Shown here in pieces: positions 1 to 64,000 of a stretch of 64,000 nucleotides of DNA. The notes below the pieces were generated by a model. It was not told where the DNA came from. It saw only the letters and a list, made by a program, of their open reading frames with translations, and did not search any database. Each line of letters opens with the position of its first letter. Position 1 is the stretch's first letter. Both the position numbers and the translations under genes were made by a program. The DNA comes from Whitmania pigra (Eukaryota; Annelida; Clitellata; Hirudinida; Haemopidae): assembly GCA_021613335.1 (NCBI GenBank), contig JAJTWR010000431.1:2877775-2941774 (forward strand). Direction: 5' to 3'.

Positions 1-29
1 ACTTCCTCGCCCAGCGACCGGCCTCGGCA

Positions 30-1103
30 GTGCATTCGACCCCGACCCCAGTCCCTTTGAATGGTCAATCCGCTGAGGAAGAGGCGGAAGCTGCGCTGGG
101 CGAGTTTCCCGACAAGCGTATCCTCGACCTCCCCTTCGACGACCCGCCGCCCAAAATTCTGCTGATCGACGACAACGAGGCGATCGTCGAGATGTTCGCG
201 ATCATCTTCCGAAAGTTCGGGTTCCGCATCTGCTGCGCCCACGACGGCGTGTCCGGGCTTCGGGCAGCGTTCGCAGAAGAACCGGACCTCATCTTCATGG
301 ATTTGAACATGCCGAAGCTCGACGGCTGGGGAGTGCTCCGGCAGCTCCACACCGACTTCCGCAGTCGCGAAATTCCGGTCGCGATCTTATCCGCCCACGA
401 CGACTACCGAGAGTCGCTGAAGGCCATCGGGGCTGGTGCGGAGGCCTACATCGCGAAGGGCAGCAAGATCGATGTCCTCGTCTACAACGCGAAGCTGCTC
501 CTCGAACCACGTCGAAGCGCCGCTCGACGACTCGCCCACGCCATCAGCAACATCGAACTACCCCTGGGAAAGCTCGGCTCCCAATGGCTCGTGAGCCACA
601 TCATCGCCCGCGAGCACACTGGAGCGATTGAAGCCCGCGACGAGTGGGCCCGCTACACCCTTCGCTTCCAAGGGGGGCGCCTTTTGTCTGCGCGCTCCCA
701 GGTCGGCTCGCACTCCGCCCACGGCACGCGCGCGCTGCAGGCGTTCGTTGCGAGCAACGCGCTCCAAGCGAGCTGGTCACCGGGCGTCAGCCATGGGCCG
801 GTCGAATTCACCGAAAGCATCGACGTGCTCCTCCGACAGGCGCGGCGGGAACTCAACGAACTTGCCATCGGTAGCATCGACTCGAAGGCAGTGCAGGCTA
901 CCAACATCGTCGTCGAGCCAAAGCTCTACAAGGTGTACCGGCAGCTCGGACCGCCAGACCTTCAAGAGTGCGCACGTCTCTTGTGCGAAGAGCGAATCTC
1001 CCCTCGGGAGATAATGGCCCAAGCACAGCGACCGCCCCTAGAGATTGAGGCGACTATCCGAGATCTCGTCCGCAGAGGTGTCGTTGTGCTGAAGCGACAT
1101 TAG
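30..1103 (+). CDS. Response regulator with receiver domain and DUF4388-like C-terminal region
   Basis: An N-terminal receiver domain lies at about residues 42-160. It shows the acidic pair in LLIDDNE, the phospho-acceptor Asp in IFMDLNMP, the switch Ser in ILSAHD and the Lys of YIAKG. The rest (about 180-355) has no DNA-binding fold I recognise; the stretch starting GKLGSQWLVSHIIA and ending in LRFQGGRLLSARS resembles the DUF4388/PatA-type domain common in delta-group signalling proteins, so the output is probably protein interaction. The GTG at 30 is the first start in the window, but the frame is open back to the edge, so the true start may lie outside. The cognate kinase is not visible. 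Receiver call is firm; the C-terminal call is moderate. Confidence 0.85.
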   Translation: MHSTPTPVPLNGQSAEEEAEAALGEFPDKRILDLPFDDPPPKILLIDDNEAIVEMFAIIFRKFGFRICCAHDGVSGLRAAFAEEPDLIFMDLNMPKLDGWGVLRQLHTDFRSREIPVAILSAHDDYRESLKAIGAGAEAYIAKGSKIDVLVYNAKLLLEPRRSAARRLAHAISNIELPLGKLGSQWLVSHIIAREHTGAIEARDEWARYTLRFQGGRLLSARSQVGSHSAHGTRALQAFVASNALQASWSPGVSHGPVEFTESIDVLLRQARRELNELAIGSIDSKAVQATNIVVEPKLYKVYRQLGPPDLQECARLLCEERISPREIMAQAQRPPLEIEATIRDLVRRGVVVLKRH

Positions 1104-1135
1104 GCTTCGAGCCAACTGCCTCCGCAGACTGGATG

Positions 1136-1369
1136 CTAGACGACGCGTCGCTGGGTTGCGAAGGACTCGATGCCCGTTTGCTGCGCCGAAGGCAGCGCGT
1201 ACTGCGGGCACTTGATGCAGGTGAAGGATTGCCATGCACGCCGCACCGCTTCGTCGAGACAGGTGTCGTAGTGACCACAGTCGAGATTGCGATGGTGCTC
1301 AACTCCGAGTCGCTTGGGTCCTGCTTCGGGGTTGATGCTCTGGGAAAGCTCGGTTGGGCATGGCTTCAT
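1136..1369 (-). CDS. Small Cys-rich (zinc-ribbon-like) protein
   Basis: This 77-residue protein has a compact motif CGHYDTCLDEAVRRAW followed by FTCIKC, giving two Cys pairs about 14-20 residues apart with a His beside the first, as in small zinc-binding proteins. The ATG at 1369 is preceded by CGGAGAAACC, a good ribosome site, which argues that it is a real gene. Short proteins with a C-x(5)-C-L-D-x-A-V-x(3)-W-x-x-F-x-C-x-x-C pattern occur, to my recollection, in myxobacterial genomes, with no known function. It lies 82 bases downstream of the 1452-1919 gene on the same strand and may be the last cistron of that run. Confidence 0.6.
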   Translation of the reverse strand: MKPCPTELSQSINPEAGPKRLGVEHHRNLDCGHYDTCLDEAVRRAWQSFTCIKCPQYALPSAQQTGIESFATQRRVV

Positions 1370-1451
1370 GGTTTCTCCGCGGTTCTCGAAAATCGGGGCT
1401 TCAGGTGCTCCTTAGTAGATCCATCGGCTCTCGAAAGTCAATGCGTCGACC

Positions 1452-1919
1452 CTAGGTTTGGGCCCTCGTCAGCCGCCGGGCGAGCAGGTTCAAAATCTCC
1501 GGAACCGCCTCCTCTACATATTTCTTTGCCTGCGGACGGAGCTTTTCATAGGCCGACCGGAGTGCTCCGTTGGTAGCCTGGGAAGCCCGGTTGTCGGTGA
1601 TGGAGAGGAGCGCGTCGGCGACGGTGGCCTCTTTGCCCCGGAGGGAGCCGGGGAATTGGGCGTAGTCGGCCCTGGTCTCGGTAAAGCGGGCGAAGAGTGG
1701 TTCAAAAGCCCCGATGAACTCGTCGAGGAGCGCGCCCATGACCTCGAGAATGAGGTTCGGCTTTAAGCGTTTGACCACCGCGTAGGTGGCCTTGATCGCC
1801 ATGCCGGAAATCCCCCGGCGACTGGCGACATCGGTGTCGATGAGCTGCACGCAATCTTTCAGCAGCGATTCACGCGATGCGGTGTCCGAGGTCAAAAGTC
1901 CTGCAAGGGTCACGGGCAT
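1452..1919 (-). CDS. Conserved hypothetical protein, DUF6918-like
   Basis: This is a 155-residue, mostly alpha-helical acidic protein without a signal peptide, membrane segment or catalytic motif that I recognise. It contains a central RRGISGMAIKATYAVVKRL stretch and ends in a helical VPEILNLLARRL segment. The composition resembles small conserved proteins grouped as DUF6918, but I recall that family only loosely. It starts 20 bases after the tsaE stop on the same strand, so it is probably translated from the same leftward housekeeping transcript. The function is unknown. Confidence 0.65.
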   Translation of the reverse strand: MPVTLAGLLTSDTASRESLLKDCVQLIDTDVASRRGISGMAIKATYAVVKRLKPNLILEVMGALLDEFIGAFEPLFARFTETRADYAQFPGSLRGKEATVADALLSITDNRASQATNGALRSAYEKLRPQAKKYVEEAVPEILNLLARRLTRAQT

Positions 1920-1939
1920 GGGCCCCTCCTTGCCATGAT

Positions 1940-2410
1940 TCAGCGCCGATGGGAAGGAAGCGCCCAGCGATCTAGGAGCGACTCGGCGCGGGGACCGCAG
2001 GGCCGCGCGCTGACCGACCGATGCTCCGGGCTCTCTACCTCGAATTCCAACAGCAAGCAGTCAGCCGGCAGCGCATTCGGCACTCGCTCCGGCCACTCCA
2101 CCAGAAAGGCATAGGGGCCTTCGAGTGCCTCAAAGAATCCAAGCGAGACGAGTTCGAGTTCGTCGCTCACCCGGTACCAGTCGGAATGGTAGAGCGGAAT
2201 GCGCCCGGCATAGGTGTTCACGATCGCAAAGGTGGGGCTCATCACCTCGCCGTCGCGCACCCCGGCGCCGCGGGCGACGCCTCCGACGAAAGTCGTCTTG
2301 CCAGCGCCCAATCCTCCAGAGAGCGCCACGAAGTCGCGGGGCTCGAGCACTGTGCCTAAGCGTTCGCCGAGCGCGTCGGTCTCCTCGACCGTCGCGAGAA
2401 GGATGCTCAT
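1940..2410 (-). CDS. tsaE: tRNA threonylcarbamoyladenosine biosynthesis ATPase TsaE
   Basis: TsaE is the P-loop ATPase that works with TsaB and TsaD to install t6A37 on ANN-decoding tRNAs. The 156-residue protein shows Walker A (SGGLGAGKTTF, about residues 31-41), the SPTFAIVNTY segment, the HSDWYR motif that replaces the usual HxDxYR, and VEWPER near the C-terminus, all standard for the family. The start chosen is the ATG at 2410, whose ATGA overlaps the stop of nnr, indicating translational coupling. The same frame is open further upstream inside nnr, but that part has no family similarity. Confidence 0.95.
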   Translation of the reverse strand: MSILLATVEETDALGERLGTVLEPRDFVALSGGLGAGKTTFVGGVARGAGVRDGEVMSPTFAIVNTYAGRIPLYHSDWYRVSDELELVSLGFFEALEGPYAFLVEWPERVPNALPADCLLLEFEVESPEHRSVSARPCGPRAESLLDRWALPSHRR

Positions 2411-3888
2411 CGCCGCCACCGAGCCCAGACAGTGCCGATGGCCGAAGCGACGTCGCTCGCGAGGAGCCCCCGCTCGCCGGTGCGGGCGACAGTGAAGTCC
2501 GCTGCAAGTCCATGGACGAACGCCGCGATGAGGCCCGCGTTGGTGGCACAGTGCCCCTGGGCGAGGAGCGCGCCCGCGAGCCCGGCGAGTACGTCCCCAG
2601 TGCCGCCGGTGGCGAGCCCGGGGTTTCCGGTGGGATTCACATAGACATTGCGCCCCCCGGCGATGACCGTCCGTGCACCCTTCAACAGCACGGCAGCCTG
2701 GTAGCGCTCGCCGAGGAGTTGCGCCGCGCGAATGCGACCGCCGATGTCTGCGGGAATCGGCTCTTTGAGGAGTCGCTGCGCTTCCCCAGGGTGCGGAGTG
2801 AGGAGCAGTTCGCCTTGGCAGGTATACTCGCTCAATTCCGCGAGCGCGTTGAGCCCGTCCGCATCGAGGATCGCCGGACAAGGGCGCTCGGCGAGGAGTC
2901 GTTCGATGAGCCTCGGGGTTTCGGGGCCTCGGTGAATGCCCGGCCCCACGACGACCGCTTCCTTGCCCTGCATCGCAGCTATGAGCGCGTCGCCTACGTC
3001 GAGCCCGAGGGGCCCGGCGCCCGGAAGTTGCTCAACCATCACCTCTGGCGGGAGTACCACCGAGCGGCGAACCTCCTCGCGGCAAGCGAGCGTGACGAGA
3101 CCGGCGCCCCCGCGCAATGCACCTGCGCAGGCGAGGGCTGCTGCACCGGCGCGATCCCGGCTCCCGGCGAGCACCAGCACATGGCCGCTGGTCCCCTTGT
3201 GCGCCGCGCGCGAGAGCGGCGGCACCATCGCCTTCACCGCTGCTTCATCGAGGAGCCAGTGGGCGGGATTCGTCGGCAGCGGAAGGTCGATACCATCGAC
3301 GATGAGCTCGCCCGCATGGAGCGCGCCTTCGATGCCAAGGAGTCCAAGCTTCAACGCTCCGAAGGACACGGTCGCATCGGCGAGGACCGTCGGCTCGTAC
3401 GCGATGCCGCTGTCGGCGGCGAGCCCCGAGGGGACGTCGGCGGCGACCACCGCCACTCCTTTCGCCCGCAGATCGCGCAGGCGGTAGATGGCGGCCGCGA
3501 AGAGCGGGTCTGGCGGGCGCGACAGTCCCACGCCCAGCAGAGCATCCACGGCCACATCACCCGGGCCCAAGCCTACGAGCGGCGGACCTTCGCCGCCAAA
3601 GTATTCGCGCTGGCGGCTCGTCTCTTCGGCGAGCGGCCCCGGCGCCACCACCTCTACCGCTACCTCTCGCCCTTCCCGCCGCAGGAGGCGCGCTGCGACG
3701 AAGCCGTCGCCGCCGTTGTGGCCCGGGCCGCAGAACACCAGAAACCGCCCGCCCGGCGCCGCACGGTGCAAAGCCGCCTGTGCGAGTGCGGCCCCGGCCC
3801 GCTCCATGAGCTCAGCCACGCTCGAACCGTTGGCGATAGCCGCTGCCTCCGCGGCACGCACTGCCTCAACCGGGAGCGCCGCTTTCAT
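2407..3888 (-). CDS. nnr: Bifunctional NAD(P)H-hydrate epimerase / ADP-dependent dehydratase
   Basis: This enzyme repairs hydrated NADH and NADPH. The 493-residue protein has the YjeF-type epimerase domain at the N-terminus (about 1-210, with [17 protein letters not shown]) and a ribokinase-like dehydratase domain at the C-terminus (about 225-490, with the nucleotide-binding [16 protein letters not shown]). It is a full-length fusion. Its ATG overlaps the pdxJ stop by an ATGA and its stop overlaps the tsaE start, so three genes are coupled. Neighbour tsaE is a frequent partner in bacteria. Confidence 0.95.
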
Positions 3889-4604
3889 GAGCGCCGCAAC
3901 AGCGCCACCATGTCCCGGATGGCCCGGTCAAAACCCACCATCAGCGCCCGCGCCACGATCGAGTGGCCGATGTTGAGCTCGTCGACCTCCGCGATGCCAA
4001 CGACGGGAGCGACGTTCACGTAGTCAAGGCCGTGCCCAGCGGCGCAGCCGATGCCGAGCTTTGCGGCGAGCTTCGCAGCGTCGCGCAGGCGCGAGAGTTC
4101 CAGCGCCGTATCGCCCTTTGCCGAACAGTAGCGGCCGGTGTGCAACTCGACCCGCTGAACGCCCAAACGGTGCGCAATCTTCACATGCTCAAGGTCCGGG
4201 TCAATGAACAGCGCCACCCGGATGTCCGCGTCTTTCAGGTTGGCGACGATCTTCTCGATGTTGTCGCGCGTCGAGGCGAGGTCGAGCCCGCCTTCGGTAG
4301 TGAGCTCTTCCCGCCGTTCCGGCACCAGCGTCACGAGGTCGGGCTTCGTCGCGTAGGCGACCTTCACCATCTCCTGGGTCGCGGCCATCTCCAGATTGAG
4401 CACGGTGCGCACCGTCTCGCGGAGGATCTTCAGGTCTCGGTCTTGGATGTGCCGCCGGTCCTCGCGCAGATGCACCGTGATCTGGTCCGCGCCCGCGAGC
4501 TCCGCGAGCGCCGCTGCGGCGACCGGATCCGGGTAACTCGTGCGACGCGCTTGGCGCAAGGTCGCGACGTGATCCACATTGACTCCCAAGCGCACTTTGC
4601 CCAT
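3885..4604 (-). CDS. pdxJ: Pyridoxine 5'-phosphate synthase
   Basis: PdxJ condenses 1-deoxyxylulose 5-phosphate with 3-amino-2-oxopropyl phosphate to give pyridoxine 5'-phosphate. The protein starts [20 protein letters not shown], the family N-terminus, and carries [12 protein letters not shown], the HTGRYC segment and the phosphate-binding GHGLDYVNV and [13 protein letters not shown] motifs. The length of 239 residues is typical. The ATG at 4604 is chosen because it begins the family sequence and follows GGAAAGGGAAC; the frame extends upstream to 4640 without similarity. It ends in an ATGA overlap with nnr. Confidence 0.96.
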
Positions 4605-4623
4605 GGCGGCGTTCCCTTTCCAG

Positions 4624-5994
4624 TTATCTCCGAGTCCCAAGTGAGCGCTTCAGAGCGCCGGTGATCGATGTAGCGTGCCGCCGGAGCTTGTCCATGTTTG
4701 GACCTTCCAAGAGTACCCGAACCTTGGGCTCCGTCCCCGAAAAGCGCACGAAGACCCGGCCGGATTTGCCGAGGGCCTTTTCGGCGGCGGCAATCGCGCG
4801 CTGCACCTCCGGCAGGGAATCGATGGGACGCTGTTCGGCGACCGCGATGCTCTCCAGCACTTGCGGGAGCGCCTCGTAGACCTTGGTGATTTCGCTCATG
4901 CGCCGACGGGTGCGACAGAGCGCCGAGAGCACTTGCAGCGCCGCGAGGGTACCGTCGCCGGTGGTCGCGTGGTCGAGGAAGATCAGATGCCCCGACTGTT
5001 CGCCGCCAAACACATACCCGCCGTTGCGCATCGCATCGACCACATAGCGGTCGCCGACTTTGGTGCGAACTACCCGGATTTTGTGGCGGGCGAGCGCGTG
5101 CTCCAGACCCATGTTGCTCATAACGGTGGTGACGACCGTGCGCTTGGTAAGGGCGCCTCGGGCGATGAGTTCTTCCGCGCAGAGCGCGATGAGGGCATCG
5201 CCATCGACGATAGCGCCACGCTCATCGACCACCACCAAGCGGTCCGCATCGCCGTCGAGGGCGATGCCGAGGTCTGCCCGGTGCTCCCGAACCGCGCGCT
5301 GCAGACCCTTGGGAAAGAGCGCGCCGCAGTTGTCGTTGATGTTCATCCCGTTCGGGTCGGCTCCGTAGGTGATGACCTTCGCCCCGAGTTCGGCGAGCAC
5401 GTCCGGAGCCACCCGGTAGCCAGCGCCGTTAGCGCAGTCCACCACCAGCACCAGTCCTTCGAGAGTGAACTCCTGGGGAAAAGTTCCCTTCAAGGCTTCG
5501 ATGTAGCGACCGCGAGCGTCTTCGAGCCGGACCGCGCCACCGATGCGGGTGGCCGTCGGCCGCAATGCATCGAGCGAGCCACTCGCCATGAGCGCCTCAA
5601 TGCTCGCCTCGGTATCGTCGTGCAGCTTGTAGCCGTCGCGCCAGAAGAACTTGATGCCGTTATCTTCGTAGGGGTTGTGGCTCGCCGAAATGACTGCGCC
5701 CGCATCACAGCGCATGGACGTGACGAGGTGGGCGATCGCCGGGGTCGGCATGGGGCCGACCAGCGCGACATCGACGCCCATCGACATGATGCCCGACGCG
5801 AGCGCATTCTCCAGCATGTACCCGGAGAGCCGCGTGTCTTTGCCGATGATGACCCGATGGCGGTGATCCCCGTGGTTGATGAGGTGCGCGACCGCCCGCC
5901 CCAGTTGCACTGCCACTTCGACGGTCATCGGATACGAATTCGCAAGCCCGCGAACACCGTCGGTGCCGAAGATCTTCCGCGCTACATCAGCCAT
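4624..5994 (-). CDS. glmM: Phosphoglucosamine mutase
   Basis: GlmM converts glucosamine-6-phosphate to glucosamine-1-phosphate for peptidoglycan and LPS precursors. The 456-residue protein has the N-terminal FGTDGVRG motif, the phosphoserine loop [17 protein letters not shown] (about 100-116), the metal-binding DGDADR, the sugar-binding GGEQSGH and the phosphate-binding [15 protein letters not shown] near the end. The ATG at 5994 matches the usual [15 protein letters not shown] beginning. The first 8 bases overlap folP, a frequent neighbour, and pdxJ follows after 19 bases. Confidence 0.97.
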
Positions 5995-6859
5995 GCAGTG
6001 CTCCCTGTGGTTGTACGAGCCGCCGCCGAAAGGCATCAGCGATGGCTAATGCTTCGCGCGTTTCTTTGACGTCGTGGACGCGCACCATATCCACATTTCC
6101 TGCAGCGGCCGGAAGTGCGACCGACACCGCGCTCGCGACGGTGCGCTCCGAAGGCGTGCTGATGCCGGTGAGCGCCCCCAAGAAGCGCTTGCGACTCGTG
6201 CCGAGGAGCACCGGCGCACCGAGCGCGCGTATCCTCTCCAAGCCCGCGATCAGCGCCAAGTTGTGCTCGACGGTCTTCCCGAAGCCAATGCCCGGGTCGA
6301 CCAGCACGTGGTGGATGCCGCTCGCGCGGGCGGTGGCGAGCGCCTGTTCGAGGTTTGCGCTCACTTCCGCCACCACCTCGTCGTACTCCGGGTTGTCCTG
6401 CATGGTGCGCGGCTCTCCACGCATGTGCATGACGCACGCGGCAGCTCCGGCCTTGGCGATGACGAGCCGCATCTCCGGAGCGCGTAAGCCGGTGATGTCG
6501 TTCACGAGATGAGCACCTTCAGCGAGCGCTTGCCGAGCGACTTCGGGCTTCGTGGTGTCGACCGAGAGCGGCAGCGAGGGGAAGCGCTTGGCGAAGCTGC
6601 GGACAACCGGAAGGACCCGGGAAAGTTCCTCTTCGAGGCTGATGGGTGCTGCGCCCGGTCGCGAAGACTCGCCACCGATATCCAGCACATCCGCGCCTTC
6701 GCTCACAAGCTGCTCCGCTTCCGCGAGCGCGTCGTCGACTCCCGCCAACGGCTGGGTAGTTGAGAACGAGTCCGGGCTCATGTTGACAACTCCCATGATG
6801 AAGGTCCGCTCCCCCCATGCGAAGTGTCGAGGCCCGATGTGAAATCCGTCCGGATCCAC
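5987..6859 (-). CDS. folP: Dihydropteroate synthase
   Basis: FolP joins p-aminobenzoate to the pterin pyrophosphate in folate synthesis. Family motifs are all present in order: IMGVVNMSPDSFS near residue 20, DIGGESSRPGA (about 60), LVNDITGLR (about 118), the DPGIGFGKTVEHN loop, LLGTSRKRFLG and VRVHDVKE at the C-terminus. The length of 290 residues is normal. The start is the GTG at 6859, 8 bases after ftsH stops; its 3' end overlaps glmM by 8 bases. Confidence 0.96.
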   Translation of the reverse strand: MDPDGFHIGPRHFAWGERTFIMGVVNMSPDSFSTTQPLAGVDDALAEAEQLVSEGADVLDIGGESSRPGAAPISLEEELSRVLPVVRSFAKRFPSLPLSVDTTKPEVARQALAEGAHLVNDITGLRAPEMRLVIAKAGAAACVMHMRGEPRTMQDNPEYDEVVAEVSANLEQALATARASGIHHVLVDPGIGFGKTVEHNLALIAGLERIRALGAPVLLGTSRKRFLGALTGISTPSERTVASAVSVALPAAAGNVDMVRVHDVKETREALAIADAFRRRLVQPQGALHG

Positions 6860-6867
6860 GAGATGTT

Positions 6868-7957
6868 TTATGCGCCTTTGGGCTCCATCTTGCCGGGCAT
6901 GCCGTCGAGTGCGCCTAGGATGCCAGGTTCGCGCTTCGGCGGTTCCTTGGTGAGCGCTGCCCGCACCCGAGGTGCAGGCTTCTCGCGGGTGATAGTTCCC
7001 CCGGCGATGAGGATGTCGATGTCGGCGCTATCGATGGTCTCGTATTCGATGAGCGCGTCGGCGACCCGCTCCAATACCTTGGCGTTCACCTTCAGCAACT
7101 CGCGCGCCCGCTCGTACTCGGTTGCGACGATGCTGCGCACCTCCGCGTCGATGAGGCGGGCCGTCTCTTCCGAGTAGTCCGGGCGTCCGGTGAAGTCCCG
7201 GCCGAGAAACACTTCGCCCTCGCGGGCGCCGTAGGCGAGAGGTCCGAGCTTGTCGCTCATCCCCCAGCGGGTGACCATGGCCCGAGCGAGTTGGGTGACG
7301 TGCTCGATGTCGCTCGCTGCGCCAGAGCTCACCTCGTCGAACACCAGCTCCTCTGCGATGCGGCCGCCGAGGGCCATGGCGAGCTGATCCTTGAGCTTCT
7401 TTCTGTAGAAGCTGAGCTTGTCCTCGGTGGGGATCATGGTCGTGACCCCGAGGGCCTGACCGCGGGGGATGATCGTCACCTTGTGCAGGGGGTCGCATCC
7501 CGGCAGCAACTTCGCCACCAGTGCGTGCCCCGCCTCGTGGACTGCAGTGAGTCGCTTTTCCTGCTCGGTCATGATCATCGAGCGGCGCTCGGTGCCCATC
7601 ATGACTTTGTCGCGGGCCTGATCGAAATCAAAGCGGGTCACGCGCTCGCGCCCGTTGCGCGCAGCGTACAGCGCGGCCTCGTTCACGAGGTTTTCGAGGT
7701 CTGCGCCGGTCATGCCTGGCGTACCGCGGGCGATGACTTCGAGTTCCACGTCTTCCGCGAGGGGAACCTTGCGGGTGTGGACGTTGAGAATGCCCAAGCG
7801 TCCGCGCAGGTCTGGCCGGGGAACGACGATGCGCCGGTCGAAGCGGCCGGGCCGCTGGAGCGCTGGGTCGAGTACGTCCGGGCGGTTGGTAGCGGCGATG
7901 ATGATGACGCCCTCATTCGACTCGAAGCCGTCCATCTCCACGAGGAGTTGGTTCAAA

Positions 7958-7988
<31 letters not shown>

Positions 7989-8014
7989 GCCCCGCACCAC
8001 GGTGGCGTCCCACC

Positions 8015-8046
<32 letters not shown>

Positions 8047-8787
8047 GGCGTTCTTCTTGCCCTGCTCAAAGAGGTCGCGGACCCGGCTCGCGCCGACGCC
8101 AACAAACATTTCGACGAAATCCGAGCCGGAAATGCTGAAGAACGGCACTCCTGCTTCACCGGCGACCGCGCGCGCGAGGAGCGTCTTGCCGGTACCCGGC
8201 GAGCCCATCATGAGCACGCCCTTCGGAATGCGTCCGCCGAGCTTGGTGAACTTCTTCGGGTCCTTGAGGAAGGAGATGATCTCCTCCAACTCCTCTTTGC
8301 ATTCTTCGATGCCCGCGACGTCGGCGAAGGTCACCTTGTTGTGGCTCTCGAGGAGCAGCTTCGCCTTGGACTTGCCAAAGCTCATGGCCTTGCCGCCGGT
8401 GCCTTGGAGGTGGCGCATGAAGAAGATGAAGAACACGAAGGCGATGAGGATGGGCGCGAGCTGAAAGAGGCTCGTCATCCACAGGTTTGGCTCTTCAGGC
8501 TTGCCGATGGTGACGTCGACCTTGTTGTCCTTGAGTTGCTGCAGGAGTGCAGAGTCGACATTGGGGCCAGTCGTCTTAAACTTCTCGTGATTGTCCGCAT
8601 AGACCCCCTCGTAGGAGGTGCCCTTGATGACGACCGAGGAGACCTTCTTCTCTTCTACGCGGGTTTGAAACGTAGAGAAGGAGAGGACTTGCTGCTCCTC
8701 GTGCGGAGTGTTGACGTACTGAAAGAAGGCCACGAAGACCAGGATGAGGATCACCCACAGGCCGATGGTTTTATAGCTCGATCGCAC
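6868..8787 (-). CDS. ftsH: ATP-dependent zinc metalloprotease FtsH
   Basis: This is a membrane-anchored AAA+ protease that degrades unassembled membrane proteins and regulators. The 639-residue chain has two membrane segments (about 8-27 and 105-124) flanking a periplasmic domain, Walker A GSPGTGKT, Walker [12 protein letters not shown], the SRH arginine region [19 protein letters not shown], and the zinc site HEAGH with the third ligand in SGAASDIEH. The GTG at 8787 follows AAAGGAAGCTGA, a good ribosome site. It sits 114 bases after tilS on the same strand, an arrangement (tilS-ftsH) widespread in bacteria. Confidence 0.97.
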
Positions 8788-8901
8788 TCAGCTTCCTTTG
8801 GTGGTGTTTCCTTCGGTGATGACGGCGGAACCTATGTTGTTGATTACCGACGAGACGAATATCAATTTCAATTCCTTATAGCGTATTCCGCACACGCTTG
8901 A

Positions 8902-9903
8902 CTATCGCCGTGCGTCGCGCCGAGGCGGAGCAGCCTCCACAGCGATGTTTCCAGCGGTGACCCGCAGGAGTTTGTCCCTCGGCAGCGCCGTGTCGTTCAG
9001 CGCGTGAATGGCCGCAAGGCAGCGCTCGATGAGCCCAAAAGACAGCGAAAGCTCGTGCTCTTCGAGGAAGTGCGCGAGCACCCGGCGGGCGATCGGCCGC
9101 GGCAGCGCCAGCAGCATGGGCCGGGAGAGACCGGCGCCTTGGCGAAGCCGCTGGTATTCCTGCTGCATCAGCGCTGCGAGGTACTGTTCGTCTTCGTGGG
9201 CGAGCGCAGCAAACCGCGCGAGGGCGAGGGCCGCGCCCGGACTCACGGCGGCTTCGAGCGCCGGAAGCACTTCGCGGCGTACGCGCACCCGGCAAAAATG
9301 CGGGTCCTGATTCATCGGGTCTTCGACGCAAGAAACGCCGCGGGCCTCCACGACTGCTGCCGTATGCGCCCGGGTGACCCCCAAGAGCGGGCGGACGATG
9401 AAGTCCTCCCGCTGTTCGAGGATCCCTTCGGCCCCGCGCAGAGAAGCGCCGCGAGCGAGCCGCATCAGCACGGTCTCCGCTTGATCATTCGCGGTATGTG
9501 CGGTGGCGATCCACGCGAGACCACGCTCGCGGCGAAGTTCCTCTAATGCGCCATAGCGGGCGACCCGTGCATGCTCTTCGAAGCTCTGGGTAGGCGACAA
9601 TCCGTGAACCTGACGCTCGTGCAGCGGCACTCCCACTTGCAATGCAACATTTCTGAGAGTGATAAGTTCCTGGGTGCTGTGCGCCCGCACTCCGTGGTCG
9701 ATAGTACCCAGTTCGAACTGTACGTCGAGTTCCTTCATCCCGAGCACGAGGCTTGTGGAGTCGATTCCGCCGGAATATGCAATGAGGCCCGGGTTAGTCC
9801 GTATTCCTAAGCGATCGATGGAATTCGACAGCCAGAGAAAAAAATCTTTGACGTTCTGGAAGTCGAAGGGTCTTGAAGTTACAGTGGGTTGCCGGTTAAT
9901 CAC
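8902..9903 (-). CDS. tilS: tRNA(Ile)-lysidine synthetase
   Basis: TilS converts C34 of the CAU anticodon of tRNA-Ile2 to lysidine. The PP-loop motif AYSGGIDSTSLV (about residues 43-54) and the conserved TAHTANDQAETVLMRLARG segment are clear, followed by PLLGVTRAH. At 333 residues it is shorter than the E. coli enzyme and seems to have a reduced C-terminal part. The start is the GTG at 9903, with no strong ribosome site in front of it, so a start a few codons away is possible. It is the first gene of the leftward run to 1452. Confidence 0.93.
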   Translation of the reverse strand: MINRQPTVTSRPFDFQNVKDFFLWLSNSIDRLGIRTNPGLIAYSGGIDSTSLVLGMKELDVQFELGTIDHGVRAHSTQELITLRNVALQVGVPLHERQVHGLSPTQSFEEHARVARYGALEELRRERGLAWIATAHTANDQAETVLMRLARGASLRGAEGILEQREDFIVRPLLGVTRAHTAAVVEARGVSCVEDPMNQDPHFCRVRVRREVLPALEAAVSPGAALALARFAALAHEDEQYLAALMQQEYQRLRQGAGLSRPMLLALPRPIARRVLAHFLEEHELSLSFGLIERCLAAIHALNDTALPRDKLLRVTAGNIAVEAAPPRRDARR

Positions 9904-10007
9904 TTAATTTACTTGCATTCCCAAGATTTTGGATCTTATACTACTATTATCTAACAGGGACGCGGCGTAAAGTGGTCCGGTGGCTTTGAAGGAAATTGTG
10001 AATAATG

Positions 10008-10035
10008 TTGAAAAGCTTGAAATACGACTTAATAT
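10008..10035 (+). promoter_or_regulatory. Candidate sigma-70 promoter of a small RNA
   Basis: TTGAAA at 10008-10013 and TAATAT at 10030-10035 are separated by 16 bases. The predicted start is near 10042. No ORF follows before the terminator at 10155-10190. Confidence 0.5.
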
Positions 10036-10041
10036 CAAGCG

Positions 10042-10190
10042 TACATTATAGAGAGCGATTTCTGCTATCGAATTTATGCTGTAACGAAGCACTGAACTTT
10101 TACTTAAAAAAAGATAGCTGGGCCTAGGAGTTCCCCCTCCCCTTCTGGGCTCACGGGAAAGGTCAGTACACCGGCCTTTCCTTTTTTTTT
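10042..10190 (+). ncRNA. Candidate small RNA, unidentified
   Basis: A promoter-like element upstream and an intrinsic terminator at the end delimit a transcript of about 150 bases with no convincing reading frame. It contains short hairpins such as CGAT-TTCTGCT-ATCG near 10057 and a pyrimidine-rich stretch near 10125-10145. I could not match it to 6S, SRP, tmRNA or RNase P RNA: the SRP GGAAG/AGCAG core is missing. The call rests only on the promoter-terminator pair. Confidence 0.35.
10155..10190 (+). terminator. Intrinsic terminator
   Basis: GGAAAGG pairs with CCTTTCC (stem about 9 bp counting a wobble), followed directly by nine T. The T tract is only on the + side, so it ends a rightward transcript although no protein gene precedes it. 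Confidence 0.8.
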
Positions 10191-10215
10191 GCTTTTTTGA
10201 GTTCATTTCACTCAG

Positions 10216-10249
10216 AGCAAAATGGAGAGTCCGTCCATCCCGTTTTGCT
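10216..10249. repeat. Inverted repeat
   Basis: AGCAAAATGGA is followed after a few bases by TCCA and then TTTTGCT, giving an imperfect stem with an outer 7-bp arm. No T tract follows. It may be an operator or a hairpin in the upstream region of the 10372 gene. Confidence 0.4.
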
Positions 10250-10320
10250 GCATACCAACTGAGGAAAGTTCCATAATTATTATTTGCTTATCCGGTCTTG
10301 GTCTATCATTATCATTTATG

Positions 10321-10349
10321 TTGACGAAAAGCGGTTATTCAGGTAAAAA
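10321..10349 (+). promoter_or_regulatory. Candidate promoter of the RHH-like gene
   Basis: TTGACG at 10321-10326 and TAAAAA at 10344-10349 are spaced by 17 bases. This would start transcription near 10357, just ahead of the ribosome site AGGAG at 10358-10362 and the ATG at 10372. Confidence 0.5.
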
Positions 10350-10371
10350 TGTGGCATAGGAGACTTAACTC

Positions 10372-10644
10372 ATGGCAGTAACTGACAAACGAAAGCAGTC
10401 ACTTTATTTCCCTGAAGAAATGTTGCATGAAATCCAGGAGGAGGCGACCCGTCAGGATCGTTCTCTTTCATGGATGGTCCAGCAAGCTTGGAAGATTGCT
10501 CGGGAACGCATTCGCTCGTTCCCTGCAGTGAACGACGTTTCCGGGGCGCCAGATCCGCTCGAGGATTCTGGTGATGGAGCAGGTAACCGGCGGAAATTGG
10601 GTCGAGAGACTTCCTCCACCCCAAGCAACATTCAGCGTCCCTGA
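10372..10644 (+). CDS. TIGR04563-like small ribbon-helix-helix-type protein
   Basis: The first 45 residues (DKRKQSLYFPEEMLHEIQEE then RQDRSLSWMVQQAWKIARE) have the beta strand plus two helices of a ribbon-helix-helix DNA-binding fold and match the TIGR04563 pattern, a family I know mainly from myxobacteria. The 45-residue tail is polar and probably disordered. A good AGGAG site lies 9 bases before the ATG and a strong terminator follows at 10731-10775, so it is transcribed alone. It is likely a small DNA-binding regulator; its target is unknown. Confidence 0.8.
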   Translation: MAVTDKRKQSLYFPEEMLHEIQEEATRQDRSLSWMVQQAWKIARERIRSFPAVNDVSGAPDPLEDSGDGAGNRRKLGRETSSTPSNIQRP

Positions 10645-10730
10645 GATGGTGTAGCTGCATACAGGTTTCGCTGAACGCTGTACCGACTTAACGCTCTTCA
10701 GAAATCCCTAAAAACCGTTCAGAAATTTGA

Positions 10731-10775
10731 GAATGCCTAAAGGTGGAGAACTCCAACTTTAGGCATTCTTTTTTT
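10731..10775 (+). terminator. Strong intrinsic terminator
   Basis: A perfect 12-bp arm GAATGCCTAAAG / CTTTAGGCATTC encloses an inner TGGAG/CTCCA stem and is followed by seven T. It ends the 10372 transcript. The stretch 10645-10867 otherwise holds nothing I recognise. Confidence 0.9.
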
Positions 10776-10867
10776 GGGCTTATCGGGGGCGTCGTAGGTT
10801 CGTAGAAAGCTACCTCGGCCCGCACAGGTTCACGGAGGCGCCGCTTGGCCCGCCAAAGCCTAGCACG

Positions 10868-12274
10868 CTAGAACGCTTTGGCCTCGCAGGTGTCGCTCGC
10901 CACTTTCTGCATTTCGGCGACGAACAGCGGAGCTTCTAGGAAGCCATGGATACGCGGCTTCGGCAGCAGTTGTCCGGCACCGTCGAGGAAGGCGATGGTA
11001 GGTAGACCATCGACGCCAAATTCCTTGAAGAGCTCGTCAAATTCTGGGCTGTCTTCGGTCGCGTCAACTTTGATGGATACGAACCGCTGCGCTTCTCTGA
11101 TGACGTCCGACTTCACGTAAGTGTGGGTATCGAGTTCGGTGCAGGCGGCGCACCAGTCGGCGAAGAAGTCGACCATCACTGGACGACAGGAGAGCCGCGC
11201 CTCTGTGAGGAGCGTGCGGAAACGCCCCATGTCCTCTGGAACTCCGGGTTTGAGCACCAACGCCCAAGAGAAGGTGCCGTTCTGCGTGTTGCCCCCCGCG
11301 GGTAGCGCTCCACGGACCACGAAACCGAACACTAGCGCCGCAACCGCGACAGTCTTCAGCAGCCGCTCCCCCTGCACCTTGAAGGAACGATGGAGGGCCC
11401 CGAGGAGCACCCCGCCTGCGACCAGCAGCGCCACGAGGATGAGTCCGCGGCGCAGGCCGAGGTTCGTGCCGAACCCATCGAGCACGTTGCGAAAACCTGG
11501 GTAAGCCGAGCGCAGCGTCGAAATCGCGAGGACGAGGAGCGCTATGCCGAAGATGCTCTTCACCCATTCCATCCAAGGACCGCCCTTGGGCAACCTTGCC
11601 GCGAAAACACCTATGGCGAAAAAGGGGACGCCGATGCCGAGCGCATAGACGAAGAGCAACATGCCGCCGAGCCCCGGGCTTCGGGTGCTGGAGACCCACG
11701 CGAGAAGGCCCGAGAGTATCGGCCCGGTGCAGGGTGCCGCAAGGAGGCCCGCAACACTCCCCATGAGCAGTGCGCCGACCACCCCACCCTTGCCGGTGGT
11801 GCTCAGCTTGGTCGCGATGCTCGAGGGCAGCGCGATGTCGAAGGCACCGAACATGGAAGCAGAGAGCGCGAGCAAAAAAACCGCAAGTCCGGTGGCGACA
11901 AACGAGTTGCCAAGCGTCGCTCCGAACAGTCTACCGGAGAGCGCGGCGAACACCCCGAGGGCACTGAAGACAACGCCCATGCCGGCGACGTACGAGGAGG
12001 TCAGTACAACCGCCTCTTTGCGACTCTTCGCTTGTCGCGCACCGAGGACGCTGACGGTGATCGGGATGAGCGGATACACGCACGGTGTGAGTGAGGTCAA
12101 AAATCCGCCGATGAAGACGACGCCGATAGCGACGGCCATCCGGCCACTGCTCAAGAACTGGGTGGCATCGATGCTGGCTCCGGCGGTCGCGGGAATGAGC
12201 CCCGGGCCGAAGACTGCCCCGAGCGCCGCAAGAACCGCCAGCGCTGCAACGAATACTTTCTTCGTCATGCCCAT
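10868..12274 (-). CDS. DsbD-like thiol:disulfide interchange protein without the N-terminal DsbD-alpha domain
   Basis: This membrane protein moves electrons from cytoplasmic thioredoxin to periplasmic thiol proteins. The 468-residue protein has an N-terminal membrane segment, then a CcdA/DsbD-type transmembrane core of about 8 helices with the two redox Cys in LTPCVYPL and AAPCTGP, and a C-terminal thioredoxin domain (about 345-465) with the active site ADWCAACTEL. The immunoglobulin-like alpha domain of E. coli DsbD is absent, so this is the short form. It reads leftward, divergent from the isc operon, from the ATG at 12274 (or 12268). Confidence 0.9.
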   Translation of the reverse strand: MGMTKKVFVAALAVLAALGAVFGPGLIPATAGASIDATQFLSSGRMAVAIGVVFIGGFLTSLTPCVYPLIPITVSVLGARQAKSRKEAVVLTSSYVAGMGVVFSALGVFAALSGRLFGATLGNSFVATGLAVFLLALSASMFGAFDIALPSSIATKLSTTGKGGVVGALLMGSVAGLLAAPCTGPILSGLLAWVSSTRSPGLGGMLLFVYALGIGVPFFAIGVFAARLPKGGPWMEWVKSIFGIALLVLAISTLRSAYPGFRNVLDGFGTNLGLRRGLILVALLVAGGVLLGALHRSFKVQGERLLKTVAVAALVFGFVVRGALPAGGNTQNGTFSWALVLKPGVPEDMGRFRTLLTEARLSCRPVMVDFFADWCAACTELDTHTYVKSDVIREAQRFVSIKVDATEDSPEFDELFKEFGVDGLPTIAFLDGAGQLLPKPRIHGFLEAPLFVAEMQKVASDTCEAKAF

Positions 12275-12582
12275 TCTTCAACTCGGATTCTGGTATGCAC
12301 AGGACTGCAATGATGGGAAGGCCCCAAAAGTTTAGCCGGATTCGGGGCTGGAACTGGGAACTTCAAACCACATTTGTATCGAGGGATCTGAGTTTTCGAC
12401 CCCCTCCCGAATGCCTCATCAAGAGATTCAGGAACCATTCCAAAGTGGAACCATCGGACAGCGAGCAGAGCGCCACCTACCTTGTGGCCACGCCTTGACT
12501 TCCTTACCTGCTTTCAGCTACTGATATGGGGTAATAAAGACTAAACTAGTCTACTTTAATCTGAGAATTTCGAGAGTTCCTC
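12275..12582. other. Intergenic region between dsbD-like gene and iscS
   Basis: The 308 bases contain the divergent promoters of the two flanking genes. The only distinct element I see is the IscR-like inverted repeat close to iscS (12538-12552). No small gene is supported; in particular no iscR. Confidence 0.6.
12538..12552. promoter_or_regulatory. IscR/Rrf2-like operator upstream of iscS
   Basis: AGACTA-AAC-TAGTCT is a perfect inverted repeat with a 3-base spacer, and its core matches the GACTRWWWYAGTC centre of the known type 1 IscR site in all but one position. It lies just upstream of a -10-like TTTAAT (12555-12560), 30 bases before the iscS ATG. By analogy it would let an Fe-S-loaded Rrf2 repressor shut down the operon. 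Confidence 0.6.
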
Positions 12583-13950
12583 ATGGCCCCAAAATTACCA
12601 ATTTACATGGATAACCACTCGACGACGCCGGTGGACCCGCGCGTCATCGAGGCCATGGCTCCCTACCTCCACGATTTCTTCGGAAATGCCGCATCGCGGA
12701 ATCACGCGTTTGGCTGGCGTGCCGAAGCGGCAGTCGAGCATGCGCGCAAGCAAGTCGCGGAGTTGCTCGACGCCACCGAGAAGGAGATCGTCTTCACCTC
12801 TGGCGCGACGGAGTCCATCAACCTCGCGATCAAGGGTGCGATGGAATACTACCGCGACCGCGGCGATCACATCGTCACCGTGGCGACCGAGCACAAGGCG
12901 GTGCTCGACACCTGCAAGCGCCTTGAGCACCAGCGTCAGGAGAGAATCCTGGAGTTGAAAGCCCAGCGCCTCATGGAACTCACCGGGAAAGACGTTTCCC
13001 CGGATGAAGTGAGCCGCCTCGAAGCGGAACACAACCTCGCGAAAGACCCCGTCCTTACCCGCTGGATTGAGAACCTCCGCACCGGCGCGCGCGTCACCTA
13101 TCTCACCCCGAAGCCCGACGGCCTCATCGACCTCGCAGAGCTCGAAGCGGCGATCACTCCGAAGACCGTGTTGGTCGCGGTGATGCTCGTGAACAACGAA
13201 ATCGGCGTGGTGCAGCCGGTCGAAAAAATCGGCGAACTCTGTCGCCGCAAGAAGGTGCTGTTCTTCGTCGATGCGGTGCAAGGCGCAGGCAAGATTCCCT
13301 TCTCGGTCGAGAAGGCGAACGTGGACCTCGCGGCAATTTCGAGCCACAAAATCTACGGCCCGAAAGGCGTCGGCGCGCTCTACATTCGCCGGAAGCCGCG
13401 GGTTCGCATCAGCGCCCAAATCGATGGCGGCGGCCACGAGCGCGGTTTCCGCAGTGGAACCCTCAACGTGAGCGGCATCGTGGGCTTCGGCAAGGCCGCA
13501 GAGCTGGCCCGTGAAGAACTCCCCACCGAGAGCGCCCGCCTCCTCAAGCTGCGCAATCGGCTGCTGCAGGGCTTCCAGAAGCGCCTCGACTTCATCATCG
13601 TCAACGGCTCGATGGAGCACCGGATTCCCGGAAACCTGAACGTCTCGTTCAGCCACGTCGAAGGCGAGGCGCTGATGATGTCCACCAAGGACGTCGCGGT
13701 GTCCTCCGGCTCCGCCTGCACCTCCGCTTCTTTGGAGCCCTCTTACGTGCTGCGCGCGCTCGGCATCGAACCAGAAAGCGCCCACTCCTCCATCCGTTTC
13801 GGCCTCGGCCGATTCACGACCGAAGAAGAGGTCGACTTTGTGGTCGACGCCTTCGCCGAAGCCGTCAGTCGACTGCGAGAGATGAGCCCCCTGTACGAAA
13901 TGGCGAAAGAAGGGATAGATCTCTCTTCCATCGCTTGGACTGCCCACTAA
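12583..13950 (+). CDS. iscS: Cysteine desulfurase IscS with an internal insertion
   Basis: This PLP enzyme takes sulfur from cysteine and passes it to IscU. Motifs are the N-terminal [14 protein letters not shown], the [11 protein letters not shown]is region, the PLP lysine in [15 protein letters not shown] and the catalytic-loop Cys in [14 protein letters not shown]. The protein has 455 residues against about 404 in E. coli; the extra length is a charged, helical insert of about 50 residues (about 118-170) between KRLE and VTYL, where other IscS proteins have a short turn. It heads a tight operon with iscU 16 bases downstream. Confidence 0.95.
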
Positions 13951-13966
13951 AGGACTGGAGCAACTT

Positions 13967-14395
13967 ATGGCCTACAGCAATAAAGTCATCGAGCACTTCG
14001 AGCACAGCCGCAACGTCGGTTCCTTCGATCGCGAAGACCCGAATGTCGGCACCGGCCTCGTGGGAGCACCAGCCTGCGGCGACGTGATGCGTCTGCAACT
14101 GCGCATCAGCGACGACGGTCGCATCCAAGACGCCAAGTTCAAGACCTTCGGCTGCGGCTCGGCGATAGCCTCGTCGTCGCTCGTCACCGAGTGGGTCAAA
14201 GGGAAGACCATCGAAGAGGCCCAGACCATCTCCAACAAGGAGATCGCGAAGGAACTCGCCCTTCCCCCGGTGAAGATCCACTGCTCAGTATTGGCGGAAG
14301 ACGCCATCAAAGCGGCGATCAAAGACTTCCAGGCCAAACGCCTCGCCAAGAAGTCCGCAGCCGCAGCACCAGCCGAGGCAGTCCACGGAGCCTAG
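13967..14395 (+). CDS. iscU: Fe-S cluster scaffold protein IscU
   Basis: IscU is the scaffold on which [2Fe-2S] clusters form before HscA/HscB-driven transfer. The three cluster ligands are in GAPACGD, FGCGSA and KIHCSVLAEDAI, and the HscA recognition sequence LPPVK is at LALPPVKIHC. The core of about 125 residues is followed by an Ala-rich tail of about 15. The ribosome site GGAGCAACTT precedes the ATG. Confidence 0.97.
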   Translation: MAYSNKVIEHFEHSRNVGSFDREDPNVGTGLVGAPACGDVMRLQLRISDDGRIQDAKFKTFGCGSAIASSSLVTEWVKGKTIEEAQTISNKEIAKELALPPVKIHCSVLAEDAIKAAIKDFQAKRLAKKSAAAAPAEAVHGA

Positions 14396-14399
14396 CATC

Positions 14400-14759
14400 A
14401 TGGTCACGGACGTCGCCGCGGCACCGCCAGCACGGACCGCAGGAATTGCCATCGCCGACTCGGCGCTCGAACGCCTGCAGGAGCTCTTGGAGAATCGCCC
14501 TGGCGATTCGCTCCGCATTGCCGTGAAGGGCGGCGGTTGCTCGGGACTCTCCTACAAACTGGAATGGGCACAGACGCCTCGTGAACGCGACAAGATCTTC
14601 GAGCGCAATGGCGTGAAGATATTCGTCGACTCGAAGAGCTATCTCTACCTCATGGGCACGGAGCTCATCTATGAGGACACGATGGCCTCCTCGGGGTTTC
14701 GACTCCGCAATCCGAACGAGAAGACTTCGTGCGGATGCGGCATGTCCTTCACGGTATGA
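14400..14759 (+). CDS. iscA: A-type Fe-S carrier protein IscA/HesB family
   Basis: A-type carriers deliver clusters or iron to targets. The conserved Cys occur in KGGGCSGLSYKLEW and in the C-terminal CGCGMSF. The 119-residue protein has about 12 extra N-terminal residues (Ala/Pro-rich). It starts 4 bases after iscU and its stop overlaps the hscB ATG, as expected for isc operons. Confidence 0.95.
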   Translation: MVTDVAAAPPARTAGIAIADSALERLQELLENRPGDSLRIAVKGGGCSGLSYKLEWAQTPRERDKIFERNGVKIFVDSKSYLYLMGTELIYEDTMASSGFRLRNPNEKTSCGCGMSFTV

Positions 14760-15265
14760 ACGAAAACTACTTCGCTCTTTTCGAGGTCGCTGAGCAGCTC
14801 GACCTCGACTCGAAGCTCATTGAACAACGCTTCCGCGCCCTGACCTTCGCCTGCCACCCGGATAGGCTCCGCAACAGCTCATCGAAAGAGCGCATTGAGG
14901 CCGCGAGCCGGGCAGCGAAACTCAACGAGGGCTTCGCTGTCTTGAAAGACCCGGAGCGTCGGGCGATACATCTCCTCGCCCTGCGCGGCATCGAGCTCGA
15001 CGCCGAGACCAACGCCGCGGTCGCCGCAGACCCCAACTACCTGGCGCAGGTCCTGGAGCAGCGCGAAGAACTCGAAGAGGCGCAGCAGCGCGGCGACACA
15101 CAGAAGGTCGAAGCCCTTCGCGAACGCGTGAAGCGCGAACACGATGAGTCCTACGCGAAGCTGCTCCAATTGACGAAGCACGGCGAATGGAAAACCGCCG
15201 CCCAAGCGCTCATCAACCTGCGCTACGCCTCGAAGTTCTTGGCGGACCTGCGGGCGAACGACTGA
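14756..15265 (+). CDS. hscB: Fe-S co-chaperone HscB (J-domain)
   Basis: HscB brings IscU to HscA and stimulates its ATPase. The N-terminal J domain carries HPD in FACHPDRLRN, and the C-terminal helical domain (about 80-169) is of the HscB type. The start is the ATG at 14756 in an ATGA overlap with iscA, because MNENYFALFEV is the family beginning; the frame's earlier codons lie inside iscA. Length is 169 residues. Confidence 0.94.
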   Translation: MNENYFALFEVAEQLDLDSKLIEQRFRALTFACHPDRLRNSSSKERIEAASRAAKLNEGFAVLKDPERRAIHLLALRGIELDAETNAAVAADPNYLAQVLEQREELEEAQQRGDTQKVEALRERVKREHDESYAKLLQLTKHGEWKTAAQALINLRYASKFLADLRAND

Positions 15266-15268
15266 GCC

Positions 15269-17092
15269 ATGGTCAGCGCCCACCTCCAAATTGAAGATCC
15301 CTCGCGGCCCCAGGGGCGCGCGGTGGGCATCGATCTCGGAACGACCAACTCCCTCATCGCCGCCGAACTCAACGGGACGGTGCAAGTGCTGCCAGCGCAC
15401 GCCGATGGCTCGCGCCTATGCCCTTCGGTGGTCCACTACGCAGCCGACGGCTCGGTGCTGGTCGGCGCCGATGCGCTCGCGAAGCTCCCAGAATTCCCGA
15501 CCGACACCATTCGCTCGGCAAAGCGCATCATCGGCAAGTCCCGGACTGACATCGCCGAACTTCAAGGCTACCGTTTCGCGGTGGCCCCTGGCCTCGCCCG
15601 GTTCGAAGTCGCTGGCGGCCAGGCCGTCACGCCCATCGAAGTGTCCGGAGAAATCCTCCGGTACTTGCGCAAGCGCGCCCAAGCCTACTTCTCGGAGCCG
15701 GTGACCCAGGCGGTCGTGACCGTCCCGGCCTATTTCGATGAGAGCCAGCGCGAGGCGACCAAGACCGCCGTTCGACTCGCCGGCTTCGAACTCCTGCGCC
15801 TCCTGAACGAGCCGACCGCCGCGGCCCTCGCCTACGGCATCGATTCCCAAGCCCAAGGCAACTACGCGGTCTACGACTTGGGCGGCGGCACCTTCGACAT
15901 CTCCATCCTCACTGTCGAAGACAGTGTCTTTCACGTCAAGGCTGTCGGCGGCGATGCAGCACTCGGCGGCGATGACTTCGACCGGGCGATCGTCGAGCAC
16001 TTCGTACCCAAGCTCGCTCCCGCAGAGCACGCCCGAGCGCTGCTCCTCGCCAAGGCCGCGAAGGAAGCGCTCACCACCGCGAACGAGGTGCCATTGACGC
16101 TCGGTGGCACCACCCAAGTGCTGACCCGCGCGAAATTCGAGGAGTTGATTGAACCGCTCCTCGCACGGACGGGGGTCTCCGTCCGCAAGACGCTCGCCGA
16201 CTCGGGTTTCGAAACCAAGGATTTGAACGGCGTCATTCTCGTCGGCGGCGCCACCCGCGTGCCCCGTGTGCAAAGCTACGTCACCGAGATTCTCGGGCGC
16301 GCGCCACTGTCGGGCATCGACCCAGATTTGGTCGTCGCTATCGGAGCCGCGCGGCAGGCAGCGATACTCTCCGGCGAGAGCACCGCCTCCGAAGCGCTGC
16401 TCCTCGACGTCATTCCCCTCTCCCTCGGCCTTGAAACCATGGGCGGGGTCGTCGAGCGCATCATCCCCCGCAACTCCACGCTCCCGACCACGCGCATCCA
16501 AATCTTCACCACCTTTGAAGATGGCCAAACCGGCATCGTCCTCCACGTGGTGCAAGGCGAGCGCGAGCTCGCGGAGGACTGCCGCTCCCTCGCCCGCTTC
16601 ACGCTTCACGGCATTCCGCCCCGGAGCGCTGGTATGGCGCGCGTCGAAGTGACGTTCAGCGTGGACTCCGACGGCATCCTCCTCGTGTCGGCGCGGGAGC
16701 TCACGAGCGGCGTTGAGCAGCAGGTGCGGGTGGAGCCGAGCCACGGACTCACCGACGCGGAGGTCGAGGATATGCTCCTCCAGTCTATCGAGCACGCCGA
16801 GGAAGACTTCACCCACCGCGTCCACGCGAGCTTGGTAGTGGACGCCAAGCGGGTCCTCAACGACGCCCGCAAGCAGCTCGCCGAAAATGGAGACCTCTTG
16901 GATGAACCGTCGCGGGCCACGCTCACCACCCGCCTCGACCGACTCGAAGCCGCATTGTCCGGTACGACCGACCAGCTCAAGGCCGCTCTCGCCGAAGCCG
17001 AAGCCGCCGCCGCACCCTTCGCAGAGATGCTCATGGATAGAGCAATTGCGCAGGCTACCGTCGGCCACAGTGTTGAGGAATTTGAAAAATGA
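15269..17092 (+). CDS. hscA: Fe-S assembly Hsp70 chaperone HscA
   Basis: This is a specialised Hsp70 that acts on IscU. It shows the three nucleotide-binding signatures GIDLGTTNSLIAAEL, YDLGGGTFDISIL and VILVGGATRVPRVQSYV, the NEPTAAALAYG segment, and a substrate-binding part with the HscA-like start LSLGLETMGGVVERIIPRN. Length is 607 residues, as usual for HscA. It begins 3 bases after hscB; its stop overlaps the ferredoxin ATG. Confidence 0.96.
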   Translation: MVSAHLQIEDPSRPQGRAVGIDLGTTNSLIAAELNGTVQVLPAHADGSRLCPSVVHYAADGSVLVGADALAKLPEFPTDTIRSAKRIIGKSRTDIAELQGYRFAVAPGLARFEVAGGQAVTPIEVSGEILRYLRKRAQAYFSEPVTQAVVTVPAYFDESQREATKTAVRLAGFELLRLLNEPTAAALAYGIDSQAQGNYAVYDLGGGTFDISILTVEDSVFHVKAVGGDAALGGDDFDRAIVEHFVPKLAPAEHARALLLAKAAKEALTTANEVPLTLGGTTQVLTRAKFEELIEPLLARTGVSVRKTLADSGFETKDLNGVILVGGATRVPRVQSYVTEILGRAPLSGIDPDLVVAIGAARQAAILSGESTASEALLLDVIPLSLGLETMGGVVERIIPRNSTLPTTRIQIFTTFEDGQTGIVLHVVQGERELAEDCRSLARFTLHGIPPRSAGMARVEVTFSVDSDGILLVSARELTSGVEQQVRVEPSHGLTDAEVEDMLLQSIEHAEEDFTHRVHASLVVDAKRVLNDARKQLAENGDLLDEPSRATLTTRLDRLEAALSGTTDQLKAALAEAEAAAAPFAEMLMDRAIAQATVGHSVEEFEK

Positions 17093-17466
17093 CCAAAGTG
17101 ACCTTTCGCACTCCCCTCGCCGAGAAGTCGGTAGACGTTCAACCGGGAACGACCCTCCTCGACGCTGCCGAGGACTGCGGCGCGACCGTCGGGCATAGCT
17201 GTGGAGGTGCCTGCGCCTGCTCGACCTGCCACGTGTGGGTGCGCAGCGGCTTCGACTCGCTGAACCCTTCCGAAGACCTCGAACTCGATCGCCTCGACCT
17301 CGCCTTCGACGTGAAGCCGTTCTCCAGGCTCGCTTGCCAAGCCAAGGTCGGGGACACAGAACTCGACGTGTGGGTTACCGACGAATCGCTCCAAGCCTAC
17401 ATGGATGAGAACCCCGACGAGCGCAAAGCCCTCGAAGCGGCCGGAAAATGGCCACCGAAAAAGTGA
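17089..17466 (+). CDS. fdx: [2Fe-2S] ferredoxin of the ISC system
   Basis: This adrenodoxin-type ferredoxin supplies electrons for cluster assembly. The four ligands are in SCGGACACSTC (C-x5-C-x2-C) and in LACQ about 35 residues later. Length is 125 residues with a charged C-terminal extension. ATGA overlap with hscA makes it the last gene of the operon. Confidence 0.95.
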   Translation: MTKVTFRTPLAEKSVDVQPGTTLLDAAEDCGATVGHSCGGACACSTCHVWVRSGFDSLNPSEDLELDRLDLAFDVKPFSRLACQAKVGDTELDVWVTDESLQAYMDENPDERKALEAAGKWPPKK

Positions 17467-17526
17467 GGAGCGCCCCCAGCCTCTTCGCGGGAGGTAGCCG
17501 AACGCGTTTTCGAGGATTCGCTCGCG

Positions 17527-17555
17527 TTGACACCCGTTTGCAGCTTCCGTAAATG
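17527..17555 (+). promoter_or_regulatory. Promoter of tRNA-Leu
   Basis: A consensus TTGACA (17527-17532) and a weak TAAATG (17550-17555) are separated by 17 bases, placing the start about 2 bases before the mature tRNA. The tRNA is thus expressed independently of the isc operon. Confidence 0.65.
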
Positions 17556-17563
17556 GGGCCTGG

Positions 17564-17647
17564 GCCCAGGTGGCGGAAATGGTAGACGCGCTAGACTCAG
17601 GATCTAGTACTGGCAACAGTGTGGAGGTTCGAGTCCTCTCTTGGGCA
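17564..17647 (+). tRNA. tRNA-Leu (anticodon CAG)
   Basis: The 84-base cloverleaf has acceptor arm GCCCAGG / CTTGGGC, D arm with GGCGGAAATGGTAGACGC, anticodon stem CTAGA/TCTAG with loop CTCAGGA (anticodon CAG, codon CUG), a long class II variable arm (ACTGGCAACAGT) and T loop TTCGAGT. The discriminator is A at 17647; the 3' CCA is not encoded (TCT follows). The convergent kinase gene ends only 2 bases away. Confidence 0.95.
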
Positions 17648-17649
17648 TC

Positions 17650-18735
17650 TTAAGGCAGTGCAGCGAGCCACTCGATGAGCGTCGGATGTGGAGACGCTTC
17701 GGCGCGCAGCCCGGCTTCGTACTCGACTGGTAAGGTTGCGAGGCCCCGGGCTTTGGCAGAGATCTGAAACGTCTCCAGCGCCGCTGAATCTGGAGCGAAC
17801 ACGAGGCAGCCATCGGCCGGGGAAGCGCCGCTCTGCTTCCCGGCGCACCCGTGGTACTCCGCGAGGGTGAGGATGCTCTCGACGGCCTTGCTCTCGATGG
17901 CGGTGAAGCTGTCGATGAGCCACTGCAGCTCCCGCAGCACCCGCTGAAGTTCGGTGAAGGAGTTGCTGTGCAGCGCTTCGTCGAAGGCTTTCACGAGCAC
18001 ATCATTGGCGCGAGCGAACTCCTGTCGGGCGAGCTCGCGCAGCCGTTCGTCGAGCTGCCGAATGGCCGACGCGGTGGACGTCACGGTGCCGGTCACTACG
18101 TAGACCGCCTTCCACGGTGGCAGAGCCATGCGCCGGATATCCACCGGGGGAGAGAGCATCAGCGCTTCCTTGAGGCGACCTTTCGCGCTCGCCTCGATGA
18201 GTATCGCCGGGTCGTAGCGCCGGTAGCCCACGAGGCCCCCAGCGAAGCAGGCGGCCACGTCGCCGCCGCTGCCGTGGCCCTTCTGGGTGTTCGCATGGGC
18301 CACCTGGGCGAGCTTCAACGTGTCGAAATTCGCGCCGGAGACCCTTCGGACGGCCTCTACCGCGAGCACCGTCGCCCGCGCGCTCGAGCCGATGCCGATT
18401 TTTTGTCCGGAGGGCATCATGCAGAGGTCGAGGCCGTTCGCCTCGCGGCCGAGGGCCCGCAGCGAATGATCGATCGCGCTTGCGACGTACTGAAAGCCCT
18501 TCTCCACCTTGGTGTCAAAGCGCACCCCGGCGACCGTGGCGACGCCTTCGAGTTGTCCTTCGGCGAGGGCGAGAATGACCCGCCGGTCGTCGCGCTCCCG
18601 CACGAGCACCGAGCTGCGCGGACCCACTGCGAGGATGCGCGCCATCCCACCCCAGAGGACAGCATACTCCCCGGCGACGAAGAGCTTCCCCGGCGCCGAG
18701 CAGGCATGAAGTGCACGCTTCGCCGGTCTCGTCAT
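17650..18735 (-). CDS. Phosphomevalonate kinase (GHMP family)
   Basis: This probably phosphorylates 5-phosphomevalonate in the mevalonate route to isoprenoids. GHMP motif 1 is SAPGKLFVAGEYAVLWGG (about residues 10-27), motif 2 is the Gly/Ser loop KIGIGSSARATV, and the C-terminal Gly-rich region is GKQSGASPADGCLV. The PGKLFVAGEYAVL form is typical of phosphomevalonate rather than mevalonate kinases. The ATG at 18735 starts the family sequence; the frame's upstream 69 codons are low-complexity and overlap the divergent acyltransferase. Length is 361 residues. Mevalonate kinase itself would be another reading. Confidence 0.8.
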   Translation of the reverse strand: MTRPAKRALHACSAPGKLFVAGEYAVLWGGMARILAVGPRSSVLVRERDDRRVILALAEGQLEGVATVAGVRFDTKVEKGFQYVASAIDHSLRALGREANGLDLCMMPSGQKIGIGSSARATVLAVEAVRRVSGANFDTLKLAQVAHANTQKGHGSGGDVAACFAGGLVGYRRYDPAILIEASAKGRLKEALMLSPPVDIRRMALPPWKAVYVVTGTVTSTASAIRQLDERLRELARQEFARANDVLVKAFDEALHSNSFTELQRVLRELQWLIDSFTAIESKAVESILTLAEYHGCAGKQSGASPADGCLVFAPDSAALETFQISAKARGLATLPVEYEAGLRAEASPHPTLIEWLAALP

Positions 18736-18771
18736 CGCGGGCTCCGAGGGTCGTGATAGAAGCCGTCGGCG

Positions 18772-19488
18772 ATGTGGCGAAAGTATGCGTGTATCCTCGT
18801 GTTGATGGTGGTGACGGTCGTAGCTTTCATCGCTGCCGTCGTGGTGCTTCCCTTCGTGGGCGCGGATCGCTCGCTCAGGCTCGCCCGTTGGATTTGGACT
18901 GGCCCGCTCCTCTGGGCTGCCGGCATTCGGGTGAACATCCACGGCCGCGAGCAGCTATCGCCCGACGCCTCGTACGTGTTCGTCGCCAACCACCAATCCA
19001 CCGCGGACATCCCGGTGCTCATGAGCGTGTTGCCGTGGAATCTGCGCTTCATCGCAAAGCACACTCTCGCTTGGGTGCCACTCGTCGGCTGGTACATGAA
19101 GCTCACGGGCTTTGTCTTCGTCAATCGCCAGAAGCAGCAGCGGGCGATTGAAGTCCTCGACAACATCGCCCCCAAAATCCGCGCTGGCACGAGCATCATC
19201 GCGTTCCCGGAAGGAACCCGTTCGCACGACGGCACCGTGCTTCCGTTCAAGAGCGGGCCCTTCGCGCTCGCGACAAAGAATGGGATACCAATCGTCCCGG
19301 TCGCGGTGGTCGGCACAGCCCGCATCATGCCGAAGAATTCGTGGGAGATCACCCCCGGCACCGCAACGGTGACCATCGGCCAACCGCTGATTTCAGTGGG
19401 AACCGAACCGGACAAAGAACGTCGCGCACTGCGAAACGCTGCGCGCGACTTCATCGTCAAGGTCGTCGGAGAAAGCGCAGCGCCCTAG
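18772..19488 (+). CDS. plsC: 1-acyl-sn-glycerol-3-phosphate acyltransferase
   Basis: PlsC makes phosphatidic acid by acylating lysophosphatidate at the inner membrane. A membrane helix lies at about 7-29, followed by the catalytic ANHQSTADIPVL (NHx4D, about 72-83), the FVNRQ segment, the acceptor-binding AFPEGTRS and the IVPVAVVG motif. Length is 238 residues. It is divergent from the kinase with only 36 bases between starts, so the promoters overlap. The ribosome site is weak. Confidence 0.93.
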   Translation: MWRKYACILVLMVVTVVAFIAAVVVLPFVGADRSLRLARWIWTGPLLWAAGIRVNIHGREQLSPDASYVFVANHQSTADIPVLMSVLPWNLRFIAKHTLAWVPLVGWYMKLTGFVFVNRQKQQRAIEVLDNIAPKIRAGTSIIAFPEGTRSHDGTVLPFKSGPFALATKNGIPIVPVAVVGTARIMPKNSWEITPGTATVTIGQPLISVGTEPDKERRALRNAARDFIVKVVGESAAP

Positions 19489-19510
19489 CTTTGAGGCAGC
19501 GACCAAGCTT

Positions 19511-19533
19511 CTGAAGGAGCTCAGCTTCTTCAG
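19511..19533. terminator. Hairpin between convergent plsC and rplQ
   Basis: CTGAAGGAGC-TCA-GCTTCTTCAG forms a 10-bp stem (one GT wobble) with a 3-base loop. No clear T tract follows on either strand. Its place between two converging genes suggests a shared terminator. Confidence 0.5.
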
Positions 19534-19537
19534 TGAA

Positions 19538-19924
19538 TCAGGTTGCCGGCGGCTCAGGAGCGTCGGTCTTCTTGTCGACGAGTTCCAAGAGCGCGAGTTC
19601 AGCTCCGTCGCCCTTCCGGAAGCCCTTGCGGAGGATGCGGGCGTAGCCGCCCGGGCGCGAAGCGTAGCGCTCCTTCAAGTCGCTGAAGAGCTTGTGGAGC
19701 ACGTCGCGGTCGCGCACCACCCGTTGGGCCTGGCGGACATTGTGCAGCCCGCCGCGCTTGCCGAGGGTGATGACCTGCTCGGCCATGCGCTTGGCGTCCT
19801 TCGCCTTCGCGACGGTGGTAACGATAGACTCGTGGCGCAACAGCGAAGTGACCATATTCCGCAACATCGCGAGCCTATGGGCGGTCGGTCGGTTGAGCTT
19901 TCTGTGCGCAATTCGGTGTTCCAT
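19538..19924 (-). CDS. rplQ: 50S ribosomal protein L17
   Basis: The sequence opens [20 protein letters not shown], the L17 signature (normally MRHRKxxxKLxRxxxHRxAM), and continues with [22 protein letters not shown]. Length is 128 residues with a short acidic tail. It follows rpoA after 8 bases and closes the cluster that begins at 29575. Confidence 0.97.
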
Positions 19925-19932
19925 GACGTTAC

Positions 19933-20008
19933 CTAGACTTTCGGGGCTGCAGGCGCAGCAGCAGGAGGTGCTGGTGGTGCAGCGATGGGGGCCTTCGGGG
20001 GCCAGTTA

Positions 20009-20040
<32 letters not shown>

Positions 20041-20994
20041 CGCAAGGATTTCCTTAATTTCTTTCAAGGACTTCCGGCCAAAATTCTTCGTCTTGAGCAT
20101 CTCGGCTTCGGATTTCTGGACGAGATCGCCGATGGTGCGGATGTTCGCCTGTTGGAGGCAATTTGCCGAACGCACCGACAGTTCGAGCTCATCGACGGAA
20201 CGGTAGAGGTTCTCGTTGAGGCGCGAGTCCTCGCGGGCGGTCTCGACGATCGCCGGGTCTTCTGTTTCCTCGAAGTTGATGAAGACCGTGACTTGATCCT
20301 TGATGATCTTCGCCGCGAACGCGACTGCATCTTCCGGAGTGACCGAACCATCGGTCCAGACCTCCAGCGAGAGCTTGTCGTAGTCGGTCTGTTGGCCGAC
20401 GCGCGCGTTGGTGACTTGGTAGTTCACCTTCGAGACCGGCGAAAAGAGCGAGTCGATAAAGATGGTGCCGATGGGCGTACCCGGGACCTTGTTCGCGACG
20501 GCCGAGACGTAGCCACGCCCGCGGCGGCAAGCGAGCTCCATGCGCACCCGGCCACCCTTGCCGACGGTGCAGATGTGGTGGTCGGGGTTCAGCACCTCGA
20601 CCTGCTCGTCGGTGATGATGTCCCGCGCCTTGACCTCTTTGGGGCCCTCGACCTCAATCTTCAAGGTCTTCACTTCTTTGGTGTGCATCTTGAGACGCAC
20701 TTCCTTGAAGTTGAGGATGATGTCAGTGACGTCTTCGCTCACTTCGGGGATGGTCGAAAATTCGTGCTCGACCATGCCGCCGTTGCCGTCGATCTTCACG
20801 CTGAAAATCGCCGCACCCTGGAGCGAGGAGATGAGCACCCGCCGCATGGAGTTGCCGAGCGTCGTCCCGAAGCCGCGCTCCAAGGGCTCAATGATGAAGC
20901 GCCCGTAGCGATCGTTCGACCCCGGATCGATCTCGATCTTCCGAGGTTTAATGAGATCGCGCCAATTTCGAGTCTGCAAAGCCTGATCGGTCAT
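19933..20994 (-). CDS. rpoA: DNA-directed RNA polymerase alpha subunit
   Basis: The alpha NTD (about 20-245) includes [20 protein letters not shown] and the [15 protein letters not shown] dimerisation helix. The CTD (about 270-330) includes [20 protein letters not shown] and [14 protein letters not shown]. The last 20 residues are Pro/Ala-rich. The ATG at 20994 follows GAGGAACTTGG; upstream codons in the frame lie in the leader and are not similar to alpha. Length is 353 residues. Confidence 0.97.
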
Positions 20995-21067
20995 TCCAAG
21001 TTCCTCTTTCTGGCGTCGCCACCAACATATCCGCGCAGTGCGGAAGGACGACGCGTGGAGAACGCGA

Positions 21068-21694
21068 TTATTTCGAGTAGAGCTCGACGATGAGCTGCTC
21101 TTGGATCGGCATCGTGAGGTCTTCACGATTGGGGACTGTCTTCACCGTTCCGCGGAGAGCCTTCTTGTCGAGTTCAAGCCACTGAGGAATGCCCCGTCGG
21201 TCGACGGTCTCAATGGCTTCCTGAATACGAAGCACTTTCTTCGACGATTCGTGCACTTCGACCACCGACGATGGTCGAACACTGAAGGATGGGATGTTGA
21301 CCCGGCGGCCATTGACGGTGAAGTGTCCGTGGCGAACGAGTTGGCGAGCTTCTGCGCGGGTATCCGCAAAGCCCATGCGGAACACCACGTTGTCGAGGCG
21401 CAGTTCGAGGATCTGCAAGAGGGTCTCGCCGGTTTTGCCCTTGGCCGCCGCGGCTCGATGGAAGTACCCGCGGAACTGTCGTTCCAAGAGTCCGTACATC
21501 TTCTTGACCTTTTGCTTCTCGCGGAGCTGCACGCCGTAGTTCGAAAACTTTACGCGCCCTTGGCCGTGCTGGCCTGGCGGGTACGGCCGACGCTCAATGG
21601 CGCACTTGTCCGTGTAGCAACGGTCGCCCTTGAGGTACATCTTGAGGTTCTCGCGTCGGCAAATCCGGCAGACGCTCGCAGTGTATCGCGCCAC
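21068..21694 (-). CDS. rpsD: 30S ribosomal protein S4, zinc-binding form
   Basis: S4 nucleates 30S assembly. It begins [20 protein letters not shown] and has four Cys (C8, C11 and the pair in GDRCYTDKC) forming the zinc site of C+ S4 proteins, then the S4 RNA-binding domain ([20 protein letters not shown]). The start is a GTG at 21694. Length is 208 residues. Gene order rpsM-rpsK-rpsD-rpoA-rplQ is canonical. Confidence 0.97.
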
Positions 21695-21733
21695 TCTACT
21701 CGCTCCTCTGTGAATTCATGCTCACGGTTCTTG

Positions 21734-22165
21734 TTAAACGCGGCGTCGCTTGGGCTGCCGACAACCATTGTGGGGAATGGGGGTAACGTCACGGATGAGG
21801 CTGATCTTGATGCCAGCGGCGGCGATCGCTCGCAGCGCTGATTCACGCCCGGAGCCCGGTCCTTTGACCAGCACCTGAACGTTCTTCAGGCCCTGCTCCA
21901 TGGCCTTGGCGGCCGCATCTCCAGCAGCGACCTGCGCTGCGAAGGGAGTAGCTTTTCGGGAGCCCTTGAACCCACGAGCACCCGCCGAGGACCAGGAGAT
22001 GACGTTCCCGGACACATCGGTAATGGTGATGATCGTGTTGTTGAAGGTCGCGTGGATGTGGACGACGCCGTTGAGGATGTTGGCCTTTTGCTTTTTCTTC
22101 GCGCGTCGAGGCTCTTCACCTGCTGGTGCCGCATCTGCTGCTGGAGTGTTCGTCTCTTCTGCCAT
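21734..22165 (-). CDS. rpsK: 30S ribosomal protein S11
   Basis: The core contains [38 protein letters not shown] and the C-terminal [18 protein letters not shown], all diagnostic. The first 27 residues are an Ala/Glu/Lys-rich extension, longer than in E. coli. Length is 143 residues; rpsM precedes by 9 bases. Confidence 0.97.
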
Positions 22166-22174
22166 GAAACTTCC

Positions 22175-22561
22175 TTAAGCCTTGACCGGCGCAGCCGATC
22201 GGACTCGTTGAATGCCGCGTTTCGGACCCTTGCGAATACGAGCGTTCGTGTGCGTACGCTGCCCACGAACCGGGAGTCCCTTGCGATGACGCAGACCGCG
22301 ATAGCACCCGAGATCCATCAGGCGCTTGATGTTGAGGTTCACCTCGCGGCGAAGATCGCCTTCGACCTTGTAGCTAGCTTCGATGATCTCACGGACGCGC
22401 TTCGCCTGTTCTTCGGTGAGGTCCTTGGTGCGGGTCGCGAGATCGATGCCGGCCTGCTCGCAGATGTCCGCTGCCGACTTCTTTCCGATGCCGTAGATGT
22501 ACTGCAAGGAGATGACCAAGCGCTTCTGCGCTGGAAGATCTATGCCTGCGATGCGAGCCAT
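22175..22561 (-). CDS. rpsM: 30S ribosomal protein S13
   Basis: [20 protein letters not shown] is the S13 start, followed by [14 protein letters not shown] and the C-terminal [18 protein letters not shown] motif. Length is 128 residues. It lies 43 bases after rpmJ. Confidence 0.97.
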
Positions 22562-22604
22562 TGTTGCCTCGATACGACGTGCGAAAAAGTTGAAAAAGTA
22601 ACTA

Positions 22605-22721
22605 CTAGCCTTGACGCTGCTTGTGGCGCGGGTTCGCCGGGCAAATGATGCGGACTACCCGCTTCCGACGGATGATCTTGCACTTGTCACAAATCTTTTT
22701 GACCGACGGTCGAACCTTCAT
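22605..22721 (-). CDS. rpmJ: 50S ribosomal protein L36, zinc-binding form
   Basis: This short gene encodes 38 residues beginning [20 protein letters not shown]. The zinc ligands are C11, C14 and C27 plus the His in NPRHKQRQG. It sits 8 bases after infA, the usual infA-rpmJ-rpsM order. Confidence 0.97.
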
Positions 22722-22729
22722 GGTCGTTC

Positions 22730-22948
22730 CTATTTTGCTCGATAGGTGATGCGCCCACGGGTGAGATCGTAGGGCGAGAGCTCCAACTTCACTTTGTCAC
22801 CCGGAAGGATCCGGATGAAATGCATGCGCATTTTCCCTGAAATATGCGCCAAGACTTCATGGCCCGATTCGAGCTGCACTCGAAACATGGCATTCGGCAA
22901 CGGCTCCATCACCGTGCCCTCTACCTCGATTGCGTCCTCTTTCGGCAA
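22730..22948 (-). CDS. infA: Translation initiation factor IF-1
   Basis: The 72-residue S1/OB-fold protein starts [20 protein letters not shown] and includes [20 protein letters not shown] and [13 protein letters not shown], matching IF-1 throughout. It leads the ribosomal part of the cluster; 111 bases separate it from the preceding gene, room for an internal promoter. No secY, adk or map is adjacent. Confidence 0.97.
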
Positions 22949-23059
22949 ACGTCTTTACTCCTCATTTTCCATGTGCAGCACACGGCCCCTCATCAGGGCG
23001 CTGGCCTGTACCACGGCGAAAGAACCCTTGCAAGCGCTCTCTCTTGTTCTTCCAGATTT

Positions 23060-23962
23060 TTACCGTTTTCGTACGGTAGCTGCCTTCATGCGGGCAAGCG
23101 ATCGCCGAGCGACCGTAGCCTCGCGAGATTTCGGGTAATCCTTGACCAGCGTCTCCCAGAAAAGGCGTGCATCGGACGAGAGCTTCAGCTCGGCGAAGCA
23201 ATCCCCGCTGTGCAGGTAGGCAAGCGGCACCTCTGGTGCCTGGGGGAACCCGTTGATGACCTTCCCGTACTCGTACAGCGCCTCGCGGCAGCGCCGCGGA
23301 CGCTCATCGTAATAGCTTTCGCCGAGCGCGAGGTAGGCCTCGACCGCCCTCGCCCCTTGCGGCCAGCGCCGCAAGTATTCGGTGTAGAGCCGACGAGAGT
23401 ACGCCACATCGGTGCGGGTGAACTCCTTCGCCTTCGAGAGCATCTCCTCCGGCGTGTTGGGAATTTCTTGCGCTGGCGCTGCGGCGGCCGGTGGTGGCGC
23501 CGGAGCCGGGGTGGGAATGGAACCCTGCGGCGGGGCTGGCGGAGGCGTGCCGAGGTCGGTTCCGGCGTCGGCGAGGGGCAACGAAGGCAGCACTGGCGCT
23601 GTCGGTGCTGGTGCCACTGGCAACGCTCCCGACACGGTGCCTGGCCGACGCTCCAACTCTTGCAGCTTGTTTTGGGCGACTTCGATCTGGCCGCGAAGCC
23701 CGGCGATCTCTCGGTTCACCCGATCCCACTGCGCTTCATCGCGTGCGATGGAACTGCGGGTCGTCGTGTCGGTTTCAGCGAGTTTCTGCTTCAACTGCTC
23801 GCCTTCGCTTTGGGTCTTCTCCTTGATGCCCCGCAACTCCGTCGTCGTAACGTTGGCCTGTGCTTCAACGAGCGCCAAGCGGTTCTGGAGGTCTTGCAGG
23901 CGCGTCGCGTAGTAGCAACCCGGAGACATCATCAGCAAGGCTACGATCACCCAATCTTTCAC
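23060..23962 (-). CDS. CpoB/YbgF-like TPR lipoprotein
   Basis: The 300-residue exported protein has a short signal peptide with lipobox-like MSPGC (Cys16), a coiled coil (about 20-105), a Pro/Ala-rich linker (about 107-170) and a C-terminal TPR region (about 172-295) of the kind found in the Tol-Pal coordinator CpoB (ALGESYYDERP, PLAYLHSGDCFAELK). CpoB links cell-wall synthesis with outer-membrane constriction. The GTG at 23962 overlaps the rpiB stop. No tol or pal gene is nearby, so the exact role is uncertain. Confidence 0.75.
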   Translation of the reverse strand: MKDWVIVALLMMSPGCYYATRLQDLQNRLALVEAQANVTTTELRGIKEKTQSEGEQLKQKLAETDTTTRSSIARDEAQWDRVNREIAGLRGQIEVAQNKLQELERRPGTVSGALPVAPAPTAPVLPSLPLADAGTDLGTPPPAPPQGSIPTPAPAPPPAAAAPAQEIPNTPEEMLSKAKEFTRTDVAYSRRLYTEYLRRWPQGARAVEAYLALGESYYDERPRRCREALYEYGKVINGFPQAPEVPLAYLHSGDCFAELKLSSDARLFWETLVKDYPKSREATVARRSLARMKAATVRKR

Positions 23963-24408
23963 GGTGTCCCTTTCTCATCGAGTTTGCGGAGCTTCTCGAC
24001 ACGTCCCGAATGACGACCACCTTCAAATTCAGCCGACAAAAAGGCTCGCAACACCGACTCCGCGAGCCCACCACCCAGAACGCGAGCCCCTAGGCATAGC
24101 ACATTGGCGTCATTATGACGCCGACACATCGTCCCTTCAAATTCGCTGTGGCAGAGCGCCGCCCGAATTCCCGGGATTTTGTTCGCGGCGATGGACATTC
24201 CAATGCCGGTCCCACAGATGAGGACTCCTCTATCAGCTTTTCCGCTCCGGACCAGTTCTCCGACCTTTGCGGCAAAGTCCGGGTAGTCCACGGAGGCAGT
24301 TCCGTCGGTGCCGCAATCCTGGATGGAATGCCCGAGGCCGCTCGCGAACTCCGCAAGCGCCACCTTCAAACTGACCCCCGCATGATCGCATCCGATAGCG
24401 ATGCGCAT
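23959..24408 (-). CDS. rpiB: Ribose-5-phosphate isomerase B
   Basis: RpiB interconverts ribose-5-phosphate and ribulose-5-phosphate. MRIAIGCDHAGVSLK, the DYPDFAAKV segment, the catalytic Cys in ILICGTGIGMSIAANK (read here as VLICGTG) and RAALCHSEFEGTMCRRHNDAN are diagnostic. Length is 149 residues. It starts 6 bases after fabF. Confidence 0.95.
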   Translation of the reverse strand: MRIAIGCDHAGVSLKVALAEFASGLGHSIQDCGTDGTASVDYPDFAAKVGELVRSGKADRGVLICGTGIGMSIAANKIPGIRAALCHSEFEGTMCRRHNDANVLCLGARVLGGGLAESVLRAFLSAEFEGGRHSGRVEKLRKLDEKGTP

Positions 24409-24414
24409 CCTGGG

Positions 24415-25680
24415 TTACCCGGGGTAACGCTTGAGGATCAACACCGCGTTGGTGCCGCCGAAGCCGAAGGAGTTCGACATCGCAATCTGCAGGTCGGCCT
24501 TCCGGGGCTTATTGGGAACGAAGTCGAGTTGGTCGATCTCCGGATCCGGAGTCGTGTAGTTGATCGTCGGCGGCGCGATACCGTGCTTCAGCGCGAGGCT
24601 CGACAAGACCGCCTCCACGCCACCGGCGGCGCCGAGCATGTGGCCGGTCATTGACTTGGTTGACGACACGAGCAACTTCGAGGCGTGATCGCCGAACACG
24701 CGCATCACCGCTTTCGCCTCGTGGAGGTCGTTGAACGGCGTCGAAGTACCGTGCGCATTCACGTACTGCACTTGCTCCTTGGTGATACCGGCGGACTTCA
24801 TCGCGAGACGCATGCAGCGCTGAGCACCTTCGTGCTCCGGTGCCGGAGCGGTCTCGTGGTGCGCATCGCTGTTCGCCGCGTAGCCGATGATCTCCGCGAG
24901 GATCTTCGCGCCGCGGCGCTTCGCGTGTTCGAGTTCTTCGACCACGACGATGCCCGCGCCTTCGCCCATGAGGAAGCCGTCGCGATCCTTGTCGAAAGGA
25001 CGGCTCGCGGCCGTCGGGTCGTCGTTCCGCGTGGAGAGCGCACGCATGGCCTCAAAGCCACCGACGCCGACCGGGGTGATCGTCGCTTCGGAACCACCGG
25101 CGATGGCCGCGTCGAGTTCGTCCCAGCGGATCTGCCGGTAGGCTTCCCCGATGGCGTGCGCCGACGTGCTGCAGGCCGACACCGGAGACCAGTTCGCTCC
25201 CCGGCAGTTGAAGCGCATGGAGATGCGCCCCGGCGCCATGTTCACGATCATCTTCAGAATGAAGAACGGCGAAAGGCGGTTGAAGCCCTTCGCGAGACCG
25301 TGGCTGTGGGTCTCTTCAAAGGAGCCGAGTCCGCCGATGCCCGAACCCACGATCACTCCCACGCGATCCGGATCGTACCCGTTCGGCTTGTCGAGCCCGA
25401 TGGGCGTACCGGCGTCTTGCATCGCCAGTTCCGCAGCGGCGTAAGCGAACTGCGTGAAGAGGTCCATGCGGCGCGCATCTCTGCGCTCGATGAAATCCTC
25501 CACCACGAAGTCTTTCACCTCGGCCGCAATCTTCACTACAGCCTCTGGTCGATCGTACCGGGTTATCCGCCCGCCCCCGGACTTTCCCTGGAGCACTGCT
25601 TCCCAGGTCTTCTGGGTTCCAACGCCAAGTGGAGTTATGAGCCCAGATCCTGTGATGACCACGCGCCGAGTTGAAGTCAC
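24415..25680 (-). CDS. fabF: 3-oxoacyl-[acyl-carrier-protein] synthase II
   Basis: FabF elongates acyl-ACP with malonyl-ACP. The Cys-His-His triad is in [26 protein letters not shown] and [15 protein letters not shown]; the C-terminus has the [13 protein letters not shown] loop. Length is 421 residues. The GTG at 25680 follows AGGGGAATGTAA. It is adjacent to acpP, its substrate carrier. Confidence 0.96.
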
Positions 25681-25729
25681 TTACATTCCCCTATGAAAAC
25701 GTGAAGCTTTGCCGCCGTGATGACGAGCC

Positions 25730-25972
25730 TTACTTCTTGTTGTTGCGAACGAAGGTGACTGCGTCACCGACGGTCTTCATGCTCTCAACTTTATCTTCGG
25801 GAATCTCGATTTCGAATTCCTCTTCCATCGCCATCGTCAATTCGACGAGGTCGAGGGAGTCTGCACCGAGGTCTTCGACGAAAGAAGATTCCGTCTTGAT
25901 CTCCTCTTCGCCCACTCCGAGTTGGTCCGCGATGATGGATTTAATCTTTGCTTCAATGTCATTCGACGCCAT
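25730..25972 (-). CDS. acpP: Acyl carrier protein
   Basis: This 80-residue acidic four-helix protein carries the phosphopantetheine Ser in [18 protein letters not shown] (Ser39). The C-terminal half is ACP-like ([19 protein letters not shown]). It sits between fabG and fabF as in many fab clusters. Confidence 0.97.
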
Positions 25973-26049
25973 GTTTGTTCCTTTCGAAAACCTCGAAAAT
26001 TCTGGGAAGCTGCCAGCGGGTTACCACACCTCCCCCACCGGTCCAACGG

Positions 26050-26799
26050 TCACATGTACAACCCTCCATTGACGCGCAGGACCGCGCCAGTGATGTATGC
26101 AGCAGCATCAGATGCGAGGAAAACTACCGCTGCAGCAACTTCTTTCGGGTCGCCGATGCGGCCCAGAGCGATATTGTCGACGAGCGCCTGCTTGGAGGTC
26201 TCCGCCAAGCTCGCGGTCATGTCGGTAGCGATGTACCCGGGGGTCACCGCATTCACCCGAACATTCCGGCTGCCGAGCTCGCGGGCTACTGCCTTGGTGA
26301 GGCCGATGAGCCCAGCCTTCGAAGCGGAATAGGCGGCCTGGCCGGGGTTCCCCATTTCGCCGACCACCGAGGAGATATTGACGATCGCTCCGGCGCGCTG
26401 CTTCATCATCACTCGGCAGGCGGCGCGCATCAGCGAAAATGGACCCTGGAGGTTGGTGGCGAGCGTCCGCTCCCAATCCTCGTCCTTCGCTCGCAGCAGC
26501 AACGCATCGGAGGTGATGCCCGCGTTGTTCACGAGCACGTCGAGGCGACCATGGGCGGTGACGACCGCATCCACCGCCTCCGCGCAGGACTTGGGATCGG
26601 CCACGTCGAAGCGCTTGATGGCCCCCGTCCCGCCGGACTCCTGTTGCACTATCGCCAAGGTCTCGTTCGCCGCCGCTTCATTGCCGCCAAACGCAACCAC
26701 CACCGTCGCTCCGCGGCGTGCAAGCTCCCGGCAAACTTCGCGCCCGATGCCTCGGGAGCCACCGGTGACCAGCGCTACCTTCTTCTCAAAGTCTTTCAA
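26050..26799 (-). CDS. fabG: 3-oxoacyl-[acyl-carrier-protein] reductase
   Basis: This NADPH-dependent SDR reduces 3-ketoacyl-ACP. It has the TGGSRGIGREV cofactor motif, NNAG in VLVNNAGITSDALL, the catalytic Ser in NISSVVGEMGNPGQ and YSASK, and the C-terminal GGLYM. The best start is a TTG at 26799 (KDFEKKVALVTGG follows) sharing bases with the fabD stop and preceded by GAGGGGG; a longer frame to 26862 would run inside fabD. Length is 249 residues. Confidence 0.95.
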   Translation of the reverse strand: MKDFEKKVALVTGGSRGIGREVCRELARRGATVVVAFGGNEAAANETLAIVQQESGGTGAIKRFDVADPKSCAEAVDAVVTAHGRLDVLVNNAGITSDALLLRAKDEDWERTLATNLQGPFSLMRAACRVMMKQRAGAIVNISSVVGEMGNPGQAAYSASKAGLIGLTKAVARELGSRNVRVNAVTPGYIATDMTASLAETSKQALVDNIALGRIGDPKEVAAAVVFLASDAAAYITGAVLRVNGGLYM

Positions 26800-27740
26800 G
26801 CAGCCCCCTCGATGGCACTCAGCGTCTTGTTGAGGCTCGCCTCGTCCTCGACGTTGAAACACTCTACGCCTTTTGCGATGCGCCGGGTGAGTCCTCCGAG
26901 CACCTTCCCCGGGCCAAACTCGATGAACCTGGTGACGCCCTGGCGCACCATCTCTTCGACCGACTCGACCCAGCGCACCGGCGCAGTCACTTGCTCCAAA
27001 AGCAACGCGGCGGTGCGGTCCGTTGCAGAGGAGCTTTGGGCGGTGACGTTTGCGACGAGCGGCACGGTGTAGGGGCTGAAGGTGGTTCCACCGAAAACTG
27101 CGGAGAGGCGCGGGACGACCGGTGCCATGAGCGCGCAGTGGAAGGGGGCGCTCACCGCCAAGGGGATGACCCGCTTCGCGCCGAGCGCGGTCAATTTCTC
27201 TCGGGCACGTTCGACCGCGGCCGCGTGACCGGCGATGACGGTCTGCATGGGCTCGTTGTAGTTCGCCGGGCTCACGACATCGCCACCGGCGACGGCTTCG
27301 CAGGCTTCGCGCACCGTCGAAGCGGGAAGCCCGAGCACAGCGGCCATGGCGCCCACGCCCGGCGGCACGGCCTCTTGCATGAACGTCCCACGCGCCCGCA
27401 CTGCGCGGACCGCAGAGCCCAAGTCGAGCACGCCCGCCGCGACGAGGGCCGAGTATTCCCCGAGGGAGTGCCCGGCGACGACGGCTGGCCGCAGCGAGGA
27501 GCGCGCCCCGAAAGCGCGGAGCGCCGCCACCGACACGGTGAGGATGGCCGGTTGCGCCGAAGCCGTGAGGGTGAGCGCCGTCTCGGGCCCCTCGAAGCAG
27601 AGCCGCTGCATGTCGAGGGAGAGCGCTGCCGAGGCCTCATCGATGATCGCACGGGCCTCGGGGAACGCGGTGTAGAGCGATTTGCCCATGCCGACGGCTT
27701 GACTGCCTTGCCCAGGAAAAATGAACGCGAGTGAACCCAT
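26796..27740 (-). CDS. fabD: Malonyl-CoA:ACP transacylase
   Basis: FabD loads malonyl groups on ACP. The N-terminal FIFPGQGSQAVGMG, the nucleophile Ser in VAGHSLGEYSALVAAG, the Arg in RAVRARGTFMQEA and the His in VSAPFHCALM match the family. The ATG at 27740 starts the family sequence. Length is 314 residues; coupled to fabG through the TTGA overlap. Confidence 0.96.
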   Translation of the reverse strand: MGSLAFIFPGQGSQAVGMGKSLYTAFPEARAIIDEASAALSLDMQRLCFEGPETALTLTASAQPAILTVSVAALRAFGARSSLRPAVVAGHSLGEYSALVAAGVLDLGSAVRAVRARGTFMQEAVPPGVGAMAAVLGLPASTVREACEAVAGGDVVSPANYNEPMQTVIAGHAAAVERAREKLTALGAKRVIPLAVSAPFHCALMAPVVPRLSAVFGGTTFSPYTVPLVANVTAQSSSATDRTAALLLEQVTAPVRWVESVEEMVRQGVTRFIEFGPGKVLGGLTRRIAKGVECFNVEDEASLNKTLSAIEGAA

Positions 27741-27753
27741 GTCCTCGAACTTT

Positions 27754-28734
27754 CTACCAGCGAACCAACATACTGCCCCACGCGATACCAGCGCCAAGGG
27801 CAAGCATTCCGATGAGTTGTCCTGGCTTTAGTGCACCAGCTCGGTTGGCCTCGTCGAGAGAAATCGGGAGCGAGGCCGAGGATGTGTTTCCGTAGTGCTC
27901 GATATTGAGCCACACCTTCTCTTTGGGGATTCCGAGGCGCTGCAACACTGCTTCGAGTATCCGCAAGTTCGCCTGGTGAACGACGAGGTGATCGAGATCG
28001 TCCACCTTGAGGTTCTGCTTTTCAAGGGCCTCGCGCATCGAGTCGGAGAGGAAGCGCACCGCGTGCTTGTACACGTCGCGGCCGTTCATGAAGATCTTGT
28101 GATGGTTTCCGGCGAGCATTTCCGGGCTCGGCGGCATCTTCGTTCCGCCGCCCTCAATGGTGATGAGCGGCGCCAGGTTGCCGTCGGAGTGCAAGTGCGC
28201 CGACAAGATGCCGCGGTTCGGCTCCGTCGTCGGTGCGAGCACCATCGCACCCGCGCCATCGCCGAAGAGGATGCAGGTGCCGCGGTCGCTCCAGTTCGTG
28301 ACCCGGCTCAACATCTCAGCGCCGATCACCAACGCAGTTTTCACCCGACCGGTTTCGACGAATTGCGAGGCGATGCCGAGCCCGTAGACGGAGCTCGCGC
28401 AGGCCGCAGAGATGTCAAAGGCAAAGGCGTTTTTCGCGCCGAGTTCGCGCTGGACGTAGACCGCGCATGCCGGCATCGGCATGTCCGGGGTGATGGTGCC
28501 AACGAGAATCAGCTCCACATCCTCCGGTTTGACCCCGGCCATGGCGAGGGCGCTCTTCGCCGCCTGGGTCGCCATCTGGGAGGTGAGTTCTCCTTCAGCG
28601 GCGACGTGCCGGGTGCGTATTCCGGTGCGCGAAAAAATCCACTCGTCGTTGGTATCGACGAGCTTCTCGATATCTGCGTTGGTCAGAACCTTCTTCGGAA
28701 GGTACTTGCCGGTTCCGATAATGCGGGCGCGCAT
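27754..28734 (-). CDS. fabH: 3-oxoacyl-[acyl-carrier-protein] synthase III
   Basis: FabH starts fatty-acid synthesis from acetyl-CoA. The Cys-His-Asn triad is in ISAACASSVYGLGIA, VVHQANLRILEAV and HYGNTSSASLPI. I chose the ATG at 28734, 5 bases after GGAG; an adjacent GTG at 28737 is possible. Length is 326 residues. plsX, usually between rpmF and fabH, is missing: only 64 bases separate the two. Confidence 0.96.
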   Translation of the reverse strand: MRARIIGTGKYLPKKVLTNADIEKLVDTNDEWIFSRTGIRTRHVAAEGELTSQMATQAAKSALAMAGVKPEDVELILVGTITPDMPMPACAVYVQRELGAKNAFAFDISAACASSVYGLGIASQFVETGRVKTALVIGAEMLSRVTNWSDRGTCILFGDGAGAMVLAPTTEPNRGILSAHLHSDGNLAPLITIEGGGTKMPPSPEMLAGNHHKIFMNGRDVYKHAVRFLSDSMREALEKQNLKVDDLDHLVVHQANLRILEAVLQRLGIPKEKVWLNIEHYGNTSSASLPISLDEANRAGALKPGQLIGMLALGAGIAWGSMLVRW

Positions 28735-28798
28735 CACAACTCCGATTGTCTACCCAAACCTGAGCAATTGTCATCAGGCTCGATAGCTATTCGTGCGC

Positions 28799-28999
28799 CT
28801 AGGCTTCGGCTTTGCGTTCGCGCGGGGGGGCGACGAGTTTGCCCTTGTAGTTTCCGCACGCTGGACATATCCGATGCGGAAGAACTGCTGCTCCGCAGCC
28901 CTTGCAATGGCCGAGGCTGAGCCCGCCCTTGAGGGCGTTGTTGGCGGCCCGACGGCGATCGCGGCGCATCTTCGAAGTCCGTTTTTTGGGTACTCCCAT
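28799..28999 (-). CDS. rpmF: 50S ribosomal protein L32, zinc-ribbon form
   Basis: MGVPKKRTSKMRRDRRRAAN is the L32 start; two CxxC pairs (HCKGCG and ICPACGNYKG) form the zinc ribbon. Length is 66 residues. It follows yceD after 27 bases, the common yceD-rpmF pairing. Confidence 0.96.
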   Translation of the reverse strand: MGVPKKRTSKMRRDRRRAANNALKGGLSLGHCKGCGAAVLPHRICPACGNYKGKLVAPPRERKAEA

Positions 29000-29026
29000 G
29001 TTGTGCTCCCTGCGACGAGCCGAGAA

Positions 29027-29575
29027 TTACCTCTCGACCTTGATGTCCTTCAAAGCGGCGAACCGGGGGTCGATTTCGGCTTCCCCGCGGTGTGAGCACG
29101 GCTCACGGTTTAAATCTGCTCCGCATACCCTGCACAATCCTTTGCAGTCATTTCCGCATAGCAGGGTAACGGGGAGCGCCAATAGCAAATGCTCGCGCAA
29201 TATGGGATCTAAATCGATGGTCCGCCCATCAAAGGGTTCGGCGTCGGCCTCGTCGAGTTCGAAGGTGCCCTGCCCGGCGCGGTTCCCCCGAGAGCCCTCT
29301 GACGAGGAATCCGGCACCATGCGGACCAGAAATTCGACCGGGACTTCGAAGGGCACGGCGTATGCGCAGCGATTGCAGGGGCCTTTTAATTTCACGGTAC
29401 AACGACCGTCAAGATGAATTCTCCCTGAGGTGCGGGTGAATCGAGCGCTCAGGGTTCCGGGGTCGAGCACTTCGATAGACTCCACGTCTTGGAGGGCGCG
29501 AACGAGCATTTCCCGAGAGTTCGCCTCCGAAAGTGAAAGCCCTCCCTGCTGGATTTCTTCGACTTTGACCTGCAT
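29027..29575 (-). CDS. YceD/DUF177 family protein, probably involved in 23S rRNA accumulation
   Basis: The family is usually encoded in front of rpmF and is linked to 23S rRNA processing. The 182-residue protein has the conserved CNRCAYAVPFEVPVEF segment and a C-terminal CKGLCRVCGADLN motif plus a further Cys, suggesting metal binding. The ATG at 29575 follows GAGGACACG; upstream codons in the frame overlap the divergent promoter region. It is the first gene of the 29575-19538 leftward cluster. Confidence 0.88.
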   Translation of the reverse strand: MQVKVEEIQQGGLSLSEANSREMLVRALQDVESIEVLDPGTLSARFTRTSGRIHLDGRCTVKLKGPCNRCAYAVPFEVPVEFLVRMVPDSSSEGSRGNRAGQGTFELDEADAEPFDGRTIDLDPILREHLLLALPVTLLCGNDCKGLCRVCGADLNREPCSHRGEAEIDPRFAALKDIKVER

Positions 29576-29694
29576 CGTGTCCTCGCGCGGTGCCCGAGAC
29601 CGAAACCGCCGGAAATGCACCTAGCACATTCACCCGCTCGATAGCCAAGCTGGCGTGCTTGGATGTGGTCTTCTGTACCGCTATAGTCGCTCGG

Positions 29695-30468
29695 GTGCTC
29701 CTTGCGGTCATCGCTGACATCCATGGAAATCTGCCGGCACTTGAAGCTGTGCTCGCGGACATCGACCGCCAGAAACCCGACCTTATCATCGCAGCGGGAG
29801 ATCTCGCGCTGCGCGGGCCGTTCCCAAGAGAGTGCGTCGAACTCATCCGCGCGCGCTGCCACGCGGTGATCATCGGCAACACCGACGCCTATCTCGCCGG
29901 GAATTATCTCCAGAAGTCCTACCAGGAGCCGCAGCATTGGAAGACCCATCTGCTCGAATGGTCGCGAGCGGAGTTGGGCGAAGAGCATCTCGCGTGGATG
30001 CGGGCGCTCCCCTTCTCGATGCGTTTTAGTCCGGCGCCCTCGCAAGACCTGTTCGTGTGCCACGCGAATCCGCGCAACCTCGAAGACACGCTCGACCCGA
30101 CGCTCGACGACGAAGCCGTGCGCAAGTACTTCGTGCACCCGCATCCGGCGGCCATCGCCTTCGGACACCTCCACTTCCCGTACCGCCGCCGAGTCGACCG
30201 GACGCTGCTCGTCGATGTCGCCTCGGTCGGCATTCCGCGCGACGGCGACCGCCGCGCCTGCTGGACCTTATTCAGCGGAACCTCTCGCGGCTGGCACGCG
30301 CATTTTCGCCGGGTGCGCTACTCGGTCTATGCGGTCACCCAAGCGCTCACGACGAAAGACGTTCCGGGGGCGCCGATCTTCTCTCAGAAGCTTCGCGAAG
30401 CGCGCTACCGGAACCACGAAGCGCTCGCGACCGCGGTGCGAAACCTGCCCCACTTCCAAACCCACTGA
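29695..30468 (+). CDS. Metallophosphoesterase (calcineurin-like, YfcE-type)
   Basis: A dinuclear metal phosphoesterase fold is clear from IADIHGNLPALEAVL (DxH), IAAGDLALRGPFP (GD), IIGNTDAYL (GNxD, the usual GNHD changed), the FVCHANPRN His and AFGHLHFPYRRR (GHxH). The substrate is unknown; relatives act on phosphodiesters. I place the start at the GTG 29695, right before the first motif, because upstream codons have no domain match; an earlier start at 29590 would overlap the yceD promoter. Length is 257 residues. Confidence 0.85.
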   Translation: MLLAVIADIHGNLPALEAVLADIDRQKPDLIIAAGDLALRGPFPRECVELIRARCHAVIIGNTDAYLAGNYLQKSYQEPQHWKTHLLEWSRAELGEEHLAWMRALPFSMRFSPAPSQDLFVCHANPRNLEDTLDPTLDDEAVRKYFVHPHPAAIAFGHLHFPYRRRVDRTLLVDVASVGIPRDGDRRACWTLFSGTSRGWHAHFRRVRYSVYAVTQALTTKDVPGAPIFSQKLREARYRNHEALATAVRNLPHFQTH

Positions 30469-30477
30469 CGCGGACGC

Positions 30478-32073
30478 CTACCGCCTTCGGGGGGCCACTC
30501 TCCTGCTACCAGTCTGACGGCGCAGCGGGCGGCGCTTCACCGCTGGAGCGCGGCGGACCCGAACTTCCAAACTGCGCCCGAAGACTTCGGTGAACAACGC
30601 GGCTTCTCGGTCGAGATCCCACAGTTCAAGTTCGATGGGCGCGCGAACCTGGAGGCTTAGGCGCAATTTGCCCGGGCGGAGCACGGCGGAGAGTTTGCTC
30701 ACCGGCTGCTGGTGGCTGCGGTCGAGCGCATCGGCCATGCGCAAGAGTGCGGTGCAGCGGCGAACGACCTTCACTTCGTTCTCATCGAGCGAGCGGAGCA
30801 ACTCGTGCTGCGGATCCGGCGGCGAACGGCGATGGAAACGGGCGATGATCGCCACGAGGAGTTGTTGCCGCTCGCTCAACCCCGGCAGGTCCGCGTGGGT
30901 GATCAAATAGTGGCTGTGCTTGTGGTGGCGGACCGCGCTCACCACGTAGCCGATGTCGTGGAGGAGCGCGGCGGTGTTGAGGAGCACCCAGGCATTCCGG
31001 GGCAATTCGCCGTTGGCGGAGAAGCGCTCGAACAGCGGCCGCACGAGGCGGGCGACCTGGGTCGCGTGCTCTTCGCCGAAGCCGACCCGTCGACCGAGAG
31101 CGAGCGCGCCGCCTTCGGCGCTCGAATCTTCATCTCCTGGGCGCCGTTGCACCAAATCGACGAGCAACCCATCGCGCAGCCCGCGGGCGGTCGGCTGAAT
31201 CCCGGAGAGCCCGAGCTCGTCGAGTACCGCCTCCAGCACGACCGCGCCGCCGACGATCACGTCGCCGCGGTTCGCGTCGAACTGCTTGCGCCGTTTGGCC
31301 GGGCTCATCGCGGCAATCGCCTCAACTGCCTTGGAGATCTCCGCGCGGGTCGCCGAAGTGCCCTTCTTCTTGCGGGCAAAGTCGACGACCGCGCCGATGG
31401 TGCCGCTGGAGCCGAGCGCGTACGAAACGCGACCCAAGCGCGCGCGGATGCCCGCGTCGGCGATGATTTCGCGAGCAAAGGCCCGCATCACTTTGAGCTC
31501 TTTTTTCGAGATGGCTTGGTCGGCCTTGAAGATCTCGGTCAGCCGCACGGCCCCCAAGTCGAGGCTCCACAAGTGCGCCGGTCGCTTGTGCTCGGCAATG
31601 ATGAGCTCGGTGCTGCCGCCGCCGATATCGACGCAGAGGCTCCGAGCGAGTGAGGGAACACCACTTAAAATGCCGAGGCAGATGAGGCGCGCCTCCTCTT
31701 GCCCGGAGATGACTTCGAGGTTGACGCCGGCCTCCTCGCGCACGCGGCGGACGACCTCGTTGCGATTCTTCGCGTCGCGCATGGCCGAGGTTGCAACCGC
31801 GCGCACCTGCGCGTCGTAGCGCCGCACGAGTGCCCCGTAGCGACTCAGGGTTTCGACGAGCCGGTCGGCCACTTCGCGGCGGATGACGCCGCTCATGAAC
31901 ACGCCTTCGCCGGGGCGAATCGGCGCCCGTTCTTGGTGCAATATCTCGTAGCTGTGGTCTGGGCCAACCCGCGCCAGAATCAGCCGAGCGGCATTGGTGC
32001 CGACGTCGATGGCCGCGACAACTTGACCACGCCCTGGCTGCCCCCGCTCTGGGGTGGCTGCGGGCTCTTTCAC
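30478..32073 (-). CDS. ppx: Exopolyphosphatase / guanosine pentaphosphatase family
   Basis: Ppx/GppA enzymes trim polyphosphate ends or hydrolyse pppGpp. The actin-like N-terminal half has AAIDVGTNAARLILAR and VDIGGGSTELII; the C-terminal half has an HD-type region (LLHDIGYVVSAVRHHKHSHY). Length is 531 residues, close to Ppx. The start is a GTG at 32073 with a weak ribosome site. It is divergent from ppk1 with 131 bases between, a natural pairing of polyphosphate breakdown and synthesis. Ppx versus GppA cannot be settled from sequence alone. Confidence 0.9.
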   Translation of the reverse strand: MKEPAATPERGQPGRGQVVAAIDVGTNAARLILARVGPDHSYEILHQERAPIRPGEGVFMSGVIRREVADRLVETLSRYGALVRRYDAQVRAVATSAMRDAKNRNEVVRRVREEAGVNLEVISGQEEARLICLGILSGVPSLARSLCVDIGGGSTELIIAEHKRPAHLWSLDLGAVRLTEIFKADQAISKKELKVMRAFAREIIADAGIRARLGRVSYALGSSGTIGAVVDFARKKKGTSATRAEISKAVEAIAAMSPAKRRKQFDANRGDVIVGGAVVLEAVLDELGLSGIQPTARGLRDGLLVDLVQRRPGDEDSSAEGGALALGRRVGFGEEHATQVARLVRPLFERFSANGELPRNAWVLLNTAALLHDIGYVVSAVRHHKHSHYLITHADLPGLSERQQLLVAIIARFHRRSPPDPQHELLRSLDENEVKVVRRCTALLRMADALDRSHQQPVSKLSAVLRPGKLRLSLQVRAPIELELWDLDREAALFTEVFGRSLEVRVRRAPAVKRRPLRRQTGSRRVAPRRR

Positions 32074-32204
32074 GAAGCGAAATCCATGGAATGCGTTTCC
32101 GGTATCACAGCATTTCCCGTTTCTGCAGTGAGTCGTGGTAGGTGTCTTGGTAGGTATAGATCGCTTCTGCAGCTCAACACGTTTGCTTCAGCCTCCGTTA
32201 TCTC

Positions 32205-34334
32205 ATGGAGCCTACCAACGACCGAAGCCTCTTTATCAACCGGGAACTCTCCTGGCTCGCATTCAATGAGCGTGTCATTTCCGAAGCGAAAAACTCGGGC
32301 TTGCCACTCCACGAGCGCATCAAGTTTCTAGCTATATCGGCGGCGAACCTCGACGAGTTTTTCATGGTTCGGGTGGCCGGGCTGAAGCAGCAACTTCAGA
32401 GCTCCATCTCCGAGAGCCCCGCCGACGGCATGTCGCCCGCCGAGCAGATAGCGGCCATCGCCGAGCGGGCCCACCGCATGGTGGAAGACCAATACAACGT
32501 GTGGCAGGGCGAGCTGCGCCCGCTCCTCTCGGCGAATGGCATCGACCTCGTGAGCCGCGATCAACTCACCGTCGAGCAGCGCGCACAGGCTAAGTCGTAC
32601 TTCCAATCGTCGGTGTTCCCAGTGCTGACGCCGCTCGCGGTGGACCCAAGCCACCCGTTTCCGAACTTGAAGAACAAGTCGCTCAACTTGGCGTTGAGCC
32701 TGCGCCGGGGCGACAAAAAACGGCGGCGTCCGCAGAGCGATGTGGCGCTCGCGGTGGTGCAGGTGCCGCTCGTGCTCCCGCGGCTCGTGCCGCTCGCGGC
32801 GCCGGAAGACCCGCGCTTCATCCTCCTCGAAGAGCTGATTCTCCTGAACGCAGCGGAGCTCTTTCCTGGGTTCACCGTCGAAGGTGCGGCCATTTTCCGC
32901 CTCACCCGAAACTGGGACCTCGATATCGACGAAGAAGAGTCAGAAGACCTCCTAGAGTCGGTGCAAAAAGAGCTGCGCCGCCGGGACCGCGGCGCCGTCG
33001 TTCGCCTGGAGCTCGACGACGGAGCGCCGAGCTACCTGGAGTCGCAGCTCGCCCATGCGCTGAATCTCGCCCCCCACGACCTCTACCGGCTGCGGGGACC
33101 GCTTCAACTGCAGGACTTCACGGCCCTCGCCGATGTCGATCCGCGGCCGGAGCATCGGGTCGAGCCGTACGTCCCGGCGATTCCACCGGCGATTCACGTC
33201 GCCGACTCCATGTTCCAGCTCATCGCGCAGAAAGACATTCTCCTCCACCACCCCTACGAATCCTTTGAGCCGGTCGTGCGGTTCATCGAGGAGGCGGCGG
33301 AAGATCCGAACGTCCTTGCGATCAAACAGACCCTCTACCGAACCACCGGCGATAGTCCCATCGGCCGCGCGCTCTTGCGGGCCTCGGAGAACGGCAAGCA
33401 GGTCACCGTGCTCGTCGAGCTCAAAGCGCGCCTCGACGAGGCGAACAACATCGCCTGGGCACGGCGCATGGAGAACAATGGCATCCACGTGGTCTACGGG
33501 CTCCTCGGACTCAAGACCCACTGCAAGGTCACGTTGGTCGTCCGCCGGGAGCGCAACGGCATTCGCCGCTACGTGCACCTGGGCACCGGGAACTACAACC
33601 CGGTGACGGCGCGCCTCTACGCGGATCTCTCGCTCTTCACCTCCCGCCCGGAGATCGCCGACGACGCGACCGCCCTCTTCAATATGATCACCGGCTACTC
33701 CACCCAGCCGCAATGGAAGCGCCTCTCCGTTGCTCCGGGGACTCTCCAAGCGAAGATTCTCGAACTCATCGCCCGGGAAACGCAGAAAGCCACCAAGGGA
33801 GAACCAGCGCGCATCATCGCGAAGATGAACTCGCTTGTGGATCCGGACGTCATTCGCGCTCTCTACGAAGCCAGCCGCGCCGGGGTCGATATCGACTTGT
33901 TGATTCGCGGCATCTGCTGCCTACGGCCACAAGTCCCCGGCACCTCCGAGCGCATTCGAGTACGCAGCATCGTCGATCGCTTTCTCGAACATGCTCGCGC
34001 CTTCGTCTTCGGGGCCGGTCCCAACGCAGATGTCTACATTTCGTCTGCGGACTGGATGCCGCGAAACTTTCACCGCCGGGTCGAGGTGCTCACACCCGTC
34101 GAGGATGCGAACTTGAAGGCCCGCATCCTCGACGAGGTGCTGGGCATCTCCGCTTCGGACAACGTGAAAGCTCGAGAACTCACCGCCCAAGGGACCTACG
34201 TTCCGATCCCGATTCCGCCCGACGGCCAACCGGTGCGCAGCCAAGCGGTCTTCATGGAACTCGCAAAGCGGTCCCTTGAGCCAAGCCTCCGGGTGGCTCC
34301 GCCCCCGGTACCGCTACCGGAAGCCGTGAAGTAG
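32205..34334 (+). CDS. ppk1: Polyphosphate kinase 1
   Basis: PPK1 makes polyphosphate from ATP. The 709-residue protein has the N domain start FINRELSWLAFNERV, the AANLDEFFMVRVAGL segment, the head domain, and two phospholipase-D-like catalytic domains with the phospho-His in RRYVHLGTGNYNPVTARLY and the second conserved His in RNFHRRVEVLTPV. It is full length. The ATG at 32205 fits the family beginning. Confidence 0.96.
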   Translation: MEPTNDRSLFINRELSWLAFNERVISEAKNSGLPLHERIKFLAISAANLDEFFMVRVAGLKQQLQSSISESPADGMSPAEQIAAIAERAHRMVEDQYNVWQGELRPLLSANGIDLVSRDQLTVEQRAQAKSYFQSSVFPVLTPLAVDPSHPFPNLKNKSLNLALSLRRGDKKRRRPQSDVALAVVQVPLVLPRLVPLAAPEDPRFILLEELILLNAAELFPGFTVEGAAIFRLTRNWDLDIDEEESEDLLESVQKELRRRDRGAVVRLELDDGAPSYLESQLAHALNLAPHDLYRLRGPLQLQDFTALADVDPRPEHRVEPYVPAIPPAIHVADSMFQLIAQKDILLHHPYESFEPVVRFIEEAAEDPNVLAIKQTLYRTTGDSPIGRALLRASENGKQVTVLVELKARLDEANNIAWARRMENNGIHVVYGLLGLKTHCKVTLVVRRERNGIRRYVHLGTGNYNPVTARLYADLSLFTSRPEIADDATALFNMITGYSTQPQWKRLSVAPGTLQAKILELIARETQKATKGEPARIIAKMNSLVDPDVIRALYEASRAGVDIDLLIRGICCLRPQVPGTSERIRVRSIVDRFLEHARAFVFGAGPNADVYISSADWMPRNFHRRVEVLTPVEDANLKARILDEVLGISASDNVKARELTAQGTYVPIPIPPDGQPVRSQAVFMELAKRSLEPSLRVAPPPVPLPEAVK

Positions 34335-34372
34335 CCCTTCCGGATACACCCAAATCCTGCTACGCAGCGACT

Positions 34373-34573
34373 ATGGGTCTCAAGTGGGGCGAAATAGTTC
34401 TCATTCTCGCGGTGTTTCTCTTGCTGTTCGGCACGTCGCGACTTCCTCAGCTTGGGCAGAGCTTAGGCTCCGCTATTCGGAACTTTAAAAAGGGATTCTC
34501 GGGCAGCGATGAGCCGTCGGAGAAGCACCCCAAAAACATCGACGACGGCAAGTCGTCGGACAAGCGCGAATAG
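34373..34573 (+). CDS. tatA: Sec-independent translocase subunit TatA/TatE
   Basis: The 66-residue protein has the N-terminal membrane helix EIVLILAVFLLLFGTSRLP, the hinge, the amphipathic helix GSAIRNFKKGF and a polar tail. It forms the pore of the twin-arginine exporter. tatB and tatC are not adjacent. Confidence 0.93.
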   Translation: MGLKWGEIVLILAVFLLLFGTSRLPQLGQSLGSAIRNFKKGFSGSDEPSEKHPKNIDDGKSSDKRE

Positions 34574-34744
34574 CTCTTCCAGATCCGTTTCCCCCTCCGT
34601 ACCTCTCCCCAGCTGAGCTGCAGCACCTGTAGCTCGCCAGGCTGTGCTTATGTGCAAACGGCAGAGATCGGCCGCCGCACCGCGAACGCCCTATCCAGAC
34701 GTGTAATCCCTCACGAGGCGTAAGCGAAGGACTGACTTTGGGCG

Positions 34745-34760
34745 ACTGACCATGGTCAGT
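34745..34760. repeat. Perfect 16-base palindrome
   Basis: ACTGACCATGGTCAGT is its own reverse complement. It lies about 115 bases upstream of the first array promoter and could be an operator; nothing else supports that. Confidence 0.4.
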
Positions 34761-34874
34761 TATCGCGCCACCGGGGCGACGCGCCTCATCGCGCCCTCGC
34801 ACCCATCCACACAACTCATACACTAATTATTAAGCACACTAGCTTCACGCAGACATTATTTGGGCTCACTAATG

Positions 34875-34904
34875 TTGCATGGTTATCCATTCCGCCATTA
34901 TCAC
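34875..34904 (+). promoter_or_regulatory. Array promoter, copy 1
   Basis: TTGCAT (34875-34880), 17 bases, TTATCA (34898-34903), then CATTC. The same block precedes every transcription unit of the array; read as sigma-70 type the -10 would be TATCAC with an 18-base spacer. The leader to the ATG is about 75 bases. Confidence 0.7.
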
Positions 34905-34984
34905 ATTCTAGTGGCATCACGACCATTCTGTCGTCATCCACGAGAGGGTACATCAACCAACACCTAGTGAGCCACCGAGTATTT

Positions 34985-37900
34985 ATGCAAAATCATTACA
35001 AATCCAAGAGGCTGATTTCGCTGGCTGCGGCGATGATTTTCGCAGCTTGCAATACCGCTCCAGGGCCCAAGCCCCCAGCCGGAGAAACTCCCGACGCCGG
35101 GAAACTCCGTACAGATGCACCGACCATTGAATACAAGCCATCCAAGTACGACTGCGTTGTCGAACAGCCATGCTCGATGAACCCGCCGACCGTCGAGGGC
35201 AAAGACGTGAAGTATGCCATATCTCCACCTCTGCCCCAGGGGATGGCATTTGACGAGTCTCACGGCACTATCTCGGGCTCGCCACGCACAGCCACGCTCG
35301 CGATCACCTATACTGTCACTGCATCCAACTCTCTCGGGAAAGCAACTGCCAGTATCACCATTACTGTTCACGCCGCTGAATTGGCTCCGGAGAGTCTCAC
35401 GTACGCTTCGAGTTCGGCACAATGCACGATTGGAGTCGCGTGCCCCCCGAACCGACCGACAACGACAGGAGGGCGTCCGACGAACTTCTCGGTTACTCCT
35501 GCCCTACCTCCGGGATTAGTTATGGATCCAGTGACCGGGATCATCAGCGGCACTCCGACCACGATGAGCGCTGCGTTGAACTTCACTGTCACTGCTTCGA
35601 ACTCCATTGGACAGACGACGACCCAACTCTCCATCGCCATCAACGATATCCCCCCCAAGACACTCCTCTATAGTCCCTCATCGGCATCATTGATTCTAGG
35701 GGCGGTCGCAAAACATCTCACCCCCGTAGTCACAGGAGGAAAAGCCACTTCGTACTCGGTAAGCCCGGCGCTGCCTGCCGGAATTACTCTGGATGAAGCT
35801 ACTGGGGTCATCAGCGGGACGCCTTCGACCTTACTCGGATCGACCGTTTTCACTGTCGTCGCCAGCAATAGCGGGGGGACCGCTTCGGCCATCTTGAATA
35901 TCGCCGTGGTCGACAATCCACCCACGAATCTCAGGTATTCCCTCAATCCAGCCGTGTATGCGCTGAACAAGCCAATCGCGCCGAACATCCCCAGCAACAA
36001 TGGTGGAGCGACTGTTGAGTATACGCTGAGCCCTGGGCTCCCGGAAGGGTTAACCCTTGACAACACTACAGGGATCATCAGCGGAACCCCGACGAGTGAA
36101 ATGGCAACGAAGTTGTATATCATCACCGCTACGAACACTGGGGGAGCGACTTCGATCATGCTTCCAATCGAAATCAAAGCACTCGCTCCGACCGACCTTA
36201 CCTACACAGAGATGAACAGTACCTATCACGTCCATGTGCTCATTAGTCCCAACCATCCTAAGACAAAAGGGGCAACCCCAACCAAATACTCTATTACACC
36301 TGAACTCCCCGACGGACTCATCCTTTCGGAGACAACGGGAGTCATCAGCGGCACCCCAAATGCCGGAACACCGAAAGGTTCGTACACGGTTTCAGCCAGC
36401 ACCGAAGAGGGAACTACCAAAGCGGTGCTGACAATCGCAGTCACGGACGATCCGCCAAAAGAACTTACGTACGAAAGTTCCAAGAACATATACCGGCGAG
36501 ACACGGCTATTACTCCTCTTCTGCCTAGAAGCTCTGGAGGCAAAGCAACCAGCTACGATGTCAGTCCACCGCTGCCCGATGGGCTTGTCATCAACACCCA
36601 AACCGGAGAAATCAGTGGCACCCCAACGACAGTGGCAGCGGAGGCGAGCTACACCGTCAAGGCGATCAACGACTCCGGAGCGGCAGAAGTGGCGTTGACC
36701 ATAGCGGTCATCGAAAAGGCTCCGGGGGAGCTGGCCTACAGCCAAAACCCGGCAACGTACAATGCTGGCTCCACAATTGCGAACAATACTCCTGCCTCGA
36801 ATGGTGTTCTGATCACGAAGTATGAGGTATCTCCGGCGTTACCGACGGGTTTGACCATCGACGAAACCACAGGCGTCATCTCCGGAACCCCCACCGTGAC
36901 AACCCCCAAGGCTACCTACACAGTGACCGCTTCCAACGAAACCGACTCGACCAATGTTGAGCTAGAAATCGAAGTTCATGAACGTATCCCCGGACTCTAT
37001 GTGGATAATGTTCTCCTGCTCGACAAATCGACCTCGACGACTTTTGAGGCGCCACTCACCTTCGCCGCTGGTGACCACACCCTCGAAGTACAGGGCACCG
37101 GAGACTATACGCTCTCCGGAACCATTGGGGGCGAAGGCACACTCACCATCTCAGCAGGTGAAGGAAACACCATCACCCTGACAGGCGCACAACGCAACCA
37201 CGGGATAACCATCAAGAGCGGTAAGCTCGATTTGATGTCCCAAGGATGGGAGTTTGGCAACCCGGCACGCACCGAAACCGGCGTCATCAAGCGCTACGCA
37301 ACCCCGAAGGACCTTTCGAGCCAACTGCGGGCCTGGTTTAATGCCTCCAACGAGAAGACGCTCTTCAGTGATGCTAGCCGCACCACAAGGCAAAAAAACA
37401 CTGGCGGCGTTGTCCACGGCTGGACCAACCTTGCAAATCCAGCACTCTCTGCAAAGTCATCCAGCGGCCTGCCGACGTGGAGCGTGGATAAGGACTCTAT
37501 CGTCATGGTCAGCTCCGCCTACTCTATAGGTGATCTCGATCTGCGAGACGGAAGTACGGTCATTGCTGTCGTGAAAACGACTGCGCTGAACGGTCATAGT
37601 CCCGCGATCTTTACGGGATCGAAACTGGATGGAGCAATATCAGTGGCCTTGGGTGCTCAGCCGGGAGTAGTCGGTCAGTCCCCGACCATCTCCGGAGCCT
37701 ATGCACTCCCTACGGACAATTGGGTCATTGCAGACGCACAGCCGATAACCATGAATGAAAAGAAGCTGTTTGGCATGACGTCGAACACCAACCAGATAAT
37801 CCTGCAGATCAATGGCGAAACGGTCTCTGTAAGAAACAATCCGATCACCGCCCTTCCGCGCAGCAGTGAGTACTTCATCGCTCGCCGGGGGGACTCCACT

Positions 37901-38098
37901 CCTGAGTTTTGGAGTGGCAATTTCTTCGAACTTGTGGTGGCCAATGGATCGAACGACCTCGAAGCACTCACTGGGTATTTGGCCTGGCACAACAAGCTCG
38001 AATCCGAATTGCCTGAAGGCCACGCCTATCAGAAGGGTCCGCCCGCGGCCACTATCAGCGCCACTGGAGTGTTGATTGAGCCATATGTAAGCAAATAA
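34985..38098 (+). CDS. Array lipoprotein 1: seven Ig-like repeats plus LamG-like head
   Basis: The 1037-residue protein has a lipoprotein signal peptide (lipobox FAAC, Cys22), then seven putative Ig repeats of about 90 residues (about 40-666), each with a GL-x-D/N-x-x-TG-x-ISGTP hairpin like He_PIG domains. The first repeat carries a Cys pair (YDCVVEQPC). A Gly-rich beta connector (about 667-775, GTLTISAGEGNTITLTGAQ) leads to a head (776-1037) that looks like LamG/concanavalin-A jelly rolls: AWFNAS-x-x-x-TLFSD, VIAVVKTT, FIARRGDSTPEFWSGNFFEL and TGYLAWHNKL-x(3)-LPEGHAY. I use the ATG at 34985, since the signal peptide begins there in all copies; an in-frame GTG lies at 34967. A likely surface adhesin; the ligand is unknown. 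Confidence 0.85.
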   Translation: MQNHYKSKRLISLAAAMIFAACNTAPGPKPPAGETPDAGKLRTDAPTIEYKPSKYDCVVEQPCSMNPPTVEGKDVKYAISPPLPQGMAFDESHGTISGSPRTATLAITYTVTASNSLGKATASITITVHAAELAPESLTYASSSAQCTIGVACPPNRPTTTGGRPTNFSVTPALPPGLVMDPVTGIISGTPTTMSAALNFTVTASNSIGQTTTQLSIAINDIPPKTLLYSPSSASLILGAVAKHLTPVVTGGKATSYSVSPALPAGITLDEATGVISGTPSTLLGSTVFTVVASNSGGTASAILNIAVVDNPPTNLRYSLNPAVYALNKPIAPNIPSNNGGATVEYTLSPGLPEGLTLDNTTGIISGTPTSEMATKLYIITATNTGGATSIMLPIEIKALAPTDLTYTEMNSTYHVHVLISPNHPKTKGATPTKYSITPELPDGLILSETTGVISGTPNAGTPKGSYTVSASTEEGTTKAVLTIAVTDDPPKELTYESSKNIYRRDTAITPLLPRSSGGKATSYDVSPPLPDGLVINTQTGEISGTPTTVAAEASYTVKAINDSGAAEVALTIAVIEKAPGELAYSQNPATYNAGSTIANNTPASNGVLITKYEVSPALPTGLTIDETTGVISGTPTVTTPKATYTVTASNETDSTNVELEIEVHERIPGLYVDNVLLLDKSTSTTFEAPLTFAAGDHTLEVQGTGDYTLSGTIGGEGTLTISAGEGNTITLTGAQRNHGITIKSGKLDLMSQGWEFGNPARTETGVIKRYATPKDLSSQLRAWFNASNEKTLFSDASRTTRQKNTGGVVHGWTNLANPALSAKSSSGLPTWSVDKDSIVMVSSAYSIGDLDLRDGSTVIAVVKTTALNGHSPAIFTGSKLDGAISVALGAQPGVVGQSPTISGAYALPTDNWVIADAQPITMNEKKLFGMTSNTNQIILQINGETVSVRNNPITALPRSSEYFIARRGDSTPEFWSGNFFELVVANGSNDLEALTGYLAWHNKLESELPEGHAYQKGPPAATISATGVLIEPYVSK

Positions 38099-38117
38099 GC
38101 ATCAGACATAATCAGTT

Positions 38118-38154
38118 CAGCGCCTCCGCCAGCCATCACTGAGCGGAGGCGCTG
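38118..38154 (+). terminator. Hairpin after array gene 1
   Basis: CAGCGCCTCCGC / GCGGAGGCGCTG form a 12-bp stem with a 13-base loop, 20 bases after the stop. No T tract follows. Confidence 0.6.
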
Positions 38155-38200
38155 CAATGTGGTGCACTGGCGCAAATCATCATGACAGCAGCTGCTAGGG

Positions 38201-38230
38201 TTGCGTGCCAGCACCGCTCATCATTATCAG
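38201..38230 (+). promoter_or_regulatory. Array promoter, copy 2
   Basis: TTGCGT (38201-38206), 17 bases, TTATCA (38224-38229), then GATT. The leader is about 88 bases and contains a GTTCACGAGGTGACAC element shared with copies 3 and 6. Confidence 0.7.
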
Positions 38231-38324
38231 ATTATTGTGGCATGACTTCTTTGGGCATTCATGCATGTTGTCATAGTTCACGAGGTGACACACCCCTCGC
38301 ACCTTACAGGACAAACACACAACT

Positions 38325-41300
38325 ATGAAAAACTCGATGCGACTCATATGCACTCAAGCGCTGGCTGCGTTTTTTGTCGCCGCTGCTTGCACCCCTAGTC
38401 CGAAACCTCATACATCTACCCGCGACGATCGAGATGGAGGAGTGGCAACAGCTAGCCCTCCAACCATCGAATATAAACCTTCCAAGTATGACTGTGTCGT
38501 TGAGCAGCCGTGCTCAATCAATGCCCCAATCGGCAGTAGCCCCAACGCAACGTATGACATTGAACCCGAAGCTCCTGCCGGCATGAGCTTCGACAGGGCT
38601 CTCGGGACCTTCTCAGGTTCACCGAAGGAACCGCGCTCCGAAACTAACTACACCATCTCAGTGACCAATTCCTTCGGAAAGGCTCATGCGACCCTTACAA
38701 TCACCATTCACGCGGCAGAACATCCGCCGAAAACTTTGAGCTATGTTGAGAACCCGGCGCACTACACTGTCGGCCTCGCCATCACCCAGAACAAGCCGGC
38801 GCATAGCGGTGGTACGCCTACCTCCTATTCCATCAATCCACCGCTGCCAGTTGGGCTCGCCATGGATCCGTTGTCGGGAGTGATCAGTGGCATACCGATG
38901 ACCGTGAGCGCCGCACGCAGCTTCAAAGTGACCGCAGCAAATGATCACGGGCAAGCGTCCGTTGAACTCTCCATCGCTATCGACGACATTCCGCCCGCTA
39001 GCCTTGTTTATAGCTCGCCTTCAGCCACCTACACCAAGGGAAACACCGCATCCCCCAACACCCCGAAAAGTTCGGGCGGGAAGCCGACGACCTTTACGGT
39101 GACCCCAGAACTCCCGTCCGGGCTCTTCCTCGACCCCGTGACCGGCGTCATCAGTGGAACACCCACCGCTGCGCTTTCGGTCACTACCTTTTTGGTCATC
39201 GCGAGCAATAGCGGAGGCAGAGCTTCGGCCAACGTGAGCATTGCCGTGAACGATGTTGGGCCGATGAACCTCAGATATTCATTGAATCCAGCAGTCTATG
39301 CGCGAAACAAGCCGATCAACGAAAATATCCCGAGCAATAACGGCGGCGCCCCGAAGTTCTACACCGTGAGTCCGGCGCTCCCAGCCGGACTGCATCTGGA
39401 TGTGCATACCGGCGTTATCAGCGGCACACCGAAGCATGAGAGTTCTGCAGCAAACTTCATCGTCACCGTCTTCAACACCGGCGGATCAACCTCGGTCATC
39501 CTCACAATCGAGGTGAAGGAGGTGGCGCCTACGGGCTTAACGTACGCTTCGAACCCGGCGAGCTACCATGTGCATACTCCCATCACTCCCAACGTACCGA
39601 GCACCACCGGCGCAGCTCCATCGAACTACACGGTGAGCCCGGAGCTTCCGTCGGGTCTGACCCTCTCCAATACAACAGGTGTCATCAGTGGGACCCCCGA
39701 AGTTGCTATTTCCAAGGGAGCCTTCACGGTGACCGCCAGCACCCCCGGCGGTGCAGTTTCCGAAATCCTCGAAATCGAAGTCGTAGACGATCCACCGAGC
39801 ACTCTTGCCTACGGAACACCGCATGCCGAGTATCAGCGGAACACGGAAGTCCCTCCGCATCGACCGACCAACAGCGGTGGCAGAGCAACCTCCTACTCGG
39901 TATCTCCTCCACTACCAGCCGGTCTAAAGTTCAACCTGGAAACTGGAGAGATCTCCGGTAGCCCCACCACGGTCACGCCAGAAGCGACCTACACCGTCAC
40001 TGCCAGCAACGGTTCAGGAATAGCAACGACCGACCTCCGCATCGTCGTGAAAGAGATGGCTCCGTCAGGACTTGCGTACGCGCAGAATCCGGCCTCCTAT
40101 AGGGATGGCTCTCCTGTCCTTGTGAACGAACCCTCGTCCAATGGTGGGCCCATCGCCCGCTACACAGTCACTCCGGCGTTGCCAACGGGTCTCAGGCTGG
40201 ACCCCACGACCGGCAGCATCTCGGGCATCCCCATCGGTACAGTTCCGAGCATGGTCTACACAGTGACTGCTGCCAATGAAACCGATGTCACGACGGCCGA
40301 ACTGGTCATCGAGGTCAAGGAACGAATTCCTGGTCTCTATCTGAACAATGTCCTCCTCGTCGATAAAGCTGTTTCGACAACCTACGAGCAACCGCTTGTT
40401 TTCCCGGCCGGGGCGCATACGCTCGAAAGTGCCGGTGCTGGGGACTACACCCTCACCGGCACCTTCTCCGGACCGGGAACACTACGTATCTCTGCCGGAG
40501 AGGGGAACACCATTTTCCTGCATGGAGCACAACTGAATCCGAGTGTCATAGTCACGAGTGGCACGCTCGACCTTATGGAACTGAAGTGGAGCTATGGAAA
40601 TCCTACGCGAAGCGGCATGGGGATTATCCGGCGGCTTGCCACCCCAAAGGACCTTTCGACAGAGCTTCGGGCTTGGTTCGACGCAGCCAATGGCAGCACC
40701 GTGTTCAGTGACTCAAGTCGCATGAGTATCCAGCGGAATGCGGGAGGTGTTGTGCACGGGTGGATGAACCTCGCCAATCCAGCTATCTCCGCTACGTCGC
40801 TCGACGGTATGCCCATGTGGAGCATTCAAAAAGACTCAATCGTTCTCAAGAACGCTGCGTTTAAGCTCGAAGATCTCCGGCTCACGAATGGATCCACGGT
40901 GGTCGCCGTCGTGAAGAGTACTGCAATGACCGGAGCTGCGCCGGCAATCTTTACGGGAGTAAGAGATATTTCCCAGATTCCAGTGATGCTCGGCGCCGAC
41001 CCGCTTATCCGAAATTCAATCCCGACGATATGTGCTGCCTACAACACCCACGAGACGCCTTCTTCTTGGACGGCGACAGACATGCAACCACTCACCCTCG
41101 ATCAGAAGCAGATGTACGGATCAACCGTAGGCGACACCGGTATACGCTTCCAGATCGATGGAGTGACTGTCGGGACGCAGCCGACGAAGGCTCCCTCATT
41201 CCCGCAGCCACTTACGTATCGAATCGGCCGGCGCTGGGATATGAGAGACTTCTGGAACGGCAACTTCTATGAAATCGTGGTGACTGGAAACTCCGAAGAC

Positions 41301-41426
41301 ATCGAAGCCATATCCGGCTACATGGCCTGGCACAACAACCTGAGCAGCACCTTGCCAGAAACCCACCGCTTCCAAGCAAACCCTCCATCGGTGCTCATTA
41401 CCGCGACTGGCACCACGATTCAGTAA
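38325..41426 (+). CDS. Array lipoprotein 2: seven Ig-like repeats plus LamG-like head
   Basis: The 1033-residue protein has lipobox VAAAC, seven ISGTP/ISGSP Ig repeats starting with the Cys-pair repeat (YDCVVEQPC), the beta connector (AGEGNTIFLHGAQ) and a jelly-roll head with AWFDAANGSTVFSD, MLGADPLIRNS, RIGRRWDMRDFWNGNFYEI and SGYMAWHNNL. It is nearly the same as array protein 3 module by module, marking a recent duplication. ATG at 38325 after a weak AGGA site. Confidence 0.85.
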   Translation: MKNSMRLICTQALAAFFVAAACTPSPKPHTSTRDDRDGGVATASPPTIEYKPSKYDCVVEQPCSINAPIGSSPNATYDIEPEAPAGMSFDRALGTFSGSPKEPRSETNYTISVTNSFGKAHATLTITIHAAEHPPKTLSYVENPAHYTVGLAITQNKPAHSGGTPTSYSINPPLPVGLAMDPLSGVISGIPMTVSAARSFKVTAANDHGQASVELSIAIDDIPPASLVYSSPSATYTKGNTASPNTPKSSGGKPTTFTVTPELPSGLFLDPVTGVISGTPTAALSVTTFLVIASNSGGRASANVSIAVNDVGPMNLRYSLNPAVYARNKPINENIPSNNGGAPKFYTVSPALPAGLHLDVHTGVISGTPKHESSAANFIVTVFNTGGSTSVILTIEVKEVAPTGLTYASNPASYHVHTPITPNVPSTTGAAPSNYTVSPELPSGLTLSNTTGVISGTPEVAISKGAFTVTASTPGGAVSEILEIEVVDDPPSTLAYGTPHAEYQRNTEVPPHRPTNSGGRATSYSVSPPLPAGLKFNLETGEISGSPTTVTPEATYTVTASNGSGIATTDLRIVVKEMAPSGLAYAQNPASYRDGSPVLVNEPSSNGGPIARYTVTPALPTGLRLDPTTGSISGIPIGTVPSMVYTVTAANETDVTTAELVIEVKERIPGLYLNNVLLVDKAVSTTYEQPLVFPAGAHTLESAGAGDYTLTGTFSGPGTLRISAGEGNTIFLHGAQLNPSVIVTSGTLDLMELKWSYGNPTRSGMGIIRRLATPKDLSTELRAWFDAANGSTVFSDSSRMSIQRNAGGVVHGWMNLANPAISATSLDGMPMWSIQKDSIVLKNAAFKLEDLRLTNGSTVVAVVKSTAMTGAAPAIFTGVRDISQIPVMLGADPLIRNSIPTICAAYNTHETPSSWTATDMQPLTLDQKQMYGSTVGDTGIRFQIDGVTVGTQPTKAPSFPQPLTYRIGRRWDMRDFWNGNFYEIVVTGNSEDIEAISGYMAWHNNLSSTLPETHRFQANPPSVLITATGTTIQ

Positions 41427-41449
41427 CATTATCCTGGAAAGTACACCGG

Positions 41450-41478
41450 GGCCCCCATTGACCTACGTCAGCGGGGGC
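41450..41478 (+). terminator. Hairpin after array gene 2
   Basis: GCCCCC and GGGGGC enclose a TTGAC-CTAC-GTCAG inner stem. The same design recurs after gene 3. Confidence 0.6.
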
Positions 41479-41525
41479 ATCGCAAATAGGAACGGCGCAA
41501 ATCAGCCTGTTTGCGACTGCAAGTG

Positions 41526-41555
41526 TTGCGTGTCAATCCAGCTCATCGTTATCAG
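41526..41555 (+). promoter_or_regulatory. Array promoter, copy 3
   Basis: TTGCGT (41526-41531), 17 bases, TTATCA (41549-41554), then GATTC. The leader of about 88 bases has GTTCACGAGGGGACACATC. Confidence 0.7.
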
Positions 41556-41649
41556 ATTCAGGTGCTCTGACTGCCGAGGGCAGTCATGCATGTAGTCAGT
41601 GTTCACGAGGGGACACATCACCCGCTATCGACAGAGTAATCACACATTC

Positions 41650-44600
41650 ATGATAACGACGATACGATCCAAAAGCACTCTTGCACTTGCAGCGGTTTTT
41701 GTTGCCGCTGCTTGCGCCCCGAGCTCCGAATCTAACTCTTCACCCAATGACAACGAAGGTGGCAAAGCGGCCACCGCAGGCCCACCTACTATCGAATATA
41801 AACCTTCCAAATATGATTGCGTCGTAGCGCAGCCATGCTCGATCAATGCCCCTTCCGTCGGTGGTGCGGGCGCAACGTACGACATTGAGCCCCAAGTCCC
41901 TGCCGGACTGAATTTTGATAGGGCTCTAGGGACGTTCACGGGTTCGCCAAAGGAGCCACGCCCGGAGACCAGCTACACCATCACGGCGACCAATACGTTC
42001 GGAAAGGCCACCACAACTCTTTCGATCACCGTTCACGCACCAGAATTACCGCCGAAAACTTTGACCTATCTTGATAACCCGGCGAACTACACTGTCGGCC
42101 TCGCCATCAACCAGAACAAGCCGACGCACAGCGGTGGCCTACCAACCTCCTATTCAATCTATCCCCCGCTGCCTTCCGGGCTCGTCATGGATCCGTTGTC
42201 CGGAGTGATAAGTGGCACACCGATGACCGTGAGCGCCGCGAGCACCTTCAAAGTTACCGCCGCAAATGATCACGGACAAACGTCCATCGAACTCTCCATC
42301 GCTATCAACGACATCCCGCCAACAAGTCTTGTCTATAGCTCGCCTTCAGCGTCCTACACCAAGGGTGTCACTGCCACCCCCAATAGTCCAAAAGTCGTTG
42401 GCGGAAAGCCCACGACTTTTACGGTAACCTCAGACCTCCCGGCCGGGCTTTTTCTCGACAGCGCGACCGGCGTCATCAGTGGAACACCGACGAGCGTAGT
42501 CTCAGCCTCGACTTTCGTGGTCACGGCGAGCAATAGCGGTGGAAGTGCCACGACCAATGTGAACATAACGGTAAACGATGTTGAGCCGACAAACCTCAGA
42601 TACTCATTGAATCCAGCAGTCTATGCGCGAAACAAGCCAATCAGTGACAATATTCCGAGCAGCAACGGCGGTGCTGCGAAGAGCTACACCGTTAGTCCGG
42701 CGCTCCCTGCCGGACTGCACTTGGATGTGCATACCGGCATTATCAGTGGCACACCAAAGCATGAGAGCTCCGCAGCGAACTTCATCGTCACCGCCATCAA
42801 CTCCGGAGGCTCAACCTCGCTCTTCATCACAATTGAGGTGAAGGAAGTAGCGCCTACGGGCTTAACCTACGCTGCGAACCCGGTGAGCTACCATGTGCAT
42901 ACTCCCATCACACCCAATGTGCCGAGCACCACTGGTGCAGCCCCGTCGAACTACACAGTGAGCCCGGCACTTCCATCGGGTCTGAGCTTGTCCAAAACGA
43001 CGGGAGTCATCAGTGGGACCCCGGGGGTTGCAATTTCCAAGGGATCCTTCACGGTGACCGCCAGCACACCCGGCGGTGCAGTTTCGGAAATCCTCGTCAT
43101 CGAAGTGACGGACGATCCACCAAGCACTCTTGCCTACGGAACACCGTATGCCGAGTATCGGCGCAACACGGAAATCCCTCCGAATCGACCGACCAACATC
43201 GGCGGTAGAGCAACCTCCTACTCCGTCTCTCCTCCTCTGCCCGCAGGTTTGAGCTTCAATCTGGAAACAGGAGAAATCACCGGTAGCCCGACCGTTATGG
43301 CTGCTGAAGCGACCTACAAGGTCACTGCCAGCAACGGCTCAGGGTCTGCGACGACCGACCTTCGCATTGTCGTGAAAGAAATGGCACCCTCAGGGCTCGC
43401 GTATGCGCAGAATCCAGCTTCCTATGTGGATGGTTCCCCTTCACCTGCCAACGTACCCTCGTCAACTGGTGGGCCCATCGTCAGCTACTCTGTCAAACCG
43501 GCGTTGCCGACAGGTCTGACGCTGGACACGACGACCGGCATCATCTCGGGCATACCCATCGGCAAGGTTCCGAGCACGGTCTTCACAGTGACCGCTGCAA
43601 ACGAAACCGATGTCACGACGGCCGAGTTGGTCATAGAGGTGAAGGAGCGTATTCCTGGACTCTATCTGAACAATGTACTCCTCCTCGATAAAGCTATTTC
43701 GACAACCTACACACGTCCGCTCGTCTTCCCGACTGGGGCGCACACTCTCGAAGTCGCCGGGGTTGGAGACTACACCCTCACCGGGACGATCTCCGGGCTG
43801 GGAACGGTACGAATATCGGCCGGAGAGGGAAACACCATCTTCTTGTATGGCGCCCAGCTCAACCTGGGCATCACGGTTACCAGCGGCACGCTCGACTTGA
43901 TGGAACTCAAGTGGAACTTCGGAACTCCAACGAGAAGTGACACGGGGATTATCCGCCGGTATGCAAATCCGAAGGATTTGTCTACAGAGCTTCGGGCGTG
44001 GTTCGACGCAGCGAATCCCAACACCCTGTTCAGCGACGCGAGTCGTTTGAGCAGCCAGCGCAATGCAGGGGGAGTCGTTCATGGTTGGACGAACCTCGCC
44101 AATCCAGAGCTCTCGGCATCGACGCTCGACGGGTTGCCCATGTGGAGCATGCAGAAGGACTCGATAGTCCTGAAGAACGCTGCGTTTAAGCTCGGTGATC
44201 TGCGGCTCACGAATGGAGCCACTGTGATCGCCGTCGTGAAGACCACCGCTCTGACCGGACTTGCGCCTGCAATCTTTACCGCGACAAGGGAGCTTGCCTC
44301 AGTGCCGATGATGCTCGGTGCCGATCCATTTTACCGCAATGCGGTTCCAACGATAACTGCTGCCTACAACACCTACGAGACACCAGCATCATGGACAGGA
44401 TCCGACGTGCAACCACTCACCTTGAATCAGAAGCAAATGTTTGGAGCAAGTATAGGCGAAACGGGCATTCTCCTACAGATTGATGGGGTGACGGTCTCGA
44501 AGCAGCCGACACGTACGCCTCATTTCCCGAAACCGGCTACGTATCGAATCGGTCGGCACTGGGATCTCAGAGATTTCTGGAACGGGAATTTCCATGAAAT

Positions 44601-44751
44601 CGTGGTGACAGGGAACACCGGAAACCTCGATGCCATCTCCGGCTACATGGCTTGGCACAACAACATGAGCAGTTCCTTACCGGGCACCCACAGGTTCAAG
44701 GCAGCACCTCCATCGGTGCTTATCAGTGCGACTGGTACGACGATTCAGTAA
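41650..44751 (+). CDS. Array lipoprotein 3: seven Ig-like repeats plus LamG-like head
   Basis: The 1033-residue protein has a lipobox VAAAC, seven Ig repeats (first with YDCVVAQPC), the connector AGEGNTIFLYGAQ and a head with AWFDAANPNTLFSD, MLGADPFYRNA, RIGRHWDLRDFWNGNFHEI and SGYMAWHNNM. The stalk repeats align one to one with those of protein 2 (for example SYHVHTPITPNVPSTTGAAP in the fifth), while the head differs most around the MLGADP loop. The ATG at 41650 is preferred; codons back to 41599 belong to the leader. Confidence 0.85.
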   Translation: MITTIRSKSTLALAAVFVAAACAPSSESNSSPNDNEGGKAATAGPPTIEYKPSKYDCVVAQPCSINAPSVGGAGATYDIEPQVPAGLNFDRALGTFTGSPKEPRPETSYTITATNTFGKATTTLSITVHAPELPPKTLTYLDNPANYTVGLAINQNKPTHSGGLPTSYSIYPPLPSGLVMDPLSGVISGTPMTVSAASTFKVTAANDHGQTSIELSIAINDIPPTSLVYSSPSASYTKGVTATPNSPKVVGGKPTTFTVTSDLPAGLFLDSATGVISGTPTSVVSASTFVVTASNSGGSATTNVNITVNDVEPTNLRYSLNPAVYARNKPISDNIPSSNGGAAKSYTVSPALPAGLHLDVHTGIISGTPKHESSAANFIVTAINSGGSTSLFITIEVKEVAPTGLTYAANPVSYHVHTPITPNVPSTTGAAPSNYTVSPALPSGLSLSKTTGVISGTPGVAISKGSFTVTASTPGGAVSEILVIEVTDDPPSTLAYGTPYAEYRRNTEIPPNRPTNIGGRATSYSVSPPLPAGLSFNLETGEITGSPTVMAAEATYKVTASNGSGSATTDLRIVVKEMAPSGLAYAQNPASYVDGSPSPANVPSSTGGPIVSYSVKPALPTGLTLDTTTGIISGIPIGKVPSTVFTVTAANETDVTTAELVIEVKERIPGLYLNNVLLLDKAISTTYTRPLVFPTGAHTLEVAGVGDYTLTGTISGLGTVRISAGEGNTIFLYGAQLNLGITVTSGTLDLMELKWNFGTPTRSDTGIIRRYANPKDLSTELRAWFDAANPNTLFSDASRLSSQRNAGGVVHGWTNLANPELSASTLDGLPMWSMQKDSIVLKNAAFKLGDLRLTNGATVIAVVKTTALTGLAPAIFTATRELASVPMMLGADPFYRNAVPTITAAYNTYETPASWTGSDVQPLTLNQKQMFGASIGETGILLQIDGVTVSKQPTRTPHFPKPATYRIGRHWDLRDFWNGNFHEIVVTGNTGNLDAISGYMAWHNNMSSSLPGTHRFKAAPPSVLISATGTTIQ

Positions 44752-44776
44752 CCTGTACATTCAACAGAACACCGGG

Positions 44777-44804
44777 GCCCCCGCTGACCTACGTCGACGG
44801 GGGC
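44777..44804 (+). terminator. Hairpin after array gene 3
   Basis: GCCCCCGC-TGAC-CTAC-GTCG-ACGGGGGC, followed by TTCGCATTTT. Closely related to the hairpin after gene 2. Confidence 0.65.
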
Positions 44805-44875
44805 TTCGCATTTTCAGGCCCATCGACTTCATTGATCGCAAAGCGGCAAATCAACTACCAAAACTGCAGCTCATA

Positions 44876-44905
44876 TTGCGCTACCAAAGACGAAGTCGTT
44901 ACTGA
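44876..44905 (+). promoter_or_regulatory. Array promoter, copy 4 (degenerate)
   Basis: TTGCGC (44876-44881), 17 bases, TTACTG (44899-44904), then ATTGAG. It keeps the spacing but changes the downstream box, in front of the truncated gene 4. The leader is about 70 bases. Confidence 0.55.
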
Positions 44906-44982
44906 TTGAGCCTTATGGCGTCACGATTTCGCCATTTCCGAGGGGGCTGCTCAACCACGTTTCAGCGAAAGAGTTTACACCC

Positions 44983-46173
44983 ATGCATAGATATTTAGCT
45001 CCGAAAAACATCGTTACGCTCTCCGCGGCGATTGCGGCCATTTCCTGTGGCATTCGAACTACAACCGACGGAGGGTGCGAGTCCGACTGCGAGCTGCCGC
45101 GAGTCATCTCTCCAAGCATTCAGTACACACCATCGGAGTACGATTGCGTCGTCAATCAACCTTGTGCGACTGGCAATCCGAGCAACAATGGTTCGAAGGC
45201 CTCCTATAGAATCGACCCTTCAGCCCCGGCCGGGATGCACTTCGACGAGGCAATCGGCAACCTCAGCGGTTCGCCGACTGCGCCACTGCCCCCAACAAAC
45301 TTTACCGTCACCGCGACCAATTCCGCTGGTGCTTCTACTGCAACCCTAAACCTTACCGTCCATAAATATAAGCTCGCTCCCGCGACGCTGAAGTACGGCT
45401 CCAACCCGGCCATCTACACACTGGGAAAGGCAATCGTGGCGAATCAGCCCACGCACAGCGGAGGTTCTCCAGCAGCCTATTCGGTTACTCCCGCACTTCC
45501 AGCGGGTCTCGCCTTCGATCCTCTGAGTGGGCTCATCACTGGAACGCCGACCGCCTTAACCGAACCGAGTTCGTTCACGATCATGGCCTCAAATGCTCAA
45601 GGGGAAACTACTGTTGAGCTCTACATCACAGTGGTCGACATCCCCCCAGCGAAGCTCACCTACAGCACGCCAACAGCGGTGTACACCAAAGGAAGCAATG
45701 CAACCCCCAACATTCCTAGGGCCCTCGGTGGGTCGATCACCTATTTTACCATTCAGCCCGCGCTTCCTGCAGGACTTGCGCTGGACACGATAACCGGCAC
45801 CATCCAAGGAATCCCGAGTGCCTCATCGTCCAAAACACTTTTCACCATAACCGCTGGGAATAGCGGCGGAACGACGACAACTACCGTGAGCATTGAGGTT
45901 CGAGACATCGCTCCGACAAACCTCCAGTATCCCATGAATCCCATCGTCATCCCGAAGAATAGACCGGTCACACCGAATCGTCCGAGCTTCATCGGAGGAA
46001 CACCGACAACCTATACAGCGAGCCCCGAATTGCCAGCCGGACTGATGCTCGATACATCGTCGGGAGTCATCAGCGGGACTCCGACCGTCGAGAGCCCTTC
46101 CGGAGACTACTTGATCACAGCATCAAACTCCAGTGGAACAACCTCACTCCTTCTGATCTTGGAAGTACAATAG
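44983..46173 (+). CDS. Array lipoprotein 4, truncated: four Ig-like repeats and no head
   Basis: The 396-residue protein has a signal peptide with lipobox AISC and repeats 1-4 of the family (first with YDCVVNQPC, fourth with NLQYPMNPIVIPKNRPVTPN). It stops right after the last strand of repeat 4 (LLLILEVQ), where full copies continue EIK-x-x-APT into repeat 5. Connector and jelly-roll head are absent and no remnants follow: the next promoter starts 15 bases later. It may be a working headless stalk or a decaying copy; the weakened promoter favours decay. Confidence 0.8.
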   Translation: MHRYLAPKNIVTLSAAIAAISCGIRTTTDGGCESDCELPRVISPSIQYTPSEYDCVVNQPCATGNPSNNGSKASYRIDPSAPAGMHFDEAIGNLSGSPTAPLPPTNFTVTATNSAGASTATLNLTVHKYKLAPATLKYGSNPAIYTLGKAIVANQPTHSGGSPAAYSVTPALPAGLAFDPLSGLITGTPTALTEPSSFTIMASNAQGETTVELYITVVDIPPAKLTYSTPTAVYTKGSNATPNIPRALGGSITYFTIQPALPAGLALDTITGTIQGIPSASSSKTLFTITAGNSGGTTTTTVSIEVRDIAPTNLQYPMNPIVIPKNRPVTPNRPSFIGGTPTTYTASPELPAGLMLDTSSGVISGTPTVESPSGDYLITASNSSGTTSLLLILEVQ

Positions 46174-46187
46174 ATCGATTGCTCTTG

Positions 46188-46217
46188 TTGCGTATCGCGC
46201 TATCCCATCGTTATCAG
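46188..46217 (+). promoter_or_regulatory. Array promoter, copy 5
   Basis: TTGCGT (46188-46193), 17 bases, TTATCA (46211-46216), then GAAC. It drives the small lipoprotein ORF and presumably array gene 5 behind it, which has no copy of its own. Confidence 0.65.
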
Positions 46218-46296
46218 AACTGAACAGCAATGGGTTGTGCCCATACACAACCAGCTCACAGACGACTTGCTGTGGTCGTTCACGGAAGGATTCATC

Positions 46297-46464
46297 ATGC
46301 ATTTCCATCTTGCGCTGAAGCGCCTACTTCTGCTCTCAGCGTCCGTAGGCATCCTCGCTTGCGGCTATGCTCCAGACGTTGCCTTCGAGAGTAGCTCGGC
46401 AAACGCGGCGGCTCCAAAATCCAGCGCAACGACAACAAAGTGCGGCGGCAGGATTCCCAAGTGA
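46297..46464 (+). CDS. Small lipoprotein stub within the array
   Basis: The 55-residue product has a lipoprotein signal peptide (LLLLSASVGILAC) and then about 34 polar residues with one more Cys and no Ig repeat. GGAAGGATTCATC before the ATG is a good ribosome site. It sits where an array gene would start, directly behind an array promoter, so it may be the leader end of a lost copy or a small secreted partner of array protein 5, whose ATG is 49 bases downstream. Confidence 0.5.
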   Translation: MHFHLALKRLLLLSASVGILACGYAPDVAFESSSANAAAPKSSATTTKCGGRIPK

Positions 46465-46512
46465 GCCCAACCCTTCCAACAAGGCACTGATCCACAACCG
46501 AGGAGCCACACA

Positions 46513-49098
46513 ATGCAAAGTCACTACCCAAGCGCACTTGCTCTCGTTCTTCCGATATTCCTAGCATCATGTAGCAGCTTGACTGGCGCCGCTGTTGACA
46601 CCGGACACGGCCCAGAAACTCCAATTGGAGTCTCACTCGCCATTCAATTCGACCCGACGCGATACGAATGTATCGTAGAAAGTCCGTGTTCCGTAGCAGC
46701 GCCAGAACTCATGGGTGGCCCGGCTTCATTTTCCATTGCCCCAGAGCCTCCGACGGGAATGCACTTCGATGCCACCACTGCCGTTCTCGCCGGGGTCCCC
46801 ACCCGAGAGCTGCCGGAAACAGACTATGTGGTCACAGCGACAAGTTCTGCCGCAACTGCCACCGCGAGGTTCAGCATCGTTGTCCACCCTCACAAAAATC
46901 AACCTGTCGACATCGCCCCGACGCTCCTTCAGTTCACTCTCAATCCCGCCGTATATGTCGTGGGTGAAGCGATTGCTTCGAACGCACTGGCGTTGCAGAG
47001 CGGAGCGCCGGCCCGATTCTCAGTATTGCCCGCACTTCCGGAAGGTCTCAGCCTCGATCCGACCACCGGGGCCGTGAGCGGAACTCCGAAGCTCGCATCC
47101 CCACCGACGAACTACGTGGTCACCGCCACGAACAGTGGAGGCTCTTCATCGGTCACCGTCACCATCGAGGTAAGAGAGGTGCCCCCGTCGGGCCTTGCGT
47201 ATGCGGTAAACCCTGCGAGCTACCACATTCGCACCCCCATCGCTCCGAACACCCCGACCCATACGGGAGGAGCGCCGAAGCGCTACACCGTGCACCCGCC
47301 ACTTCCTGAAGGGCTCACGCTCTCAGAATCGACAGGCATCATCAGTGGTACGCCGACGGTCGCTACCGCAAGAGGCTCGTACACCGTCATTGGGAGCTCC
47401 GGCGTTGCTGAAGTGACAGTTATTCTCGATCTCGAAGTAGTGGATGATCCGCCGAGCAAATTGACCTACGAAGTTTCCCGGGCGCTCTATAGCCGCGGAG
47501 CCGCTATTGCCCCGAATCCTGCAAGGACCGAGGGAGGAAAAGCGACCTCCTACGCAGTGCGTCCACCGCTTCCTAGCGGGCTCAAACTTGATGAAGTCAA
47601 TGGAGAAATCACTGGGCTACCGACAGTGACCATCTCGGAAGCAGCGTACACAGTGACTGCGAGCAACGCCTCAGGAAGTACCAGCACCGTGCTCCATATA
47701 ACCGTTCAGGAAATGGCACCGGCGGAGCTCTCCTACAAAAACAGCTTTGTTACGTACGGAGTCAGTCTGAGGATTTCGCCCAATACACCGTCGTCAACGG
47801 GTGGGCCGGTAACCCGCTATGGAGTTTGGCCGCCGCTCCCCGCGGGACTCGCTCTCGATGAAACGAGCGGCATTATCTCGGGGACGCCCACTACGGTGAC
47901 CCCTCGCGGCATCTACACCGTGACTGGCAAGAATTCTACCGACGGTACCTCTTTCGACATCAGCATCGAGGTGCGAGAGCCGGTGCCCGGAATGTACCTC
48001 GACGACACCCTACTCGACGCGAGCACTGATTCGACAATCCTTGCGCAACCGCTGCATCTCTCCGAAGGAGTGCACACACTGCGTCAGCTCGGCAAGGGGG
48101 ATTTCACACTTACGGGTGAAATCTCCGGAATCGGAACCCTCACCATCACCACCGACCCAGACAACACCATCACCCTCAAAGGAGCTGTCGCCAATGGAGG
48201 AGTGAACATCACGAGCGGGACCCTCGATGCGACGGCACTGAAGTGGACCACCAAAAAAGTCACCCGCAGCGGCACAGGAGTCCTCAAACGCTCTGCAATC
48301 CCAACTGAACTATCGAGCGATCTTCGGGCCTGGTTCGACGGTTCGAATGCTGAAACTGTTTTCAGCGACGAAGAACGGACGCAACGCCAACTCAACGCCG
48401 GTGGACATGTGCGTGTGTGGACAAATCTCGCTGATCCCGAAGTTTCTGCTCTCGCTACGTGGGGGAATCCGTACTGGAGTTCCTCCAAAGATTCGATCGT
48501 CATAAGTAATGCAACTTTCAAGATTGGCGACCTGCGACTCACCCATGGAGCCACAGTTATCGCAGTTGTGAAGACGACCTCACTCACTGGTGAGAAACCT
48601 GCAATATTTACATCGCAACATCATGGTGGCGAAGGCTCGAACGGAATTATTGCCCATCTGGGCGCGTACCCACATGGGCCAGGGGACTCTCCGCTTCGGC
48701 CGCACATCGTCGCCGGATACTATATCTCTCGTACCAACTGGCTACATACAGATAGCTTCACAGTAGAACTCAACAAAAAAACCATGTTTGGTATGACTAC
48801 GAGTACCTCAGGAATCGTTCTTCAAGTCGATGGAGCTATAGTCGCTTCGAAGTCCATTGCCATTGACTCGTTTCCGCCAAATCGCTGGTATCGCATCGGG
48901 CGCCGATGGGACTGGGAAGATATTTGGAACGGCAACTATTATGAACTTGTAGTTGCAAACGGCCCAGCAGATATCGATAAGCTCTCCGGCTACATGGCAT
49001 GGCATAACAACCTACAGGACCTGCTGCCGAAGGGCCACAAGTACAAAACGTCACCCCCTATCGCCACCATCACCAAGGATGGCACGACAATCAAGTAA
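46513..49098 (+). CDS. Array lipoprotein 5: five Ig-like repeats plus LamG-like head
   Basis: The 861-residue protein has lipobox LASC, a first repeat with the Cys pair (YECIVESPC), a linker HKNQPVDIAP and four more repeats equivalent to positions 4-7 of the full copies; positions 2-3 are missing. The connector differs from genes 1-4 (TLTITTDPDNTITLKGA), as in gene 6. The head has AWFDGSNAETVFSD, GIIAHLGAYPHG, MTTSTSGIVLQ, RIGRRWDWEDIWNGNYYEL and MAWHNNLQDLLPKGHKYK. GAGGAG lies 6 bases before the ATG. Confidence 0.85.
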   Translation: MQSHYPSALALVLPIFLASCSSLTGAAVDTGHGPETPIGVSLAIQFDPTRYECIVESPCSVAAPELMGGPASFSIAPEPPTGMHFDATTAVLAGVPTRELPETDYVVTATSSAATATARFSIVVHPHKNQPVDIAPTLLQFTLNPAVYVVGEAIASNALALQSGAPARFSVLPALPEGLSLDPTTGAVSGTPKLASPPTNYVVTATNSGGSSSVTVTIEVREVPPSGLAYAVNPASYHIRTPIAPNTPTHTGGAPKRYTVHPPLPEGLTLSESTGIISGTPTVATARGSYTVIGSSGVAEVTVILDLEVVDDPPSKLTYEVSRALYSRGAAIAPNPARTEGGKATSYAVRPPLPSGLKLDEVNGEITGLPTVTISEAAYTVTASNASGSTSTVLHITVQEMAPAELSYKNSFVTYGVSLRISPNTPSSTGGPVTRYGVWPPLPAGLALDETSGIISGTPTTVTPRGIYTVTGKNSTDGTSFDISIEVREPVPGMYLDDTLLDASTDSTILAQPLHLSEGVHTLRQLGKGDFTLTGEISGIGTLTITTDPDNTITLKGAVANGGVNITSGTLDATALKWTTKKVTRSGTGVLKRSAIPTELSSDLRAWFDGSNAETVFSDEERTQRQLNAGGHVRVWTNLADPEVSALATWGNPYWSSSKDSIVISNATFKIGDLRLTHGATVIAVVKTTSLTGEKPAIFTSQHHGGEGSNGIIAHLGAYPHGPGDSPLRPHIVAGYYISRTNWLHTDSFTVELNKKTMFGMTTSTSGIVLQVDGAIVASKSIAIDSFPPNRWYRIGRRWDWEDIWNGNYYELVVANGPADIDKLSGYMAWHNNLQDLLPKGHKYKTSPPIATITKDGTTIK

Positions 49099-49122
49099 TC
49101 ATGATGTATTGATGTAGCCATG

Positions 49123-49154
49123 AAACCCCTGTCGGCTCTCGCTGGCGGGGGTTT
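49123..49154 (+). terminator. Hairpin after array gene 5
   Basis: AAACCCC-TGTCGGC-TCTC-GCTGGCG-GGGGTTT, about 25 bases after the stop, followed by CGCATT as after genes 3 and 6. Confidence 0.65.
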
Positions 49155-49162
49155 CGCATTAG

Positions 49163-49192
49163 TTGCGTTTCGTACGTGTTGCTCGTTATCAG
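49163..49192 (+). promoter_or_regulatory. Array promoter, copy 6
   Basis: TTGCGT (49163-49168), 17 bases, TTATCA (49186-49191), then GATGAG. The -35-like box starts only 8 bases after the previous hairpin. The leader is about 65 bases and contains TCGATGAGGGGACAAC. Confidence 0.7.
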
Positions 49193-49262
49193 ATGAGTAC
49201 ACCAAGGCGATTTCTTTTCGCCTTCGATGAGGGGACAACTCTACAACCGAAGGATCCACACC

Positions 49263-52112
49263 ATGCAATGTCAGTACAAGTGCGCTCTTGCGCTCGTTCT
49301 ACCAGTATTCATAGCTTCCTGTAGTAGTTTGACCGGCGTCGCGGTTGATGCCGGTCGCGAACCAGAAACTCCAAATGCAGTCTCACTCACCATCCAAATC
49401 GGCCGAGCGCAGTATGTCTGCGTCGTGGACAGCCCGTGTTCCGTGGACGCGCCAGTCATCGAAGGTGGTCCGGCTTCATTTTCCATTGCCCCAGAACCGC
49501 CGCCTGGAATGCATTTCGATGCCACACGAGGCAGTCTCACTGGCATCCCCAGTCGGGAATCGCCGGAGACAGACTACCTCGTCACCGCCACAAGTACTAC
49601 CGGGAGCGCCTCCGCGAAGTTCAGGATGGTCGTCCATCCTGCCAAAGAAAATCCCGTCGACATCGTGGAAGTACCGTCAGCGCCTTTGCACCTGACCTAC
49701 GCCACGAGGCCTCTTTCCTACACAATCGGCGTGCCCATACCACCTCTCACTCCAGCGCTTCATGGTGGAACGTCGGTCACGTTCAGTGTTTCGCCGGTAC
49801 TCCCGGCTGGGCTTGACCTCGGAGCGCACTCCGGTGTCATCAGCGGAACTCCTTCTGTATTGACTGCGCCAACCGACTACACCATCACCGCAGCCAATAG
49901 CGCGGGCAATGCATCTGCAAGCGTGAATATCCACATCGTCGATACCCCCCCAAAACACCTTCAGTTCACCCTCAATCCCGCCGTATACGTATTGGAGCAC
50001 GCGATAGCTCCCAACGAACTCGCGTCGCACGGCGGAAAACCGACCAGCTACTCGGTGTTGCCCGCACTCCCGGAAGGGCTCAACCTCGATCCGAGCACCG
50101 GGACCGTGAGCGGAACACCGAAGCTCGCATCCCCACCGACGGACTATGTGGTCACCGCCACAAACAGCGGTGGCTCTTTGTCGATCACCCTCACCATTGA
50201 GGTGAAAGAGGTTCCCCCGTCGGGCCTTGCGTATGCGGTAAACCCTGCGAGCTACCACATCCGCACCCCCATCGCACCCAACACCCCGAGCCATACGGGA
50301 GGAGCGCCGAGGCGTTACACCGTGCATCCACCGCTTCCGGCGGGGCTCACGATCTCTGAAGCGACCGGGATTATCAGTGGCACGCCGACGGTGGCCACAG
50401 CAAAAGGCTCTTACACCGTGACCGGTAGCTCCGGGGTCGGGGTAGTGACAGTTATCCTCGAGCTCGAAGTGGTGGATGATCCGCCGAGTACCTTGTCCTA
50501 CGACGTTCCACGGGCGATCTATCGCCGAGGAACCGTCATCACCGCGAATCATGCAAGGAGCGAAGGGGGAAAAGTAACCGCCTACGCAGTTCGGCCACCG
50601 CTCCCGATCGGACTCAAACTTGATGAAGTCACAGGAGAAATCACTGGAATACCAACAGTGACCACCTCGGCGGCAACGTACACCGTGACCGCGAGCAACG
50701 CCTCGGGAAGTACCAGCACTGAGCTCACCATTGAGGTACAGGAAATGGCACCGGAAGAGCTCTCCTACAACGCTAGCTTTGTTACTTACGGTGTCAGTCT
50801 GAAGATTTTGCCCAACACACCGTCGTCAACTGGTGGCCCCATAACCGTCTATGGAGTTTCGCCACCGCTCCCCGAGGGGCTCACTCTCGATACCTCCACC
50901 GGGGTCATCTCCGGGACACCGACCGCGATAACCCCTCGCGCCACCTACACCGTCACTGGGAAGAATTCCACCGATGGCACCTCCTTTGACATCAGCATCG
51001 AGGTGCAAGAGCCCGTGCCAGGAATCTACCTTGACGACACCCTACTCGTAGCGAGCATTGATTCGAAAACCCTTGCTCAACCTCTGCATCTCTCCGAAGG
51101 AGTCCATACCCTGCGTCATTTCGGCAAGGGAGATTTCACTCTTACGGGCGAAATCTCCGGACCCGGAACCCTCACCATCACTACCGACAAGGACAACACC
51201 ATCATTCTGAAAGGAACGGTCGTGAATACAGGAGTGAACGTCGCGAGCGGCATCCTCGATGCAACCGCCCTGAAGTGGGCTACCGGAAAGCTCTCCTGCA
51301 GCAGCGCCGGGGTCCTCACACGCTACGCTCTGCCACCTGAGCTATCGAGCGAACTTCGCGCCTGGTTCGACGCTTCAAAACTCGAAACAATCTTCAGTGA
51401 TGCCGAACGAACGCAACCACAGACGAGCCCCGGTGGAGTCGTCAAGGGATGGACGAATGTAGCGAATCCGAAGGCGTCGGCAACAGCTCGCAACGGAACC
51501 TCCACCTTAAGCGCTTCGAAAGACTCCATCGTGTTGTTCAAGTCATCCTTCGACGTTCGTGGCATCACTTTGACCGATGAGGCCACCGTCCTTGCAGTCG
51601 TACGGAGTCGGACGTTCCACGGCAATTTTCCTGCGATCTTCACAGGAGTGGCAAAAGGTTATACCGTATCGGTCATGCTCGGCGCGGATCCGCTCAAGCG
51701 GATCGGCGTCCTCAATGTCGTCGCCGGAAGCCGAGAAGCTAATTCAACCCCTTGGATTATGTCACAACCGCACTCAGTTGAGCACGGAGTAAAGCAGATG
51801 TTGGGTGCGACGTACGGGAGCGCGGGAATCATTCTTCAGGCGGGAGGCGCGACCGTGAACTGGAATAAAACCCGTGTTCCTCCATTCATGAAGACAACCG
51901 AATATAAAATCGGCGAACGATGGGATGACGTCGATTTCTGGGGTGGTGATTTTTATGAAATCATCGTCACCGCTGACTCAACTGCGATGGACAGACTCTC
52001 CGGGTACATGGCCTGGCACAACAATCTACAGGACTTGCTGCCGAAGGACCACAAGTACAAAGCATCACCTCCTATCGCGACCATCACCAAAGATGGCACG
52101 ACGATAAAGTAA
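49263..52112 (+). CDS. Array lipoprotein 6: six Ig-like repeats plus LamG-like head
   Basis: The 949-residue protein has lipobox IASC and a first repeat with YVCVVDSPC. The signal peptide and repeats 1 and 4-7 are close to array protein 5, but there is one additional repeat (LHLTYATRPLSYTIGVPIPP and following) after the first. The connector is the gene 5 type (TDKDNTIILKGT). The head is mixed: MLGADPLKRIG as in proteins 2, 3 and 8, but MAWHNNLQDLLPKDHKYK and ITKDGTTIK as in protein 5. AAGGA lies 9 bases before the ATG at 49263. Confidence 0.85.
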   Translation: MQCQYKCALALVLPVFIASCSSLTGVAVDAGREPETPNAVSLTIQIGRAQYVCVVDSPCSVDAPVIEGGPASFSIAPEPPPGMHFDATRGSLTGIPSRESPETDYLVTATSTTGSASAKFRMVVHPAKENPVDIVEVPSAPLHLTYATRPLSYTIGVPIPPLTPALHGGTSVTFSVSPVLPAGLDLGAHSGVISGTPSVLTAPTDYTITAANSAGNASASVNIHIVDTPPKHLQFTLNPAVYVLEHAIAPNELASHGGKPTSYSVLPALPEGLNLDPSTGTVSGTPKLASPPTDYVVTATNSGGSLSITLTIEVKEVPPSGLAYAVNPASYHIRTPIAPNTPSHTGGAPRRYTVHPPLPAGLTISEATGIISGTPTVATAKGSYTVTGSSGVGVVTVILELEVVDDPPSTLSYDVPRAIYRRGTVITANHARSEGGKVTAYAVRPPLPIGLKLDEVTGEITGIPTVTTSAATYTVTASNASGSTSTELTIEVQEMAPEELSYNASFVTYGVSLKILPNTPSSTGGPITVYGVSPPLPEGLTLDTSTGVISGTPTAITPRATYTVTGKNSTDGTSFDISIEVQEPVPGIYLDDTLLVASIDSKTLAQPLHLSEGVHTLRHFGKGDFTLTGEISGPGTLTITTDKDNTIILKGTVVNTGVNVASGILDATALKWATGKLSCSSAGVLTRYALPPELSSELRAWFDASKLETIFSDAERTQPQTSPGGVVKGWTNVANPKASATARNGTSTLSASKDSIVLFKSSFDVRGITLTDEATVLAVVRSRTFHGNFPAIFTGVAKGYTVSVMLGADPLKRIGVLNVVAGSREANSTPWIMSQPHSVEHGVKQMLGATYGSAGIILQAGGATVNWNKTRVPPFMKTTEYKIGERWDDVDFWGGDFYEIIVTADSTAMDRLSGYMAWHNNLQDLLPKDHKYKASPPIATITKDGTTIK

Positions 52113-52136
52113 TCACAAAACATAGAGGTAGCTTTG

Positions 52137-52168
52137 AAGCCCCTGCTGGCCGACGCTGGCGGGGGCTT
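52137..52168 (+). terminator. Hairpin after array gene 6
   Basis: AAGCCCC-TGCTGGC-CGAC-GCTGGCG-GGGGCTT, nearly the same as the hairpin after gene 5. Confidence 0.65.
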
Positions 52169-52265
52169 CGCATTGAGAGCACCCTGACAGAGGCGCTGTC
52201 ATCTAGTGCGGCCAGAAATACGCCTGTGCGGGAACTGTAGGTAACACAAATTGTTCTCCGCCATA

Positions 52266-52295
52266 TTGCAGACGTGGCTGTTTCAGCGTTATCAC
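52266..52295 (+). promoter_or_regulatory. Array promoter, copy 7
   Basis: TTGCAG (52266-52271), 17 bases, TTATCA (52289-52294), then CATTC. The leader is about 71 bases. Confidence 0.65.
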
Positions 52296-52372
52296 ATTCT
52301 CATGGCACAGCAACCTAGGCATTCTCGGCAGCACCCGGGAAATATTTGGAACACATCCTTGTGAGCACAACT

Positions 52373-55300
52373 ATGCGTTATCGCAACAAATTCATGTTTA
52401 TCGCAGGGCTATGCGCACTTCTTTGCACATCAACTTGCTCTTCCGGAGCAGGTCCTGAAATCGGCAAGAATCCTGACAGTGGCGCGCCGAACGTCACAGC
52501 GCCGCAGATGGAATACAAGCCTGCAACGTACGAGTGCGTGGTCGCTCAACCCTGTGCTATAGGCCCCCCGGTTGCCCCGGGACAGGCATCGAACTTTGCA
52601 GTATCACCTGGCATTCCAGATGGGATGAGCTTCGATCCAGCGACTGGAGCTATCACCGGGATCCCAAAAAGTCCTAGGCCCGCGACGAAGTACATTGTCA
52701 TAGCTAAGAATTCACAAGGCCAGCTTTCCACAATCCTGCGCCTCACTGTTCATATTGCAGAGCCAGCACCCTCAGAACTCCGCTATGACTTGAACCCGAC
52801 AAGCTACCAGGTGGGGGTAAGCATACCCCCGAATAAACCCTCCCTGCGCGGCGGAAAACCAACGATGTACCAGGTTACTCCCGAGCTTCCCGTCGGGCTG
52901 GTCCTCGAACCGCTTACCGGTTTCATCAGCGGTACACCGACGAGCGTTACCCCAATGGGTACCTATACCGTAAAGGCTTCAAACGACGTTGGGGAAGCTG
53001 CGGTGGAGCTGTCGATTGCTATCAATGATATTGCTCCAGCAGAACTCAAATACAGTTGGCCCTCCCTGATCCTTCAGGTTGGCTCCAACTCTGCACCCAA
53101 CATTCCTACTGTCGGTGGAGGAAAGGTTACCGATTATTCGGTGATCCCTCCCCTGCCCGCGGGACTCGAACTTGACCCAAGCACTGGAGTGATTCGTGGA
53201 ATTCCACGAGTGCCCATCTCGGCAACAACATTTACGATTACCGCAAACAATAGCGGTGGGCACACCACAGCCAGAGTCAACATGGAAGTGATCGACAATC
53301 CGCCATCAAATCTCTCCTACTCCATGAATCCAGCCGTGTACGCTATGGGCAAGCCGATAAATCCAAACACGCTCTCCAACAGCGGAGGCGCTCCGACGAA
53401 ATTTACGCTGAGCCCTGAGCTCCCCGCAGGATTGATGCTCGATCAGCTCTCTGGAACCATCAGTGGTGTCCCATCGGAAGAAAGCCGTGCTCAGAGTTAC
53501 ATCATCACTGCGATCAACTCCGGAGGTTCAAGCTCCACTATTCTTTCCCTTGCGGTGAAGGTAGTCGCTCCCACTGGCCTCACCTATCTGGATAATCCGG
53601 CTAGGTATCGCATCCGTGTGCCGGTCACTCCTAATCTGCCAAGTTCGACAGGGGCGAAACCGACGAGCTATTCAGTAGCTCCAGAGCTCCCAGCAGGGCT
53701 CACTTTCTCGAACAGTACCGGCATCATCAGCGGGACGCCGAAAGTTGCCGTCTCCAAGGGTGCCTATGTCGTGACCGCGGGGACGGATGGCGGCGAAGTC
53801 TCTTCGCTTGTAGTGATTGATATCGCCGATGACCCGCCGGTCGACCTTCAATATCCAGCATCGTCCGCAGGATATCAGCAAGGGACACCTATCGAGCCAC
53901 TGCTCCCAACAAATTCCGGCGGCACCGCGACCTATTACTCGGTGAGCCCCGGGTTACCGGCTGGCCTTCAGCTCAATACGGTCAGCGGAGAGATTTCCGG
54001 TACCCCCGCCGCCGTGGCACCTTCCGCGACCTACCGGGTAACTGCCAGCAATAGCTCTGGGGAGACGAGCGCGGAAATCACGTTTGCCGTCGCGGAGATG
54101 GCTCCGGCTGGGCTCAGCTACTCCCAGAATCCAGCAAGCTATGCCGATGGCACTCCCATCAGTGCCAACACGCCAAGCTCAAACGGAGGAAAAGTGCTCC
54201 GGTACTCTATTGCACCGCCGTTGCCGCAGGGCCTTCACTTCGATGCGACGACCGGCGTCATCTCCGGTATACCCATAGGCAAGTTCCCCATGACCTCCTA
54301 CCGGATCACTGCCGCGAACGATTCGGGTGCGACGAGAGTCGAACTGCACCTAGAAATCAAAGAACGCACCCCGGGCCTGTATTTTGACAATGTCCTCCTC
54401 CACGACAAAGCGGCTTCGACGACCTTCGAACGTCCATTGGTACTGTCTGCTGGAACCCATACATTCGAGGTCGCTGGAACGGGCGACTACACCCTCTCCG
54501 GGTCGATCTCTGGTGATGGCACATTGAATATCTCCGCTGGCGAAGGCAATACCATCCTGCTCACGGGTGCTCAACTTGCCGCAGGGGTTACCGTAGTGAG
54601 CGGCACCGTCGATGCCCGGGAGCTCAAGTGGGCCTTCGGCAAACTGTCTACCGCCAAGTCTGGAGTTGTCAAACGCCTCGCCACTCCCTTGGACATCTCA
54701 GAAGACCTGCGCGCATGGTTCGATGCATCGAATCCTCAAACTATTTTCATGGACTCCCAACGAAAACATCGTCAGCGCAACGCCGGTGGAATTGTCCACG
54801 GATGGAGCAACCTTGCAAAATCTGGGATACATGCTCAAACTGAGGACGGTTATCCGACGTGGAGCCTCACCAAGGATTCGATCCTCCTAGGAAACGCATC
54901 CTTTATTCTCGCTGACTTGGAACTCTCGAATGGAGCAACTGTCGTAGCAGTTGTAAAAACCACTTCGTTCACTGGGCCTCGCCCTGCAATATTTACCTCG
55001 GAACACTTGGGAAGAACTCAAGACATCGCAATTATTGCGCATCTGGGTGCGCATCCAAGAGGTCAGGAAGATTCGGGTTTTCTTCCGAACATTGTTGCGG
55101 GGTATTACGCAGCATCCAACCTCAAGTGGGTGCGGACAAACAGCTTCCCCGTTGAACTCGACAAGAAGACGATGTTTGGAATGACCACCAGCACCTCAGA
55201 AGTCGTTCTCCAAATCGAAGGTGCAACAGTCGCTTCAACACCTGCAACCATTGACGCATTTCCCCCAAATTCCAGGTATCGCATTGGGCGTCGTTGGGAC

Positions 55301-55486
55301 TGGCAGGAATTTTGGAACGGCAACTACTATGAAATTGTTGTTGCGAGCAGCCCACAACACATCGAAGCACTTTCTGGATACATGGCCTGGCACAACAGTT
55401 TGAACCAGGAACTGCCAGAAGAGCACCGGTTCAAGAATGCACCACCCATGGTCACTCTATCGGCGACGGGCACGGTGATTCACTAA
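52373..55486 (+). CDS. Array lipoprotein 7: seven Ig-like repeats plus LamG-like head
   Basis: The 1037-residue protein has a signal peptide ending near CTSTC, seven Ig repeats (first with YECVVAQPC), and a gene 1-type connector (ISAGEGNTILLTGAQ). The head begins like those of genes 1-3 (AWFDASNPQTIFMD) but its middle is gene 5-like (IIAHLGAHPRG, KKTMFGMTTSTSEVVLQ, RIGRRWDWQEFWNGNYYEI), a clear mosaic. It ends SGYMAWHNSLNQELPEEHRF. The ATG at 52373 lies 9 bases after GTGAGC; upstream in-frame codons are leader. Confidence 0.85.
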   Translation: MRYRNKFMFIAGLCALLCTSTCSSGAGPEIGKNPDSGAPNVTAPQMEYKPATYECVVAQPCAIGPPVAPGQASNFAVSPGIPDGMSFDPATGAITGIPKSPRPATKYIVIAKNSQGQLSTILRLTVHIAEPAPSELRYDLNPTSYQVGVSIPPNKPSLRGGKPTMYQVTPELPVGLVLEPLTGFISGTPTSVTPMGTYTVKASNDVGEAAVELSIAINDIAPAELKYSWPSLILQVGSNSAPNIPTVGGGKVTDYSVIPPLPAGLELDPSTGVIRGIPRVPISATTFTITANNSGGHTTARVNMEVIDNPPSNLSYSMNPAVYAMGKPINPNTLSNSGGAPTKFTLSPELPAGLMLDQLSGTISGVPSEESRAQSYIITAINSGGSSSTILSLAVKVVAPTGLTYLDNPARYRIRVPVTPNLPSSTGAKPTSYSVAPELPAGLTFSNSTGIISGTPKVAVSKGAYVVTAGTDGGEVSSLVVIDIADDPPVDLQYPASSAGYQQGTPIEPLLPTNSGGTATYYSVSPGLPAGLQLNTVSGEISGTPAAVAPSATYRVTASNSSGETSAEITFAVAEMAPAGLSYSQNPASYADGTPISANTPSSNGGKVLRYSIAPPLPQGLHFDATTGVISGIPIGKFPMTSYRITAANDSGATRVELHLEIKERTPGLYFDNVLLHDKAASTTFERPLVLSAGTHTFEVAGTGDYTLSGSISGDGTLNISAGEGNTILLTGAQLAAGVTVVSGTVDARELKWAFGKLSTAKSGVVKRLATPLDISEDLRAWFDASNPQTIFMDSQRKHRQRNAGGIVHGWSNLAKSGIHAQTEDGYPTWSLTKDSILLGNASFILADLELSNGATVVAVVKTTSFTGPRPAIFTSEHLGRTQDIAIIAHLGAHPRGQEDSGFLPNIVAGYYAASNLKWVRTNSFPVELDKKTMFGMTTSTSEVVLQIEGATVASTPATIDAFPPNSRYRIGRRWDWQEFWNGNYYEIVVASSPQHIEALSGYMAWHNSLNQELPEEHRFKNAPPMVTLSATGTVIH

Positions 55487-55498
55487 TCACCCATCCGC

Positions 55499-55524
55499 GC
55501 TTGGGTTCGACCATTGACCCAAGC
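55499..55524 (+). terminator. Hairpin after array gene 7
   Basis: GCTTGGGT / ACCCAAGC with a 10-base loop, 12 bases after the stop. The sequence is unrelated to the hairpins after genes 2, 3, 5 and 6. Confidence 0.55.
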
Positions 55525-55602
55525 ATAGCAGGCACCCGGTCTGCGATGACTCACGGCAAACTACTCTGCTCTGACCTGCGAGCTGTTTAGCTGACGGTAG
55601 AG

Positions 55603-55632
55603 TTGCGTGGTTAACAGACCCATCGTTATCAG
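55603..55632 (+). promoter_or_regulatory. Array promoter, copy 8
   Basis: TTGCGT (55603-55608), 17 bases, TTATCA (55626-55631), then GATTCGTGAGGCATG. The following leader (GACCATTCCGTCGCTATCCACGA) closely resembles that of gene 1. Confidence 0.7.
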
Positions 55633-55711
55633 ATTCGTGAGGCATGCGACCATTCCGTCGCTATCCACGATGAGCAACTATGAACCACTTTCTAGTGAGC
55701 CCCATATAACC

Positions 55712-58700
55712 ATGCAAAGTATCTATAATCACAGGAGTATTCTCACTCTGGCCGCGGCTTTTTTCGCTGCGGCCTGCAGTTCCGGACCCGGTACGAACCC
55801 CGACAGTGGGATGAATCCCGATAGCGGTGTGCCAAGGGTTGGCCCGCCGACCATCGAGTTTAAACCTGCAAAATTCGATTGCGTGGTCGCTCAGCCTTGC
55901 TCGATCAACGCTCCAGTTGTCGGCGGAGCTATCGCTACATACACCATCGCCCCGCAGCCGCCCGAAGGGATGACCTTCGATCCCAACGTCGGCAACTTCA
56001 CCGGTTCCCCCAAGGCCGCGTTGGCAGAGACCAGCTATACGGTCACCGCAACCAACTCTTTGGGCAAAGCAACCGCGAGCTTCAGTATCATCGTCCACGC
56101 CGCGGAGCTTCCGCCTGCGACCTTGAACTATGCAACAAATCCGGCCAACTATACCGTTGGCGTGGCCATCACGGCCAATAAGCCGTCGAATAGCGGTGGC
56201 CAACCGACAGCCTACAGCATCTCTCCGGCGCTTCCGAATACGCTGGTCATGGATCCGCTCACAGGCGTCATCAGTGGAACACCCCTCGCAGTCACTGCCT
56301 CCGCCACCTATACGGTGACAGCGAGCAACGGCGCCGGGCAAACGACAGTTGCGCTCGTCCTCGCCGTGAACGACATCGCCCCGAAGAGCCTCGCTTACTC
56401 AACTCCCGCAGCGGTCTACATCAAGGGGAGCGCGGCAACGCCTAATACTCCCACCGTTACCGGCGGCAAAGCCACTTCGTTCACCGTGAGTCCGGCACTG
56501 CCGGCGGGCCTCACCTTGGATAAGGCCACTGGCGTCATCAGTGGTACCCCTTCCGCGGTGGCTGCGGCGACCAGCTATACGGTCACTGCTCTCAACAGCG
56601 GAGGAAGCGTCAATGCCTCGGTGAGCATTACTGTCAACGACACTTCGCCCTCGAACCTCAAGTACGCCTTGAATCCGGCGGTGTATGCCAAGAACAAGCC
56701 TGTTCCCCCGAACGCTCCGTCGAACAGCGGTGGCACTCCGACGAATTTTGCCGTGAGCCCGGCGCTCCCGGCAGGACTCACCATCGACGCGGCTGGTGTC
56801 ATCAGCGGCACGCCGACCAATGAGAGCGCGCCTACGGACTACACCGTGACCGCCACCAACACCGGTGGTTCAGCGACGGTAACGCTCTCCATCGAGGTGA
56901 AGATCGTCGCTCCGACCGGCATCACCTATGCGGTCAATCCGGCGAGCTACCACGTCAACACCCTCATCACCCCGAACGTACCGACCACCACCGGCGCCGC
57001 ACCCACCAACTACGCGGTGAGTCCGGCCCTACCCGCTGGCCTGTCGCTCTCCAGCACGACCGGCGTCATCAGCGGCACGCCGACGGCTGCCGCATCGAAG
57101 GGTGCCTATACGGTCACTGCCAGCACCTCTGGCGGCCAAGTCTCGGTGATTTTGGAGATCGATGTCGCCGACGACCCACCGAGCGCACTCACCTACCTCA
57201 CCCCCAATGGCGTCTACCGCCGTGGTACCGCCATCGCTTCGAATCGCCCGGCGAATTCCGGCGGCGTCGCGACCTCCTTTACGGTCGACCCGGCACTGCC
57301 GGCCGGCTTGAGCCTCAACGCTGGTACTGGAGAAATCTCCGGCACCCCGACAGCAGTGAGCGCTGAAGCAACCTACAAGGTCACTGCGAGCAACGCCTCT
57401 GGTTCGACGAGCGCCGACCTCACCATCACCGTACTCGAGATGGCTCCGGCCGGACTCAGCTACGCCGTAAACCCGGCGACCTACAACGACGGGTCTCCCA
57501 TTGCGGACAACGCACCGTCCTCGACTGGTGGTCCGATCGTCAGCTACGCGATTTCTCCAGCACTGCCGAACGGCCTCCAGATGGATACGACGACCGGCGT
57601 CATCACCGGCACCCCTGTCGGCGCCGCCGCGCTCGCCACCTACACCGTCACCGCTTCCAACAGCACGGATGTCGCCACGGTGGACCTCCAACTCGAAGTC
57701 AAAGAGCGCATCCCCGGCATCTACCTGGACAATGTGCTCCTCCTCGACAAGGCAGTATCGACGACCTACGAGCAGCCACTCGCCTTCGCGGCCGGTGCGC
57801 ACACCCTCGAAATCGCCGGTACAGGAGATTACACCATCAGCGGCTCCATCTCCGGTGCGGGGACGGTGACCATCTCGGTGGGCGACGGGAACACCCTGTT
57901 CCTCACCGGTGCCCAGCTCAACACTGGCCTCACCGTCGCGAGCGGCACCCTGGACTTGATGGCTCTGAAATGGGCCTTCGGAAGCCCCGCGCGCAGCGGT
58001 ACCGGGACCATCAAGCGCTATGCGACGCCGAAGGACCTGTCGAGCCAGCTTCGGGTGTGGTTTGACGCGGCGAACGCGCAGACCCTGTTCAGCGATGCGA
58101 GCCGAACGAACCAACAGCGCACTGCCGGTGGTGTCGTCCACGGTTGGACCAACCAAGCGAATCCGAGCATGTCTGCATCGACCCTCAGTGGGCTACCGAT
58201 GTGGAGCATCAACAAAGACTCGATAGTGTTGAGCAACGCCTCCTACACCATCGGCGCGCTCGACTTCACAGGCAACGCCACAATAATCGCGGTCGTGAAG
58301 ACCACTGCATTGGTCGGGCCGGTGCCAACGATCTTCACCTCAGAGTACGATGGCAAATTTGTTCCCCTGATGCTGGGCGCGGATCCGTTTGCGCGATATA
58401 CTGTGCCGACGATCACCGCAGGACAATATTCCAGTGTCAGCCCGTTCTGGACCATAGCCGATGTTCAGCCCATCACCCTGAACCAGAAACAGATGTTCGG
58501 GACCACCATCGGCGCCGCAGGGGTCTCGCTCCAGATCGACGGCTCGCCAGTCGCGAACAATCCCACCGCAGTCCCATCCATACCCCAGGCGAAGGCCTAC
58601 CGCATTGGCCGACGCTGGGATGGCGCAGAGTACTGGAACGGGAACTTCTTTGAAATTGTGGCAGCCAATGACGCGACCAGCCTTGAGGCGCTGACCGGGT

Positions 58701-58807
58701 ACATGGCGTGGCACAACGGCCTCGAAACCGTCTTGCCGGATACCCACAAATTCAAGGCCGCTGCTCCCTCGGTGGTCATCTCCGCGAGCGGAACAACTGT
58801 GAAGTAA
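55712..58807 (+). CDS. Array lipoprotein 8: seven Ig-like repeats plus LamG-like head
   Basis: The 1031-residue protein has lipobox AAAC, a short NPDSG repeat after the Cys, seven Ig repeats (first with FDCVVAQPC), the connector SVGDGNTLFLTGAQ and a head with VWFDAANAQTLFSD, MLGADPFARYT, RIGRRWDGAEYWNGNFFEI and TGYMAWHNGLETVLPDTHKF. The repeats are closest to a family consensus and third-position G/C is visibly higher than in the other copies, nearer to housekeeping genes. It may be the oldest or most expressed copy. The ATG at 55712 starts the signal peptide; codons back to 55607 are leader. Confidence 0.85.
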   Translation: MQSIYNHRSILTLAAAFFAAACSSGPGTNPDSGMNPDSGVPRVGPPTIEFKPAKFDCVVAQPCSINAPVVGGAIATYTIAPQPPEGMTFDPNVGNFTGSPKAALAETSYTVTATNSLGKATASFSIIVHAAELPPATLNYATNPANYTVGVAITANKPSNSGGQPTAYSISPALPNTLVMDPLTGVISGTPLAVTASATYTVTASNGAGQTTVALVLAVNDIAPKSLAYSTPAAVYIKGSAATPNTPTVTGGKATSFTVSPALPAGLTLDKATGVISGTPSAVAAATSYTVTALNSGGSVNASVSITVNDTSPSNLKYALNPAVYAKNKPVPPNAPSNSGGTPTNFAVSPALPAGLTIDAAGVISGTPTNESAPTDYTVTATNTGGSATVTLSIEVKIVAPTGITYAVNPASYHVNTLITPNVPTTTGAAPTNYAVSPALPAGLSLSSTTGVISGTPTAAASKGAYTVTASTSGGQVSVILEIDVADDPPSALTYLTPNGVYRRGTAIASNRPANSGGVATSFTVDPALPAGLSLNAGTGEISGTPTAVSAEATYKVTASNASGSTSADLTITVLEMAPAGLSYAVNPATYNDGSPIADNAPSSTGGPIVSYAISPALPNGLQMDTTTGVITGTPVGAAALATYTVTASNSTDVATVDLQLEVKERIPGIYLDNVLLLDKAVSTTYEQPLAFAAGAHTLEIAGTGDYTISGSISGAGTVTISVGDGNTLFLTGAQLNTGLTVASGTLDLMALKWAFGSPARSGTGTIKRYATPKDLSSQLRVWFDAANAQTLFSDASRTNQQRTAGGVVHGWTNQANPSMSASTLSGLPMWSINKDSIVLSNASYTIGALDFTGNATIIAVVKTTALVGPVPTIFTSEYDGKFVPLMLGADPFARYTVPTITAGQYSSVSPFWTIADVQPITLNQKQMFGTTIGAAGVSLQIDGSPVANNPTAVPSIPQAKAYRIGRRWDGAEYWNGNFFEIVAANDATSLEALTGYMAWHNGLETVLPDTHKFKAAAPSVVISASGTTVK

Positions 58808-58829
58808 CGAACGCACAGCCTGCAGTACC

Positions 58830-58854
58830 GACGCCCCCGCTCGACGGGGGCGTC
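58830..58854 (+). terminator. Hairpin at the end of the array
   Basis: GACGCCCCC-GCTCGAC-GGGGGCGTC, followed by GTCTTTTCG. It lies between array gene 8 and the convergent ATPase gene and could serve both. Confidence 0.7.
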
Positions 58855-58893
58855 GTCTTTTCGCAGTGTGGTCTTACGAATGCGCAATCACCT

Positions 58894-59640
58894 CTAGTTT
58901 TTGCCGAACCATGTGCTCATGAAGAGGCTTATCCGGGGATGTTTGGAATGCCGCAGCTCCATCGGCGGACCTTCCGCAATGATCTCCCCCTCGGCGAGAA
59001 AGGCGATGGTGTCCGCTACTTTGAAGGCCGAGGCGATGTCATGGCTGATGACCACCGACGACACATTCAGCTCTTTCTGCGCGGCGAGGATCATCTCGTC
59101 GACGTAGTCGGTGGTTATCGGGTCAAGGCCAGTCGTCGGTTCGTCGTAGAGGACGATTTTGGGATCGAGCACAATCGCCCGTGCGAGGCCCACCCGTTTG
59201 CGCATCCCTCCGGAAATCTGGGCCGGGTAGCGCTCTTCGATGTCTTTCAACCCCAGGAGCGCGAGTTTATCGCGGACGATGGCTCGACATTCGGTTTCGT
59301 TCAGGTTCGGCCGGTGCTCTCGCAGCGGAAAGCTGACGTTCTCGTAGACCGTCATGGAGTCGAAGAGCGCCGCACCTTGGAAAACCATTCCGCACTTCGT
59401 TCGCACTCGCGCCAAGTCCTCCGGGCTCATCGCCTCGATAGGCTCGTCGTCGATGATGACCTGGCCGCGATCCGGACGCAAAAGGCCGATGAGGTGTTTC
59501 ATCAACACCGATTTTCCGCTCCCGGAGCCGCCCAGGATGACGACAGTCTGACCGCGCTCGACGGTGAGGTTGACGCCGCGCAGGACATGGTGATCGCCGA
59601 AGGATTTGTGGAGGTCGCGGACCTCGATGATGTTTGCCAT
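58894..59640 (-). CDS. mlaF: MlaF-type ABC transporter ATP-binding protein
   Basis: This is the ATPase of a phospholipid-transport (Mla/Mce) ABC system. Walker A is ILGGSGSGKSVLMKHL, the signature is QISGGMRKRVGLARAI, Walker B is IVLYDEPTTGLDP and the switch His is in VVISHDIASAF. Length is 248 residues. The ATG at 59640 lies 4 bases after the permease stop; the frame's upstream 30 codons overlap that gene. The MCE-domain subunit is not in view; it would be expected to the left. Confidence 0.9.
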   Translation of the reverse strand: MANIIEVRDLHKSFGDHHVLRGVNLTVERGQTVVILGGSGSGKSVLMKHLIGLLRPDRGQVIIDDEPIEAMSPEDLARVRTKCGMVFQGAALFDSMTVYENVSFPLREHRPNLNETECRAIVRDKLALLGLKDIEERYPAQISGGMRKRVGLARAIVLDPKIVLYDEPTTGLDPITTDYVDEMILAAQKELNVSSVVISHDIASAFKVADTIAFLAEGEIIAEGPPMELRHSKHPRISLFMSTWFGKN

Positions 59641-59644
59641 ACGG

Positions 59645-60430
59645 TCAGTGCAAGATGACCCCGACGATATAGTCGAGGATGAAGACGCCCAACGCCGAGG
59701 TGACCATCGCCCGGGTCGTGGCGAGGCCAACGCCCTGGGCTCCTCCGCTCGCGTTGTAGCCGCGGGTGCAGGAGATGAGCATCACGTAAAATCCGAAGAC
59801 CGCGCCCTTCAGGAGCCCTTCAGCGATATCTTCCGCATCGAGCCACTGCTGGGTCCGGGAAATGAAGGTACCGGCCGATAGTCCGCGGACGATCACCGCG
59901 ACGAAATAGCCGCCGGATATGCCCATGAGGTCGAACACCAGCACCAACATCGGCACCATGATGAGCCCGGCGAGGACTCGGGGAACGATGAGGTACTGAA
60001 TGGGACTCACGCCCACGACTTCGAGGGCGTCGATTTGCTCGGTGACCCGCATCGTGCCGAGCTCCGTACACATGGCGCTCCCCGCCCGCATGGTCACCAT
60101 GAGAGCGCTCAACACCGGCGACAGCTCCCGGGTCACGGTGAGCGCGACCGTCGGCCCGACGAGCCCCTGGGCATTGAAGAGCTCGAAGGCTCGCCAGCTC
60201 TGGTGGGCGAAGACCATGCCGGTGAAAGTGGCAGTGAGAGCCACGATGCCGATGGAGCCAACCCCGACGAAGTCGAGTTGGTAGAAGAAGTTCCCCATCC
60301 GAAATGGCTTGCGAAAGCTCCACTTCAGCACTTCGAAGAGGAGTGTCGCGACGACGCCAATGCCCTCGACGAAGTCGAGGATAGCTTGTCCGACGCTCTC
60401 AACAGCGCGGTGTGCGCCTCGTCTCGCCAT
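59645..60430 (-). CDS. mlaE: MlaE-type ABC transporter permease
   Basis: The 261-residue protein belongs to the MlaE/Ttg2B family with about five membrane helices and the conserved segments ALTATFTGMVFAHQ, ELSPVLSALMVTMRAGSAMC, ELGTMRVTEQIDAL and the C-terminal GVGLATTRAMVTS. It pairs with the ATPase immediately downstream for retrograde or anterograde phospholipid movement across the envelope. Confidence 0.92.
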   Translation of the reverse strand: MARRGAHRAVESVGQAILDFVEGIGVVATLLFEVLKWSFRKPFRMGNFFYQLDFVGVGSIGIVALTATFTGMVFAHQSWRAFELFNAQGLVGPTVALTVTRELSPVLSALMVTMRAGSAMCTELGTMRVTEQIDALEVVGVSPIQYLIVPRVLAGLIMVPMLVLVFDLMGISGGYFVAVIVRGLSAGTFISRTQQWLDAEDIAEGLLKGAVFGFYVMLISCTRGYNASGGAQGVGLATTRAMVTSALGVFILDYIVGVILH

Positions 60431-60495
60431 GAACGTCCCGTCTAGCGCAAGAGGGCGTATTCCTCTAGTTCCTGCAGCGGAGGCGCGGCAGCGAC

Positions 60496-61827
60496 CTAGG
60501 CAAATTCCTCGGCGCTCACCACCGTGAGGTCGCCGAAGGCGCGCGCCACCGACACCAGCTTCTCGGCAGCCCCGACGAACACTAGGGAAGGCGCAACGGG
60601 GCGCAGGTAGGTGTCTGCCGCCCGCCGGACCTCTTCGAGCGTGAGCGCTGCGATGCGCTCCCGGAAACGAACCACCCAGTCCTCGGGCAACGAAAGCGCT
60701 GCTGCCTCGGCGATAGCGCCGATCAAACCCTCGTTGGTTTCGAGGCGGGCCGCGTAGACGCTCTCGATGAGTCGCCGGGCGCGCTTCAATTCGAGAGGCC
60801 GAGGCCCTTCGGCGGCGAGCTTCTGCACCGTGCTCAAGCTCGCTTCGACGAGCTCCGCGACCGACTCGTAGCGGGTGTGGGAGGCAATGGTGAAAACGCC
60901 TCCCTCGCGGAAGAGCTCAAATCCGCTCTCGACGCCGTAGGTGAGGCTGCGGCGTTGCCGCAGCTCGGTCATGAGCCGCGAGCCGAAGGCGCCGCCGAGG
61001 ATTGCGTGGAGGGCGATGAGCGCCAAGTGGTCGCCGGGCACATGCGGACCTGAGGGCATGCCGATGCGCACTTGCACCTGGGTAAGCTCCGGCTTGTCGA
61101 CAATCCAGGTTCGACCAGGCACCGCGAGTCCGCGCGGCGCGGGGACGCTCGGCCGCTCGGCGGAGGTTCCCTCCCAACTCCCGAAGTGTCGCTCAATTTC
61201 CCGCAAGGTGGCGGAAACGTCTGTCGCCCCGGCGAAGTACAGGTGCGCCCCGTGTGGCTTGAGGCGAGTTTCCCGCCAGGTGAGGAGTGCCGAGCGCGGC
61301 AATGCGCCGATAGCCGCCGCGTCGATCCACGCGTCGCGCCCGTAGGGATGGCGCCCCCAGAGCATGCGGGAGATCGCCCGCTCCGCGAGGAAGCTCGAAT
61401 CATTCACATCGTTCGCGAGCCGCCCGAGTGCGCGGCGGCGACCGATTTCGACCTCTTGCTCCGGGTAGTCCGGTGAGCGCACCATCGCCCCCAAAAGCGC
61501 GAGGGCCTCGGGAAGACCGTCGGTCGGCCCCGCCGCCGAGTAGAGCACGAGCTCTTCGCTCGCATGGGCGCCCATGGAGGCCCCGGCGCCTTCGAGGCGC
61601 ACCGCGATCTCTGCTGCGGGAATTCCCTCTGCTCCCCGCCGCGCCAAGGCGGTCGCAAAGTCCGACACACCGAGGTGCTCCGGCGGATCGTACGCGCCGC
61701 CGGTGGAGAAGACGAGCGAGGTCGACCACAGCGGGAAGCTCCCGTTCGGATACAGGTGGACCGTCAACCCATTGGCCATTTGAACGCGTTCTTCACCCGG
61801 CAGAAGCTCTGGACTTGGTGCCCTCAT
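60496..61827 (-). CDS. M16 family peptidase-like protein lacking the zinc motif
   Basis: The 443-residue protein has the M16 (insulinase/processing-peptidase) fold with a typical C-terminal half: GGAFGSRLMTELRQRRSLTYGVES is the conserved substrate-binding region. The HxxEH zinc site expected near residue 50 is replaced (HLGVSDFATALARRG), so it should be catalytically inactive. Its ATG overlaps the stop of the active M16 gene by ATGA; such pairs form heterodimers in other bacteria. Confidence 0.88.
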   Translation of the reverse strand: MRAPSPELLPGEERVQMANGLTVHLYPNGSFPLWSTSLVFSTGGAYDPPEHLGVSDFATALARRGAEGIPAAEIAVRLEGAGASMGAHASEELVLYSAAGPTDGLPEALALLGAMVRSPDYPEQEVEIGRRRALGRLANDVNDSSFLAERAISRMLWGRHPYGRDAWIDAAAIGALPRSALLTWRETRLKPHGAHLYFAGATDVSATLREIERHFGSWEGTSAERPSVPAPRGLAVPGRTWIVDKPELTQVQVRIGMPSGPHVPGDHLALIALHAILGGAFGSRLMTELRQRRSLTYGVESGFELFREGGVFTIASHTRYESVAELVEASLSTVQKLAAEGPRPLELKRARRLIESVYAARLETNEGLIGAIAEAAALSLPEDWVVRFRERIAALTLEEVRRAADTYLRPVAPSLVFVGAAEKLVSVARAFGDLTVVSAEEFA

Positions 61828-63128
61828 GCCTCTCCGAGGGGCTTGAGCGTCACCACACAACGGGCGCGCGGTGCCAAGTAGCGCTGCGCCGCGTCGCGCA
61901 CCTGCTCCGAGGTAATCGCCGCGTATTTGTCCGGCAAGGCAAGGCCGTCGCGCCAATGGCCGAGCAGCATCTCGTAGTTGCCGAGCGCGTGGGCGCGCCC
62001 GCCGTTGGTCGTCAGCTCTCGGTAGAAGTGGTAGCTCAAGTTCCGTTTCACCTTCACGAGCTCGCTCTCAGTAATTCCTTGGTCGGCGATGCTGGCGATT
62101 TCTTTCGCAATCACCTCTTCGACCTGTCGGGTATCCCCTTCGGCTCCGAGCTGGACCGAAATCAGGAAAGTGCCCTCCTCCATGCGCCAGCCCCAGTCGA
62201 CGGAGACCGATACGGCGAGCGGCTGCTCGTAGACGAGCGACCGGCGCAGCCGCGAAGACTGGCCGGAGCCGAGCGCGTATTGGAGGACATCGAGGGTGAG
62301 CGCATCCTCGCTGCGCGCGACGCTGCCGCGCCAACCGAGGAGGAGCGAAGGCGCCAACGCCGGATACTCGACGACCGCCCGACGCTCGCCCCGCTGCTGC
62401 GGTTCGAGTTCCAGGCTCCGCGGCTCGCGCTTCGCGCCGTTGCGGACGCTCCGAAAGCGACGGCGCACGAGCTTCATCGCCTCGTCGGGGTCAAAGTCTC
62501 CAGCGAGGTAGAGGATCGCGTTCTCCGGTGCATAGTGCTGCCGGTAGTAGGTCTCGCAATCGGTCGCGGAGATCGCTTCGATATCCTTGTTCCAGCCGAT
62601 GATCGGCCAGCGGTACGGGTGCGACGCGTAGAGCAAGTTGGCGAGTTCCTCGTCGAGGATGCCTTCGACTTCGTTCTCCACGCGCAGTCGGCGTTCTTCC
62701 AAAACGACTTTGCGCTCCTCGTCGAGCTTTCGGGCGTCGATGCGAAGCCCCTGCATGCGGTCCGCTTCGAGGTCCAGCACGAGGTCGAGGGCACTCGGCA
62801 TGAAGTCCTCGTGGTACACGGTCATGTCGGTGGAGGTGTAGGCGTTCGACGCGCCGCCGTTGGCTTCGAGGAGCCGGTCGAATTTCCCCCGCCCGTAGCG
62901 CTTCGAGCCGTTGAACATCATGTGCTCGAACAGGTGGCTGATGCCGGTCATCCCCGGCGACTCGTTGCGCGAGCCTACTCCGTAGAACAGATAGAGGCTG
63001 CACACCGGCACCGCCCGCGACGGAATGAGCCGCACCCGCAGGCCGTTGGGCAGCGTGGCTTCGACGACGGATTGCGCAAGCGGACGTAAGGGCTCGGGTA
63101 GCCCGACCCCATTAGGTCGTATCGCCAT
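61824..63128 (-). CDS. M16 family zinc peptidase, active subunit
   Basis: The 434-residue protein carries the inverted zinc motif in GISHLFEHMMFNG (HxxEH) with the distal Glu in RVENEVEGILDEE about 75 residues later, plus the C-terminal RLRRSLVYEQPLAVSV segment. No signal peptide is evident, so it may act in the cytoplasm or periplasm. The start is the ATG at 63128 (an ATG at 63134 is also possible), overlapping the end of the diguanylate cyclase gene by 17 bases. Confidence 0.9.
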   Translation of the reverse strand: MAIRPNGVGLPEPLRPLAQSVVEATLPNGLRVRLIPSRAVPVCSLYLFYGVGSRNESPGMTGISHLFEHMMFNGSKRYGRGKFDRLLEANGGASNAYTSTDMTVYHEDFMPSALDLVLDLEADRMQGLRIDARKLDEERKVVLEERRLRVENEVEGILDEELANLLYASHPYRWPIIGWNKDIEAISATDCETYYRQHYAPENAILYLAGDFDPDEAMKLVRRRFRSVRNGAKREPRSLELEPQQRGERRAVVEYPALAPSLLLGWRGSVARSEDALTLDVLQYALGSGQSSRLRRSLVYEQPLAVSVSVDWGWRMEEGTFLISVQLGAEGDTRQVEEVIAKEIASIADQGITESELVKVKRNLSYHFYRELTTNGGRAHALGNYEMLLGHWRDGLALPDKYAAITSEQVRDAAQRYLAPRARCVVTLKPLGEA

Positions 63129-64000
63129 GCTCATGGACCTTTTCCGAAACAACGAGCCGATTGTTGCCGGTGCCTTTTGCCTCGTACATAGCCTTGTCTG
63201 CGGCTCGTAGCACGTCGGTTTCGTTGTTGCCGTCTTCTGGGAAGCTCGCGACGCCGATGCTGATGGTGACCTTAATGGGCCACGTTCGCTCGGCGTTGAT
63301 GCGCGCCTCGACCGCCGCACGCATGCGCTCACCCACCTGCGCCGCTTCTAGCCGACGGGTCTCAGGGAGGATGACCGCGAATTCATCGCCACCGTAACGG
63401 GCGATGAGGTCGGTCTCGCGCAGGTCTGCGCTGAGCACCGCCGCGACTCGCCGCAGAAGCTCGTCGCCGGCGAGGTGACCACCGGCGGGATGGCCGATGG
63501 CGTCGTTCACTTCGTTGAAGTGATCGAGGTCGATCATCAGAATTGCCATCGGACGATCGTGCCGCAAGCAGCGCAGCGCTTCTTTGCGGAGCACCTCGTC
63601 GAAGCGCCGTCGGTTGGCGATGCCGGTGAGGTCATCGGTCACCGCGAGCCGCTCCAAGCGCGCGTTGATAGCGAGCAAGTGGCTCGTGCGCTCATTCACC
63701 GCAGTTTCAAGGCTGCGCATGTGGGAGAGCGCGGTCACAAATCCATTGAATTGCTCCGCGATTCCGTCTTTTCCCCCATCGGTTGGCAACCGCGCGGAGT
63801 AGTCGCCACTCGCGACCTTCCCGAGCACCTCCCGGAGCGCGATGGCCGTGCGCAGACGGATGCACCAAGAGAGTAGGAACAGCATCCCGGCGAGCATGAT
63901 GAAGTACTCAAGAGCCCGTAAAGTCCACAAGAGTCTGCGCTCTTTGTCGCCCTCGAAGCCTAAATGTGCCGCGAAATATCCGACATCAGCGACGGGTGAC
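63112..64000 (-). CDS. Membrane diguanylate cyclase with GGDEF domain, 5' end outside the window
   Basis: The frame is open to the right edge, so the N-terminus is missing. Visible parts are a short extracytoplasmic segment, a membrane helix (ALEYFIMLAGMLFLLSWCI), a HAMP-like linker (GKVASGDYSARLP), a short coiled coil and a GGDEF domain with RYGGDEFAVILPE. The inhibitory I-site RETD lies five residues before GGDEF, so product feedback is expected. It makes cyclic di-GMP, which commonly controls adhesion and motility. A TTG at 63930 is an in-frame start but would remove the sensor part. Confidence 0.85.
   Translation of the reverse strand, partial: SPVADVGYFAAHLGFEGDKERRLLWTLRALEYFIMLAGMLFLLSWCIRLRTAIALREVLGKVASGDYSARLPTDGGKDGIAEQFNGFVTALSHMRSLETAVNERTSHLLAINARLERLAVTDDLTGIANRRRFDEVLRKEALRCLRHDRPMAILMIDLDHFNEVNDAIGHPAGGHLAGDELLRRVAAVLSADLRETDLIARYGGDEFAVILPETRRLEAAQVGERMRAAVEARINAERTWPIKVTISIGVASFPEDGNNETDVLRAADKAMYEAKGTGNNRLVVSEKVHEHGDTT

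Follow-up and report, generated by a model that had tools for sequence, protein, structure and literature searches.

A tandem array of eight lipoprotein genes with He_PIG stalks and LamG-like heads in a small-genome relative of the myxobacteria

The window (the whole 64,000-nucleotide stretch of DNA that was analysed) carries at positions 34985 to 58807 eight homologous genes head to tail, seven of them full and one truncated at its 3' end, and the coordinates given for this array in the initial annotation are correct. All eight translations begin with a lipoprotein signal peptide that ends in a lipobox cysteine (judged by eye), and a full protein continues with a row of He_PIG repeats, a connector and a putative LamG-like head. 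The array genes, whose start codons were picked by eye, and the short reading frame and query module that belong with them are as follows.

34985..38098, + strand: g1, lipoprotein with 7 He_PIG repeats, connector and LamG-like head; 1037 aa
38325..41426, + strand: g2, architecture as g1 (7 He_PIG repeats, connector, head); 1033 aa
41650..44751, + strand: g3, architecture as g1 (7 He_PIG repeats, connector, head); 1033 aa
44983..46173, + strand: g4, truncated copy with repeats 1-4 only, lacking connector and head; 396 aa
46297..46464, + strand: 55-codon lipoprotein-like ORF between g4 and g5, read from the sequence
46513..49098, + strand: g5, 5 repeats (positions 1, 4-7), connector and head; 861 aa; g6-like stalk, g7-like head
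49263..52112, + strand: g6, 6 repeats, connector and head; 949 aa
52373..55486, + strand: g7, 7 repeats, connector and head; 1037 aa
55712..58807, + strand: g8, 7 repeats, connector and head; 1031 aa; orthologue of protein P0001
57704..58804, + strand: query module from g8, consisting of connector (first ~110 residues) and LamG-like head

The 55-residue lipoprotein that had been proposed is thus present as an ORF and is lipoprotein-like by reading; it matched no Pfam family. The flanking genes identified by Pfam scan are Ppx, PPK, TatA, ABC/MlaE, two M16 peptidases, a GGDEF protein and a metallophosphoesterase. As had been claimed, no mobile element is found among the nine flanking proteins scanned; the other window ORFs were read by eye over the first 90 residues of each. 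A defence system was considered and rejected; PADLOC, run on g1 and g8 only, gave one weak match to g1 (E 0.0032) and none to g8.

The modular architecture proposed from the sequence is supported, and in the stalk all eight proteins match He_PIG (PF05345) at 128.8-228.7 bits against a curated Pfam cut-off of 24 bits, with 7, 7, 7, 4, 5, 6, 7 and 7 stretches in g1 through g8, respectively. The repeats keep their identity by position, as had been noticed: when the eight window proteins are compared with relatives P0001-P0008, 105 of the 106 repeats in these 16 proteins have their closest counterpart in another protein at the same stalk position, and mean identity is 0.58 at the same position, 0.38 between different positions and 0.38 within one gene. 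The g5 stalk lacks positions 2 and 3 and that of g6 lacks one of the two; the second repeat of g6 is the sole exception to the rule, being 0.43 identical to position 3 and 0.41 to position 2.

The signature TTGC-N19-TTATCA has seven matches in the window where 0.01 are expected, and these lie ahead of six full genes (g1-g3 and g6-g8) and of the 55-codon ORF that leads into g5; g4 is preceded by an altered form. A looser version has a single occurrence in L087 and another in L117, both loci from other organisms, and is absent from L035-L038. In positions 40000-59500 a sigma-70 scan found 3 promoter-like sites (8.1 in shuffles) and a terminator scan 17 terminator-like sites (16.9 in shuffles); since the latter gave no excess, hairpins were assessed by folding, which places one 3' of all seven full genes and none after the truncated g4. 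Hairpins in the 5' leaders reach z < -1.9 in 3 of 8 cases, a hint of conservation only.

34875..34903, + strand: promoter-like signature TTGC-N19-TTATCA, g1
38201..38229, + strand: promoter-like signature, g2
41526..41554, + strand: promoter-like signature, g3
44876..44904, + strand: altered signature, g4, second element TTACTG
46188..46216, + strand: promoter-like signature, 55-codon ORF and g5
49163..49191, + strand: promoter-like signature, g6
52266..52294, + strand: promoter-like signature, g7
55603..55631, + strand: promoter-like signature, g8
38099..38170, + strand: hairpin stretch after g1, stable, terminator-like, z -5.2
41427..41495, + strand: hairpin stretch after g2, z -3.1
44752..44820, + strand: hairpin stretch after g3, z -3.8
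49099..49165, + strand: hairpin stretch after g5, z -5.7
52113..52180, + strand: hairpin stretch after g6, z -3.7
55487..55540, + strand: hairpin stretch after g7, z -2.1
58808..58870, + strand: hairpin stretch after g8, z -3.9

The assignment of the heads to LamG, made at first from the letters alone, finds support in profile comparison, while single-sequence matches stay below the Pfam cut-off. None of the 13 modules scanned reaches the curated cut-off of Laminin_G_3 (PF13385; 27.6 bits), 8 of the 13 match it at E <= 1 (best 9.6e-5), and one of eight array-type relatives matches at E <= 0.1 (P0003, 24.3 bits, also below the cut-off). Aligned as families, 22 heads compared with a LamG profile gave 98.4% over 221 columns and 15 heads gave 97.4%, against 0.1% for the reversed template; the template was built from four manually cut units of one protein, P0009, which itself matches Laminin_G_3 at 136.1 bits. 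The profile comparison supports the view that the head is homologous to established LamG domains and probably belongs to the LamG/ConA-like superfamily. Searched by sequence against solved structures, the head module found no credible relative (best E 0.71), and the unrelated enzyme match that would have counted against the assignment did not appear above cut-off in Pfam or NCBIfam. Among the structured segments, variability is highest in the middle of the head (mean identity 0.44, against 0.50-0.67 for the repeats and 0.65 for the connector), the connector is the best-kept part apart from repeat 5, and the core residues of the head are strictly conserved across copies.

The lineage that carries the array is a small-genome relative of the myxobacteria. 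As to its eukaryotic host, COX1 matches lie on four contigs, C360 among them; two others look bacterial when read. The head is not restricted to the array, for six more copies of the connector-head module lie elsewhere on the same chromosome. Besides these own-chromosome copies, a set of 5.8 billion proteins contained eight array-type relatives and one protein with Cys-rich repeats. Genome contigs searched with a seven-module profile gave 18 pattern stretches and viral contigs 7, none of them confirmed; the positive control on the own genome used a single-protein query, not the alignment queries. Plasmids and phages gave no module match by tblastn, and the module was found in 0 of 8 genomes reached through RpoA loci. 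Matches in 2 of 147 members of the class of G001 and 4 of 195 of its phylum (overlapping sets) span 27-79 residues only and were not counted as members. Unlike the common He_PIG stalk family, the connector-head module thus appears nearly private to one lineage. In the other array g8 has P0001 as its orthologue (78% over the module), and g1 may have one too; the remaining array genes are mostly lineage-specific copies. The two genomes carry different copy sets, as the proposal of duplication predicted, and the fixed set of eight orthologues that would have spoken against it was not found.

Whole-gene duplication, to which the position-specific repeats had been attributed, is supported, and g2 and g3 are a recent duplicate pair; it is not the only process, because parts of genes have been swapped between copies. 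Over stalk and connector g5 and g6 differ by a dS of ~0.45, whereas over the head dS is at least 1.4, and the g5 head is g7-like. The sequences show that gene segments, one head included (g5/g7), were exchanged between copies. The g5/g7 exchange is old, since the head dS between them is 1.4-1.9, and g2/g3 show no exchange pattern, so these genes do not support ongoing exchange in this genome.

The contig ends overlap at 99.65% identity and thus represent two haplotypes, which have the same array size and keep all eight frames, g1-g8, open. Sequencing error is an unlikely source of the differences because 32 of the 37 counted in the seven neighbouring genes are synonymous. Non-synonymous to synonymous counts are 23/30 in the array genes and 5/32 in those neighbours, relatively more amino-acid change in the array, and g8 is the most different gene, with 11 of the 23 non-synonymous changes. 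As to conversion by paralogues, 5 of 8 sites have the alternate g8 residue in some paralogue or relative, and no gene recurs consistently as the donor.

Residues 256-401 of g1 match solved domains of SraP, the serine-rich adhesin for platelets (PDB 4m03, E 8.1e-8; see also 4m00), and so the array stalk resembles SraP stalk-type domains. SraP is a Gram-positive, cell-wall anchored protein that carries an L-type lectin module; it is a single gene rather than an array, and the array head gave no match to it. The Lig proteins of leptospires are lipid-anchored, and their repeat family differs from that of the array stalk; they are not known to carry a LamG head. As in the array, immunoglobulin-like domains follow one another in proteins of a Gram-negative-type envelope, in the Lig case at its surface, but there are three such proteins, LigA, LigB and LigC (PMC7821625), rather than an array of eight. 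TraA, a surface adhesin of the related myxobacteria, has a variable domain that is polymorphic, but it is encoded at one traA locus with a partner traB and not in an array (PMC6372800). Periscope proteins are monomeric tandem-domain rods that project a functional domain; they are marked by nearly identical repeats that expand and contract so that stalk length varies (PMC9704523), whereas array repeats within a gene are 38% identical on average and keep a fixed order, the variation lying in the head. In Bdellovibrio bacteriovorus the mosaic adhesive trimer (MAT) fibres, of which there are two kinds with 13 and 8 members (PMC10769870), form a paralogous surface-fibre repertoire with differing tips, and one pair has very similar N-termini and an exchanged C-terminus, as in g5/g6; they are trimeric beta-helices, whereas the array proteins have Ig-type stalks with a lipid anchor, bear LamG-like heads and are encoded in a single array, and no MAT-type family is among the Pfam matches of the eight array proteins.

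We consider a surface adhesin or lectin repertoire diversified by duplication and recombination the best reading, with a probability of roughly 0.6. The proteins are probably surface-exposed: outer-membrane lipoproteins would carry a LamG/ConA-like, binding-type head on as many as seven Ig-like stalk domains, and the lipid anchor together with the length of the stalk would position the head outside the cell, where it may bind glycan or protein. Duplication would provide copies and recombination would join heads to stalks, so that one cell might hold several binding specificities together, and binding may serve to attach to prey, to matrix or to the surface of a host; the initial annotation had similarly suggested prey, matrix or kin contact. 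A fixed-order stalk with heads that vary and have been exchanged would suit a set of proteins that grip different surfaces.

An unlikely alternative is a structural coat, matrix or vesicle role in which copies raise dosage and weakly constrained heads drift. Relaxed constraint would also yield the amino-acid change seen between haplotypes, and the proteins listed as vesicle-specific in Myxococcus xanthus include one with a putative Ig domain (PMC4158809), but the strictly kept head core, the well-kept connector and the eight open frames argue otherwise, and dosage alone does not predict head exchange. Quite unlikely is a TraA-like role in self or kin recognition, in which the variable heads would mark identity by pairing with like heads of sister cells, and diversity would persist because strains that do not match fail to interact; the concentration of haplotype differences in g8 and the relation to myxobacteria, where a polymorphic surface receptor governs self-recognition (PMC6372800), would suit it, but several different heads per genome speak against a single matching tag. 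Laminin_G_3 is described as belonging to a ConA-like lectin/glucanase superfamily, and the heads could be carbohydrate-binding or hydrolytic parts of a locus for polysaccharide capture and degradation; with no glycoside hydrolase or TonB receptor among the flanking proteins scanned and no enzyme family in the heads above cut-off, this is very unlikely. That phages or grazers drive change in exposed heads by escape, binding being secondary, fits variation that peaks in the part expected outermost, but is highly improbable given a module without relatives in phage records or viral contigs and seven full copies, an odd response to escape.

A fuller version of the adhesin repertoire is offered tentatively: the array-private promoter-like signature might drive self-contained units while recombination moves LamG heads between constant-order stalks, and a small-genome relative of the myxobacteria that shares its habitat with a eukaryote and other bacteria might so keep renewing its grip; the array would then be the bacterial counterpart to a receptor cluster with variable heads. 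Exchanging heads while stalk order stays fixed inverts the pattern of stalk-length variation. Little is understood of how predatory and host-associated bacteria recognise the targets they hold, and a locus with seven homologous heads on same-order stalks, an old head exchange and relatives in another genome makes head specificity directly testable.

The array consists of eight plus-strand genes, g1 to g8, arranged head to tail and flanked by ppk and tatA on one side and by an ABC-MlaE pair on the other. The proteins of its seven full genes are 861–1037 amino acids long and share one order of parts: a lipobox signal peptide (recognised by eye in the translations), then He_PIG repeats, five to seven in number, followed by a connector and a head that span about 110 and about 255 residues respectively; the coding sequence of g4 ends after repeat 4. 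The He_PIG nature of the repeats, proposed in the initial annotation, is borne out by scores above the Pfam cut-off in all eight proteins, and part of the g1 stalk matches the solved domains of the SraP adhesin (4m03; E 8.1e-8).

Features of the array and of a second cluster on the same contig
34985..58807, plus strand: the eight array genes
44983-46173, plus strand: g4, the truncated copy
46297-46464: 55-codon lipoprotein-like reading frame
plus strand: units preceded by the promoter-like signature, namely g1, g2, g3, the 55-codon frame (which lies before g5), g6, g7 and g8
60496-63332: M16 pair near the array, beyond the MlaE pair (Pfam)
L035:6480-9792 and L036:1-4207: second cluster of four lipoproteins, with Cys-rich repeats in place of the Ig stalk
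L036:4380-7163 and L036:7291-9999: M16-like pair directly downstream of the second cluster (by eye)

Repeats were excised with a profile built on g8 from the eight window proteins and from eight array-type relatives (P0001–P0008). As had been claimed from the sequence, they are position-specific: the nearest repeat in another protein has the same position for 105 of 106 repeats, and mean identity is 0.58 at the same position, versus 0.38 both between different positions and among the repeats of one gene. The stalk, judged by these repeats, is an ordered rod that was duplicated together with the gene. Stalk positions 2 and 3 are missing from g5, and one of those two from g6.

The earlier assignment of the head to a LamG-like fold stands on profile comparison but not on Pfam, since Laminin_G_3 matches 8 of 13 modules (connector plus head) at E ≤ 1 (best 9.6e-5) and none reaches the cut-off; among P0001–P0008 only P0003 matches at E ≤ 0.1. 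A profile of 22 heads matches a profile of four units of the remote protein P0009, delimited by eye, at 98.4% over 221 columns (97.4% with 15 heads; 0.1% with a reversed template), and P0009, which has three Laminin_G_3 stretches of which the best is displayed, scores 136.1 bits for that family. No solved structure is credibly matched by the head sequence (best E 0.71). We call the head LamG-like in this predicted sense. Across 15 proteins (the window's seven full-length ones plus P0001–P0008, P0003 being short at its N-terminus) the mid-head, g8 residues 860–970, is the most variable part after signal and linker, with a mean identity of 0.44 versus 0.60 and 0.55 in the other head portions, 0.65 in the connector and 0.50–0.67 in the repeats.

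A tree of 22 modules recovers the pairs g8/P0001 (100/99), g2/g3 (100/99) and g5/g6 (100/100), and six relatives out of eight cluster apart (100/98); g1 is paired with P0002 solely by best identity (61%). Membership of this genome's array has to change four times along the tree (by its starred branches, at least three times), and therefore some copies are older than the divergence of the two lineages and others younger.

From g8 residue 334 to the connector start g5 and g6 are 73–90% identical in sliding windows, and in windows starting at 812–924 they are 31–43% identical versus 53–71% for g5 and g7. Before residue 800 g5 sides with g6 over g7 at 226 of 250 informative sites; beyond that residue the figure falls to 28 of 87 (p 0.0012 against an even split), a switch matched by none of 2000 permutations. 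The g5/g6 dS rises from about 0.45 to 1.4–2.6 past this point, such high values being imprecise; selection on amino-acid changes, as a cause of the head divergence, would not yield this rise. Over their final two dozen residues g5 and g6 become near-identical again, so the exchanged piece may stop short of the gene's end. Among 105 window trios, 17 had no permutation as extreme in 300, and seven of these also switch majority; all seven include g5 and g7, and we read them as a single g5/g7 exchange event. No exchange pattern was seen for g2/g3 in the site-agreement test. Of 168 trios of relatives, 36 had 0/300 permutations as extreme and five of them also switch majority; P0003 and P0007 share 83–97% identity as far as window 423 and 60–68% in windows 483–632, and P0004 and P0005 are 90–100% alike in windows 274–812 and at the end and 61–80% in windows 842–924. 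The history of the array includes unit duplication, deletions within stalks, one truncated unit and segment exchange that took in a head.

A promoter-like signature, TTGC-N19-TTATCA, has seven occurrences in the window, each of them upstream of an array unit on the plus strand (0.01 expected; 0/100 shuffles attain seven), an enrichment overstated because the motif was derived from the same seven sites. Its spacers, however, have diverged between sites while both elements are unchanged; g4 is preceded by a version with a changed second element. A tightened form, likewise derived from the array sites, has 38 matches in the assembly versus 6 for a backwards control, 24 on other contigs and 14 on the array's contig, the latter being the seven sites counted twice because the contig ends overlap. 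Hairpins follow all seven full genes (z -2.1 to -5.7); none such follows g4 (z -0.87). Small leader hairpins of dissimilar sequence stand soon after the signature at 34904-34965, 41555-41620 and 49192-49245, the only three of eight leaders with z below -1.9. The 55-codon frame, at the same distance from its signature as the starts of the other units and with no match to any Pfam family, is possibly the remnant 5' start of a former array gene.

The window is the final 64 kb of a 2,941,774-base contig. The 178-Mb size of the assembly (381 contigs) and the presence of two full-length bacterial 16S genes on separate contigs (the second on C4) suggest a eukaryote sequenced together with bacteria. 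Contigs C49 and C115 carry cytochrome oxidase genes of bacterial look. The window RpoA is 78% identical to that of a Myxococcales MAG, and the next 17 matches listed are at 71–77%. Window 27135-63996 is 99.65% identical to bases 1–36865 of the contig (126 substitutions, one gap), which suggests that the chromosome is circular, measures about 2.905 Mb and is represented by two haplotypes over this 37-kb stretch. All eight array frames are open in both, and array length is identical. The frames differ at 30 synonymous and 23 non-synonymous positions (11 of the latter in g8), versus 32 and 5 in seven neighbours (Ppx, PPK, TatA, ABC, MlaE and two M16, N-termini trimmed in three; Fisher p 0.003). 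This excess fits relaxed and diversifying change alike.

Six further genes of the contig carry the module: two consist of it alone, and four are tandem lipoproteins at 1.950–1.958 Mb in which it follows the signal peptide and Cys-rich repeats are C-terminal. A pair of M16 or M16-like peptidase genes is found close to both head-module clusters. Two module searches of 5.8 billion proteins (about 8,000 candidates scored per search) gave the identical eight array-type proteins; the first also matched P0009 (E 1.1e-5), and a profile search aimed at shorter proteins added P0010, which has the layout of the second cluster. P0002, P0003, P0005, P0006 and P0007 are encoded on one contig of 1,149,146 bases and P0001, P0004 and P0008 on another of 270,419; our guess is that both belong to one genome.

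Among the titles listed from a largely open-access literature, none concerns a He_PIG/LamG lipoprotein array or the connector-head module. In working, though not necessarily as a family, the closest parallel is the Bdellovibrio MAT repertoire, for which variable tips and one C-terminal exchange are described (PMC10769870). The array is probably (about 0.6) an adhesin or lectin repertoire, its sequence not separating prey, host and matrix. The lipoproteins would be displayed on the cell surface, the head would act in binding, and selection would favour several specificities.
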